Source: Lamellibrachia columna | Taxonomy: Eukaryota > Annelida > Polychaeta > Sabellida > Siboglinidae | Direction: 5' to 3' | Assembly: GCA_963662155.1 (NCBI GenBank) | Contig: OY759268.1 | Span: 10,513,935 to 10,577,934 of the forward strand | DNA length: 64,000 bases | In this document: positions 1-64,000 of the stretch, piece after piece | Position numbering within the stretch: the stretch's first letter is position 1 | Layout: each line of letters starts with the position of its first letter | Translations under genes and position numbers: made by a program | Notes under the pieces: generated by a model | What the model saw: only the letters and a program-made list of their open reading frames with translations | Databases searched by the model: none | Told to the model about the DNA's origin: nothing

Positions 1-40
1 GTTTTGTTGTTTGAAACAAACATAGGTATGACTACATATT

Positions 41-200
41 AGAACCATTGTGTTTTATTCCATACTTTGCCGTTCGAGGTAAATGAATGCATGTAAACGT
101 TATATTTATTAATCTACAATAAACTGATTTATTGCAGAGCGGGAAAAGTACTATACAGCTAAAGCGCATAAAACAACATTTGGACCAATGTATTTTTTAA
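41..200 (+). repeat. ~160-bp repeat, inverted copy at 7418-7578
   Basis: AGAACCATTGTGTTTTATTCCATAC, TGCCGTTCGAGGTAAATGAATG, ATTGCAGAG-GGGAAAA and GCGCATAAAAC...TTTGGACCAAT all recur as reverse complement at 7418-7578. The pair brackets receptor A. Confidence 0.88.
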
Positions 201-1065
201 GAGGAACATGTGTTATGGCTGTCTGGCACAACACCTGTCCTAGCTGACTTTCCACGCTGAAAACGCAATTGTATATAATTAATTTACGATGTAGTCGAGA
301 TAAAATCATGTGTCGCCATTGGTATAATGTATAACATATATATGTATTTGTTTAGTTTTCCTATGTTATGATTTTACATGAGAATATTACACCTCTTTGA
401 TTTGTATCAAAATATGTTTCACCACCACTACCGACATGTGTGAAACAACACACAGTTCACCACCTAATGTTGTCCCCTTCAGTACGTGTACCGTTTGCTT
501 TATGTCAGGACGACGTTCACAGAACCAATTCAAATTCTCAAACAAACGTCTTGTTTTGCTAGAAAGATTACTAGTTTAGTAAACAAAGGCCAACATGTGT
601 TACATAAGTTGAGTTTGGACCTAAATAGCATGACCATATCCTATTGGCAAGAATGTAATAGCTGTATACCAATATGTTTCCATTTTGGAGAGTGAATATT
701 GCCAATATACCACACTCGTGGCGTAGGGTTTACTTAGGGAATAATGTACTGCTTGTTGATGTCAACAGCCAGATAACATCACGAGTGTCGAAGTACGTGT
801 GATGTTATATGGCTGGTGAAACTAGAGTGATATAACCATAGAGTATGTAATTCCCGTTATGTAACGGTTAGGTTAGCTAACAATTGAGAATAAACAGAAA
901 ACACGCAATCGCGTGTCTATACCAACGCGCCTACTCATTCGCTTTCGAAATGAGTCAAACGTCGGACGGATTCTCAAAACCAGGCTATCGTATGTTATCT
1001 GGGTTGATATGTTGCTGTTACGCTCATCCTTTCTGCTGTAGTCATGAATGAAGCGATTGTTTTTC
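201..1065. other. Intergenic, no gene seen
   Basis: Only short chance frames. A paired TGATGTCAACAGCCAGATAA / TGATGTTATATGGCTGG word near 760-815 forms a weak inverted repeat. Confidence 0.5.
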
Positions 1066-1074
1066 CTTTTTTCT

Positions 1075-2110
1075 TCATAGCTAGTCCCCTTGTATTACTC
1101 GTCTTCAATCCCCTCTATCCCTAGTCCTCATTCTCTACTCACCTCCCATTCCCACTATATCGCTATTCACGCAGTCCTCCCATATCAGTATCGGTCTTCC
1201 TCTTCTCCTTCTACCTCAACTCCATGCGCATTCGCTCTCTCCGTCATCCATACCCCTTCCATTGTTTTCACGTGTCCAACCCACTTTAGCCGGCTCCTCA
1301 CCAGCTTCCTTGCGAAACTCTCTATCACACCAACTTCCTCCTTTAACTTTCCTCCTTTCTTCGAATGTCGATTCTTTTCACATCTGCACTTCTTCTCACT
1401 CAATTATTCTCACAAACTTGCAGTCCCTCTTGTTGTTTTTCTGTCAGCACCATTGTCTCTAGGCCGTATGGGTACGCTGGTGTTATGCATGAGTCAAGAA
1501 AATTTCCTATTAGCTTTCGAGATATGTATCTATATCCCATCACCCATTTCACTTTCCTCGATGCATTCGCCCCAGTTTGTATTCTCCTGTGAATGTCCGT
1601 CTCCGTGCCGCCGTCCACGCAAACAGCTCCTCCCATGTATAACAAGCTGTCTTTTTCGTTCAGTTTCTTCCCAATCAGTCTGACGTCAAAATGTTATTTC
1701 TGCTGCCCGACCCAAAGCACTTCGGTCTTATCTAGACTTACTATCAGTACATGTTTGACAAAGATTTCCTTCCAATCTACCGACCGCTCTTGAAAGTCTG
1801 CCTCACTGCCCGCTACTATTGCCATGTCATCGGCCTATAGCAAGTTGCGGAGAATGTCACTTGTACTCGCTTTCCTGCTGATCACCTCCACTACTGAAAT
1901 TAATAACAGTTGGCTTAGAGCAATCTCCTGTCTCAGGCCGACATCCACACTTAATTCCTCAGATATTTCTGATCTGCACACTTCTATACCATTTTGTGTA
2001 TTTACATGTGCTTTCGAACATCCTCACCTATTCCTCTTGGATCCCCATCTACCTCAACGTAGTCACGGCCACATCTATCGGAACTGTGACATATGCCTAT
2101 GCTAGGTATG
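1075..2110 (-). mobile_element. LINE relic (RT core and C-terminus)
   Basis: Minus-strand reading gives reverse-transcriptase pieces in order: KMVYRSVQIRN near 2000, LRQEIALSQLLLISVVEVIS (1960-1890), ADDMAIVAGSE at the catalytic box (1834-1802), LDKTEVLWVG, then RKVKWVMGYRYISRKLIGN, TPAYPYGLETMVLTEKQQ and the RSRLKWVGHV tail near 1290. The residue before ADD is a stop (TAG, 1835-1837) in place of the usual aromatic residue, and several frame changes occur, so it is dead. The same family recurs at 44.5-44.7 kb. Clade is uncertain (RTE/jockey-like). Confidence 0.8.
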
Positions 2111-2399
2111 TGAGTCTCATGTACCTCTAATTTATTTCCCACTAGTTGTATCAGAGTGAACACCCTGTCAGCCGTACCAACCCTCTTATTCTCTCTTGCA
2201 GCTGTTTAACACACGCCTTGTCCACCTAACCCCAACGCGTTCATATATTTCCAACATCTCTGCTCGCACTTCATCAATATATGTATTTCGGCCTATCTTC
2301 ATCTTCGTCGTTGCTCTCTCTGTCTACCTCTGCATCCCCAATCTCCTCCAGCTTCGATATATAACGGTAAGATGTTGTCCACCAATCAGGTAGTTTTTA

Positions 2400-3330
2400 T
2401 TAGCGTCATTATCATACAGATAATGCATGGAAGCCATGTTCTGATAATCCCATGTGAAACACAGTACGTTTGTGAACGTCGATTGGATATCAGCAAGGCT
2501 AGCCGTTGTTTAGCTATCTGTATGACACGGTCCATTAAATTAAGGTGTTGCGTGTTCAGCAAGGTTTATCCAGTAAGCAAATGGCGTGATATTCGTAAAT
2601 GTAGTCACAAATGGTTATGGTTGTGTAACTCTTACTGGTGCACAGGCCACGCAGTGGTGCTACATTATATCTTATATGACAGACTGAGGGAGACTGTTTG
2701 AAATCAAAGGTGCTACTTTAGAACAGGCGAGGGTCAGATAAAATATTTATAGATGCTGCTACATTATTGAACAACGTATCCATTATACGTGATAACCAGG
2801 GAGTCTTCGTCAGCACGAGTGAGTAATGGAAGCAGGTAATGGACAATATGAATGGTATATAGTGCATGAACAACGTATTTCGCTATTACAAAATACAATT
2901 GCCGATACAAAGTATGTAATTGTACGCATATTGTTATAGTGAGGGACAGTACGACTCAACGGCGTAGTGATAACGACGTATTAAAATATTTACAATTCCA
3001 CAGTTACATTTGTAAAAAAGCAAATATGTATAGATCAACAGTTTATTACATTCCACAACACTACAAATAAAAGGCAACATTTGCTCGCAATAATTTATCA
3101 ATATATACAAATGGCATTACTTAGAGATAAAACAGTTTATTATTTCTTATGCTGTTCCTTTCTAGATTACATATTTTGCTGAATGCCAAATAGTTGATTG
3201 GAAATATAAATAAACAACTGGAACATGATCTTACCAATGATTTTGCTTTGCAGTCTACAACCATCACTAATATGCACACATTAATTATTTCACACACCTA
3301 TATAATAATGTTTTATTACTTATACGTCAA
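2400..3330. other. Intergenic, no gene seen
   Basis: AT-rich DNA with one 109-codon frame (2372-2701) of unconvincing composition. Confidence 0.5.
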
Positions 3331-3434
3331 TACATGTAGCACTATCTTAATATTGTTACATGTAACACTATCTTAATATTGTTACATGTAGCACTATCTT
3401 AATATTGTTACATGTAACACTATCTTAATATTGT
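3331..3434 (+). repeat. 26-bp tandem repeat, 4 copies
   Basis: Unit TACATGTAGCACTATCTTAA-TATTGT. Copies alternate GTAGC and GTAAC (G, A, G, A), suggesting duplication of a 52-bp dimer. Confidence 0.93.
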
Positions 3435-3509
3435 TAGGCGAAAGTTAAAAACACTCAATGACATCAAACAACACGACATCATATACTCTTAAAACATCAA
3501 CACCTAGTT

Positions 3510-3751
3510 AAGCAAGTTAAGCAAGATGCGCAACATATCGATAACACGTGTAATAAACATAAACTTAGAAACTCATGTTCCGATTGTAGTTCTGCTATTT
3601 AAGTAATGCACGTTAAGCAAGATACGCAACAAGTTAAGCAAGATACGCAACAAGTTAAGCAATATACGCAACAAGTTAAGCAAGATACGCAACAAGTTAA
3701 GCAAGATACGCAACAAGTTAAACAAGATACGCAACATATCGACAACACGAG

Positions 3752-3848
<97 letters not shown>

Positions 3849-3890
3849 TAGTAACTCATTGTAGTTCTGATATTTAATTAATGCACATTT
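3510..3890 (+). repeat. 21-bp repeat array inside a larger duplication with TA expansion
   Basis: A 21-bp unit GTTAAGCAAGATACGCAACAA repeats about six times at 3610-3735. The flanks are also duplicated: GCGCAACATATCGATAACACG and AAACTTAGAAACTCATG at 3528-3600 match 3731-3890. There the stretch AATAAACATAAACTT has become AAT(AT)n-AAACTT. Related single-unit sequence lies in inverted orientation at 41530-41640. Confidence 0.88.
3754..3844. repeat. (TA)n microsatellite
   Basis: Pure TA run inside the second copy of a duplicated flank. Confidence 0.98.
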
Positions 3891-4194
3891 TAAACTAAAA
3901 CAGGGATTACATCGAAAAGGGGCCTAAGTAAGCAATTTGCAGTTGTTAATCTAACATGTGATAATTTAAAAAAAATGTATGATATATAAAATGAAGGCTA
4001 CCACTAAACAATTGCTAATAAATACTCTTAACATATTCTCAATTTCATCAAGCCATCGAACTAAGAAACACAACGTCTCTAGAAAGTTCTTGCCAGTTCA
4101 GCTATTTGGTGGCTCCCCAGTCATTTGGAGAATTTTTAGTTAGAGACACGTTATGGGTTAATATGCTGGCCAACCACTCAGTCATTGTAGACGC

Positions 4195-5349
4195 TCAGTG
4201 GTAACAAGCGTCCAACTTGATACGTGTCTGACGGTAGAACTGTCGCACGTCTTCCCGGAACATGGCGCTGGCGACGCCGTAGATGAACGGATTGACAACA
4301 GAGTTTAACATAAATATTCGCCGCAGTCCTTCAGAAACGGTAATACCCAAGCTAAACAGCCACTGTGGCATCCAACACACACCGAAGACGACCGTGATTA
4401 TAAACAGCAACAACATGTTTTTGTACATATTCGTTTGTGCCGCAGTCGTTTTGGTGGCAGCAGAAACGGACGTTGGTGAAATGGCGCTAGGGCCACTCTG
4501 CCCACGCGCAGTTTCATTGACAACTGTGGAAACACGTGAAGTTCCAGGATTTTCATGATGCACAACTTCCTCGCAGGTTCTGATTGACGCTATCAGTGTT
4601 TCTTTATCAGTTCTCATGGAAGCTGTTGGATTATGTTCAAGAACAAGGTCCTTCGCTGGTGTGTTTACTCTCTCTTTCTGGACCACAGGTGAAGGCCCCG
4701 GTTCAGATGAGCCTGTCAGGGTGATAACAGCAATGCTGTTCAGCGAGGTTCTTGACTTTTTCAGTAGCGTTGTTGCCATCAACATGTAGCAAGTGGCCAT
4801 TATCGTGACGCTCACAAATATAGCAGACAGATCAGCGATACGAACACTTTGTGTATAATCAAATATGTCCGCCAAAATCACCATTGTTGAGTACACAACT
4901 GCGGCCCCTGCTATGATGAGTATAGCGATCTTCGCTCGCCTTGCTTTGATGTTGAACGAATGAGGATATCTGACCGCTATTAGACGTTCGATAGCCACAA
5001 ACACAAGTAGAAACATGGAGAATGTAACCGACACGTCCATTATGAAAAACATGATGCAGGTGGTTAGGAAGTGGCTCGTCAAACAGAAGACGATTCCGCA
5101 AAAACAGACAAACGAATCACCGACAGCCAGTGCAAACATATACACTCTAGTCGAAGTTGTCATCTTTCGAACATAAACCGCGATTAACAGCAAATTGCCC
5201 GGCAATCCTAGCACAGACACGATCAGCGTTGCAATATTAAGATAATCCGTTTTGTTGGTGTGGAAGTTGTACAAATCTAATGTGTCGTTTGAGTCATTCA
5301 GCAGAACGCGGGAACCGTTGGTCCAATTTGTTGTGCTGTTTGTGTCCAT
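4195..5349 (-). CDS. GPCR A: intronless rhodopsin-like seven-transmembrane receptor
   Basis: A single uninterrupted 384-residue reading frame for a class A G-protein-coupled receptor, expected in the plasma membrane. The frame is open 15 codons further upstream (to 5394), but I place the start at 5349. That ATG follows CAAC and aligns with the conserved starts of receptors B and D and of the pseudogene near 60.7 kb. The N-terminus has several N-glycosylation sequons (NST, NWT, NGS, NDS, NDT, NKT). TM1 has LPGN (about 49-52), TM2 LAVGD (74-78), TM3 ends ERLIAV (121-126), TM6 has CWMP (325-328), TM7 NPFIY (353-357), and helix 8 starts FREDVRQFYRQ. The third intracellular loop is long (about 200-305) and carries PGPS and PGTS motifs. 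There is no TM4 tryptophan or TM5 proline. The ligand is unknown; a chemosensory role is only a guess based on the local expansion. Confidence 0.93.
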   Translation of the reverse strand: MDTNSTTNWTNGSRVLLNDSNDTLDLYNFHTNKTDYLNIATLIVSVLGLPGNLLLIAVYVRKMTTSTRVYMFALAVGDSFVCFCGIVFCLTSHFLTTCIMFFIMDVSVTFSMFLLVFVAIERLIAVRYPHSFNIKARRAKIAILIIAGAAVVYSTMVILADIFDYTQSVRIADLSAIFVSVTIMATCYMLMATTLLKKSRTSLNSIAVITLTGSSEPGPSPVVQKERVNTPAKDLVLEHNPTASMRTDKETLIASIRTCEEVVHHENPGTSRVSTVVNETARGQSGPSAISPTSVSAATKTTAAQTNMYKNMLLLFIITVVFGVCWMPQWLFSLGITVSEGLRRIFMLNSVVNPFIYGVASAMFREDVRQFYRQTRIKLDACYH

Positions 5350-5399
5350 GTTGGTGGCTTGCTCGCAGCTGTTCAACAACGGGTCGCTTTGCACCAGTT

Positions 5400-6990
5400 C
5401 AAGAATATGTATCTTACCGCATTACACTTCACCGAACAGCGCATCAGTTTCAAAGTGAAAATCCCACAATACGTCCTGTCATTGTACGCAACATAACAGT
5501 TGTCCACGTCATCATGGTTTGTCTTAGGAAGCGGAGCTGCAATCAACCGTTTGATGCAATGTTATAGTAAAGCTGCTGCGGTATAAGCCAACGCGATCCG
5601 CAATGCCAGCGACAACATGCGCACGATCACGAACGCTGTATTGTTTGAAATATTCTTGCAGCTCGATTTCCTATTGGTGAAATGAAATGTCACTCTAACA
5701 GCCACTGCTTATCTAGTATCTGTCAAACGTTCGGTCTAACCTCCCATTGAGCACAATGACGGAAATGGCGAAGACTAGACGTCTTAAATAATTGAGCACA
5801 GCACTTACATCTTTAAAGCAATATGACTGGCGTGGCTATTAGTGCGACACGTAATGGAACGACCACATATATTCTGCCATCTGTTCATCAATTCAGCAAC
5901 TTTTTCGTGTATTCCCGTCAATTTATTGTAAAGCTCATAGTCTCTGTGGGTGGGTGATTTGTTTAGTATATCCTCTAATTGTGTCACTTTATTACGTTAT
6001 ATTTCCAATGCTTCGTCCGAAGCAATATTTATTTTTTATTGTATTGCTATATTCAAAATTACCGCCATATGGCGCAGCGGTCAACAATGAAACATTATTT
6101 TGAAAGGATTTTACATCATAATGAGAATTGCCCGAGGAGGACAATTATGGAAGCAATGACCATCCATCGAACGAATCCTGCCCTGAACAGAGAACAAAAA
6201 AAGACATGACGTATATGAGACGAAATTATGCCGTTATCATTTAATCATTTATAAATTACATATTTGGGATATAGCAAGCCTGCAGGAAATGAACATACTG
6301 GTATATTAGTTAAAACATGGCACATTATGTTCTAATCTGGCTAGGACTAGTCCTGTTTAAATTTGAAAAATCATAATAGCATGTTAAACTGCGGCATGTT
6401 GATATTACGGTTGTAAAACAGTGTTGCCCTTGTTTATACTAATGGGTATTTCCACATAAATTAATTTGAATATTTATACTCACGTGATGTTTTTTTTTTG
6501 GGGGAATGTCTCGGACAGTGAACAGAACACTGAAGAGTGCGATCGGAGTCATTACAATACATCGAGTGGCTGACAGATTGCACGAAACGTCTTGGAGTCC
6601 CGATCAAATTAAACTAACTATGTATCTTTGCAAAATCGCCAAAAAAAATCTGAAGCCCCGGACTTCAACAACAGTCGGCCAGTATCTAACAAGGAAATGT
6701 GATGCATATTTCAAGCGTGCGACTAGTCATGGGTCACCTTCGGGGGACCACAAACATATTTGGTCTTGACGAATGTCGTGTTTAATAATGGCATACACGA
6801 ATTTTGGGGAAGGTCAAAAGTAATAATTTATATTTGAAAGAGATGTCCCGAAAACCAACATATTGACACCAAAATTACGGCTCTAGTTAACTTAGTTCAT
6901 CAATTATAGGAAAATAGTGTTGATAGCCGCCATCTTTATATATGGCGGTCAAAAGTAAAAAGGTCAAAAGTAAAATATTTAAAATAGTTG
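5400..6990. other. Upstream region of receptor A, mostly unassigned
   Basis: Apart from the Penelope-like scrap, nothing firm. A minus-strand piece at 5987-5805 (TQLEDILNKSPTHRDYELYN) faintly recalls the linker of L1/Tx1-type LINEs, and an 87-codon plus frame at 6506 is unrecognised. Confidence 0.35.
6065..6208 (+). mobile_element. Possible Penelope-like element endonuclease scrap
   Basis: The plus strand reads ILHHNENCPRRTIMEAMTIH and RTNPALNREQKK. The EA-x-x-IH-x-x-NPALNR pattern resembles the end of the GIY-YIG endonuclease of Penelope-like elements. Only about 45 codons are visible and no reverse transcriptase lies upstream. Confidence 0.4.
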
Positions 6991-6996
6991 CATTGG

Positions 6997-7390
<394 letters not shown>

Positions 7391-7417
7391 CTTACTTACT
7401 TACTTAGGCCCTTACTT

Positions 7418-7578
7418 AGAAATATATTGGTCCAAATGCTGTTTTATGCGCTTAAAATTTGTAGTATTTTTCCCACTCTGCAATAAAAAAGTTTGTTGTA
7501 GATTACTTTTACTTTTACATACATTCATTTACCTCGAACGGCAATGTATGGAATAAAGCACAATGGTTCTAATATTTA
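7418..7578 (-). repeat. ~160-bp repeat, inverted copy of 41-200
   Basis: Reverse complement of 41-200. The inner side starts right after a TTAC tetranucleotide run and the 390-bp TA tract. Confidence 0.88.
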
Positions 7579-7579
7579 G

Positions 7580-8280
7580 TGAAATTAGGACAAATTAATA
7601 ACAACACATTATATTTCACGGGTTCATATATTCTACAGCTTGCTTGCTTGTTTGAAATAGGACACTCAACCTGATACGCCATATATGTGTCAGTGCGTGG
7701 AAGGTAAAGAAAATAAGACATTCCACTGTTTGACTCGGGCTGTATGTTAGTGTTGTGCGGTATAGGCTTACCGTTATTTATCGCGGTATTGTTTCTGGGC
7801 CGTTCGAATCGCAGTGTTATATTATATTTGTATATTTGTATTTCAAACAAAAGTTAGCTTAATTAGTATTTACCAGTTTTGATTGAACCAGATCCAGATC
7901 TAAACGTGCGTTTCACCAAAATGCTCAATAAACCCATCATAAGCTAATTATCGAAATTTCCATAATAACTTCCACAATGTGAACAATTGGACAACGTTAA
8001 TAGAAGATGTTTTCAAAAGTGGCTGACAATATGATCTATCTAACACTTTTCAATTACATTTGACATATTTGCTCACTGGTTGAAGTGAATAAATATAATT
8101 TATAAAATAGGACGCCGTCTCACAGAGAACATTATTTATATGACGCACCGGCAGCTTGTTGTTTTGTCGGGGCAGTTTTGAAAGTTTTCAACAAGAAAGC
8201 TCACGGGGAGCGCGAACAACCTCAACCGAAGTTGTGTCATCGGATGCACTGGTATAAAGGCTAGGGTGTGTGTATTTTGG
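7580..8280. other. Intergenic, no gene seen
   Basis: AT-rich, with a short C+G-richer patch at 8140-8250 next to the foldback-like element. Confidence 0.5.
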
Positions 8281-8905
8281 TAAAGGTGCATTAACCTGGC
8301 CGAAATTATTAACGCTATTAAATGACATTTTTACCTACTTTTGTCGATGCTAATGTGTTCTTTGCATCATTCCCCATCGGGTCAGGTACATAACTGACGT
8401 ATATTTGTAAAAAGTGCCCAAAACAACGCTATACCGGCAATAGCCGGTGTTGTTAATATGGCGATCATCCGAAATGTGCTGTAACAATATCACGGTGGCA
8501 TCAGAATCGGAAATGCGATTTTACTGTCAAATATGTCGTACCGCAGTGTAAGAAAATACGAAAAATAGAAGAAAAAGTGCAATTTAATGTTACGAAAAAC
8601 TCTAAAAATCGGCAATTTAATGTTAAAAAACACCCAAAAAATCGAACTGGACAGGTGATTTCACTGACCAATATCTTGTACGCAGTCTAAGAAAAATAGA
8701 GTTCAATTTAGTTTTTAAAATCCAAAAACATTCACCGATAAATATATCGACAAAAATATAAGATAATTTAAAAAAAGCAAAGATATCGCACATATATAAA
8801 AATAAAAAATAAAAGTTCCTCATATCGTGAAACTATCTTTAAATCGTATTCATAAGTCATAAACAAGTGTCTTGCTTGCCCAAATCACACAATTCAGCAC
8901 TAAAT
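8281..8905 (+). repeat. Left inverted arm of the foldback-like element
   Basis: Pairs with 9263-9907. The arms differ by many substitutions and small indels, so the insertion is old. Confidence 0.85.
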
Positions 8906-9262
8906 AGAGCAAAGGGGAAACTCCGGAGACAGTTCGGCTCGGCGCGACCTCTGTGCGTCACTTACCTGGAAGAGTTCCTGTGGATGCAGCAGCACAGGAA
9001 CTGCCAACGACGTCTCTCGTCACTGCTAGTGTGCTTTCGCGACCAATACCCATGCTTACTAGCAGTGAACTTCGCACAGCAGTCGCCCGAAGAAACAAAA
9101 CGGCTCTTTTCAGAGCCAACCATACTTTCACAAAAGAGTTGCTACATTGCTACATTCGAAAAAGACAACATATTTTTGTAGTGAAATGTCCAATTTTCCT
9201 CATGATACGGTCCAAACATTCGTAATGTCAAAAATAAACACTTCAATGTCCCCTGAAGAATT

Positions 9263-9907
9263 ATTTATTACTAAATTGTGTGATTTGGGCAAGCAATACA
9301 CTTGTTTATGAGTAAGATTTAAAGATATTTGCACGATCTGTGAACTTTTAATATTTTTTTTTTAATATGTGCGATGTCTGCTTTTTTTTTACATTATCTT
9401 ATACTTTTTTCGAGATATTTGTCGTCGGATGTTTTTTGTATTTTCAAAATTAAATTGAACTCTATTTTTTCTTAGACTGCGAACAAGATATTTGTCAGTG
9501 AAATCACCTGTCCGGTTCGATTTTTTTGGGGGTTTTTAACATTAAATTGTCGCTTTTTTTAGTTTTTCGTAATATTAAATTGCACGTTTTCTTCTATTTT
9601 TCATATTTTCTTACACTGCGGTACGAAATGTTTGACAGTAAAATCGCCTTTCCGGTTCTGATGCCACCGTGACATTATTACAGCACATTTCGGATGATCG
9701 CCTTATTAACAACACCGGCTATTGCCAGTATAGCGTTGTTTTGGGCACTAACAGTGCGTTCAAACACAATATTTTTTTACAAATATACGTCCCTTTTGTA
9801 CCTGATCCGATGGGGAGTGATGCAAAGAACACATTAGCATAAAAAAATTAGGTAAACATGTCATTTAATAGCGTTAATAATTTCGGCCAATTTAATGCAC
9901 CTTTAAC
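9263..9907 (-). repeat. Right inverted arm of the foldback-like element
   Basis: Reverse complement of 8281-8905. It contains short A/T homopolymer expansions not seen in the left arm. Confidence 0.85.
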
Positions 9908-10402
9908 TGTATTTTCGTTATATACAGCCAAAACATTATCAACATTTAATAGAACACGTTTTCCGAACACCCTTGACCTTCACTATATCGTAAGACAGCG
10001 CACACAACGACTTTCAACGACAGTACTGTACAATTGACAATGCAAACAAAAAAACATAATTAGCGAACTACTCATCGCTCACATTTTGAAAACTTATTGG
10101 ACCGTTAAAAAACTAGATCTCTACGGCAGCGTACAATAGGAGTCAAAATAATACGCAGTTACGTAAATTTGACCGTTTATGATATATATGGTTTGTCTAA
10201 TGAGCAGTCTAATCCCGTCGTTAATTAGGAGCGTTTTTAACAGCGTTTCAATTAGTGTTTTTTTATTTATTCTTAGTGAAACACAATTTATTTTTTATCA
10301 TGGCTAAGGAATGATGTCATGCATTTCAAAAAGCGAAATCGCGCTAATTAGCTCATGAGAATCTTAGTACCCATATCATGTAAATCATCTAAACGATAGT
10401 TC

Positions 10403-10532
<130 letters not shown>

Positions 10533-10549
10533 TTACTGAAACTTGCTAC

Positions 10550-10797
10550 ACGATGATTGCAACAGGCTTTCATATTGGTGGTCATGCCGTTAGGTGTCGC
10601 ATTGCGATGTCCGTCGATCACTTTATTCTATAAATAGGAAGCGCTCCGCCGAATTGCTGCAGTCGTCCAGTCGATAGTCACGTCAATGTGCACGGTTGAC
10701 GCGTGGACCGAACGGATGAAATAATCCACCAATAAAAGTCAGACTTGCACACGACAAATCGAGGGCGTATTTTCCAGTGTGTCTTATCTGTTGCTGC
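10550..10797 (+). mobile_element. Possible solo LTR or promoter-bearing repeat
   Basis: A TATA box (CTATAAATAGG, about 10629) is followed about 35 bp later by an initiator-like TCGTCCAGTCGATAGTC and about 80 bp later by a polyadenylation signal AATAAA (10733). This TATA, start and poly(A) order within 120 bp is typical of an LTR. The piece after it (TGTTGGCACCTGGCGATT) could be a primer-binding-site region and is repeated at 11078. No LTR partner or coding part is seen. Confidence 0.35.
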
Positions 10798-11152
10798 AGT
10801 GTTGGCACCTGGCGATTATAGGCTGCACTAAATATTCAGGTCATATTATTTTTCGTAAACAATATAGGCTAGCAAAAGGCCTACAAGCAATAATGTTCAC
10901 GTTTATTTTTATATTAATAGTATTGTAATTAACAATATAATGCAATAATCTACAAGTAACTCTAATAAACCTTTTTTGACGGCATTAATTTTTATTGTTG
11001 AGTTGATATCGCTTAGCATAACATTACATTACTTACATAATCGTGCCTCATGTCCGCAAAAACACGTAGGCTGCTTAGTGTTGGCACCTGGCGATTGTAG
11101 GCTATACTAAAAATTCAGGAGGGTCGTATTATTTTTAATAAACAATATAGGC
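10798..11152 (+). repeat. Direct repeat, ~78 bp, 280 bp apart
   Basis: TGTTGGCACCTGGCGATT and then AACAATATAGGCTA occur at 10799-10873 and again at 11078-11153 with few changes. Both copies start at the same base, so they share a defined left boundary. Confidence 0.75.
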
Positions 11153-11172
11153 TAAAGTGTTTACTTTTTTTG

Positions 11173-11560
11173 CTATAATAACAATACACTTACACGATTT
11201 AAGTATGGAGCAAGCGCTTTGATGATCTGGGTGGTCTTGATTCTCCACGCCCGATAACGTTTTGGCAATGTAATTTTCCAAACCATCTTGCTAAAATCGT
11301 CCGTTATCTCCAACGGCAAGTGACTATTGGCAATCTCGGTGCCGGCGATACCGCCATCCATTCGGGAAAGAGCAGAAGCCTTCGTTATATGGCATTCGCG
11401 TTCTACGCGTCGTTTAACATCGTTTTTCCCGCCGTGCCCAATGCCAAAATGCACATCGCATGCAATGAAACGTGCCTTGTTTCTTGATTCGCTACTTGCG
11501 CGTATACACTGAACATCACTAACCAAAGATAGTTGAAAGAAACAGCCTACCATACACAAC
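11173..11560 (-). pseudogene. Possible hAT-type zinc-finger transposase fragment
   Basis: The minus-strand frame reads RFIACDVHFGIGHGGKNDVK and then RRVERECHITKASALS, close to the pattern of an N-terminal zinc finger of hAT-like transposase relatives (C-x2-C...F-x-HGG-x-ND-x3-H...H). The first cysteine and one histidine of that pattern are replaced. About 137 codons are open but no RNase-H-like core follows. Confidence 0.4.
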
Positions 11561-11589
11561 TTTCTTCTTTCTTGGCAGTTTCTCAAAGA

Positions 11590-13970
11590 TGTTGCTCCGC
11601 ATCTTGCCGGACATCATCGTTGGAACTGTAATGCCGCATGTATGTGTTCTGGCCCCTCTCTTGAATACATTTTACTTCGACTCATATACCCATCGCTCTG
11701 TAACTTTCCCACCACAATACAATGTCGGCGTTGGCCAATAAAAAATAATAAACATATGCGGACTGTCCCATTACGTTAATTCCCCTTGTAGTATAATGTG
11801 CCACGGCAACATCATGGGTATAATTATTATGCCCCACGCCTAACAATAAACTTCCAATGTGGGCACCCACACAACACTTGGATACCATTACATAACTTGT
11901 TTATGGCATCCGTCTATATAAACTCTACGATTTACTTCATCATATCCAGGAAAATAGTTTACACAATAGCAATTCGCAGAAATATTGCAACGTCATTAGC
12001 CCATGTTCCTACATAACCACTGCTCAGTCTGGCACGCATGGCGTACTGTACAGCTTCCGTATCCTTGACAAGGAAATATGAAAACAGATACATAATATAT
12101 AATAGAGACATCGCAAAATTGGACGCCAAAGCTGCAATAACAGACACTCAGGAAATTAATGGTTATCCATGTATAGAGTAAACAGATAGATAGAGTACTC
12201 AGTAACCGTGTGTAATCTTGAATATTTTTTAGAGTAGCTGTACTCTTACTCTATTGGTTGGCCAAACATTACAAATAAATGTAATCATACTTGATTACAT
12301 TGCCAACATATTTTTTATTATGACTACACTAACGAATATGTATGTTGCCCAGGTCCCAAAAACAATACAAGCGGGAAAATATGTTTTTACATATACTCCA
12401 TAATATTTTTAACCATTATATATTATTATGTTACCCTATATCATGTAACACCCAGGGAGGTGTAAACAATTGGTAAGCCACGTTTGAAACAATGTGAAAA
12501 AGACCAGTAGGATAAGTTCAAGGCTTCGGAAATACATCATAATTGAAACAATGCAGGACTAGCAAGCCAATTACTCCCTTGTGTTGTGTTGGGGTGGCAG
12601 GGTATGGCAATGTTGTAAAACATCTTCAAATAAAGCATCCCATTACTAGGTACCTCCCAGTTCCATGTGTAATACCTAATAAACTACTGTTCGCTTCATT
12701 TTGAATATAAAGCATGTAACATTGACTCCATTTGAACATTGTATTGTGATTTTGTCTTTATTAAAATTGGTGACAGTAATAACATGACGGTTTCTATATA
12801 TTTCATTATTTCAATTATATTCTGTAATCACAATTAATTGTACACATATCTAATATACATAATGCAGTGCTTGTTGCCATTATATTTCGAATGAAACAAA
12901 TTGTCAATTGAATGTTACAAAATAAAAGTAAGGTGTTTACCCGTACTTAAAGTTTCAAAGTGGACCTGTCTGGTTTCACAGTCAGCTCTTCAAATAGGCT
13001 AGCGGGAATCCCCTTATCGTATCCAGTGTGACATCATGATGAATTGAAGAAAGTCGTATTCGGTGGTCGTATTGTGTCGATCGTCTCTGACAACGCCGAC
13101 AGCAAAGAAACCAATGCCCGAGTGATACTCATTGATGTACTGGAGAGAGTCGTCTTCGATGCTCATACTCAGGAGAACAGCTGCAACGGCGACTCTATCT
13201 GCTAATGTGTTTTTCCATTAACACGAGAGCGGGAACAATCCATATTGTGTTTCACGCTTGCACAGTGTGTACTTAGTAAGGCTAGAAGACAAGTGGACTA
13301 GTGTCAATATGGGGAAATGTTTATTAAATCAGCTATTATGCAGTATAGTCCAGTGAAACTACCGGCTTTTGCATGTATTATTTTATTGACTGTATAATTA
13401 TGTGAATTCAACATAGTTGCGCTGCCAAACAAATTGTGTTTGTTTGATTATTTTGACTTATCTTATTTTATATAGTTGATTTAAACAACTATTAAGGCAC
13501 CTTTTATTATCGTCTTCGATCATGTTTATTTTGTTATACTTTTTTTGGAAAATACTTATTAGTGAAAATATGCATTATATGAGCGACAAATAACTACCTG
13601 CCATCAGGACAATAACATATAAAGTTATTATCCTCTACCAATATCCTTTAACATATGGGTGGACTGCAGAATGTCGGGGTCCTACTGGAATGTGAAAGAT
13701 ATGATGGCACCACATGTTTCATTATAGACCATTGGAATGTATGTGATAACGTTGAATAAACGCAGCATTTTCAAAATCGCTTCGCTGATATGGCAACAGT
13801 TTCTTTCAATGTGTGCATGGTATGTGTGTGCCGATATATGGAGGGCAGCCAATGCGTGATCATTTGCTGTAATACTGCAATTATTTTGTGGAGCATGAAC
13901 ACCGCAATTGGCAAAGTCAAATTTGAAAACTCTGAATAAAACACAATAATTATGTACACACACGCATGGA
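11590..13970. other. Intergenic, no firm gene
   Basis: Minus-strand 13220-13022 holds a 60-odd codon open stretch (RVAVAAVLLSMSIEDDSL, INEYHSGIGFFAVG) of protein-like composition that I do not recognise. The rest looks featureless. Confidence 0.35.
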
Positions 13971-13973
13971 AGC

Positions 13974-14002
13974 GCACACGCACACACTCACATACACACA
14001 CT

Positions 14003-14071
<69 letters not shown>

Positions 14072-14072
14072 A
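13974..14072. repeat. (CA)n microsatellite
   Basis: CA run with CTCA interruptions at its edges. Confidence 0.97.
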
Positions 14073-15266
14073 TATGTTAGTCATATGGCACCGTAATTAC
14101 GCTAGTACTGCAAACATGTACTAATAACCTCTGCTTTCAAAGTGAGGATTGTGTTTACTACTAATTATTAGTAGTCTAATTCCGGGTTCAATTCAACATT
14201 GCATAGCAGAGATTCTGCAGCCGAGACAGTAGATGGGGTATTTAAATTGCCATCCCCAGTGATCTATGTTAATCACATTGATTTCTTCAGTTCTCTGTTA
14301 GAAATAAGACATTGTAATTAATCAAGCGGTGTGTTTGTTTCTTTTAAATAGAGCATTGATGCAATATATCTACTTTACATATAATTAGTCTTCTCGTTGA
14401 TCACTTAAAAACATTGTACTGATTTCATGAACATCCGGGAGGTAGCGTTTTTCTTGACGAGAAGAAATAATAAAAATGGTTTCACGTAAATGCGTCTTAT
14501 CAGCTGGCAGTGCAAAACACTTACATACCTATGCAGTCAAATCGATAACTATATAAGCAAATTTGTAATTTTAAATAATCATCTTGACTACATTCTGTGA
14601 TTTAGTGCAAAATCAGATTATATAAACTCAAAATGTGTAATGTTTTTTTAAAGTTGGGTTTATAATTTAGATATTAAGACAATCAATGAATAGAGGTCCT
14701 ACTGTATAGAATGAAGTATGCTTTGATTTGTTATATTTGTTTTGTTACGTCACTAAACACATTAATGCATAACAATGGCTGTATTATATAAGATATAACT
14801 ATATCATAGTCTGAATAAAAAAATCGGTCATGATTATGATAAACGTATTGAAATACGATTCAAATGTGTATTATGAAATTAAACTCACCATAGCAATCTG
14901 ACAACAATCTTCGCACATCTGATCTTGCTACACAGGCGTGAGTCATTTGGTTCATGAATATGCATATCCTTTTCGTGCTTATCAACCGCAAATGGTGACA
15001 ATGAAAATTACTTCGTCATATCGCCATGTGTAATAATATCGAATCAAAGCATTCGCTGCATACTGCTAACTCGCCAGTAACGTTGCAGCAGTCGTTAGTG
15101 GAGCGTTGGCCGTATGAATGTCTGGTGTCTTCCAACATAACCTTTCAACGAAACAGAAACAGTGTCCGACAAGACAGCACTCATCGATATCTTCGACAGA
15201 TACGCATTATTACGGTACGATTTCGGGTCACATGGGCATACCGTGTACGCAATTTGTCTACTCAAC
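14073..15266. other. 5' flank of receptor B
   Basis: No gene seen. The receptor frame is open back to 15162 but not conserved there. Confidence 0.5.
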
Positions 15267-16421
15267 ATGGAAACAATGAACACGTCGTACTGGACTAACG
15301 ATTCGAATGTATTGCATAATACCTCTAATGACAGCTTCGGTATAACTGAGAACAATCCAACAGAGGTGAAATGTTTTAGTAAGATTGTCTTGTACATGTG
15401 CGTTCTTGGTTTGCCGGGCAATTTGCTTGTAATTGCGGTTAATGCACGAAAGATGACAACATCGACAAGAGTGTACATGTTTGCACTGGGCGTCACTGAT
15501 TCGGCTATATGTTTGTGTGCAATCGTCCTGTCGACTGCGTTGATGAACCTAATAATCAAACGCATCTTCCAGTTTGCCCTTAATACATCATTAATCTTCT
15601 CAATGTTTATACTTGTCTTTGTGTCGATCGAGCGTCTTATTGCCGTCAGACATCCGCATTCTTTCAACACGAAATCGCAACGAGCAAAGAAGGCTCTTCT
15701 CATCATAGCAGTGTCTGCAGTTGTATACACAACATTGATGCTTGTAGGTCGAATAAAGCAATACGAACTGTTATATCGAGTAAGTGAAATGTGTGTGCAA
15801 TGTGTGAGTGTCTTGACAATGGCGACTTGCTACACTATAATGGCAACAACACTGGTGAAACAGGCGAGAGCCTCTCGGAATCGCATCGCTACCGTAAATA
15901 TGACGGCTTCATCTGTTCAGGGGTCTTCACACATGTTCCCGAAAGGTAACCTGTTCACCTTTGCCGAGAGCCATGTGCGTAAACATAAAACAGGTGCGAC
16001 AAGAGTTACCGTGACAGTAGCCACACCAGTTGAAAATGCTGTATGTCCAGTTGATCCGGGACCCTCGAATATTCTCAGTAAATCGGAATATACGTCTGAT
16101 GTGAATAGAGCCCGCACGAACATTTCTGAAGTATCGACATCAACTCATGTGAACTCTACCACTAAAATAGTTGAGAGACAAACAAAGACCTTCACAAATG
16201 TCACGTTGTTATTCATCATTACGGTCGTCTTCATAGCCTGCTGGCTGCCACAATCGTTATATGGCGCCGGTGTACATATTGCGATCCATCCGCGTCGAGT
16301 ATTTGTTCTAAACTCTGTTGTCAATCCGTTCATCTACGGCGTCGCCAGCGCCATGTTCCGGGAAGACGTGCGACAGTTCTACCGCACCACCCGAGCCAAG
16401 CTGTCCGCTGTTTGTTACTGA
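15267..16421 (+). CDS. GPCR B: intronless rhodopsin-like receptor, paralogue of A
   Basis: A 384-residue class A receptor, the same length as A. The frame is open to an ATG at 15162, but the start at 15267 (CAACATGGA) matches the family start METMNTSYWTN, so the extra 35 codons are probably untranslated leader. Landmarks are LPGN (49-52), LGVTD in TM2 (74-78), ERLIAV (122-127), a long third loop (200-310) with one DPGPSN motif at 263-268, CWLP (325-328), NPFIY (353-357) and FREDVRQFYR in helix 8. A cysteine near 258-260 and a C-terminal Cys-Tyr are present. TM3 has no cysteine near its extracellular end, while the second extracellular loop has two (176, 179), so the usual class A disulfide cannot form in its normal place. 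A 43-bp minisatellite begins 465 bp downstream. Confidence 0.93.
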   Translation: METMNTSYWTNDSNVLHNTSNDSFGITENNPTEVKCFSKIVLYMCVLGLPGNLLVIAVNARKMTTSTRVYMFALGVTDSAICLCAIVLSTALMNLIIKRIFQFALNTSLIFSMFILVFVSIERLIAVRHPHSFNTKSQRAKKALLIIAVSAVVYTTLMLVGRIKQYELLYRVSEMCVQCVSVLTMATCYTIMATTLVKQARASRNRIATVNMTASSVQGSSHMFPKGNLFTFAESHVRKHKTGATRVTVTVATPVENAVCPVDPGPSNILSKSEYTSDVNRARTNISEVSTSTHVNSTTKIVERQTKTFTNVTLLFIITVVFIACWLPQSLYGAGVHIAIHPRRVFVLNSVVNPFIYGVASAMFREDVRQFYRTTRAKLSAVCY

Positions 16422-16562
16422 GTAAGTCAAGCATATGTCTTACCTGTATTGAACAATGCTTGATTCAGACTGTGCCAGCAAAATCATTAGGACTATGAAT
16501 CGCTTTGTGAGACGTTCTGTATTCTAGTTATTTATTATGTATAATGTGTTTTAATTTAATAG

Positions 16563-16570
16563 CACACACA

Positions 16571-16615
<45 letters not shown>

Positions 16616-16690
16616 ACATTCAGACATTCAGACATACACGCACACATACGCACACATACATACAAACATTCAAACAAACAAACATACTCA
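16563..16690. repeat. (CA)n-rich microsatellite
   Basis: CA run degrading into ACATTCAGACATAC-like words, about 140 bp after receptor B. Confidence 0.95.
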
Positions 16691-16885
16691 TACACAATGC
16701 ATTCACATATAACATCATAAAATAAAAAATATAAAATCATTAAAAAATATATATAAACGACTGGACTGCATAACATGATTGCACATTTTGCTAAAATAAT
16801 TATTGCTTAATTTTATTTATTATTTAATTGTTTTGGATTAATATTTGTGCATGTTGGTTATTTACGTTAGTTGCGCGTTGGTGGT

Positions 16886-17957
16886 CTACCTTTGTTGTGT
16901 TGTACCGTGCAGCAGGTCGTGTGGTGGTCTACCTTTGTTGTGTTGTACCGTGCAGCAGGTCGTGTGGTGGTCTACCATTGTTGTGTTGTACCGTGCAGCA
17001 GGTCGTGTGGTGGTATACCATTGTTGTGTTGTACCGTGCAGCAGGTCGTGTGGTGGTCTACCATTGTTGTGTTGTACCGTGCAGCAGGTCGTGTGGTGGT
17101 CTACCATTGTTGTGTTGTACCGTGCAGCAGGTCGTGTGGTGGTCTACCATTGTTGTGTTGTACCGTGCAGCAGGTCGTGTGGTGGTCTACCTTTGTTGTG
17201 TTGTACCGTGCAGCAGGTCGTGTGGTGGTCTACCTTTGTTGTGTTGTACCGTGCAGCAGGTCGTGTGGTGGTCTACCTTTGTTGTGTTGTACCGTGCAGC
17301 AGGTCGTGTGGTGGTCTACCTTTGTTGTGTTGTACCGTGCAGCAGGTCGTGTGGTGGTCTACCTTTGTTGTGTTGTACCGTGCAGCAGGTCGTGTGGTGG
17401 TCTACCTTTGTTGTGTTGTACCGTGCAGCAGGTCGTGTGGTGGTCTACCTTTGTTGTGTTGTACCGTGCAGCAGGTCGTGTGGTGGTCTACCTTTGTTGT
17501 GTTGTACCGTGCAGCAGGTCGTGTGGTGGTCTACCTTTGTTGTGTTGTACCGTGCAGCAGGTCGTGTGGTGGTCTACCTTTGTTGTGTTGTACCGTGCAG
17601 CAGGTCGTGTGGTGGTCTACCTTTGTTGTGTTGTACCGTGCAGCAGGTCGTGTGGTGGTCTACCTTTGTTGTGTTGTACCGTGCAGCAGGTCGTGTGGTG
17701 GTCTACCTTTGTTGTGTTGTACCGTGCAGCAGGTCGTGTGGTGGTCTACCTTTGTTGTGTTGTACCGTGCAGCAGGTCGTGTGGTGGTCTACCATTGTTG
17801 TGTTGTACCGTGCAGCAGGTCGTGTGGTGGTCTACCATTGTTGTGTTGTACCGTGCAGCAGGTCGTGTGGTGGTCTACCATTGTTGTGTTGTACCGTGCA
17901 GCAGGTCGTGTGGTGCTCTACCATTGTTGTGTTGTACCGTGCAGCAGGTCGTGTGGT
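16886..17957 (+). repeat. 43-bp minisatellite, 25 copies
   Basis: A 43-bp unit starting CTACCTTTGTTGTGTTGTAC and ending GTCGTGTGGTGGT repeats 25 times with almost no variation. The only recurrent variant is T or A at unit position 6 (CTACCT or CTACCA). Variants are blocked: two T units, five A, fourteen T, four A. Because 43 is not a multiple of 3 and the unit lacks stops, all three plus frames are open for about 400 codons and give the same 43-residue repeat. These frames are not genes. Confidence 0.97.
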
Positions 17958-20340
17958 ATACAAGACTCGCTGCTATATCCCAGACGTGCATCGCCACGTA
18001 TCATGTTGTCAACATGTCACGATATACTGGACTGTATTAAAAATTAGATTGTCATAATTGTATTCAATGAAGTACTTACCTCAATGTGTCATACCGCGAG
18101 TAGGCTAATTATAGAAGAAAAAAAACAGTTGTGTTGTTTTTAATTGTTTCTTATTACATTGCGTTTAGCATATTGCACAACATGCCTAGATGAAATGTAG
18201 TGCTAGTCTTATGCTTGCTATTCGATCATTGACTGTTGTCATATTCGGATTCGTTTTTTTATGCAGGATATCTGCATACACGAAAAATATATTTAAATTA
18301 TTGAAAATAGTTAAGCGTACAACTCAACTGACCTCTGTACTGTGCATGAAATGGTTAGTTGCAGTTGTTTTTTATACTATTGTAATCTAGTACACGTGAA
18401 ATATTACCACATTTTATTGTTATGTTGACCTGGTGTATATTGCAGTACTCTTTTGTATGAAATAAATGACTGATTGTATTGATGACTGATTCGAATTATT
18501 GAACATAATAATTGAATATAATATCGCACTAAAATATGTTACTTCTTACTTTCCCTTCTATTGTAACTGGTGGAACTAGAAGCATGGTATTCAAAGAAAA
18601 CGTCATGGTGGTTTACATGCTCAGTAACATGGGCTCATAGGTTAGGCATGATGTTGTTGATTGGAAAAACTAACACGCTGACTAGGCAATGTGTTATATT
18701 TATTACTATTAATTACTTAATTATACAGTGCAAGAACACCCATCCATAATACGCCATATGGTGATCACAATTATGAAACATATGCCTATCTCAATATGGC
18801 GGGTTAATGCTAGATTAAAATTTGCTGGACCTCCAATGGCTTATCCACGTACCATATGTGTTTTGCTTTGGAATATGTCGCTAATCTCTAACAACAGTTG
18901 AACTACATTTGATATTAAACATGCCATTATTTCCATTGTTCTTTTATGTGAAGACGTATGTGTTAGGTACTAATACTAAATACAGACATGGTTTACACTT
19001 CTTCACTTTCGCATTGAGTGTACTTTTTATATTACATAATTTAATATACAACCTCAATCATCAATAATACTGAGGAGGAATTTTAATAATTACGTGTTAT
19101 TATCATTTGCTATAATTTATTGAATAATGGACAATGCGTATTATAATGCTTCGAAATGACATTGCACATATATAATTTATAAAACATGAAGTGACAGCAT
19201 TTGAGTATCCACTCTAAATTATTTAATGACAGTGGAGCTATGGAGAATACGCAAGTTTAAACAGGTGGGCTTTTAGTTTACAGCGAACTGTTGTGATATT
19301 TCCTATAAACAATTATATGGAGTGAGTTGGACAAAGTCGATGCAGCAACTGAAACACGGCTAGTTCCGACATTTGTCTTAACGAATATTAGTATTAGATG
19401 ATCGAAGCTGTATAGGCCGTCTTGCAGGAGTTACCAGATAATGTAAATATGCTGGTGGCTTCGATGAAAGTGCTTGATAAATAATTGTACATATATTGGA
19501 AATACTGCGATATCGGAGAGGGAACCAACGTAATGATTTAATATGAGATATGTTCTTGAAATCGCCCAACAAACCTTGAAGTGGTGATCATTTCCGATAG
19601 GATATGTAGGAGTAAACACGTAAACATACGGTTGTGTTGCTAAAATAGCAACAAACACAAACATACAACAAAGACATATTCTGCCAGAAGTAAGTTTCCG
19701 TTAATCGCACTAACCGCCTGCTAAGCCTAAGTATTATTTACCAAAATTAAACAAATGTTTTATTATGGTAATATTTACTGACGACAATTTTAGCTTAAAC
19801 TAATATGACAGTTATATTTAACAAAATGCTATTTAAATATGAGGTTATTCACTATATTAAAAAATAATAAGACATTAAGTTAACAGTATAAATGTTGTTG
19901 ATTTAAGCAAACTGTTGGTTGACACATTTAAACTCTCAACTACTATGTACAGAAATACAATACAATTACCTATGGATTGAATCACACACCAATGTCCGGT
20001 ATTGGATTGAAATCGGTTATATCATGCGGAGGATCAGTTGCCTGAAAATAAATACAACTTGACACAATAATGGTAAATGCACTTCACATTAAAAACATTT
20101 TATACAACGTGTTTACAATATTCGCACAATATATTGCAATATTACGATTTATTTTTAAATGTAAATAGTTATTTCGCGTTTACACAATATTTGATATGAT
20201 ATATATTTGAAGGTCCTAAAATACAGGAACGTTCAGTGCCATCGAAATGTGATATCTCTGTCTTCTCACTGGGAACACCTGAAGTTCCCGGTTGTGATTA
20301 TTGTGTTACGGATATGATATGAAATTATGTTTTATGATAT
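17958..20340. other. Intergenic around the 19.4-kb LINE scrap
   Basis: AT-rich, only short frames; nothing else recognised. Confidence 0.5.
19370..19640 (-). mobile_element. LINE C-terminal fragment (L2/CR1-like)
   Basis: The minus strand reads HIKSLRWFPLRYRSISNICT, IIYQALSSKPPAYLHYLV and PARRPIQLRSSNTN. This is the well-known region after the reverse transcriptase of L2/jockey-type LINEs (LHWLPVRYR...YKAL...PxYL). Only the C-terminal part is left. Confidence 0.65.
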
Positions 20341-20522
<182 letters not shown>

Positions 20523-20910
20523 TGTACTTTAACAAAATACGTGGTGCGCTTGATTGAACGTTTTTGTGTTTTTGTTGGAAGCATACAAGAGGTAAAAAAA
20601 TAAACATAAAGCAGCAATAATGCTAAGCCTTATGCGGATGCCGTCGAACAAGGTACACTAATACGTTTATTTTGTTCTAATTTCACAACATACTTTTGGT
20701 GAATATAGCAATAATACGATAATCACATGTACAAATAAATATATGTGAACCAAACACGTACTATCTAGCCAATTGTGATCAAAACACACGGTTTTCAATC
20801 ACAGTTTACTTGGTGCAAACGGAATAACATTTACATTCGCAGAACGTAATATCGCTTCCCGAGTTGTAAGCACGAGATATTAATTCCCATCTCTACTCGG
20901 CGCAATACGC

Positions 20911-20930
20911 AGCACGAAGTACTTCGTGCT
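20911..20930. other. Perfect 20-bp palindrome
   Basis: AGCACGAAGTACTTCGTGCT is its own reverse complement. It could be a dimeric-protein site or cruciform, or chance. Confidence 0.5.
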
Positions 20931-21198
20931 TCTGCTATAATTGACATTTCGGAACTAATTAATCAGCCCGTGTGTCACTTGATATACCGACTGCGTTCAA
21001 CTACGTTAATAAAATGCCGCTGTGGTTGATGAAAATAGATGTAAAAGTGACAAGAAGCCACGCAGGTCCAGAACAGTTGTAGCGTGATGCGATAATAATC
21101 GTTCGAACAACACTTCGATATATGTTTTTTTATCTGAATACAAATGAAGATGGTGAATAAGATCACTCCATTCGTGTCGTGTGCGTTTGTGCTTCGTA

Positions 21199-21396
<198 letters not shown>

Positions 21397-22174
21397 TAAG
21401 AAATTATTAAATATATAAATGTGATCTAAAATCGACATTGTACACAATATGGTATTCATGCCCATTTATATCACAAGGGTCCATTAACAATATTGATAAA
21501 ATAGGTGATTTTTTATCGACGTATTTTCGATGCCATTAACCCGATTTCTAAAACCATCAATATTTGTTCGCAATACGGCGTCATGGTTTTCAATGCCATT
21601 ACTAACAATCACACTTTTAGCGCTGTCCCTTATGTTGTATAATAAAATCCTCGTATGTTGTTGTAGGCAAATTGAAATATCTGATAAGTAGTCTTGCTAA
21701 GATATACCTAGAGTTGGGAACAATAAATCATACTACAATAGGCATCAAATAGTTGCAGGTTAACGCCAACAGAACAGTCATGACATTTCCTAATGAAGTT
21801 GTTGTGACCTGGCATAGAATGTCTTAAATTATCATCATCACCTTTCAGATTAAGACAAATAATTACACCAACATATGTGGCTTTTACAACATATTAAAAG
21901 TTGCTATTGTTCATGTAGATATTTGAAAAGTTTAGTTGGAGGCCATGTGGTGTGACATTCATGCATATTTATTTGATGGGATAACATATCACATAATGTT
22001 TAAAATTAAACACAGAACGCATATTAAATAAACATTGAAGACCACAGAGACAATAACACATAAATCGTCTGCACAACACGTGTTTACTACAGCAGTTTTA
22101 ATGTGACGCCCTGTTCCAACATTGTTTGATATTTAACATTTCCTAACTTCTTCCAAAAATGCGTATTCAGTGGC

Positions 22175-22740
22175 AATAAGCGGACATTTAGACGCGTGTC
22201 TAACGGTAGAACTGTCCACGTCTTCTAGCGACGCCGTAGATGAACGGATTGACGACACCGTCTGTTATTATTGATCGCCTTACTTACGTCGACACTTAAA
22301 TGCCAATGTATATCAATCACATCGGCACGCAGCACGCTATGAAAACTATCGCGATAATGAATAAAATCATTGGACCGGACAGCGTCATCTACTGTTTAGA
22401 TAACTGTATGTAAAGTCCGCGGTTGTGAAGACCAGGATAGATATACATGAAACCTACACGCACGAGCCTGATATTCTACTAAGCCAGTCACACATCATAA
22501 ACCGCGCCACATCCATCACTGCTGTTATAATCGTTGCAGCCACTACTCGCTGGCTGTGGATCGAAACTGTACGTGGATGTTTAACTGCAGCAAGATGTTT
22601 TATCGACACACAAATCAAAAGAGACATCGACAATTTCACATGTGTATTGATAAAACACGCAAATTCCAACATTGTTCCGAGATTGTAACGCCAAGGGACA
22701 AGACAAAACAAGCGCAAATATGTGTTCTGATTTTCTACAC
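22175..22740 (-). pseudogene. GPCR pseudogene 1 (relative of receptor C)
   Basis: Reading on the minus strand gives a decayed receptor. There is a degraded TM2-TM3 part, then TM3/TM4 with SIKHLAAVKHP where intact copies have SIERL, then RISGSCV of the second extracellular loop. TM5 and much of the third loop are gone. TM6-TM7 follow with stops and frameshifts, ending near the conserved sequence for VVNPFIYG at 22224-22252. DNA similarity to receptor C is plain, including the loop segment around CAACAGTAGATG and the TM6 segment. The break between loop and TM6 lies at ATGAT, which is present at both sides in receptor C, so a microhomology deletion is likely. No product is expected. Confidence 0.88.
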
Positions 22741-22969
22741 ATATACATGTGTATATTAAATGTACGTGTATGTCTAAACAACAACAATAACAACGCATAT
22801 TGTACACTTGTATAGTCATCATTTCCACTAACTAAACTGCATTGAACACTTTCTCTAGAACATATTATTGTGTCACCAAACCACAACGTTAATCGGCCGT
22901 TTTATGCACTTTATAAGTTCTTGAAGAGGATGTCGGTAGTTCGATTGCACGCACCATGAAATATGTTCA

Positions 22970-23764
22970 ATTGTAACAAGCGGACAACTATACTCGTGCC
23001 TGGTGGTAGAACTGTCTTACGTCATCCACACTGGCGACGTCGTAGATGCACGGATTGACGACATAGTTTGTTACTATTGGTCTTCTCAATGCCGTCGATA
23101 TGAATACGCCCATGTAAGACAACCAGACCAGGCAGTGACGACGATCGTGATAATGAATAACGTCACTTTTGAAGGCGTTGGCGTCGTTCATATGTATAAT
23201 TGTAACTGGCACTGGTTTTGTTGCATCATTATAATTGCACAAGCAACATATACGAACTAGACTGATATTCTAACAAGTCGGTCATGCCTCATTAACCTCG
23301 CCACCTCCGACAATGTTGTTAATGTCGTTACAGCCACAACAGTGATAATTATATACTTCGTGGATCCATGCTGTTTGCGCTTATCAGCAGCAAGACGCTC
23401 GAAAGAAACATATAAAATATCATTGATGCATCGATTATATAGGAAAGTGCCAACCTTGCCACGGTACCAGTAACACATGCGGACAAGAGAAGACACGGGT
23501 AAACGCAGACGACTAAACCATCGACCGGTAGAGCAAACATATGTGCACCCGTCGATGTTCTCATATTGCGTACATAAACCGCAAATATAAACGCATTTCC
23601 CGGCAACCTTAGCTCACACAAAGTAATTGTAGCAATGTTAAACGCTTCGCGTCAGCGTATTATATTGTTTGTCGTCAAAGCCAAACCTGTAGCGTAATAC
23701 ATGTTACGGCATCACAATGAATATGTTAAATGATTCTATAATTAAGTACTGTTCGCAGACAGTC
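22970..23764 (-). pseudogene. GPCR pseudogene 2 (relative of receptor C), start lost and TM5/loop deleted
   Basis: On the minus strand the order is a leader like that of receptor C (TCTGCGAACA near 23754), an ancestral start that now reads ATA, TM1 with LPGN(A)F, TM2 as MFALPVDG, TM3/TM4 with FERLAADK after a frameshift, then a jump over TM5 and the third loop to TM6/TM7 with VVNPCIYDVAS and DDVRQFYHQAR. The CW-P motif of TM6 is disrupted. It lies 230 bp upstream of pseudogene 1 in the same orientation, so the two are a decayed tandem pair. Both are nearest to receptor C. Confidence 0.88.
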
Positions 23765-24639
23765 AGTAATACGTACTGACATCGGCATCTGTCATAAGGA
23801 AAAGAAAAGTGCACAGCATATACAACAATCATTAACACGAGCAACTACCTTTAATAAAACAAATAGTTATTTGCTTCACTTTGCTTTATTAGTTTCAAAT
23901 ACATATTTGCATTCGTTGACCGGTTTGCACTCACAAACACTTAGTGTTTATTATCAAACACAAAGCAGGCCGCGTAAAGTATAGGCACCACCTGGTGTAG
24001 CGCCGTCATTAATTGTGACATTATGCGAAAAACTCACATGAATTGTACATTTCACAATATACTATGCAAAATACTTACTCGATTTGCATTCCATATGACC
24101 AGATACTATTCCTGGTTGAATGGTGTGTCATTCTTATAGAAAACCGCTAAACCTCCACACAGTGCGCCATAACATGGCGATACTGTAAACCTCCGATTGA
24201 GCCGATACTATACAGTTTTATTATCCATGGATCTGAATCGGTAATTACATTCGTTAGTAACAATGACGCCATCAACTCATCATTAGTATAACCATGCACG
24301 AACACGGCATTAAAGGCTTGCCATTTATTTTGTCACTGAATAAATAACGACATAATAAAGGCTATATCAAATAGACCGTGGCGCCTCTGACGCATAATAT
24401 AACATACTATAATGGCGAATTCGTGAGGCAAAGTCGACGGAAGCAAGACTTATAATAATGTTGTCCTTTAAATGAGACAGTTAACCCAATGACGTATCCA
24501 CACCAACGGCAAGAACGCAACTATTTAAATAATTGTTGTCTCAGCAAAATAATACATCGTTCCAACAATAACGCTTATTCATGTTAAACAAATGATCAGA
24601 TTCGGAATAAAGATTAAACCTATTAATTCCCATGATTCA
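23765..24639. other. Intergenic upstream of GPCR pseudogene 2
   Basis: No feature recognised. Confidence 0.5.
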
Positions 24640-24960
24640 TTGAGAAGCCAAAAACTAGAGTTAGTGAATACTGTCAAATATATTGGACTTATAACAATTA
24701 CTTATCATTGAATACACGCGTTGGATACGCCACACCCAAGGCCAATCGTAAACTAGGGTTCGTCAAAAGTAATCTGCACATGTGAAAATGGTACAGAAGA
24801 GGTTAACAAGGTGAGTTTTGGGCGGTACTTCTAGTATAGCAACTTTAATGTGCACGGCAAAGACGTCGTTTCAACTCCATGTTAATATTAATGTATAAGA
24901 TAATCAACAACATTGCTCTGTACTAGTCGTACTGTGAAATATACGTTTTTCCCCTGCTGC
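24640..24960 (+). mobile_element. LINE C-terminal relic, strongly decayed
   Basis: Plus-strand pieces LELVNTVKYIGLITI, then (other frame) ATPKANRKLGFVKSNLH and LMYKIINNIAL follow the order of the L2/jockey-type thumb region (VKYLG..., KANRTLGFLRRNL, LYKIIN). Stops and frame changes occur between them. Confidence 0.5.
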
Positions 24961-25546
24961 GCCCAGCACCCTATGTAATGGTCGTCAACTAGAAGAGGAC
25001 AACATATTATTTGAAGAAGAAAAAAAAGGAAGAAATGCTTCACAACGCTAGCATCAGAACATAAAAGTCGGCTGATCTGACGTTTAAATTACTACAAACT
25101 CGAATGAGGATGCGTTGGCATAAATACGTGATTTTTTCTGAACGTCTGAGTGTAAGAATATCTAAGAGGAATGAAAAAAACTATATAAATGTTTGTATTA
25201 CAAGTTTGCCCCTAATAATTAATATTTCAGTTTTGAAATTGCAATAAAATTATGTACTAAAGGAGCTAATCACATGTAACACGTAACATTAACAATTTCA
25301 GTTATAGGAGTTTCCAGCACTTGGCAACGTTCTACCAACTCCCTAATTTGTATGTTGCGGTTACTACAATTGTATGGTGCTTCGAAGTCTCATTCAACTT
25401 TTCAGCCTTTTACATAATACTATCGACAAGCCGACTTTTACATGCTGGCAATGAGGATAATCACTGCCCGGGTACATGTTGTCATCAGTGGTTATATTAT
25501 ATCCCCAATTAAATGACACGTGACAGACATTAACGTGATTATCCTA

Positions 25547-25630
25547 GCCAAGCCCGTCCGGGTCTTGAACTCAGGACTATGTCGTGAAAAGCGGATGTGC
25601 TATTCACTACACAACCGCGACTCTCGATTG
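25547..25630 (-). mobile_element. tRNA-derived SINE head
   Basis: On the minus strand a box-A-like GTTGTGTAGTGAATAGCAC is followed about 30 bp later by a box-B-like GAGTTCAAGACCC. The segment looks like a tRNA gene head but does not form a clean cloverleaf, so it is taken as a SINE promoter rather than a tRNA gene. Confidence 0.5.
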
Positions 25631-25794
25631 TTTGAGATTCCTAATAAAATATATGTGTAATTGCTAATTTTATTTTGGGGTGGTTTTCCTAATATAATTC
25701 CATACGAAATCAACCAATTGGTGGTAATCTTGATTACCCTGATTTTGATCAAATGTTATACATATGGTGGCAGTGTTCATTACAAAGGTGAATT

Positions 25795-26075
25795 AAAGAT
25801 CATGCATTGTGGACTTCCTTGTTAAGCATAAAATATCAAATCCATTTCAACATGAATTCCGAAAAGCGAGGTAATCCTCAACAAATGTGCTAGGGATCAA
25901 CTTAGATGTTCAGAAAGCTTTCGACAAAGTGCCACATAAAAAAATACTACATCAAATAAAAGTCCATGGTCGTAGGGATGGCACATTCAACTTGACAGAA
26001 CATATATGAATGATGGAAACCACCGTGTTGAAGAACATGAGGAGTTTTCCAACTGGACATTAAATGATGCAAAAC
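25795..26075 (+). mobile_element. CR1 fragment (RT motif A region)
   Basis: The plus strand reads HFNMNSEKRGN and LDVQKAFDKVPHKKILHQIK, matching the CR1 at 29.3-29.5 kb (QHGFLKARS; LDFQKAFDKVPHQRL). It breaks off after about 90 codons. Confidence 0.7.
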
Positions 26076-26614
26076 ACTATATTTTGAGTTGGTAGATCCG
26101 TCATCCGTTGGATCGTTAGGTATCCGTAAACACAATATTCCGTTGGGCTGCGCCCCGTGATAACAGCATTATATTTGCCATGACCGGAGTGCTGCACCAG
26201 CTCATCCAAACTCTTCCCAGTGCAGATTTTAATTGTTGCAATTGTGAATAGTGCATTGAACATGTGCCTAGAAAAACAATAACGTTCGCGTTTGCTTAAA
26301 ATATGTTACGTTACTGGATTGCATGTTGTAATTACGTATCGAGTCGTAAATAACAATGATGTTGCACAAAGAATCGCCTATGCCACTCCACCAGATGTTG
26401 GTGTCACACTTCATAAAAGTGAAACCATTCTTCAAATCTCCACTGCTTCAATTTTATGACACATTCAAAATGTGGTCGTATAAAGAAATTGTTGTCTTGG
26501 CATCGTCATTGTTGATTACGATTTGTTACGTCATTGCAGCAGGCAACTAAGAAATAAAATATAGTGTCAACCAAAAACGAGAATACAAATATTAAATCCT
26601 CACAACGCTTTGCA

Positions 26615-26790
26615 TCTAGACACATGTTTCTATGAAAACACTATATATAATTGTGTTGAAATTGGCAATTACCTTGGCAAACATTAGGAGTTCACCAAAT
26701 GAAATAAAGATGTGCACCACATTCATATCAAATGTAAGTTCTGACAGTGGTACAAAGGATAGTGGCGCCTATGGTAGGCAGTTTTTATTA
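26615..26790 (+). repeat. Partial copy of a ~500-bp dispersed repeat
   Basis: ATCTAGACACATGTTTCTATGAAAACAC and then AAATGAAATAAAGATGTGCA and GACAGTGG match the second half of the repeat at 53430-53625 and the inverted copy at 55735-55935. Confidence 0.7.
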
Positions 26791-27639
26791 TTTCTGCCTC
26801 ATTCGAGTCAGTTACTATTATAATACTGCGTCGTAATCCAACGTTCCACATATTCAATTCAGTTGTCCATAGGCTGTCCAGGTGCTGCATTGTCTGAGAA
26901 CTAGGTTAAGCCAATGCCCGTTCTTGGAAGTGCCAACTAGCGCTGCAGTTTAGATAATGTGTACCTGCCGCCCACCGGTGCAGTTTAATTTAATTTAGTC
27001 ATATTTACACATTTTCACACCTATTTGAGATATTTGTCAGCCTTGTTTTAAACATATTCACGCTGCTAACAGTTACACAATATGTATATAATGTATTTCA
27101 TTTATTTTCCTCTGTGATATATAGTTCTTCCTGATATCCAATCTACATTGATCCTTGACCAATGTTGCTTCGTGGCCTCATGCAGTTTTACTGTCTTTCT
27201 TGGGTATAGCTATATCAATTGCCAGACTATTTATATTGATAATCAAGTTGTGGCAGTGGTTATCTGCTGTGTGGCGCCACTGTTGTTGTTCTGCGTGTCG
27301 TATCAAAGTGGCAATTCGATGACACGAACTATTGTTGTATTCGTATATTACAGCTGATATAAATGATCCTTGGATTTGGCTGACAACGTCTAGGTGACAT
27401 ATTCCTCGATGACCCAATATGTATGAATGGTTACCGACAGTCATGATTGACTGTACATTTGTCAGAAAGTTGATCTTTCCTGAGCATGCAAGGACAGTTA
27501 CGCAGTTGTGCATATTTCACTAATTGTTGCACCCAATTATGTGTTGTTTATTTATAGAGATATAAAGACGAATAGCAGTATTTTTTAACAATACTGACTA
27601 ATTTCATATAAATGTATCACTAACACAATTAAACATAAT
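26791..27639. other. Intergenic before the CR1
   Basis: Short frames only (27178-27513 minus, unrecognised). Confidence 0.5.
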
Positions 27640-30560
27640 TTATATAAGTTTGCAATGGAACAACTCATGTCAATATGAAGCAGGTTATAGATGCGTGTGT
27701 TTAAATGCTAGGAGTATAATAAATAAGGAAAACGAATTATACATTATGGTAGAAGATATTGACCCTCACATAATTGGTATAACCGAATCAAGGGCCAACA
27801 CAGACATTACAGATGCTGAACTAGGATTGACAGGATACGTAATATTTAGGAGAGATAGAATAGGAAAAAGAGGAGGGGGAGTTATTTTATATGTTAAAGA
27901 ATCTATTCAGGCTTATGAAATAAAATTAGAAAGCGAAGCAGATTACGATGAAGCTGTTTGCTGCAAAATAGTTTCAGGAAATTCAAAATTAACTATTGTA
28001 TTTGTCTACCGAAGTCCAAACATAAACGAAGCGGATAACACAAAAATACAAAAAGCTATAAAGGAAGTTAGTAAAGGGGAATGTATCATAATGGGAGATT
28101 TTAACCTTGGACACATACAATGGAAATATCTAGAGAGTACAGGGGGTGATGACCAATATTTTTTATGTTTAATTCAGGAGAGCTTCCTTACTCAGCACAT
28201 GCTAGAACCAACCAGGGGAGAAAATGTATTAGATATAGTTTTATCATCACAAAATGAATTAGTCGACAATGTAAAAATACATTAATCATTGGGTAACAGT
28301 GATCACAATCAAATACATTTTGACATCAACGTAAAATCAGAAAGTAAAAATAAAAAAACGTATAGGAGAAACTTCCACAAAGGTAACTATAAAGATATGA
28401 GAAAATACTTAGCAACGCTAGATTGGAATAACATGCTGATGAATAAGACCGCAATTGAATGTTGGAATATTCTAAAATATGAAATTGAGAGTATCATCGA
28501 AAAATGTGTTCCCTTGAAAAACCAAGGAAAACGGTCTAGAAAGAAACACTTGTCAAAAGAAGCTATTAGAAAAATAGTGTTTAAGCAAACTATGTGGAGG
28601 GTTTATAGGCGTACCAGAAAGAATGAAGACTATGCAAATTACAAAGAGGCACTTAACCTAGCTACAATTGAAATTAGAAAATCTAAAAAAAACTTTGAAT
28701 AAAAATTGGCAGGTAATATAAAAAATGACAGCAAGAGTTGATATGCTTATGTAAGGAGTAAACAGAACGTTCAAGATAAGGTCGGACCACTGGAAAACAA
28801 CAAGGGAAACATAATTTCAGAGGGGTTTCAAATGGCAGAGGTCTTGAATGAGTATTTCAGCTCAGTATTTACCACAGAAGATATCAGCTGACTTCCAGTT
28901 CCATTTACTAAATTTGAGGCAAATAAATCAGAACATTTAGGGCAGTTATTTGTAACTCCTGTAATGATAGCAAACAAAATTAAGAAGATGAAAGATAATA
29001 AATCACCTGGAGTTGATGGGATACCACCAAAACTGCTTAAGGAAATTGTTGAGCAAATTAGTACACCACTTGCAAAATTGTTTAACTTGTCACTAGAAGA
29101 AGGAATAGTTCCATCAGAATGGAAAGAAGCAAACATTACGCCACTATTTAAGAAGGGATCGAGGAACAAGCCAGAACATTACAGACCAGTGAGTTTAACA
29201 TCAGTTATATGTAAATTACTCGAAACATAAATTAGAGACCACATGGTGGAATTCCTTGTAAAACATAATTTAATAAATACATCTCAACATGGGTTCCTAA
29301 AAGCAAGGTCATGTCTAACCAATCTCTTGTGTTTTTTTAAGAAATTACAAAGTGGGTAGATGACGGGTCACCAGTGGATGTTGTCTACTTAGATTTTCAG
29401 AAAGCTTTCGATAAAGTGCCACACCAAAGATTGATACTTAAACTAAAAGCCCATGGTATAGGTAATGATGTAATCAACAGGATAGAAAAGTGGCTTACAC
29501 ACAGAAGACAGAGAGTAATAGTAGACGGTGAGATTTCAAACTGGAAATCGGTTTTGAGTGGGGTACCACAGGGATCAGTATTAGGCACTATACTGTTTTT
29601 AATATATATAAATTATCTAGAAAATGACATATCTAGCAAAGTACTCAAATTTGCAGATGACACAAAAGTATTCAGAAAGGTTACAAATGATACAGATAAA
29701 CAACGTTTACAGGATGATCTAGATAAATTAGTTAAATGGTCAGAGAAATGGCAAATGTTATTACATTTTGGGAAGTGCAAATGTATACACATAGGGCATG
29801 GAAACATGGACGAAGAATATAAGATGGGGGAAGCTGTACTAAGTAGAACCACACAAGAAAAGGACTTAGGAGTAACATTTAGTGCTGACATGAAAGTTTC
29901 AGAGCAATGTGGGATTGCTGCTTCAAAAGGAAATCAAATTATAGGGCTAATTAGGAGAACTATCATGTATAAGGAGAAACAGCTAATTGTACCCCTGTAC
30001 AAAGAAATAGTTAGACCACATTTGGAATATTGTATTCAAGCATGGAGGCCGTATCGTAAAAAGGACATAGACAAGCTAGAAAGAATACAACGAAGAGCAA
30101 CCAAAATGATTCCAGAATTGAGAGACCTTAGTTATGAAAGTCGCTTATTAAAATATGGTTTGACAACACTAAAAACCAGGAGACTAAGAGGAGACCAAAT
30201 AGAAGTATTTAAAATAGTGAACGGTTATGAGGATGTTGATAGGAATATGTTCTTCAAACTTAAAGAAGGCAGTAGAACCAGAGGACACAAAGCAGCATTA
30301 GTTAAGGAGCAGTGTAGGTTGGACATGAGAAAGTACTCTTTCTCACAGAGGGTGATAAATGAATGGAACAAACTGCCAAATGATTGTGTTAATGCTAGTA
30401 GTGTGAATATGTTTAAAAATAGAATTGACAGATATTTGAGAAGGGTGGGCTACACATAAATGAGAAAATTGTTGGACTCTCGATAAACCAATGGCTTCCT
30501 TGTCCACTTTGCCATCTGGAACTTGTTGTTTGGGATGGCAACCTTGTTAAATCTTATTAA
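27640..30560 (+). mobile_element. CR1-clade LINE, endonuclease plus reverse transcriptase, inactive
   Basis: A near-complete ORF2. Endonuclease (27650-28350) has NARSIINK, ITESRAN, MGDFNLGHIQW and SDHNQI. Reverse transcriptase (28960-30000) has KSPGVDGIPPKLL, RPVSLTSV, LDFQKAFDKVPHQRL, SGVPQGSVLG and FADD (29649-29660). The CR1 thumb LERIQRRATKMIPELRDLSY and the C-terminal MRKYSFSQRVINEWNKLP follow to TAA at 30457. Defects are in-frame stops at 28283, 28700, 28739, 28889 and 29228 and a frameshift near 29335. From 29374 to 30459 the frame is open. ORF1 is missing, so the 5' end is truncated. This copy is the youngest LINE in the window. Confidence 0.93.
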
Positions 30561-30567
30561 ATATACA

Positions 30568-30688
30568 AACCCAGCCACCCGACGACCCGACCACCCGACC
30601 ACTTGCCCGCCAGCCCGCCCGACCACCCGCCCGCCAGCCTGACCACCCGACCATCCGACGACCCGCCCGCCAGAGCGCCCGCCCGTAA
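30568..30688 (+). repeat. C-rich CCCGACCA/CCCGCC tract
   Basis: About 120 bp of imperfect CCCGACCACCCGACC and CCCGCCCGCCAG repeats, almost free of G-rich partners, directly after the CR1 3' end. It is the most G+C-rich spot in the window and could form an i-motif/G-quadruplex-prone strand pair. Confidence 0.8.
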
Positions 30689-30689
30689 A

Positions 30690-31701
<1,012 letters not shown>

Positions 31702-31744
31702 ACAATTTGTAAACAAATATTAAAGCAATTTAAAATAAATTTAC

Positions 31745-32036
31745 CAATATATATTATGGTGCAGAGACATGGACAATGACCATTATTAAATTAAATTACA
31801 CGATATATTAAAATTAGTTAAATTTAATAAATGGAGATGGTTGGAACACCTTGCCCGAACTAAAGACAACAGGTGGAAAAATATAACAACATAATGGAGA
31901 AGACACAACAACTAGATGGAGATATAAAATTGTAAAGTTTGTTGCCATGACATGGATGAGAATGGCCCAAAACAGTAGTAAATGGTACCAGCTTGTGGAG
32001 ACCTTCGCCCTGCAGTGGGCTGACAATGGCTGAGGA
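31745..32036 (+). mobile_element. LINE C-terminal fragment between two TA tracts
   Basis: The plus strand reads [10 protein letters not shown], then (with frame changes) [37 protein letters not shown] and [12 protein letters not shown] before TGA. This is the familiar C-terminal end of RTE/jockey-like endonuclease-reverse transcriptases (YGAETWTL; GHLAR; TRW; WxxLGETF). It is bounded at both ends by long TA arrays. Confidence 0.75.
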
Positions 32037-32127
32037 GATATGCAGGTACATTCACATACACATAAGCATGCACATGCACATGCACACATTCATGCTCATA
32101 TGCATGCACATGAACATACGTATACGC

Positions 32128-33914
<1,787 letters not shown>

Positions 33915-34570
33915 AGTGTTCAACTTGTCATTAAAAGAGGGAGTGATTAATTTTGAATGGAAAGAAGCAAACATCGTATAATTATTTGTTTAAAGGGTTA
34001 GATAAATAAGTCAGATAATCACAAACCAGTTAATTTATCATAAGTGATTTGCAAGTTTTTTTAGAAAGGTCAATTAAAGACCACGTATGGTGGACTTCCT
34101 TTATAAGTATAAATCGTCAAATCCATCTCAACATGGATTTATAAAAAGGGAAGTTATCATTAGCCAATATGCTTTGTTTTTTTAGAAGAAGTGGATATAT
34201 AAAGGTTCACCAGTAAACATTATCGACTTAGATTTTCTGAAAGCTTTCGACAAAGTGCCGCATCAAGGATTACTATTTAAATTAAAAGCCCATGGTATCG
34301 GAGATGGCATAGAAAATAAGTGACATAAGACGTGTTGTTGGTAGGGCTTAAACTATAAAATGGGAAATACTGTTCTAGTCTACCATAAATAAAGGACTTA
34401 AGAGTAACAGTAAATGGTGATACGAATAATCAAGAGCAGTGTGGTATTACAACTTCAACTAATAATACAATTTGTGGGTAGATTAGAAGAAATATAACAT
34501 TTAATGAAGTTAATTATGCCGCTGTTTAAAGCTACAGTTATACATCATTTAGATTGTTTCCAGTTGAGAT
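33915..34570 (+). mobile_element. CR1 relic
   Basis: Scattered plus-strand matches to the CR1 at 28-30 kb in the right order: FNLSLKEGVINFEWKEANI, DHVWWTSF/NPSQHGFIK, LDFLKAFDKVPHQGL, KAHGIGDGI, then after a deletion KDLRVTVNGDTNNQEQ and LFKATVIHHLDCF. The catalytic FADD part is missing. Confidence 0.75.
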
Positions 34571-35145
34571 CGTGTTCAATAAATACGCCCACACATGTGG
34601 TTACATGTACTCTGGTCATTGGTTTGTTATTTATGCACACATTAAATTCAACATCGGACGAACGGCATCCGAATAACATATACTTGGTTTTGACAGGTTC
34701 AGTAATAATTATCTAACATATTTCGTAGCAATGACATGATGCTACCAGCACAACATATATTTGCGTTATTTGCGAAATGTATGAACTGTACAAGGTTTAA
34801 TACGTTGCATATATCGTTGCCACAAAAAGACCACTAGTATTGGACCTAAAATAGACGCCTGATGACCACATGTTGCACAACGTGCACACAACAACGTTGA
34901 CTAACTGCTTCCTGCTCATGCGGTAGGATTTAATCCAACCAGTTGCAATTCCACGCACACCATAATAATTAAACTGTTGATAATAATTATATGGTATATT
35001 TTCACGTCATCGCCGCCAGGAGGTTCTTACTATATTACCACCTGGCAAATATACCTGTTGAAACGCGGAACTTATATTTTGTTGTGTTAACCAATAATAA
35101 CGCTCGCGCAAATTGACAAGGCTCTAATAAGGGAAATAAATTTAA

Positions 35146-35661
35146 TTGGCAGTAGACCTCCCGTTGCTTGTCGGACGTAATGATGACCATTTCGTAGGAA
35201 CGGTCTTCGAAATGTCTATGCTCCTGACTCCTGCCTCCAATTATTGGCAATACCCACGACGACACGATCTGTCCAATCCGTGTCTCCTTGAGTGCAGTGC
35301 AGTGCAGTGCCTACAGAACAGTACAGTACAGTTATGTCATGGAAGTAGTACAATAAAGATAATGCCAACAGTGCCAAACCACCAGGGACTAGAGCTTAAC
35401 ATCGCGAAAAATCGAGATATTGAAAATTACCAGTTGGTTAGCAATGTCACGTCTTCAATAATGATGGATAGTCAATCATCTCTATGCGCGTTTGAACATC
35501 GAGTCATACACATTGAGTCAGATAATATCGTTCCTGATCGTGATACTTCTTTGATATGCTCTAGCCGAGTTGTCCGACGTCGCACGACAAAAAAGGCAGC
35601 CACTGCAACTGTGTATATCAAGCAACCTTGTCAATTGTTGGAAGGGAAATTCCAATGGTAA
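35146..35661 (+). CDS. Unidentified 171-codon open frame
   Basis: An open frame longer than most chance frames in this AT-rich DNA, with short internal repeats near 35293-35335 (GTGCA and GTACA runs). The protein has no motif I recognise, no signal peptide and no membrane segment. Its end has a basic VVRRRTTKKAATATV stretch. Retroelement debris or chance are both possible. Confidence 0.2.
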   Translation: MAVDLPLLVGRNDDHFVGTVFEMSMLLTPASNYWQYPRRHDLSNPCLLECSAVQCLQNSTVQLCHGSSTIKIMPTVPNHQGLELNIAKNRDIENYQLVSNVTSSIMMDSQSSLCAFEHRVIHIESDNIVPDRDTSLICSSRVVRRRTTKKAATATVYIKQPCQLLEGKFQW

Positions 35662-35959
35662 TAACAACGCCTCAAAATCATATACAGCTGCCGGTTTCAC
35701 TAAGCTTTCGGTGGACGTTTGATGTAGATCACGTAGCAATCGTAGAACACGGAAACGCATACAGTTGCTAACAATTTTATGTGCTATGTTGTTAAGATTT
35801 TCGTAATTTGTATGTCACGCATGCACGTGCCCTGCGAAATTTGTATTTGTTTTAATGCACGAACCATCACTGCGGGACCCCAGACACTCCTACTAAATTG
35901 CAGCCCTATACACGTGATGATACGAGAGAACATACATACTGAATCACAAAATACTTTGT

Positions 35960-38236
35960 ATTATGCTTACTTAGGTCCTTAACTCCTCCTGGAGCATAGG
36001 CCATCCACAACATTCCTCCAGCGCCTCCTGTCTTGTGCAATCCTCTCAAGTTGTTGCCAGCCATTCCCTGTTTGCTTGATGTCTGCCTCGAGGTCACGTC
36101 GCCATGTGTTTTTGGTCTACCCCTCTTTATCTTGCCTTGGGGGTTCCACGTCAGGACCTGTCTGGTTATGTTTGTGCTTGGCTTTCTCAATGTGTGCACA
36201 AGCCATCCCCATCTCCTCTTAAGGATCTATATCTGTATTTGGACTTGGTGTTTTCTATCCCAGATGTCCTTGTTGCTCACCCGGTCCAATAAGTGTATTC
36301 GTTTTCGCAGGATTCTTCGCAGGCAAAGGTTGATAAATGTATGGATTCTTATCAGCGTGGTCTTGTTTATTCGCAACGTTTCTGCTCCGTACAGCAACAC
36401 GGATTTTACTTTTGTTTTAAACAGGCGTAGTTTGGTGGTTTCTCCAATTATCTTTGACTTCCACACATTTCTCAACAGGCTAAGCTTGCTTTTCTGATCC
36501 TTTTCTTACCGTCAGCCTCTGTCCCTCCTTGTGTATCCACTATGCTGCCTATATATCTGAAATGTTTAATCTCTTCCAATCCATTTCGTGTCTCCTTTGT
36601 TGCTGTTTTCCTGACCCAGTATATGACTAGAATGAAGAGGAATGGTGAGAGTAAGCATCCCTGTCTCACCCCCGTCTTAACCTCAAAGGTCTTTGTAAGT
36701 TGACATTTATGAATGACTCTGCATGACATTCCCTCGTAGGAGTTTTGATCATGTTTTCTAGTTTATTGGGCAACCCATAATGTTTTTGCACTTTCCAGAG
36801 TATCTCCCTGTCCACACTGTCAAATGTTCTCGTAGTCATCAAAGTTGACGTATAGTGATGAGTTCCATTCGAAGGATTGTTCCACTACGATCCGCAGTGT
36901 TGCAATCTGGTTAGTACACGATATGTCCTGCCTGAAGCCTGCTTGCTGTTCACGCAATGTTTAATCCACTTTGCCTTTCATCCTCTCTAGGATAATGATG
37001 TTAAGAACCTTCCCAGGTACTGAAAATAACGTGATTCCTCTGTAGTTACCGTAGCGGCTCAGGTCTCCTTTCTTGGGGATCTGGATAAGGTAACAGTCTT
37101 TCCATTCTGCTGGAATTTCTTCTTTTTTGCAGATCCCCTCAAAACGAGTGTACAGCATTTCTACTGAAGTTTTTACATCTGCCTTTAATGCTTCTGCAGG
37201 GATACCATCAGGGCCTGCTACTTTCCCATTTTTCATATGTGCAATTGCCTTTTTTTCTCTTCTTTAGTGGGGTTATTACAGTCCATTGGTAGATATGTCT
37301 CAGCTGGTTGGATTTCTGGTTGATTCAGCGGTGCTGGTGTATAGAGCAGCTCTTCAAAATGCTCTGCCCACCTGCAAAGGTGTTTGTCTGCCCCCATCAG
37401 GACTCTCCTATTTTTATTTCTGACTGGCCGCTCTGATTTCTTAAAGTTTCCAGCTAACTTCCTTTTTATATCCTAGAGTTGCTTCATGCTCCTGCTAGTT
37501 GCTGCCTTTTCTGCTTCTGCTTTTGCAAGTCCCTCCACGAAGTTCCTTTTGTCTGTTTTGACAATTGTCTTCACCTATTTGCTGCTGCGTGCTCTTTCTG
37601 AGCTATTACCTTTGCCGCCCTTGTGCGGCTGCTGTTGACTGCCTCCTTCTTGTCTCTTCTGGCCTGTATTTTCCTAATTGTTTCTACTGAAATTCAGTCT
37701 TTCTGTTGGGGTTTCCTTCTGCCAATTATCTCTTCGCAAGTGCTGTTTACTGCATCCTTGATGCGACTCCATTTGCTGTTGATGTCTACTCCCTCATCTT
37801 CATCATACAGCTCTTGCAGGATTTGAATCTGTTAGCTAATGCGACTTTAAATTTTTCTGCTGTTCTTGGATCCTTCAGGAAATCCACATTATATATTGCC
37901 TTTCGTCTTTCATGTTCTACTACGTTTCTTCTTAGCTTAAGTTTAAGCCTGGCTGTTACAAGGTGGTGATCGGAAGCAACGTCAGCGCCTCTCTTCACAC
38001 GCACGTCGTGAAGCGATCTTCTTGACATTTTGTTTATGCCGATGTGGTCTATCTGATTGTCAGTGACTTGGTCACGAGATACCCTAGTCGCCTTATTTAT
38101 TATGTTGTGTGTGAACACGCATCCGCCAATCACAATGTTGTTTAGAACACAGGCATTCACAAACCGCTCCCCATTGTCCTTCTTCACACCCAGCTCATGC
38201 ACTCCCATAACCTTTTCGTATTCACTTTGTATTATA
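35960..38236 (-). mobile_element. RTE-like LINE lacking its catalytic box
   Basis: The minus strand shows, from 38210 down, an endonuclease part (GVHELGVKKDNGERFVNACV, NQIDHIGINK, GADVASDHHLVTARLKLKL), RT fingers (KNGKVAGPDGIPAEALK, PAEWKDCYLIQIPKKGD), palm (KTGVRQGCLLSPFLFILVIY), thumb (FRYIGSIVDTQGG) and tail ([31 protein letters not shown]). Between LVIYWVRK and EEIKHFRYIG the stretch with FADD is absent, a deletion of roughly 70 residues' worth of DNA. Other frame breaks exist. The family is the one annotated in many genomes as craniofacial-development-protein-2-like. Confidence 0.85.
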
Positions 38237-38275
38237 GACTAGCTGAATGACCCGGCGTTGCACGTAATTAAAAGA
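38236..38275 (+). repeat. Junction motif ACTAGCTGAATGACCCGGCG
   Basis: Immediately at the truncated end of the RTE-like LINE. Short CCCGGCGTTGC motifs of this kind mark ends of dispersed repeats in many animals, so this may be the edge of a second element into which the LINE inserted. Confidence 0.35.
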
Positions 38276-39109
38276 CATCCAGGTCAAAAGCTTATGATTC
38301 TTTGCACTGCCAATAACATTTTGGTAGGGCAATACCATGGCAAGTGGATAAGGAATCCACTAGTTTGTTCAGAGTCCAATGATTGTTCATCCGAATGGTT
38401 TTATGATTATGTTATTATCTGTAAATCCTGCTTTGAAACTCGTTGTTTATGGGCGCAATAAATGTTAACGCGCTCAACTATTACACAATAAACGTGACCA
38501 ATTAACAATGCACCTATAAAACTCAGTTTGCCACGCCAAACCACTTGGGGTAAATTATATAACATAAAACATGTTCACCTTCAAAATGCCTTCATAATAT
38601 ATGTACGATTGGTTTAATATTTGGACATGTTTCATTGAACTTGAATGTCATAAACTTAACCAATATGTTCCATTAATTTATATTCATCGAGAAAACAAAA
38701 AACAATCATCACCAAATACGCTTCTGAATAAAATCACATTTTTAAATATTGCTCATCTTTTATGAGCACTCTCAATTGTCAACATCTCGACTATTAGATC
38801 GCACAATCGTGGAAAACACGAATAGCGTTGATAAAAAAAATTGCATAATGTTGTTCTGAATAATGTAATATGAACGTCAAACGTCCGTAAAGGTTATCTC
38901 ATAATATCACCACCCGCGGCGAATCTAGGGATTTTTTTCACATACCAACCACCGTATGGAACACCTAAGTCAAAACCATCCCAATACACACGACGCTGAC
39001 GAAGATACGAGTCACCAGACATGTTGAGGTACACAGTAATTTATATAATATATGTGCGTGCAGTTTTTGTTCCAACGATAATTGGATGGCACCAACAATA
39101 AAGAATGTA
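38276..39109. other. Intergenic upstream of receptor C
   Basis: No gene recognised. Confidence 0.5.
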
Positions 39110-39300
39110 TTTACGCAGCGTGTCTTCATGGCTACACTACACTATACATTATCAGTTCAGTCGCAGGTTTTCAGTTTCGCCATGTTATAGCCGACTGTGT
39201 GGATGTCTAGCGGTGTTCTAGAACAATAAGATGACATTCAACCAGTCGTCGCATCTAGTCACATGGAAAGCGAATCGAGTAAGTATTTTGCTTTAGCTGA
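39110..39300 (+). promoter_or_regulatory. Possible 5' exon or promoter upstream of receptor C
   Basis: An initiator-like TATCAGTTCAGTC at about 39150 and a short start with a strong donor, ATGGAAAGCGAATCGA|GTAAGT (39263-39284), about 740 bp before receptor C. A spliced 5' untranslated exon for the intronless receptor is possible; no acceptor was fixed. Confidence 0.25.
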
Positions 39301-39352
39301 TGTTCTCTTGTGATCTGTTTAGTTCGCGCGAGTTGGCAGAGCTACCCCAGAT

Positions 39353-39388
<36 letters not shown>

Positions 39389-39460
39389 TGTGTTTGTGTG
39401 TTTGTGTGTTTGTGTGTTTGTGTTTGTGTGTGTTTATGTGTGTTTTTGTGTGTATGGGTC
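39353..39460. repeat. (GT)n and (TTTGTGTG)n microsatellite
   Basis: GT run turning into TTTGTGTG octamers. Confidence 0.97.
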
Positions 39461-39981
39461 TTACTCGGTCTACTATGCATTTGATGATAAATTATATATG
39501 TTTGTGACCGCAGGCCGTTCAACGAATGGAACTATGTATTGGAACCTAAGAAGAACTATTAGATCAGGCAAATAATTTCAAAACAACTTTTGAAATCATA
39601 TCAGAAGAATCTAAATGTTACAATATGTCAAGGTTTATATATGACACTTACACGTCACAACCAGCCTGGATGACACCTTCCATTAGGATGTTTTACCGAG
39701 TATTGCGTTATTTGATAAAGATCATGGATCTACAAATCAAACAGCTATATAGCTAAATTTGATATGAAAATGTCTAGAATTAGGAGGATTGTGTATCAAT
39801 TATGAAGCTACCGTTGATAGGCAAACAGAGAAAATATCACAATATTTGCCTTGTTTGTTTTTTTTCAAAACATTTGGTTGTTCTTATTAATGCTGTTTTA
39901 AATGCTATGCACTTTTCTATTGTTTGGGGCAGATTTCGACATGAGTATATAGGACCGACTAGCTGCGAACAAGCCTTCATT

Positions 39982-39999
39982 ATGGAATATATTAATTGA
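39982..39999 (+). other. Upstream mini-ORF left by loss of the ancestral start of receptor C
   Basis: ATG GAA TAT ATT AAT TGA: a five-codon ORF in the same frame as receptor C, ending 6 nt before its present ATG. It aligns with the first residues of the paralogues. If transcribed it could reduce translation of the receptor or rely on reinitiation or leaky scanning. Confidence 0.7.
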
Positions 40000-40005
40000 T
40001 GCAAT

Positions 40006-41040
40006 ATGACAAATGAATCAAGTATGGCGCCGCAACACGTTTTAAACGACAGTTTGGCTTTGACGACGAACAACAGAACACACGGAAGTGAATCGTCTAA
40101 CATTGCCATAATTAGTCTGTGTGCGCTAGGGTTGCCTGGCAATTTGCTTGTTATTGCGGTTTATGTCCGAAAGATGACAACATCAACGAGAGTGTATATG
40201 TTCGCTCTGGCAGTCGCAGATTCATCTGTCTGTGTCTGCGCTTTTTTTGTACTGTTCATTGGCGTTACTGACCTCGTGACAAAGTTAGCATGTTCCTCTG
40301 TTATCGATACATCGATTACATTTTCTATGTTTCTCCTGGTGTTTATATCGATCGAGCGCCTTGTTGCTGTTAAACATCCACACTCTTTCACTATGGAACC
40401 ACAAAGAGCGAAGAAGTATATAATTATAATTGTTGTGGTTGCAACGATATACAGAATAGTGTCGGGCGTGTCAAAATTTATGAGGTATGGCATGTTTGTT
40501 AGAATATCAGAATCGTGCGTGTCTGTTTCTTGTACATTTACAATGATCACTTCCTACACTCTAATGGCGGCTGCTCTGTTGAAAAAAGTCCGCGCTTCTC
40601 GGAATCAAGTCGAAGTACTAAGTGTGGTGAGGTCTTTACAACCGGGCACTTCACATACAGTAATCTCAACAGTAGATGGCGCTGTCCGGGCCAATGATCC
40701 GGGACATTCCAATATTTTCACGAATGTTAAAGGAGTAGCGCAGAATAGTGCGCCGAAATCAGTATCAGTGACCGCTACCAACAAAATAATAACGAAACAA
40801 GCCAAGGCTTTCAAAAATATGTTGATGATTTTCATTATCACGATAGTCTTTATAGCGTGTTGGGTGCCGATATGGTTGATGAACATGGGCGTTTACATCT
40901 CGGCGGCAGTGAGACGATCAATGATAATAAACTCTGTCGTCAATCCTTTCATATACGGCGTGTCCAGTGCGCTTTTCCGAGAAGATGTGCGACAATTATA
41001 CCGCCAGGCGCGGATGAAGCTGGCTTCTTATTGCCACTGA
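40006..41040 (+). CDS. GPCR C: receptor with a replaced start codon
   Basis: A 344-residue class A receptor with LPGN (43-46), LAVAD (68-72), ERLVAV (117-122), CWVP (285-288), NPFIY (313-317) and FREDVRQLYRQ in helix 8. The third loop is shorter than in A, B and D (about 193-265) and has one DPGHSN motif. In frame upstream, an ATG at 39982 aligns with the family start (MEYIN against METMN), but codon 6 is TGA (39997-39999). The present start at 40006 sits where the paralogues have the Trp of NTSYWTN. Translation therefore probably begins eight codons late, behind a five-codon upstream ORF. Sequons remain at N3, N14 and N23. This copy is closest to the two pseudogenes at 22-24 kb. A fragment of a further copy lies 45 bp past its stop. 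Confidence 0.92.
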   Translation: MTNESSMAPQHVLNDSLALTTNNRTHGSESSNIAIISLCALGLPGNLLVIAVYVRKMTTSTRVYMFALAVADSSVCVCAFFVLFIGVTDLVTKLACSSVIDTSITFSMFLLVFISIERLVAVKHPHSFTMEPQRAKKYIIIIVVVATIYRIVSGVSKFMRYGMFVRISESCVSVSCTFTMITSYTLMAAALLKKVRASRNQVEVLSVVRSLQPGTSHTVISTVDGAVRANDPGHSNIFTNVKGVAQNSAPKSVSVTATNKIITKQAKAFKNMLMIFIITIVFIACWVPIWLMNMGVYISAAVRRSMIINSVVNPFIYGVSSALFREDVRQLYRQARMKLASYCH

Positions 41041-41083
41041 GTATACACCCTCACTTTTGGAAGAATACATTAGTTTAAACTGT

Positions 41084-41158
41084 AATGTCATATCCGTTCA
41101 TCTACGACCTCGACTGCGATATATGTCCGTGAAGACGGGCGACAGTTCTACCGGCACA
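41084..41158 (+). pseudogene. GPCR remnant: TM7 and helix 8 only
   Basis: About 75 bp right behind receptor C match the 3' coding end of the receptor family at DNA level: TGTCATATCCGTTCATCTAC, then GTGAAGACGGGCGACAG and TTCTACCG. These correspond to VNPFIY and REDVRQFYR. The match is closer to the A/B/D version of this segment than to the end of receptor C itself, so it is probably the tail of a lost tandem copy or a gene-conversion scar rather than a slipped copy of C. Confidence 0.75.
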
Positions 41159-41529
41159 AATGTTTCGCTTATTACTACTAAATGTCTAATGCACTATCGA
41201 ATTGCTGGACAATGGATCCATAAAGTGTTTCTAGCGATCTTGATGAGTGGGATGCTGACATAAAACAGAACTCTGAATTTCACCCACAGCCGATTTGTGA
41301 AATGTTTTCTTTCTTTGTCAGATCACTTGGTGAAATTTAGTATATTTTATGAGAAACTGCTAACATTGTTTAATCTTAGCATTTATTTGTACATCGTAGG
41401 TAATATAAACAATTGTAAAATGCTTAATCAGGGCCTTTTTAGTTGTTTTATTTATTAACATCGTACAACACGTGCATTGATTACATGCAACAACTAAAAA
41501 GGAAAAGGAGTTGTCTTAATTATGTGTAC

Positions 41530-41640
41530 ATTAAACATGTTGATATGTTGCGTATCTTGCTTAAGGTGTACGCATTTGTGTTTTATGAATACAATAATGA
41601 CGTCGTGTTGCCTTAATGTAAGTCAGTGTTTCTAATGCTC
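41530..41640 (-). repeat. 3' flank of receptor C matching the 3' flank of receptor A
   Basis: Reverse complement contains AACACGACGTCATTATTGTA, then ACCTTAAGCAAGATACGCAA-CATATC, matching 3460-3540 (AACACGACATCATATA, TTAAGCAAGATGCGCAACATATC). Both lie about 0.5-0.7 kb beyond the receptor stop codons and in the same direction relative to the gene. Confidence 0.65.
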
Positions 41641-42874
41641 GCTGACAAAAATAAGGTCATGATGTTTGTAACAACGTATAACGAATAAAACATTATATAC
41701 GTAGAAAATATAAAACAATTCGCTGTAAACCAATGAATCCCCTGTTTAAACGTGTTAATCCTCCAAGCTTCCAAGTGTATCAATCCAACTGTTGATAACT
41801 GGAACGCTGGTTTGATGCGCTGCCGAGTTTGATTCTCCGGAGGATTTTAGCGCAATATAAGTGTTTTCTATTGTATAATTGTATTGTGTTTGTTGTCGAG
41901 GAAATACAAACCAAACTATTTAATATGTGTATTGTGTCACATTCGTTTGATTGTTATAGCCTAAAAAGACGAATTGGATAATAATACCACTTTATTATAG
42001 ATATTTCGAATGAACCACTTGGCATTCTACAAAATATGTTATCTAGACAGGAACAGCATGCAACCAATGTACTCTTCTTTCTAAGTCAACCTCATTTATA
42101 CGTAAATATGTTAAGTAATAATAGGCAGATTAGCAAGATGTTGCATTTTGTTTGTGGTGGAATTTAATAAACCGTTGATCCAGAAATATTTGTTTGTTAT
42201 ACATGTAACAGTGACATTGTACAAATGTGTCCATACACGATTAGTGCAATGCAGTTGAATCGTGCGGTACCCACACAGTGACACTGCCGAACATTATAGC
42301 GTGAATGTCAAACTATCGCAAACACAAATCCGTTCCATTGTCTTCACTCAGGCATTTCGAAGCAAATTTAAAATACATTACTCATTTTAGGCACTGCGCC
42401 TTCTTGACACATGCCATCTTATATCCATATATACATTGAATTGGCTGAACATTTAAATTAGTCATGTTTCAATTATTACGTATAATCTAGTATTTTAATG
42501 TATATGTTTGTATATGGGATGTATGTAAACTGCATTCCGTTTTCCGACTTTCTTGGCTACTTCGTCATAGCGCATCTGCCAGATCTGCCTGTCGAAGATG
42601 TGGGAAGGAGCCGTAAACTCATTGGTTGGTTATGAGATTGCGCAATGACACGTTTAGGTTTTTTCGCAGCATTCTTGCGTAGGTGCCGTCCAGTGCATAT
42701 GCAACACAACCACTACACTCAACTTTTGAGCCTGATCAATCAAACTTTGCAGTAGTTGTAGCTAATAATAAAATGCATCGCTGCAAGTTGTGAAAAACTT
42801 GCTAGTCTGTTATTGAATATAGTATTCGCGTTTTAACGAGTAATATGGAAAAGCAGCTACTTCATGAGAATATA

Positions 42875-42875
<1 letters not shown>
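41641..42875. other. Intergenic downstream of receptor C
   Basis: No gene. A weak tRNA-like word (CTGGTTTGATGCGCTGCCG, GAGTTTGATTCTCC) at 41808-41840 may be a SINE scrap. Confidence 0.4.
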
Positions 42876-42912
<37 letters not shown>

Positions 42913-42925
42913 CCTCTATTCTTCT

Positions 42926-43005
<80 letters not shown>

Positions 43006-43008
43006 GTA

Positions 43009-43092
<84 letters not shown>

Positions 43093-43107
43093 TATATATA
43101 TATAGTA

Positions 43108-43147
<40 letters not shown>

Positions 43148-43151
43148 TATA

Positions 43152-43201
<50 letters not shown>
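42876..43201. repeat. (TA)n microsatellite, ~325 bp
   Basis: Interrupted once by GACCTCTATTCTTCTTGA (42911-42928) and several times by TAGTATA/TATAATA slips. Confidence 0.98.
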
Positions 43202-43204
<3 letters not shown>

Positions 43205-43489
43205 CGCATTGGTTGTTTTACTTATTTGTAGTTTGTAATAACGTAATGCTTAACACAAACGTGCATGTATATATGTTTTTACCTTAAACGTACTGTATTT
43301 GTTGCTCATTTATTAATATAATGTTCTTGGTACTAGAATAAACATTTGTAAATGATGCTGCCCGCCAAAATGCGTTTAATAAGCCAAATACATATGTTTG
43401 CATTTTTACTGTTTCGTTACGAAAAAGTTGCGAATAGTGTTTATGGCGCGAAACCACAGGGGCGGAGCTAGGCGAAGCTTGCTTTGCCA

Positions 43490-43870
43490 AACGTTAATGA
43501 GATGCATTACGTGATCGCGGGATCGACGCGCGCGCACCGGCGACTTGCTCAGAGTTTGTTGACATTCGGGCAACATGGCTGACAGTGACAGGCGGGTTGT
43601 GCGTGTACCGTTGCGTTCCGCGACGACGAGGAGGAAAAAGGAGTTGGATAAAGCGAGATTGGCAACACGAGTGACACTGAAAAACCAAAAGGGACGTTGG
43701 GATCGCCTGAAGACTGTCTTTAAAATGAAAGACAGTGAAGTGGCAGACATTTTATTCGACACGTTAGTACATTTTCTTATTATTACAATCCTAGCCTAGG
43801 CCTAGCGCGAGTATCGGCATCGGATCAATACCCGGAGCCCCGGCCCTAGGCTATGGCTACGTCGCATGTG
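43490..43870. promoter_or_regulatory. CpG-rich patch around the 43.6-kb candidate exon
   Basis: GATCGCGGGATCGACGCG, CGCGCACCGGCGAC, then CCGCGACGACGAGG, and after the exon CTAGCGCGAGTATCGGC and CCCGGAGCCCCGGCC. This is one of the few CpG-dense stretches in the window, consistent with an unmethylated promoter. Confidence 0.4.
43575..43762 (+). CDS. Candidate first coding exon of an unidentified gene
   Basis: An ATG in context CAACATGGC opens a basic 62-residue stretch (MADSDRRVVRVPLRS, RRKKELDKARLATRV, GRWDRLKTVFKMKDSEVADILFD) that ends at a plausible donor, GACAC|GTTAGT. The helical KELDKAR...RWDRLK...DSEVA pattern resembles a short N-terminal segment I recall from invertebrate proteins of unknown function and some transposon-related proteins, but I cannot name it. 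The exon lies in a CpG-rich patch. The next exon is not identified; an acceptor at 47851 (TTAATTTACAG) followed by an open stretch ending at 48109 is one candidate, but its protein is unrecognised. It could also be a relic. Confidence 0.45.
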
Positions 43871-44474
43871 GTGCCTTGACACAATTCAGGTTTGACACCA
43901 GTTAAGTTGTTTCCAGAATGTGGGTTTATGTGTAATTCGTTCATGAACGTGTGTATGTGAGAGGAATGTAAAAATATATCAACGTTTTAATTACAAGTAA
44001 CGGAACTAACGTTACGATCCTACCGAAGCAACCTGACATGCTACAACAATATACATTAAATTAAACAATTGTTTGCTTAACAGGTTGTTTCTTACTGGGA
44101 AAAGTTGCTGTATGTTGTCTTTTTTTATCATAGTCCTGGCTATTGGAAAAAGGGTGTGTGCTATGTGTAGGAATGGCAAGGCCCTGCCCCAGTCCCAGGC
44201 AAACAAATAATTGAACATTGAAATAGTTCAGGAAAGTTTAATTTTGTTAACTACAAATAAATTAGTTTTCACAGTATATATTGAAAAGTACGAGTATTTA
44301 AAAAAATTATTCCAGTACCGAGTACTTCCGCCTCAGGTCTGGTCGAGGACACCATTTGATTTGTTGTAGCCGTGCGCACGCACACACCCACATAAAATAT
44401 AGTGCCTGCATGTTGCATATGTGGCATGTTGATAATCTCCATGGCATAGGCTTAGTGTAGCAAAAACTCACCCA

Positions 44475-44735
44475 TGTGCTTAGACCAGTTATTGTTGTTG
44501 CTCTCCTCTTTTTCCCTGTAGTCCGGGTGAGGCTGGCACCAATACTGGTTGATGATTTATTTTCCGCGTTCTTCATAACTAGTCCCGTTTTACTACCGTC
44601 TCCACCAATTGTCTCCACTTTATCCCTCACCCTCATTCTCCATTCCCCTCCCACTAAATCTCTCTTCACGCAGTCCTCCCATCTCAGTCTCGGTCTTCTT
44701 CTTCTCCACTCCCTTCTACCCTCCACTTTTCGGAT
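44475..44735 (-). mobile_element. LINE 3' end, same family as 1.1-2.1 kb
   Basis: Minus-strand RRRRPRLRWEDCVKRDL and MRVRDKVETIGGD match the C-terminal end of the element at 1.1 kb. The plus-strand DNA is also similar (TTCATAACTAGTCCC against TTCATAGCTAGTCCC; ACGCAGTCCTCCCAT in both). It is truncated at about 44735, as expected of 5'-truncated LINE insertions. Confidence 0.75.
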
Positions 44736-46084
44736 TCACATTTTGTTATACAAAATGCCTGACGAATAATGTACACTAAGTAGTTGTCAGACACCAAGGC
44801 TATGCTTTGTTTATTTTACCGGTTATTCTATGTATAATATGTCAGCAAAACATTGGTACCCACTTCAATGAAATTACGAACATTTGTCATTGTCCAAGTG
44901 TGGCCCTATTTCATGCTCATGCATGGATAAATTATGGTGGGAAAGAATTGGCCCATTGAAATGTAGCAAATTGAAAAAAAGTTACATCATAATATGAACA
45001 AACACGTAAATGATCATCTAAAGATGTGGAAAGAAGAATGGTTATGGAAGAATGGTTGTTTTAAGTTAAAATGAAATCATTGTTGTAACAACACTTGAAG
45101 CTTCAGTGAGTCACTACTGTCCCATCAGTGCACACAGATAAGCATCAGTCCAATCTGCTAATGTGTTGTGTATTGCCCAGCCTCATTGACACATCCATTG
45201 TCTCATTGTTAAACATAATGCCTCCAAGTGGGTTGTAATGTAAAACCATCCCCGACTGGCAGTAATATACCAGTCCTCCTAGTGTGAATTGTGCATGTGG
45301 ACAGATGTTCATATAATTGTGTCAGACAAAAAACCAGCATTTGACCAAAAAAATATCTAGAAAGCAACTGGTAGTCAAAGTGAATAATATTTTATATACT
45401 ATATAAACTTTAACTACAGTATATAATATAAACAGTACTCACCACATATTTAGGAAATAAATTATTTTATTGTACTATGGACAACCCATTACATGCATGC
45501 ACATTGCTACCATCCAACGTCAATTTGATGGGCACATCACTAAATGGAAAGTAGGCCCCTGTAACATGGGGCATGAAATATGCAAATAAAATAGTTATTT
45601 AATGAAAGGTTAAGGTATGTTACAGATACAACTAAACATTTGTCTATGTTGCTATACATGTAGAGATAGTGAGTGGAAATAAAGCTACATGAAAAAAGTA
45701 ATGAAAATAAAGTCACAAAATTGCCTAAGAAAGTCACAGATAAATACAGTAACAACATTGTGTTATTCAAATACCATATATTAAATACAAAGGTACATTC
45801 TTGCACATTTTCACTGATACTTGAGCACAATAATTTGTTATGATTAAAAAATAATTATATTTTGACACAATATTAAGTGATAATATTTATTGATTTAATA
45901 AGCATATCACTGGAGCCGTCAACCCACTCTGGTTTAGACATGGCATTTATCTGGCTTAGACAAGTGGTTGAGTCAGCTTTGAAAGTGGCTTCTCAGGTGT
46001 CACTAACAAAAAAGTAAAGGTGACCAAACACTTTGGTGATCTGTAATCATGTTTATTTATTGTTTGTTTTGTTTTAGTATTTCA
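44736..46084. other. Intergenic before the L2-like LINE
   Basis: AT-rich, no coding signal beyond chance frames. Confidence 0.5.
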
Positions 46085-47278
46085 ACTTGTATTATAAATG
46101 CAAAGAACTAGATATACAAATGAACAGGCTTTTGCTGATGAAATTAATGATTTTTACAGACGTTTTGATACTCAGGACTCTTCCAGTAGATGTGATTCTG
46201 TGCTCAGCGATGTGTTTGTCAGTAATGCCGATAGGCTTAAAATTGATGTAGATGTTGTTACTAAAGTCTTCCAACATGTATGTAGTAGAAAAGCAACTGG
46301 TCCTGATGGCATTCCAGCTTTTTTATTGAAAACATTTGCTGAGGAGCTGGCACCGGCTTGGTGCCCCATATAACCCATATTCCAACTTTCGGTCGATAGC
46401 CACAGGGTACCAATACTCTGGAAACCTCATATATTACTTCTGTACCAAAGATAATTTGCCCAAAAGAAAACAATGATTACATACCTGTTGCACTTACATC
46501 AATTGTCATGAAATGTTTGGATTGCTTAGTGGCTTGTAAACTGTGGTTAGACGTTCAGGACTATCTTGACCCATTCCAATATGCCTACAGGCAGGGCAGA
46601 GGAACATATGATGCTGTCAACACTGTTGTCCATTTAATTTTGAAACACTTAGACAAGCCCATGGCTTATGCTAGTCTATTGTTTATAGACTATAGCTTGG
46701 CGTTTAACCTAATCCAACCTCACACCCTGCTCAGTAAGTTGAAACAAATGAATGTCAATCCATATATCATCAAGTGGTATCATTCTTTTCTAACAGACAT
46801 AGTGCAGCTTGTTAAAGTAAATCAGACTCTTTCCTAAACTGTGGTAACAAATATCGGTGCACCCCAAAGTTATGTCAGTTTGCCGATTTTGTACTTTCTA
46901 TATACAAATGACTGTACCAGCAGCAGTACTAACAACTACAAAATAAAATTTTCTGATGATTCAGCTATTCTTAGTCTGTTACATGCTGATTCTGACATCA
47001 GTATGTACACTTCTGAAATTGAAAGCTTTGTACATTGGTGTGACAACAACCACTTCAAACTCAATGTTAGTAAGACTCAAGAGATGATTTGTTATGCTAA
47101 ATGTATTGTTGCCGATCACTTGCCTGTTGTTATCCATGGTGAAGAAATTGCCCAGATCGGTCAGTACAAATACCTAGGTGTCAATAACAAACTTAGCTGG
47201 AATGTCCATGTTCACAGTGTGTGCTCAAAAGTCCACCAGCGGTGGAGTTGGCAACTGGATCATGCTTATGAAACATAA
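46085..47278 (+). mobile_element. L2-like LINE reverse transcriptase, inactive
   Basis: Plus-strand pieces are SRKATGPDGIPAFLLKTFAE (46287-46346), NDYIPVALTSIVMKCLDCLV, DPFQYAYRQGRGTYDAVN, LLFIDYSLAFNLIQP (motif A, aspartate kept), NIGAPQSYVSLPILYFLYTN (GxPQG changed to APQSY), FSDDSAI (motif C, FADD changed to FSDD) and HWCDNNHFKLNVSKT with QYKYLGVNNKLSWN. Breaks occur near 46372 and at TAA 46836-46838. The order matches fish and invertebrate L2/Rex1-type elements. Confidence 0.82.
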
Positions 47279-47851
47279 CAGTTTAAACTTATCTATTGCA
47301 GCTTCCCAGTGTATCAGGCACGACATTTCCTCGCAGCAATAGAAGAAGCACAAAGGTTTGCCACTGAAGACAAACAGCAAAGGGCACACTCTGTAAGCAT
47401 AGCTCGTATACATTGTTGTTAGACACAACAATAATGACATTCCATTACAGCACAAATAGTGATTATGTTTCTACTTAGCCCCTAGTGTTAGTTAGTATTT
47501 TGTTAAGAAGACTACATAGTGATTAAAACAATGTTTCAGATGGCTGTTTACACAAAGAAAGAAACATCATTCACAAATGTTAATATTTCCAATGGGATGT
47601 TTATTGCGTTACAATACACAACCAGTAATACAGTGCAAAATAAAAACAACATGTGTATATCATGTTATGCATATGCATTCATATCCAGTATTTTCAATAA
47701 CATTACATTTGTGTTAAATCATTTAGCTATTTACGTTGAAACAGTACATAGCACCAGCTTGTGGAATGGAGAATGTCTTGCAAATGTCATCCAGCCTAAC
47801 AAGAGTTATTAATTGTGTATAACACATCATTAGGTTTGTTTGTTAATTTAC

Positions 47852-48109
47852 AGTTGCCACAAGGTATTCAACAAAAGACGGAAAAACTGGACAATTCTGC
47901 CAGAGCGGCAAATGAAACATTATGAGTACATTGTCAGCCTGCACGAGACAATCATCTGTGCTTGCATAGAGGATGAATTGCCCAAAGCCAGGAAGCGTGG
48001 CATCAAGCCTGACAATCCCAGAAACATTGCACCCAACATCGCAACAGTGCCTGCTCCACCAACATCTGAGCTAGCTGCCAGGCATCGTACTCGATTTACA
48101 AAGACTTAA
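47852..48109 (+). CDS. Possible terminal exon, unidentified
   Basis: After a good acceptor (TTTGTTAATTTACAG) one frame is open for about 86 codons to TAA, reading CHKVFNKRRKNWTILPERQ, HYEYIVSLHETIICACIEDE, LPKARKRGIKPDNPRNIAP and ending AARHRTRFTKT. Composition looks protein-like (basic, few simple runs). I recognise no domain. It may belong with the 43.6-kb exon on the same strand or be chance. It ends 196 bp from the tail of the convergent P2X7-domain gene. Confidence 0.3.
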   Translation, partial: SCHKVFNKRRKNWTILPERQMKHYEYIVSLHETIICACIEDELPKARKRGIKPDNPRNIAPNIATVPAPPTSELAARHRTRFTKT

Positions 48110-48305
48110 CCGTGTCGTTGACATTAGTTCCCAATGTAACGGAACAGGTAACCAACGTGCCATTTAACCTGTGTATTTGTTGTGTAATATCAAACAATTC
48201 AAAAGTAATTTTTTTATGAAAGCACTGTGGTTTCAAAACTGTCATGGGTAACTTCATAATGTGTCTGGATAATTTTTCACAAAGCGTATGAATGTGCATT
48301 CATGT

Positions 48306-48577
48306 TTAACATGTAATGACGTAACCTAATATATGAACTTTGAACCCAGTGTATTGTCCATTTTCACTTGGAAATGTCTGTCTAATTTGCCACACACAAC
48401 AGCTTAGTATAACACGGCGGTTACCCTATTCCCAGCTTGCCATGTCGCCACAGAACTGGTGGTATGTATAATGCCGCATAGCATCATTGTCCCTTCGTGC
48501 TGGCACACCAAACACGTCAGCTCTGTAACGTCCCACCATTGTCAATACTGTAGGGTCGAGTACCAGTAAATCCATTC
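48306..48577 (-). other. Exon 3 of the P2X7-domain gene
   Basis: The acceptor is TTTTCTACAAG. Phase 1 joins exon 2 to give LRMDLLVLDPTVL. The end of the domain is unmistakable ([20 protein letters not shown]), with a stop TAA at 48306-48308. A compensating pair of indels surrounds the HGKLG segment, leaving TAG at 48426-48428. Confidence 0.78.
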
Positions 48578-49599
48578 CTTGTAGAAAATATATAATTATC
48601 ATTAAATTTTAGGCATTTTAACTGTACTGTTTGCATAAAATGACAGGTGATTATGCATGTGTGGTTACATAAATACATACATATATACATAATAATTGTA
48701 CTGCCACAAGATGCCATATATATTATATTATGAAAATATTATATTCATTGTAGGTCTGATTTGTTGTAACAGTTGCAAATAATGTTGATATGAAACTAAG
48801 ATATAGGTCAAACACTCAACAGCATATTCTGTGCCAGAGATATAATGCTACTAAACAGGGTCAGAGTCATTAAGAGTGTTCATTGTGATCAGTATAATGT
48901 GTTTGTTATAATTTGTATTACCATCTTGTCACTAGGTATGTGTATAATTTACAATTCTTCGTTATCATTTTCATTACCAATCACATATCAAACCATGTTG
49001 CAGCATGGAAAACTTTGTAGTAGACATGACGGCTTAACAAAACACAAACAAAGAAAGAGTGATGCTTGACAGTTTTCTGCTGATGTAACACAGTCTGTTT
49101 ATCCCATACTGTTCTGTTGTTGCTTCGTGGACAGCTGATTATATTTGTTCAGTAGTTCTTAATGAGATCAGTTGGTTAGAGCCAATTATGTACATTCTGT
49201 AAGAAAGTTGGTATAATAAGGTGTTTGATTGAGTTAGATTTAGTTATACAAGTGTTGAAGACAATCTGCTTAGTGCTGGTCAGTATTCATGTTGGTCCAC
49301 TGCTGTAAGTGTGTAACCCTTATCCATTACTTGATCACCAGTGAGTGAATGGTTTCAATGACAAGCCTGTGGAGCATGTCTTCATAGACTTGTGTACAAA
49401 AAAGTTGTGTAGGGGATTTAATTAAAAGTAGGCTTCAAAGTAGGCTTCATAGGAAATTTTAGGCATTCAGCATTGACTGACTGTTAGTGTCTCCTGCTAT
49501 GTATACTCCACGGTGAAACTCATTGAAACATCAAAAAGCCTGGAGAAACTTGTGGAATCTGGTATTTCCACCTAAATGGTGACAACATAATTAAATAAC

Positions 49600-49740
49600 C
49601 TGATGGCATGATGATCATTATTTTTCATTACGGGTTAATTATCATTATGTGAATTTAAAATCGATTATTTTCGTTATAATTATGTAATTAACACCATAAT
49701 TATAATTTTTTTATCATCATAGTGACGCCAACCCTGCTAC
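49600..49740 (-). repeat. Possible hAT-type MITE end
   Basis: On the minus strand, TAGCAGGGTTGGCGTCACTA is followed by an A+T-rich stretch of about 130 bp full of short inverted ATAATTAT words. CAGGGTTGG is typical of hAT terminal repeats. The opposite terminus is not seen, so it is truncated or decayed. Confidence 0.35.
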
Positions 49741-49964
49741 TAAACTGATTTGTAGTAAGAAATATGTAACTTCAGAAAATTATGTTTACTACAGTACACA
49801 AGTAATTGGGGTGGCAGAAAGTGCGAGGTTGGTCTGAAAAATTGGTGAGAGGTTAAATCTAAAAAAAACGGTGGGAGGTGTTAGATTGGGTAAAAGGTTG
49901 GGAAATGGGAAGTTGGCCCCAAAACAGGTGGTTAGGAGATTGAGACCGCTGCCACACACCTTAC

Positions 49965-50158
49965 TTAGAGGTCGAAGGCTGAAACATTTGACAGGCTGCA
50001 TGTTGCAGCATAATCGTTCGACATCGCTTGTCATTTCTTGACAATGACCAGTTTGATGTATTTTGCCTCATAATATCGAATAAGAGACCTGGCTCCCTCT
50101 CGGCCATCTGCAGAAGCAGCCCTTTCGCCTCCTGCTCAGTCAAGGCACTAATGTCAGC
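49965..50158 (-). other. Exon 2 of the P2X7-domain gene
   Basis: The acceptor is a pyrimidine-rich tract ending CCTTCCAG, and the donor is CTAA|GTAAGG. The acidic/hydrophobic start (LTEQEAKGLL, EREPGLLFDIM) and the C-QEM-ERLCC segment are typical of the family. The reading frame changes between NTSNW and CQEM. Confidence 0.75.
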
Positions 50159-51958
50159 CTGGAAGGATGACGAAGAAGAGGTGCCACCAAGTAAAATTGC
50201 TCTAAAAGTGGTAAATGTGCTGGTTTCCGTGATTTGTTGGTGGTATTTGAAAATCGGATGCTGGGGGCCTCGCTCAATGGTTGTGGTGTGTGGAATTTTT
50301 TATTTTACGTTGCATGTACTTCATTCTGGTGCTTTTCAAAGTGGAAATGGTGTGCAGGTACATCTGGATTAAAAATGAGTAAACATATTTTTTTTGCGGT
50401 TTGCTATTACACTTTGTTGCTAGTAAATTTTGGCTTGAAAGAATGTTGTACAATTGCTGAAAAAGCTGTTCTACTCGCATATCTGCATATTCTTTCACGT
50501 ACACGACACACAGGTATTGCTGCTGTTGCAAAGGGTTGCAGGGATACTATATGCACTTATTATTGTCTATAATATTTGGCTCAGAACTTTAAATGTTGAT
50601 CTACACATGAAATCATCACCATTGATGTTGTATGTATATTATAATAAAAGTGTTTTAATTGTTTGTACACTATGTGACAACTATTCTAAATATTGTTTCC
50701 TGTATTTTCTTGCATAATTATATTTATTAATAATATTACTACCTATCACTGAGTGATTGGGGCTGTAATTATATGCATTATATTATCAAATATGCATTTG
50801 TCATCTATGTGACATACATATGTCATGTAGTGTTGTTAAAGTAACAAATTAATGTCATGCAGGGGTCCACATCATGTAAATGATCTCCATCTCCCTTAAC
50901 CTGTGTACAATACAGACAGCTTAAGTTCTGTCAATGTAATCTGGCTACATCTATCGCGTAGATATTTATCAAATAGGTGTCATGTAGATGACACAAAGTT
51001 CATAATTATGTATACCGGTACATATAGAATGCATTGTGCTAGATCCATGTCACAGTAATACTGTACAATTCATTCAACATAATGGCACTTAACTTAATTT
51101 AATAATTTTAAAGCATCTTTCTCCCACCTTGTTAGATGTACTTGTAATATGTTATGTTAATGAATTAAATCCTTAATTATGGTTAATTGGGGTAATGAAA
51201 TAAAAATTCAGTTGTATACTGGGTACATATAATTTTCAGTTATTACACTTCATAATTAATTTGATATAATTTATGTCACTGCAGTTTATTGCATGCATAA
51301 AAATACCACAAATGAGGCTAAACAATAATATAGAGACCAGTACAGTTTATGACATACATTTTTCTAACCACTTTAGAAAACAATTATTGACATTGGATTG
51401 TTTGCTACATTATAAACAAGGAAACGTTTACCGTGGTGGGACACACAAATGCAACAGTTTTCACAGAAGTTCGTGGCACTCAAGAAAATAAAATGTGCTG
51501 TCTTATTTACTTTTATTTTATAACAGTTATGCGCGAAAGAATCGCCAGTCTTATTCCGCGAAATGGGAACCGAAAACGAATGCATGCAAACCAAAATGAT
51601 ATCAACAACTTCAAAAACTATTACGACATATAGACACTTATTATATATCGTTTAACCGATAGACCGTATACACGAAACAGGCCTTACACTACGTCTTTTC
51701 TTGTATATTAGATGATTACGTGTAGGTCCCTAATTACGCTAGTAATACGATATAGGTAATAATAGGCAACCAACGGCACGCTCGAGACGAACATAAATTA
51801 TAATCGAACAAATCAAATGTACGAATAATATACAATGCTTTTTGACAGAAAAAAGCTTGTTGATAACAATCGTTGAAATGAAACAAATCTCAAACGAAGG
51901 TAATTTCTCAGACACCGTGGCAAACGGAATATTTACGACAATTTGTGCTATAACGTAC
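50159..51958. other. Putative intron 1 of the P2X7-domain gene
   Basis: No other gene recognised; only short frames. Confidence 0.4.
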
Positions 51959-52190
51959 CTCCAACTCCGTTGACGAACCATCTGTTACTATGGAAGCCAT
52001 GTTGCTTATCAGTGACAGGCGCCGACATAATACAAGCTCCGCCTCCTCGGGTCGCGACTTTCTCGGAGCTTGCCGAAAGCTGTTCGGGAAGTGCACTGAC
52101 CAGCGACGTCGAGTGTTGTAAGCGTCGAAGCGTCGATTTAAAAATTGCGTCTCCTTCATTTCGACACGTTTCGCCGGACGGCATATGTTA
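51940..52190. promoter_or_regulatory. CpG-rich patch, candidate promoter of the P2X7-domain gene
   Basis: This stretch is much richer in G+C and CpG than its AT-rich surroundings (GCGCCGAC, GGGTCGCGAC, GCGACGTCGAG, AAGCGTCGAAGCGTCG, TTTCGCCGGACGG). It covers candidate exon 1 and the sequence upstream of it on the minus strand. No TATA box was picked out. Confidence 0.45.
51959..52000 (-). other. Candidate exon 1 of the P2X7-domain gene
   Basis: ATG in a strong context (CAACATGG) followed by 14 codons and a good donor, GAG|GTACGT. It ends in phase 0, which fits exon 2. It lies inside a CpG-rich patch. The link to exon 2 over a 1.8-kb intron is inferred. Confidence 0.5.
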
Positions 52191-52374
52191 CAGTATATAT
52201 AATTTACACTAAATAACACGATTTTATAATAAAAACATTTGTTTTATGCACACCTACTGTACCTTTAAAAGAAAATATTCATATGTGTGTGACATATAAA
52301 CATAAACATTATAAAATCGTCAATAATTAAAACGGTCTACTTGTTTTTCACGGCCGTAAGGTTTAAATCTTACT

Positions 52375-52765
52375 TATGCAGGCGACACAAGCTTGGATCA
52401 AAGGAAAATGGTACATTTTCAATGATCACCAGAGCGCGCCACTTGAATATATGACACCACTATTTTTGGCTGGGTTTGGCTGCATTGAAGCTTCAGTCCG
52501 AAATATGTCATGGAACACCCATTTCACTGTGTTTCTTAAACAGTATTCTGTGATTGATTCTATCAAATGCCTTACTGGCATCAATAAACTTTAAATTATC
52601 TATATAAAACAACATATACATTGACCAGTTTCATGTTTGTTCTTCAAAGTCAACTGGTTAGGATTAGTATACATGTACATTTCAATCCTGTCTAAAATTA
52701 TTATTTCAATCAGTTTGATAAAAATACTAGCTAACCTAATTAGACATTAATTGTCTTTACCTGAA
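52375..52765 (-). mobile_element. LINE RT fragment (jockey/Nimb-like)
   Basis: The minus strand reads KLIEIIILDRIEMYMYTNPN, KNKHETGQCIYVLY, then LKFIDASKAFDRINHRILFK and KHSEMGVP before a stop. The IDASKAFDRINH motif A and the preceding KHxTxxCIY pattern are typical of a jockey/Nimb-type reverse transcriptase. A short piece between them is missing. Confidence 0.68.
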
Positions 52766-53129
52766 TGTTTACCACATATGTTTGTGTTATACGTATAAAT
52801 GGTTGTACTTTAAATTCACACGTGGTGTATGTATTACTGTAGAACATATATAAAGTGTCTACCCAAATGACTGTTGTAAAGTGGCCTGAATAAATGAGTG
52901 GTCAAATTATTGACACTGGTCAGTTATACAGATGTGGTTAAACACATTGATGTTTTTTTTTTGCAGTGGCCATTTCCATAGGGTGCCCGCTTTGAGGGGA
53001 CCTACTATAATTTTTTTATTGAATAAATAAATATACCACCCAGTAAATCAATCGCATGCATACTAAAAAAGAAAGTACAACAAAATCAAATTAGGTATAA
53101 AATGGATTCGGCCCAATATCATCTTCAAG

Positions 53130-53625
53130 TAAGTTTTGAAACATTATATGTCGATAACTATGTACATTCGAAGTAAATGTGTAGAATGAATGAAGGTAGC
53201 CAAAATATCTCCAAAAGCGTGACTTGAAGGAAGTTTGTGAGAAAAATGGGCGAAAATAAATGAACATATGATAACAAGCTTGGCTACAAAATAAATATAC
53301 GGAACTACGAACGCAGAGTAATTCAAAGAATGCACACCAGTAGGCGTTTGTTTGGTAAATTTCCCCTACTTCCAAAAGTGGCCTCCACGCATCATATCAA
53401 CACTACCACAAAAACGAACATGATTGTGTATCTAGACACATTTTCAATGAAAACACTGTCAACAGTTGAATGCAATTGATAGTGATATATTTATTGACCC
53501 ATAATAGAGGTGTACAAAATGAAACAAAGATGTGCATAATCTGCTCATCAAATATAAATTGTGGCAGTGGTGAAATGGTTAATGACACCACTGGTGGAAG
53601 TTATACATTACCCACCATGTGACTT
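53130..53625 (+). repeat. ~500-bp dispersed repeat, copy 1
   Basis: Matches the reverse complement of 55735-56215 over its whole length, for example ACATTCGAAGTAAATGTGTAG, AGTAGGCGTTTGTTT, ATATCAACACTACCA and ATGTGCATAATC. Not recognised as a known element. Confidence 0.82.
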
Positions 53626-53654
53626 TAGTTCCTATGTATTCGTCGGGTGATACC

Positions 53655-53785
53655 ACTTATGCAAATCTCCTCTTAACCTCCTTGTCTGTAGAGTTGTTAA
53701 ACCACATTCTTTCAGGCGTTCTTCATAACTAAGGTCTTTCAGTTCTAGAATAATTTTAGTTGCTCTCCTCCGTATGCTTTCAAGC

Positions 53786-53841
<56 letters not shown>

Positions 53842-54358
53842 TTCTTACGATATGGTCTCACGCTTGAATACATTATTCTAAATCAGGTGTAACTATTGCT
53901 TTATACATATGTATAATTAGCTTTGTCCTTAAATGTTATGTTTCTCCTAATCAACCCATACATTTGATTACCCTTTGAAGCTGCAATACCAGACTGCTCT
54001 GACACTTTCATATCAGCGCTTATTTTATCTCCTAAATCCTTTTCTTTTAAAGCAGTACCCATACTCCAGTCAATCATGCCATCCCCGATACCATGGGCTT
54101 TTAATTTAGGTGGCACTTTGTCAAAAGCTTTCTGAAAATCTAAGTAGATAATATCTACAGGCGATCCGTCGTTTATCCACTTAGTGATTTATTCCAATAA
54201 ACATAACATATTTGTTAAGCATGACCTCGCTTTTAGGAATCCATGTTGAGATGAATTTAATAATTTATGCCTAACAAGGAAGTCCACCATACGATCTTTA
54301 ATTAACCTTTGTAATAATTTATATTTCACTGACGTTAAACTCACGGGTCTGTAAATAT
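53655..54358 (-). mobile_element. CR1 relic split by TA tract and cut by TATG tract
   Basis: Minus-strand order: RPVSLTSVKYKLLQRLIKDR (54358-54290), SSQHGFLKARSCLTN, FQKAFDKVP, KLKAHGIGDGMID, then (deletion of FADD part) EKDLGDKISADMKVSEQSG and NQMYGLIRRNI, a thumb piece, a (TA)n insertion at 53786-53839, then LESIRRRATKIILELKDLSY and RLRGDLHK. The 5' side ends exactly at the (TGTA)n array. Confidence 0.85.
53786..53839. repeat. (TA)n inside a CR1 relic
   Basis: Sits between the RPYRK-like and LESIRRRATK parts of the CR1 thumb coding sequence. Confidence 0.97.
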
Positions 54359-54360
54359 AT

Positions 54361-54474
54361 GATGTATGTATGTATGTATGTATGTATGTATGTATGTATG
54401 TATGTATGTATGTATGTATGTATGTATGTATGTATGTATGTATGTATGTATGTATGTATGTATGTATGTATACA
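54361..54474. repeat. (TGTA)n microsatellite, ~28 units
   Basis: Pure tetranucleotide run at the truncated end of the CR1 relic; continues into GTGTGCACGTG-rich DNA. Confidence 0.98.
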
Positions 54475-54540
54475 TCATGTGTACATGTATGCACGTGTGC
54501 ACGTGTGTGTGTGCGCACGTGTGTATTTGTACATGTGGGC

Positions 54541-55310
54541 ATGTATGTACGTATGTATATATGTATCGTACAATTGTCCTCAGCGTTACTCAAACAAATG
54601 TGTACACTCATCATCATCTTTGATAATCACCACCCTCACTAGAGGCAAAGCTGTTGAAATGTATTTTATTTTATAAATACGTATTTTAAGTAATAGTGTG
54701 CAGTGTCAAGCTTTTTAAAAATAAGCATACAATTAGATGACTGAGGATGCGTAGTAGTACACTGGTTACTATATCCGCTACGCATGGCAGAGTTCTGGGT
54801 TCAACCTCCGGACCATTCACTGTACGTTTGGTAGAAACAACAACATTGGGTGACTTCGCATCCCTCGTGACTCGGATGATCGACGGTTGCGAAATATATT
54901 TTAACCGTGAGATGGCAAGTACATGTATGCATGTATGTATGCATCGTACAATTGTCCTCGACGTTATTCGAACAAATGCGTACACTCATCATCATCATCA
55001 TAATCACCATCATCATTAGAGGCAAAGCTGTTGATGTGTATTTTGTTTTATAATTACGTAGTTGAAGTGATAGCGTGCAGTGTTATGCCTTTTAAAAATA
55101 AGCATGCAATTAGATGAATGAGGATGCGCAGTAATTCACTGGTGAGTATATCCGCTTCGCATGGTAGAGTTCTGGGTTCAACATCGCGACCAGGCACGTT
55201 ACGTTATGTAGATACACCTGACTCTCAACATTGGGGAACAGTGCATCCCTCGTGACTCGGATGATCGATGGTTGCGAACAATATTTTAATCGCGAGATGG
55301 CAAGTAAGTC
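54541..55310 (+). repeat. Two tandem ~379-bp units with a tRNA-like SINE head
   Basis: TCGTACAATTGTCCTC recurs 379 bp apart (54565 and 54944), followed in both units by AGAGGCAAAGCTGTTGA and then a tRNA-like part: GAGGATGCGTAGTAGTACAC, TATATCCGCTACGCATGG and TTCTGGGTTCAACCTCCGG. The last contains a box-B-like GGTTCAAC. Both units continue to CCTCGTGACTCGGATGATCG and GAGATGGCAAGTA. It is best read as a SINE family duplicated in tandem. Confidence 0.7.
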
Positions 55311-55734
55311 GAATGTCGCCAGGAAGTTGGATCAAATGCGCGTTGTTTATATTTAGCTTTTTTTTAATGCTTTAGAAGTTTCACCATGGGGTAGAACTAG
55401 GGTAGTTAGTTAAATCACATTTTGTGGTATATAAAATTCATAAGACGCTGACATAATTATAATAAAACGAATATATATATAGATAACGAAATGATTCGCG
55501 AAGTTATTTCTCCGTTCACTGAAACAAACGGGTGTCTGTCCCAACGCCTGCTCAATCGGGTTTGAAGTTCTTCAAACGTATGATCTTCCAATTGTTGGAT
55601 TCCGGTGCTGGCGTTGTGGTATATGTTTAATACCCGTAAGCGTCATTGTTAGTTCAGAAACAAATAACGGCTACTTATTTACATAAGTTACATAAGTGCC
55701 ACAATCTGTCGAATACATGGAACCTAATGTCATA

Positions 55735-56215
55735 TGGTTTTAATTTAAGACACCCACCAGGGGCGCCACTAAACATTTCTCCACTGCCACAACTTATATT
55801 TGATAAGCGGATTATGCACATTTTTATTTCATTTGGTACACCCCAATGCTGTGTCAAGAAATATATCACTTTCAATTGCATGCAAGTGTGGATATTGTTT
55901 GCATTAAAAATGTGTATAGAAACACAATAACTTTCTTAGTTATGGTAGTGTTGATATGCTGGGTGAAGGCCACTTTTGGACGCATTTGGAAGCATTTTGT
56001 AAACAAACGCCTACTTGTGAATATTCGTTGAGAATCGCTGCGATCCTAGTGCCACCTGTCGGATAATGTTCTTATAGGCAGCTTATTATCATATGTTATT
56101 TTATTGTTGCCCATTTTCTCCCAACCGTCTTTCAAATAACGTTTTTTGGAGACATTTGGCTTCCTTCTACACATTTACTTCGAATGTTCCTAGATATAGA
56201 CATATCATCTCAATC
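55735..56215 (-). repeat. ~500-bp dispersed repeat, copy 2 (inverted)
   Basis: Inverted partner of 53130-53625, 2.1 kb away, with a partial third copy at 26.6 kb. Its ends coincide with the same boundaries (GGGCGCC / CACTGGTGG side and TAGATATAGACATA side). Confidence 0.82.
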
Positions 56216-57054
56216 CTCTTCGTGTCTCAAGGGCACATAAGGTTTCCACAAGAGAATGCCACTGCTGTCGGTTTGCGATCTGTCTGGTGATCTTTTCCCA
56301 AGTCAGTCGGCATGCCTTCTTCTCTTTATCCACTGTTCTTTGCCACCATAAAACAATTCACATATATATGCATATATAGGTAAACTTAGATGTTTGTTGC
56401 GTCCAAGCAGCTAAGCGTGCGTTCAATGCGAATATAATGAGACAGACGATCACGTGGTATTAATGCGTCGTCGACGATCAGTTATGGTGCCAACTTTTCC
56501 AGTGAAATGTAATTATTTCAAGCCGCTAGCCTGCAACTGATATTGCAGAATCATCTAAGAGTTCGACTAACAATGGGTAATTTCTAACCTTGCCATTTGT
56601 TTTATGTCGATATTGTGTTGTTGCTCCGCCTCAATAGGATTTTAATAATGTCAGGATGCACTGATTAAATGAATTCAAATACATTTCTTTCAGCACCATT
56701 CTTCTCTTTCTTAACCTTTGCTCTCTGGCCATTATGTCATTCACCAACTTAATTTTCCCCGCTTCTACATTGGCATGCCATCCAGTTATCTCGCGTGTTT
56801 CCGTACAATATTGTGTCACACCATGGCACAGATAAACAGAAGACGGCTTCCGGCACCAGATCAGACAGCGACAACGTGCTCGTATGTCTGGTGATATGGA
56901 ACTGGCCAGAAAACTGGGGAACTTAGTGAATCGCACAGCGCCAAAATTGCGCCACCAGTTTTACCAATAACAAATCACAACACTCCATGAATTATCGACA
57001 CGTTACTGGTGAACGTCATCTGGCAGCCGCAATGAAATGCAGGGGCTGGCCAAT
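56216..57054. other. Intergenic
   Basis: A 101-codon minus frame (56936-56631) of basic composition is unrecognised. Confidence 0.4.
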
Positions 57055-57240
57055 AAATATACACTAACGGGGATTTTGATAAATTGGTCAACTCTATGAA
57101 TGGATTCTTTGTGTCAGTGTGTGGAGACTTACCATTGCCAGCTGAGTTCATTATCAGCGTGACAGATACAGCGGTGGCATTTGAAAAGGTAAAAGTTAAA
57201 AAAGCCACTGGACCGGACAACATTCCGCCATGGGTAAGAC
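57055..57240 (+). mobile_element. L2-like LINE fragment
   Basis: The plus strand reads DKLVNSMNGFFVSVCGDLPL and FEKVKVKKATGPDNIPPWV, the region just before the RT fingers (KATGPDxIPP) also seen at 46.3 kb. About 60 codons only. Confidence 0.65.
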
Positions 57241-57649
57241 TTTTCCCACCTTCTCGCATTACTAAAAAATGCTACGCATGGCAAGACGTTTAACTGCTCG
57301 AATAACGGAAGTATAATCAAATGTTTTTGTGTGTGAATTAATAACCTGTTTTAATTATATACTGTTTGAATTAGTGCACTACACTCTGTGTATGTCGGTG
57401 AACTTCCAGCCTTCCTAATATTTAGGTTGGCATAAAAATCAGGTGGGATTGGTGAGAGATTGGCTACACAAATAGGTGTGAGATAGGGGTTGGTCCACCA
57501 AACTGGACTGTGCTGGGAAGTTGACACCCCTGCTACACACCCCTCATTACTACCAGGTCCATATTTAGGAGAACTCCATCGACCTCTCCCCTAAAACCGA
57601 GGTCCTGCAGACAAATGTGCAACGTAGACCTATTGAAAACCATGTAGCA

Positions 57650-57920
57650 ATTTCGACACAACATCGAAACCTGTGAAGTAATTGATCAAATAATTGAAGT
57701 TGTGTGTAGGCGGGGTGTAAAATTACAACCTTCGCTGAGCATGCTTGGGAGGCAGCCTTATACTTTAATACAAATATAATGTTCGTGTCACAAATAATGC
57801 AAAGGCTTAAGGAATACAGAAAGGGTGAGGTTAAGGAGTAGATTGGAGTTAGATTAAGTAAGTAGGTTAGAATTACTGTTACATTTAAATTAAGAAAGTT
57901 GGCTAGAGCTACCCTAAAGC

Positions 57921-58009
<89 letters not shown>

Positions 58010-58235
58010 CATTATACCTTTGAAGTATTTGAACAAATAATTGAAGTTGGGTGTAGGCGAGATGTAAAGTGACAACATTCGCTGAGCATGCTGGGATGGC
58101 AGCCTTTCACTTTAATACAAATGTAATGTTGGTGTCCAATTAATGCAAGGAAGGGCGTTTGGAATACAGAGGGGGTGAGGTTAAGTAAGTATTTTAAGAA
58201 AGTTGGTTAGATTTACCCTAAGGTTGACTTCTAGT
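57650..58235 (+). repeat. Tandem duplication of ~240 bp around a TA tract
   Basis: GCTGAGCATGC, GCAGCCTT, TTTAATACAAAT, GTGAGGTTAAG and AAGAAAGTTGG occur in the same order at 57725-57920 and 58080-58225, separated by (TA)n at 57923-58008. Confidence 0.8.
57923..58008. repeat. (TA)n microsatellite
   Basis: At the junction of a tandem duplication. Confidence 0.97.
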
Positions 58236-60239
58236 AAAAGATATACACGACACAAATTATTTGGTTTTGTTTGACTTCAATCATTGAAAAAGTGTTTGTT
58301 ATTTTGAATCATTTGCAGAAACGTTTTGTATGATGACATGCTATGTTTAAGTTAGGTTTTGCAAATTTTTATATTAATTATGCTTACCTATATTACTACT
58401 ATTATTTAACATTCATTCATATATAATAGTATAATATACAATTACCATTGCAATCATCTCGTCGACTGAGGCTGAGAAATAATATGAGATGTTGGTGCAA
58501 AAACTTCCAAATGTATATCCAAACAACGCAAAATATACACAAAGAAACACGCTAATGTCGCTATACAAACTAGTTAAAATCATATTGACGCGTATGTTCG
58601 TGCTGTTAAATTACATATCAAACGCATATGTCGTAGTATGACATAGGCGTACGCCGTATCCAAAACTAAAGTGTAAACACGGTCACTATCCCATCATTAA
58701 CACTACAATGCACGAAAAGTACACGTTTGAAAATACTTGCTTAATTGAATTAGATCCCGGGCCTTGTGTTTAGTTGTGCATATGATCGATTTAAGCAACC
58801 GAATGCACTACAGCATTTCCTCAATTTATTTGGTACATTATATATGCAACATTTAGCTGGCGAAGCCAACGTGGCGTCTTTGCACATTTGCACGTCACCT
58901 GGCGCCATACAATTGAATGCAGCACATTTTATACAGTATACAGTAGAGACCAGTGGTCATTTTGTAACTTACGACTTTGCTACGATCCCACCAGTGACGA
59001 CGTACGGTACAGAAACGAGTCGTTGTGCACATGTCGCGTGCAGGCCACTGCGCGAATTGAAAAAGTAACTAACTTAACTTCGGGTGCGACAGATGGCATG
59101 GTCTCAGAAAACAGAAATGATACTGAATGTTGTATGTAATGTACAATTACTTTTGAAACCGCAGATGTAAAAATCTAGCTTTGTGTAGAGACAAATGATT
59201 GTATATATCACATTAGAGCTTTTACTTGCAAGATGTTTACTTTTTACAATGTGCAAACATAATCCAATATGAAAAATAAACATAAATAATATTCCGCAAC
59301 ACCGTTTTACTAGGTCAACAACTAAGAATTATGCGATTTGTATGATATTGCATATGTCGTGGTTGTAGCACAAACTTTAGACGATTTAATTTAATTTAAT
59401 TTAATTGAATTCAACCAAAACGACGCATCGCAGAGTTGGAGGAACATCTTACAAAGACCAAACACATATTATACGTAACATGTAAAAGTATGTTATTATA
59501 TATCACGGTATCCAACTATGCACTTTACACATTTCATCCCCTGATAGATATAGTCATTACAACACCAACGCGACTTTTCCAGGATGCTTACAACCAGGTT
59601 GAATTTATTGCGTGAATACTACTCATCCATTTATATATACACAATTTTATAGCCAGATACTCGTTTATACAGCTGAGTGAACTGTGACAACATAAACTGG
59701 AATAATGTGGAAGTCCCGGGGCAGGACATACGCAAACGCCAGCAGCAAAGTTGCGATGGATAAGAAAGCGTCGCTGTATTGAAATGCAATAAAGTAGATT
59801 TATTTCAAGTCGAAGGAACCTCGAAGAGTTCAAAGAGTTGCATAGTTTTGCATTTTACACTGAATGAAAGTTACATTCAATTCGTTCTTGTGCCATTTGT
59901 AAGAAATTTGTCAGGCCGGTATATACGAACGATATGTGCCCCAATTGGTCGGGCAACACCGTGTCACACGACAACGCGCTGCTAAATTAGGTGCACGTTT
60001 GGACGAACGAGGTATCTTAGCACTGCGACCAACATATTGACCAGCGCCACTCCCGATTTGAACTTTGATGACATGTCACGACGGGTGAACCTGTCGACGG
60101 TCGTTGATTGGCCGCTGCTTCACAATCGCCACCGACTTGCATCGACAACTGTTTTCCAAAGGTGCGCGACAGCATGGCGGTCGATTCGACCACTTTGGCA
60201 ATTGATCGCTCATGCACACATACTATTAGCATTATATTC
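58236..60239. other. Intergenic with unassigned frames
   Basis: Apart from the frames at 58.8-59.1 kb, nothing is recognised; a TTTAA pentamer run lies at 59388-59409. Confidence 0.4.
58766..59139 (+). other. Overlapping unidentified open frames
   Basis: Two overlapping plus-strand frames (58766-59068 and 58888-59139) stay open through a moderately G+C-rich stretch. The second has a cysteine-containing CNLRLCYDPTSDD...SLCTCRV pattern. No homology is recognised and no splice structure is clear. Confidence 0.15.
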
Positions 60240-60718
60240 CAAACTTCTGCACATTTCACACATGTCGAATGATATTGTCGCTGTTGTCAATGTTGGGTAT
60301 GTAATGGTACGAACACAAACGTAGAGCAAACTTCGCTAGATGCGCCTTTACGCTGAACGCGTGTGGACGTATCGCCGATACAAGACGCTCGTTCCACATA
60401 AACACTAAAATAGACACAGAGAAGGTGAGTGCTATATCCAAAGGATACTTCACGACATTCATTATCATCAAGTCCGCCGTATTAAAGACGAGTCCACAAA
60501 CACGACTACATCGTTACGATGTAAACACAAAGCAGATTGCCTGGCAGAACTGGCGTACACAAGTCACACACGGAAACACTGTGGACATCCACCGGTTGTG
60601 TAACGTTGTTCATCGTCAAATCCGAGTTGTAGTTCTGCAGAAAACTTGAATCGTTGGTCCAGTAGGAAGTGTTAATTACATCCATGTTGACCGCTAGTTG
60701 TTTATCGAGCATACGCAA
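60240..60718 (-). pseudogene. GPCR pseudogene 3 (N-terminus to TM4)
   Basis: The minus strand keeps a perfect family start, MDVINTSYWTNDSS (ATG at 60683-60685, context CAACATGG), and TM1 with LPGNLL. About 65-70 nt covering the first loop and most of TM2 are then missing, with a frame change. TM3 resumes (VCG to SILVF) with NERLVSAIRPHAF for the usual IERLIAVRHPHSF. Similarity fades in TM4 near 60320 and is uncertain to about 60240; TM5-TM7 are absent. The N-terminus is most like receptor B. It is head-to-head with receptor D, about 1 kb away. Confidence 0.85.
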
Positions 60719-60996
60719 TGTGTATGTATCGAACGGAGAGTGGAACTATGAAGACGAACGTCATCAACTTCGATCGGCAGAAGTTCGACGTCACTCTCGA
60801 GCCTTATGACGTCACTCTCGAGCCTTATGACATCACAGCTATACAAGAACTGCCTCCGCGACGCGACGGAAAACGACCAATGATTTGGCAGCACCTTTCG
60901 ACTGAAGAGAATATTAAACTTATGTCAAAATACGAACTCTCAAGGGTAGTGGCATTTACCTTAGAATCACAGCAACAACCCCGGGACTCTGAGTGA
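60718..60996 (+). CDS. Unidentified short ORF with a doubled DVTLEPY motif
   Basis: 92 codons from ATG, reading FDVTLEPYDVTLEPYDITA and then QELPPRRDGKRPMIW. A 24-bp direct duplication (60788-60811 and 60812-60835) makes the doubled motif. No family is recognised. It is G+C-richer than its flanks, lies between GPCR pseudogene 3 and receptor D, and could be a chance frame. Low confidence that it is translated. Confidence 0.2.
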   Translation: MCMYRTESGTMKTNVINFDRQKFDVTLEPYDVTLEPYDITAIQELPPRRDGKRPMIWQHLSTEENIKLMSKYELSRVVAFTLESQQQPRDSE

Positions 60997-61733
60997 ACTT
61001 TGTAATAATGGACGCTGCATGTTTATTTATAATGTAAACATTCAACTAACCCAATAGTAGTGTATCGTTTTGGTACTTAAAGTGTACATTTATTTTCCTC
61101 TTTAATCAATATGTGTTATCAGCCACTGCAATGTCCAACATTTTGGTAAAAGTAGACTCGTGTTCAGGCAGAGTAGATATGTGAACTAGCATGTGGTATG
61201 CAGTGCACATAAACATGCGACAAGACCCGACTAATTAACTGCCCTGTCGTGCTGTTTTGTTGGAAGTAGTTATTATAAATACATTCGCACCGTTGGCATT
61301 AACACTGCATGCTTGTTACAACATCATTGAACAGCCAACTGCAAAATATTATGTATTCCATTAACCAATGGCATGCATACATGACACAGTAATTACTTCA
61401 TCACTTGCACAAAGTCATTCAAAATGTCCCACACGTTGCCGATAAATTATCGTAAATTGCATGTGCGCTAGAATGTGTACACTTTGTCGTGCATTTGGAC
61501 GGACTTACCGTTGTTTTAGTAGGTTATATGAAATACAATGTGCTCTAGGAAGTATACTTATTATTTGTGGAAATAATGATATGTGCTCCTTGGTCGTTAA
61601 CAAATCGATCTACTGCTGATTACTATGATGATTTATTAGTTGTCTAGCGCATAGAGGCTTCCTGTTACAGGTCACTAGCCAATAGTGTCACAATCCACGG
61701 GGCGAATTCTTCATTTGCGAGCTTGCTGTCAAC

Positions 61734-62951
61734 ATGGAGTCGGTGAATACATCCAACGTGACCAACGGCACAAGTTGTATGCAGAATGTCTTAAATGTTA
61801 CATTCGATTCCGGTAAATCAACATGTACAGAGGATGTTAGTATTGTTGTCTTGCTCCTCTGTTTGCTGGGATTGCCGGGCAATCTGCTTGTAATAGCAGT
61901 TTATGTCCGAAAGATGACAACATCAACGAGAGTGTACATGTTTGCACTGGCCGTCGCTGATTCGGTCGTCTGTGTCTGTGGAATCGTCCTTAGTGCAACG
62001 GAGACGGGCTGGGTGAAAAGGGAGGCAATACTTTATGTCATCAATCTGTCGATGTTGTTCTCGTCTTTTCTTCTGGTGTTTGTGTCGATCGAGCGTCTTA
62101 TAGCAGTCAGACGTCCACATTCGTTCAACGTGAACGCACAGCGAGCGAAGAAGGCTTTGATTATCATTGCTGTGACTGCAGTTGTAGGCACATCAGTGAG
62201 TACTGTGGCGAGGTTGTGTAAATACGAACAGTTCAACCGAGCATATAACACATGTGTGGCTTTAATGTGCGTTTCCACAATGACAACTTGTTATATTCTG
62301 ATGGCAGTTACGATGCTAATAAGGGCACGAGCCTCACGAAACCAGATCGCTGTCTTACGGGGGACATGTGAACACGAGTTAGGCCCGTCTGAGCCGTGGT
62401 ATTCACGTTTATTCATGAACACCGAGAACCGTCAATCTAATGCAGGGTCTTCAAATATGACATCGAATGCGAAAACAATCAGATCAGTTGAAAAAGCTTT
62501 ATGTATCGTTGATCCGGGACCTTCAAATGTTACCATGAAAGTGAACGTACTCAAAGCAGCGGAGGAAGTTGCCCATCCCATTGGTCTGGGGCCTTCGAAT
62601 GTCTTTTCAAAGGTTGAAGAAACGTCATTTATGCAGAGCAGCCGTACGAACAATCCTCGTGCAGGGACATCAGCTCCTCTGACGACTACTAACAAAACAG
62701 TTGCGAAACAAACAAAGACCAGTGCAAATGTTGCGTTGCTATTCATCATCACGATTGTCTTCGTGTTCTGCTGGCTGCCAGCGTCGGTGGATAACCTGGC
62801 TATTGCCATTCCAAATGGAACGCAGCGATTACTCATTGTAAACTGTGTTGTCAATCCGTTCATCTACGGCGTCGCCAGCGCAGTTTTCCGGGAGGACGTG
62901 CGACAGTTCTACCGTCAGACGCGAGTGAAACTGTTCGCTTTTTGCCAATGA
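61734..62951 (+). CDS. GPCR D: intronless rhodopsin-like receptor with expanded third loop
   Basis: A 405-residue class A receptor, the longest of the four. The start MESVNTSNVTN in context CAACATGGA matches the family. Landmarks are LPGN (47-50), LAVAD (72-76), ERLIAV (120-125), a third intracellular loop of about 200-330, CWLP (346-349), NPFIY (374-378) and FREDVRQFYRQ. Excess length is in the third loop, where a unit ending in GPSNV occurs at 261-266 (DPGPSNV) and 285-290 (LGPSNV), each followed by a (T/F)xK-V stretch. That looks like a small internal duplication. No TM3 extracellular cysteine, no TM4 Trp and no TM5 Pro are seen. The partner pseudogene at 60.2-60.7 kb lies head-to-head upstream. 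Ligand and G protein are unknown. Confidence 0.93.
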   Translation: MESVNTSNVTNGTSCMQNVLNVTFDSGKSTCTEDVSIVVLLLCLLGLPGNLLVIAVYVRKMTTSTRVYMFALAVADSVVCVCGIVLSATETGWVKREAILYVINLSMLFSSFLLVFVSIERLIAVRRPHSFNVNAQRAKKALIIIAVTAVVGTSVSTVARLCKYEQFNRAYNTCVALMCVSTMTTCYILMAVTMLIRARASRNQIAVLRGTCEHELGPSEPWYSRLFMNTENRQSNAGSSNMTSNAKTIRSVEKALCIVDPGPSNVTMKVNVLKAAEEVAHPIGLGPSNVFSKVEETSFMQSSRTNNPRAGTSAPLTTTNKTVAKQTKTSANVALLFIITIVFVFCWLPASVDNLAIAIPNGTQRLLIVNCVVNPFIYGVASAVFREDVRQFYRQTRVKLFAFCQ

Positions 62952-64000
62952 ACGAATTCATGACGTGCTTGGGTCGAATAATAAACCATGTGACATGGAT
63001 AGGCCGAATTCGACGGTGATTCTGGATTGGCTATGTTGTACTTTGTTTAGTGCACGTTAGTAACCTTTAATTAAGTATGATGTCACGTGAGTATTCTGTT
63101 ATTGCGAGTACATTTATAATGCAAGTTATATATTGTAAATGTTTATATTCATGACCGTCCTAAAAAAAATATTATTTTTGACATTTTGAACGTTTTTTTT
63201 TTTTTTTTTTCAATATAAACAAACTGTAAACATTCTCAAAAATAATCATCCTTTAAGAAATGAAACATCAATATATTCTTGCGTTGCAGGTAAATATAGC
63301 ATCTTCAAAACAAAGACGACTAATATATTCCGAGATATGTAGTGGTTCCTGTTGTTAAATGTTTTTGTTATGGACGGTTCATATGTTTTAATATTGTTCT
63401 GATGTATATGTGATGTACAACGCCTTGTTTTAATCAAATGCTTCATAAACTTGCATGACCCATACATTATTTATGTATTACTGAATAATCGACATATTTA
63501 CGTAGTCTGGATTACAAAATATACGTATATTTGAACTGAAGAGTGTGAGTCAGTGATGTAGTGAATTTGACGGATATATTGTAACACTCACCAAGAAGCA
63601 GTACAACGACAACCTTAATGAGGACATGTGTACTGTGCAAATGAACTTTGTAGAAAACATTGCATCAAGAAGCATTAACACAATCCTGTCTGCATATATG
63701 TCAACAAAACACTGTTACACGTGCATACACACGAACAATACTACATGATGAATTTTCATAATTAAAGTACTTTAGTTGCTTATTAGCATATTGGAATTTG
63801 ATTGGAATGGCGTAATCATTGCAAAGGGCCATAGGGATGCACCGAGTGGAAAACTTCAGGAGTGTGCGAAAGAAACTTCCCACTATACAAGGGATAGTTC
63901 CTGCTTTAAGAGCTGTATCCATGATGCCAACATCATCATCACATTACAAGGAACTTATGACGTGTAAACACAACAACTAAACGTCAAACATAATGGAAGT
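62952..64000. other. 3' flank of receptor D
   Basis: No gene seen; a 17-bp poly-T run at 63194-63210. Confidence 0.5.

Follow-up and report, generated by a model that had tools for sequence, protein, structure and literature searches.

A large siboglinid family of single-exon class A receptors with a predicted near-absent second extracellular loop, a candidate chemoreceptor repertoire in Lamellibrachia columna

Introduction

Lamellibrachia columna is a siboglinid annelid and a chemosymbiotic vestimentiferan. In an initial annotation, a 64-kb stretch of its chromosome 8 (positions 10513935–10577934, referred to here as the window) was described as carrying a local family of four intact, intronless class A G protein-coupled receptor (GPCR) genes, named A to D here, that lack several class A hallmarks. 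The locus raises the questions of whether these losses are real, how far the family extends beyond the window, and what receptors of this form might do.

Results

Gene content of the window

The four open reading frames (ORFs) were found where they had been placed and all of them score above the Pfam 7tm_1 cut-off of 30.5 bits (46.8–60.7 bits, E 3.5e-12 to 2e-16), which bears out the description of A–D as intact, intronless class A paralogues (Table 1). Pairwise identity among them is 43–48 %, with blastp E values down to 3e-119, far beyond chance. The count of four was correct for the intact copies, but a tblastn search of the window with A–D revealed three broken copies that had been overlooked, bringing the total to seven. 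Gene C seems to have a shortened N-terminus, apparently missing about eight residues of the family sequence, because an in-frame TGA is located 9 bases 5′ of its ATG.

Table 1. Members of the receptor family in the 64-kb window (positions are those of the window)
Feature	Position	Strand	Description	Evidence and remarks
Gene A	4195..5349	-	Intact single-exon class A GPCR, 384 aa	7tm_1 E 1e-14 (scan without initial Met)
Gene B	15267..16421	+	Intact single-exon class A GPCR, 384 aa	7tm_1 E 3.5e-12; ECL2 at residues 164–166 in AF2 model
Degenerate family copy	22170..22719	-		tblastn matches across three reading frames; ORF list
Degenerate family copy	22973..23687	-		tblastn matches across three reading frames; ORF list
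Gene C	40006..41040	+	Intact ORF, 344 aa, N-terminus apparently shortened	7tm_1 E 2.3e-15; stop within upstream homology
Degenerate N-terminal copy	60322..60685	-		tblastn, approximately residues 1–144 of B, two frames
Gene D	61734..62951	+	Intact single-exon class A GPCR, 405 aa	7tm_1 E 2e-16; ECL2 at residues 162–164 in AF2 model

The window also includes several repeats. Approximately 30 copies of a 43-bp minisatellite are found just downstream of gene B (16750–18081), with one frame open as a 398 aa ORF, and long AT/AC-type microsatellites, some of them mutually inverted, are located at 6832–7556, 20318–21420 and 31355–32233. A LINE-like remnant with an endonuclease-reverse transcriptase domain (PF14529, E 1.4e-11) lies at 27746–28285. 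This element may terminate in the ORF at 29755–30459, which matched no Pfam family at E 0.01. Genes A and B each differ at 10 of 384 residues from a database protein (P0002 and P0001, respectively), and these two proteins are found on one database contig together with a protein identical to gene C. This contig is perhaps an alternate haplotype of the window, which would mean high allelic divergence.

Residues kept and lost

The residue-level description of A–D was largely borne out by their alignment. N1.50, D2.50, CW(M/L/V)P and NPFIY are present in all four, and residues 3.49–3.51 are ERL in place of DRY. When the 52 intact L. columna genes of the family were examined, N1.50, D2.50, C2.54, R3.50, Y5.58, N7.49, P7.50 and Y7.53 were invariant, while W6.48 was found in 50, P6.50 in 51 and C6.47 in 47, and residue 3.51 was Leu in 49 and Phe in the other three. 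The helix 8 sequence had been given as FREDVRQ(F/L)YRQ. FREDVRQ(F/L)YR is shared by all four proteins but the final Q, present in A, C and D, is replaced by T in B. A C-terminal Cys, also reported initially, is found within the last four residues of each protein. The Cys at 2.54 (residue 82 of B, in TM2), invariant in the intact genes, recurs in 151 of the 154 family sequences.

The residues reported as missing are indeed absent. Counting from R3.50 in the alignment, residue 3.25, the usual position of the TM3 Cys, is T in A, K in B and C and R in D, and Cys was not found at this position in any of the 52 intact genes or the 154 family sequences. Pro at 5.50 is likewise absent from all 52 genes and all 154 sequences; the residue is Ser in A and B and Cys in C and D and, across the intact genes, Cys in 35, Ser in 15 and Thr in two. 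No Trp is present in the segment corresponding to residues 142–156 of B, which includes the 4.50 site, in either set. A Cys anywhere from 3.20 to 3.28 was detected in only two of the 52 genes, both in the window (at 3.26 in A and 3.28 in C), with a further Cys in the TM4–TM5 segment in gene C alone. Hence, the proposal that the standard TM3-loop disulfide is absent holds for position 3.25 throughout, but an unusual bridge between TM3 and the TM4–TM5 segment may be possible in gene C because it has a Cys on both sides.

Cys3.25 and P5.50 are found in approximately 88 % and 80 %, respectively, of class A receptors according to the available part of PMC7460885 and, as they are common rather than universal, neither was treated as defining membership. 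Judged by their sequences, A–D belong to the class A GPCRs despite the loss of Cys3.25, Trp4.50 and Pro5.50.

The TM4–TM5 segment

AF2 models of B (mean pLDDT 75.5, pTM 0.68) and D (mean pLDDT 73.3, pTM 0.66) both retain seven helices in a class A fold with helix 8. TM4 and TM5 occupy residues 137–163 and 167–214 in B, and 135–161 and 165–212 in D, with pLDDT about 90 or more across both helices. From these limits, ECL2 is predicted to be only about three residues long in B and D, leaving TM4 and TM5 nearly fused. The spacing of conserved residues in the sequences provides an independent check and agrees with the modelled loop length. R3.50 and Y5.58 are separated by 66 residues in 51 of the 52 members and by 64 in the remaining one. 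Among 28 other class A proteins of L. columna, P5.50 and Y5.58 were recognised in 20, and in these the distance is 78–88 residues.

Other tandem-expanded receptors of L. columna retain the TM3 Cys, the ECL2 Cys, Trp4.50 and Pro5.50 in nine of the 12 cases listed, TM3 having been misplaced by the motif search in the remaining three. As these receptors keep the residues in question, the losses belong to this family and are not genome-wide. Nine other L. columna class A receptors (L039, L041, L043, L044, L045, L051, L052, L053 and L057) are single open frames, several of them in tandem, and have ERY and intact disulfide cysteines.

The losses had been listed separately in the initial annotation and, while each of them is real, the near-absent ECL2 was overlooked and may be the common cause that unites the lost Cys3.25, Trp4.50 and Pro5.50. 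The order we infer is that ECL2 became shorter in an ancestral receptor before the other losses occurred. Should the loss of the loop prove real, the ECL2 lid and the disulfide would be dispensable in a large and fast-evolving family, beyond the few receptors that are usually cited.

Size, distribution and lineage of the family

The genome sequence searched comprised 879,693,805 bases in 30 contigs. Since 879.73 Mb in 42 scaffolds have been published, some small pieces may be missing from it. Using B as the query, 107 of 533 candidates were scored, giving 188 matches, and the 150 listed reduce, after merging by position, to at least 106 separate places, which are spread over chromosomes 5, 6, 8, 9 and 12. 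A search for the FREDVRQ-type motif found 45 sites, with none in the reversed control. Addition of the 44 sites on chromosomes 6, 8 and 9 raised the count to at least 114 places, the site on chromosome 12 being left out due to its uncertain membership. These counts include broken copies and are lower bounds for places rather than for working genes. The window falls within a run of 39 places on chromosome 8 that extends over 1.2 Mb (9.63–10.85 Mb). With copies on five chromosomes, and with relatives in other siboglinids, the family is not the local one initially described. A full-length intact ORF was found at 51 of 70 family loci that were fetched. Also in this genome, a B-like copy (L028, C8:13363773-13364333), 78 % identical over residues 1–187, is part of an open frame that spans 1923 codons, perhaps formed where the start of a receptor gene leads into an array of repeats.

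The 30 members scanned with a family profile scored at least 254 bits, while the other L. columna class A receptors reached at most 66 bits (58 proteins scanned, 48 matched), so the family is clearly delimited. L099 and L100, divergent members on chromosome 5, scored 317 and 321 bits. In a protein database, A–D matched 325 proteins and, among the 120 listed, 19 are named, 18 from Lamellibrachia satsuma and one from Ridgeia piscesae. Eight divergent members used as queries matched 226 proteins and the eight named among the 120 listed are also from only these two species. L099 and L100 matched 41 proteins, six of them named; five are from the same two species and the other is a dopamine-receptor-like protein of an acorn worm at 49 bits. 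In this last search the scores fall from 171 to 67 bits below the family. Each protein search scored approximately 8000 candidates sharing the most words, and distant relatives elsewhere are possible. As far as the named matches go, the searches support a siboglinid-specific family, found so far only in tubeworms, in line with the earlier suggestion that it is lineage-specific.

Profile searches against solved structures leaned towards peptide and aminergic receptors, with weak matches (best 70 bits) among the 60 best of each listing, for example the best 60 of 255, and this similarity is at the level of the class. Within these listings the profiles did not group the family with melanocortin receptors.

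Selection between young paralogues

Nei–Gojobori dN/dS was pooled over 20 disjoint young pairs (dS below 0.4), with bootstrapping over pairs. TM1, TM7 and helix 8 were counted whole as cytoplasmic, and the N-terminus and ICL3 were kept separate. The ratio was 0.90 (0.74–1.08) for the extracellular half and 0.37 (0.34–0.42) for the cytoplasmic half. Outer TM4 had the highest value (1.59), due in part to a low local dS (0.092), while ICL1 with inner TM2 gave 0.10. ECL2, with three codons per gene, gave 0.35 but over only 60 codons. The N-terminus was at 0.57 and ICL3 at 0.97, and hence rapid change is not limited to the ligand side.

Gene A and its paralogue L024 gave a ratio of 0.64, and the six pairs among A–D, which are older, gave about 0.30–0.59. 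A young pair from another receptor array (L052 and L053) had an overall ratio of 0.85, and so, for the whole gene rather than by region, this family is not exceptional in having high ratios between young duplicates. The ratios for nine older pairs of other L. columna receptors were 0.14–0.38. Gene conversion could have distorted dS. The contrast between the two halves would be expected of receptors that diverge in their ligands but share a G protein.

Discussion

Proposed function

We consider that A–D are members of a large siboglinid class A family that is probably a chemoreceptor repertoire. The copy number, the tandem arrays, the single exon and the faster-changing extracellular half make a chemosensory role plausible. 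A signalling core, consisting of D2.50, E/DR3.50, Y5.58, CWxP, NPxxY, the FREDVRQ-type helix 8 and the C-terminal Cys, is kept at the sequence level.

In such receptors, loss of the ECL2 lid and disulfide would leave a wide, melanocortin-like extracellular mouth, through which ligands would enter the uncapped bundle and touch the variable outer ends of the helices. Different molecules, whether carried by the water, released by conspecifics or derived from the symbiont, would fit the variable pockets of different paralogues. Ligand binding would shift TM5 and TM6, with Cys or Ser standing in for P5.50, and the conserved cytoplasmic face would switch on a common G protein. The C-terminal Cys is putatively palmitoylated, and the ability to fold without an ECL2 bridge would have been gained once, in the family ancestor. 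More tentatively, well over 100 chemoreceptors may have descended from one class A receptor without ECL2 or its disulfide, so that a melanocortin-like open-mouth scaffold arose independently and seeded a chemosensory radiation, which may have served to detect vent or seep chemistry, mates or the symbiont. Vestimentiferan sensing is little described, and a repertoire of such size would supply candidates for the genes by which larvae settle, mates are found and the symbiont is recognised.

Alternative explanations

Of the alternatives, the most serious are that the family responds to endogenous ligands or to products of the symbiont. The best solved-structure profile matches were SSTR2/4/5, CCKAR, TRHR and D2 (among the best 60 of 255 in one search), and this lean towards peptide and aminergic receptors, which fits endogenous ligands equally, counts against the chemoreceptor reading and favours a duplicated paracrine or neuroendocrine family, expanded for endogenous peptides or internal signals. 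However, many of these weak matches span TM1–TM4 only, and more than 100 places together with a faster-changing extracellular half would be unusual for a few endogenous ligands, so we think this origin unlikely. That the named family matches listed are from siboglinids only would also be expected of symbiosis or immune receptors detecting bacterial products, either at larval symbiont uptake or in the trophosome, and innate-immune recognition families are expanded in Vestimentifera, as reported in the available part of PMC10192322. The restriction to siboglinids would, however, suit any lineage-specific chemoreceptor set, and a role of this kind seems, if anything, a little less probable again.

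Three of the seven copies in the window are broken and 19 of the 70 fetched loci are without a full-length ORF, although several of these stretches were picked around one motif only and may be truncated. This might point to a mostly non-functional expansion of duplicated relics without signalling, but the low ratios in the cytoplasmic half, particularly in ICL1 and inner TM2, and the presence of R3.50, NPxxY and D2.50 in every intact gene argue against it, and we regard it as very improbable. An error of alignment has also to be considered, since TM3 spacing is off by two residues in some other L. columna receptors and counting from a fixed offset can therefore mislead. Against this, a Cys in the wider interval from 3.20 to 3.28 is confined to genes A and C, with a possible partner in C alone, the Trp and Pro are missing from all 154 sequences, and the helices were placed by the AF2 models of B and D. 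The losses are thus real, and we give almost no weight to misalignment as their source.

Comparison with known receptors

The expansion as such is probably already known in outline, since five expanded rhodopsin-like clusters, one of them specific to Osedax frankpressi, have been reported in Siboglinidae (PMC10192322, Moggioli et al. 2023), and the tubeworm family described here may well be one of the others. The available part of that report does not treat the sequence features, loop architecture, gene arrangement or selection of the clusters. We found no account, in the open-licence literature searched, of this family's architecture without the loop and the disulfide, and GPCR, rhodopsin, chemoreceptor and sensory terms were absent from the main texts of the vestimentiferan genome papers searched.

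Somatostatin, opioid and CCK-type peptide receptors are among the best profile and fold matches, with similarity at the class level only. These receptors keep the disulfide, Trp4.50 and Pro5.50. The nematode Sr chemoreceptors were also considered but rejected, as the Pfam Srw, Srx, Srbc and Srv profiles scored 8.5–15.9 bits, under their cut-offs of 21–23.8. The candidate chemoreceptors AcCRa and AcCRb of Aplysia are similar in that they are numerous rhodopsin-like genes, most of them without introns and some of them in clusters, in which ER-x replaces DRY (PMC2700072, available part). However, the Aplysia motif is given there as ERC, whereas the window genes have ERL; ERC occurs in the divergent chromosome 5 branch formed by L099 and L100. 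No molluscs were found among the named family matches listed.

S1P, LPA and cannabinoid receptors are partly alike, and neither these nor the melanocortin receptors were among the best 60 of 255 PDB sequences matched in the profile search. Melanocortin receptors keep Trp4.50, which the tubeworm family lacks. They are also distinguished by DPxxY in TM7, according to the available part of PMC7460885, while N7.49 is invariant in the intact tubeworm genes. The same source describes, for MC4R, the absence of the TM3–EL2 disulfide and of P5.50 and an EL2 of three to four residues, all features that resemble the tubeworm receptors, for which the loop length is a prediction. The large pocket of MC4R is presented there as a consequence of the short EL2, the missing disulfide and the missing P5.50, and the likeness of the tubeworm family to the melanocortin receptors is apparently convergent.
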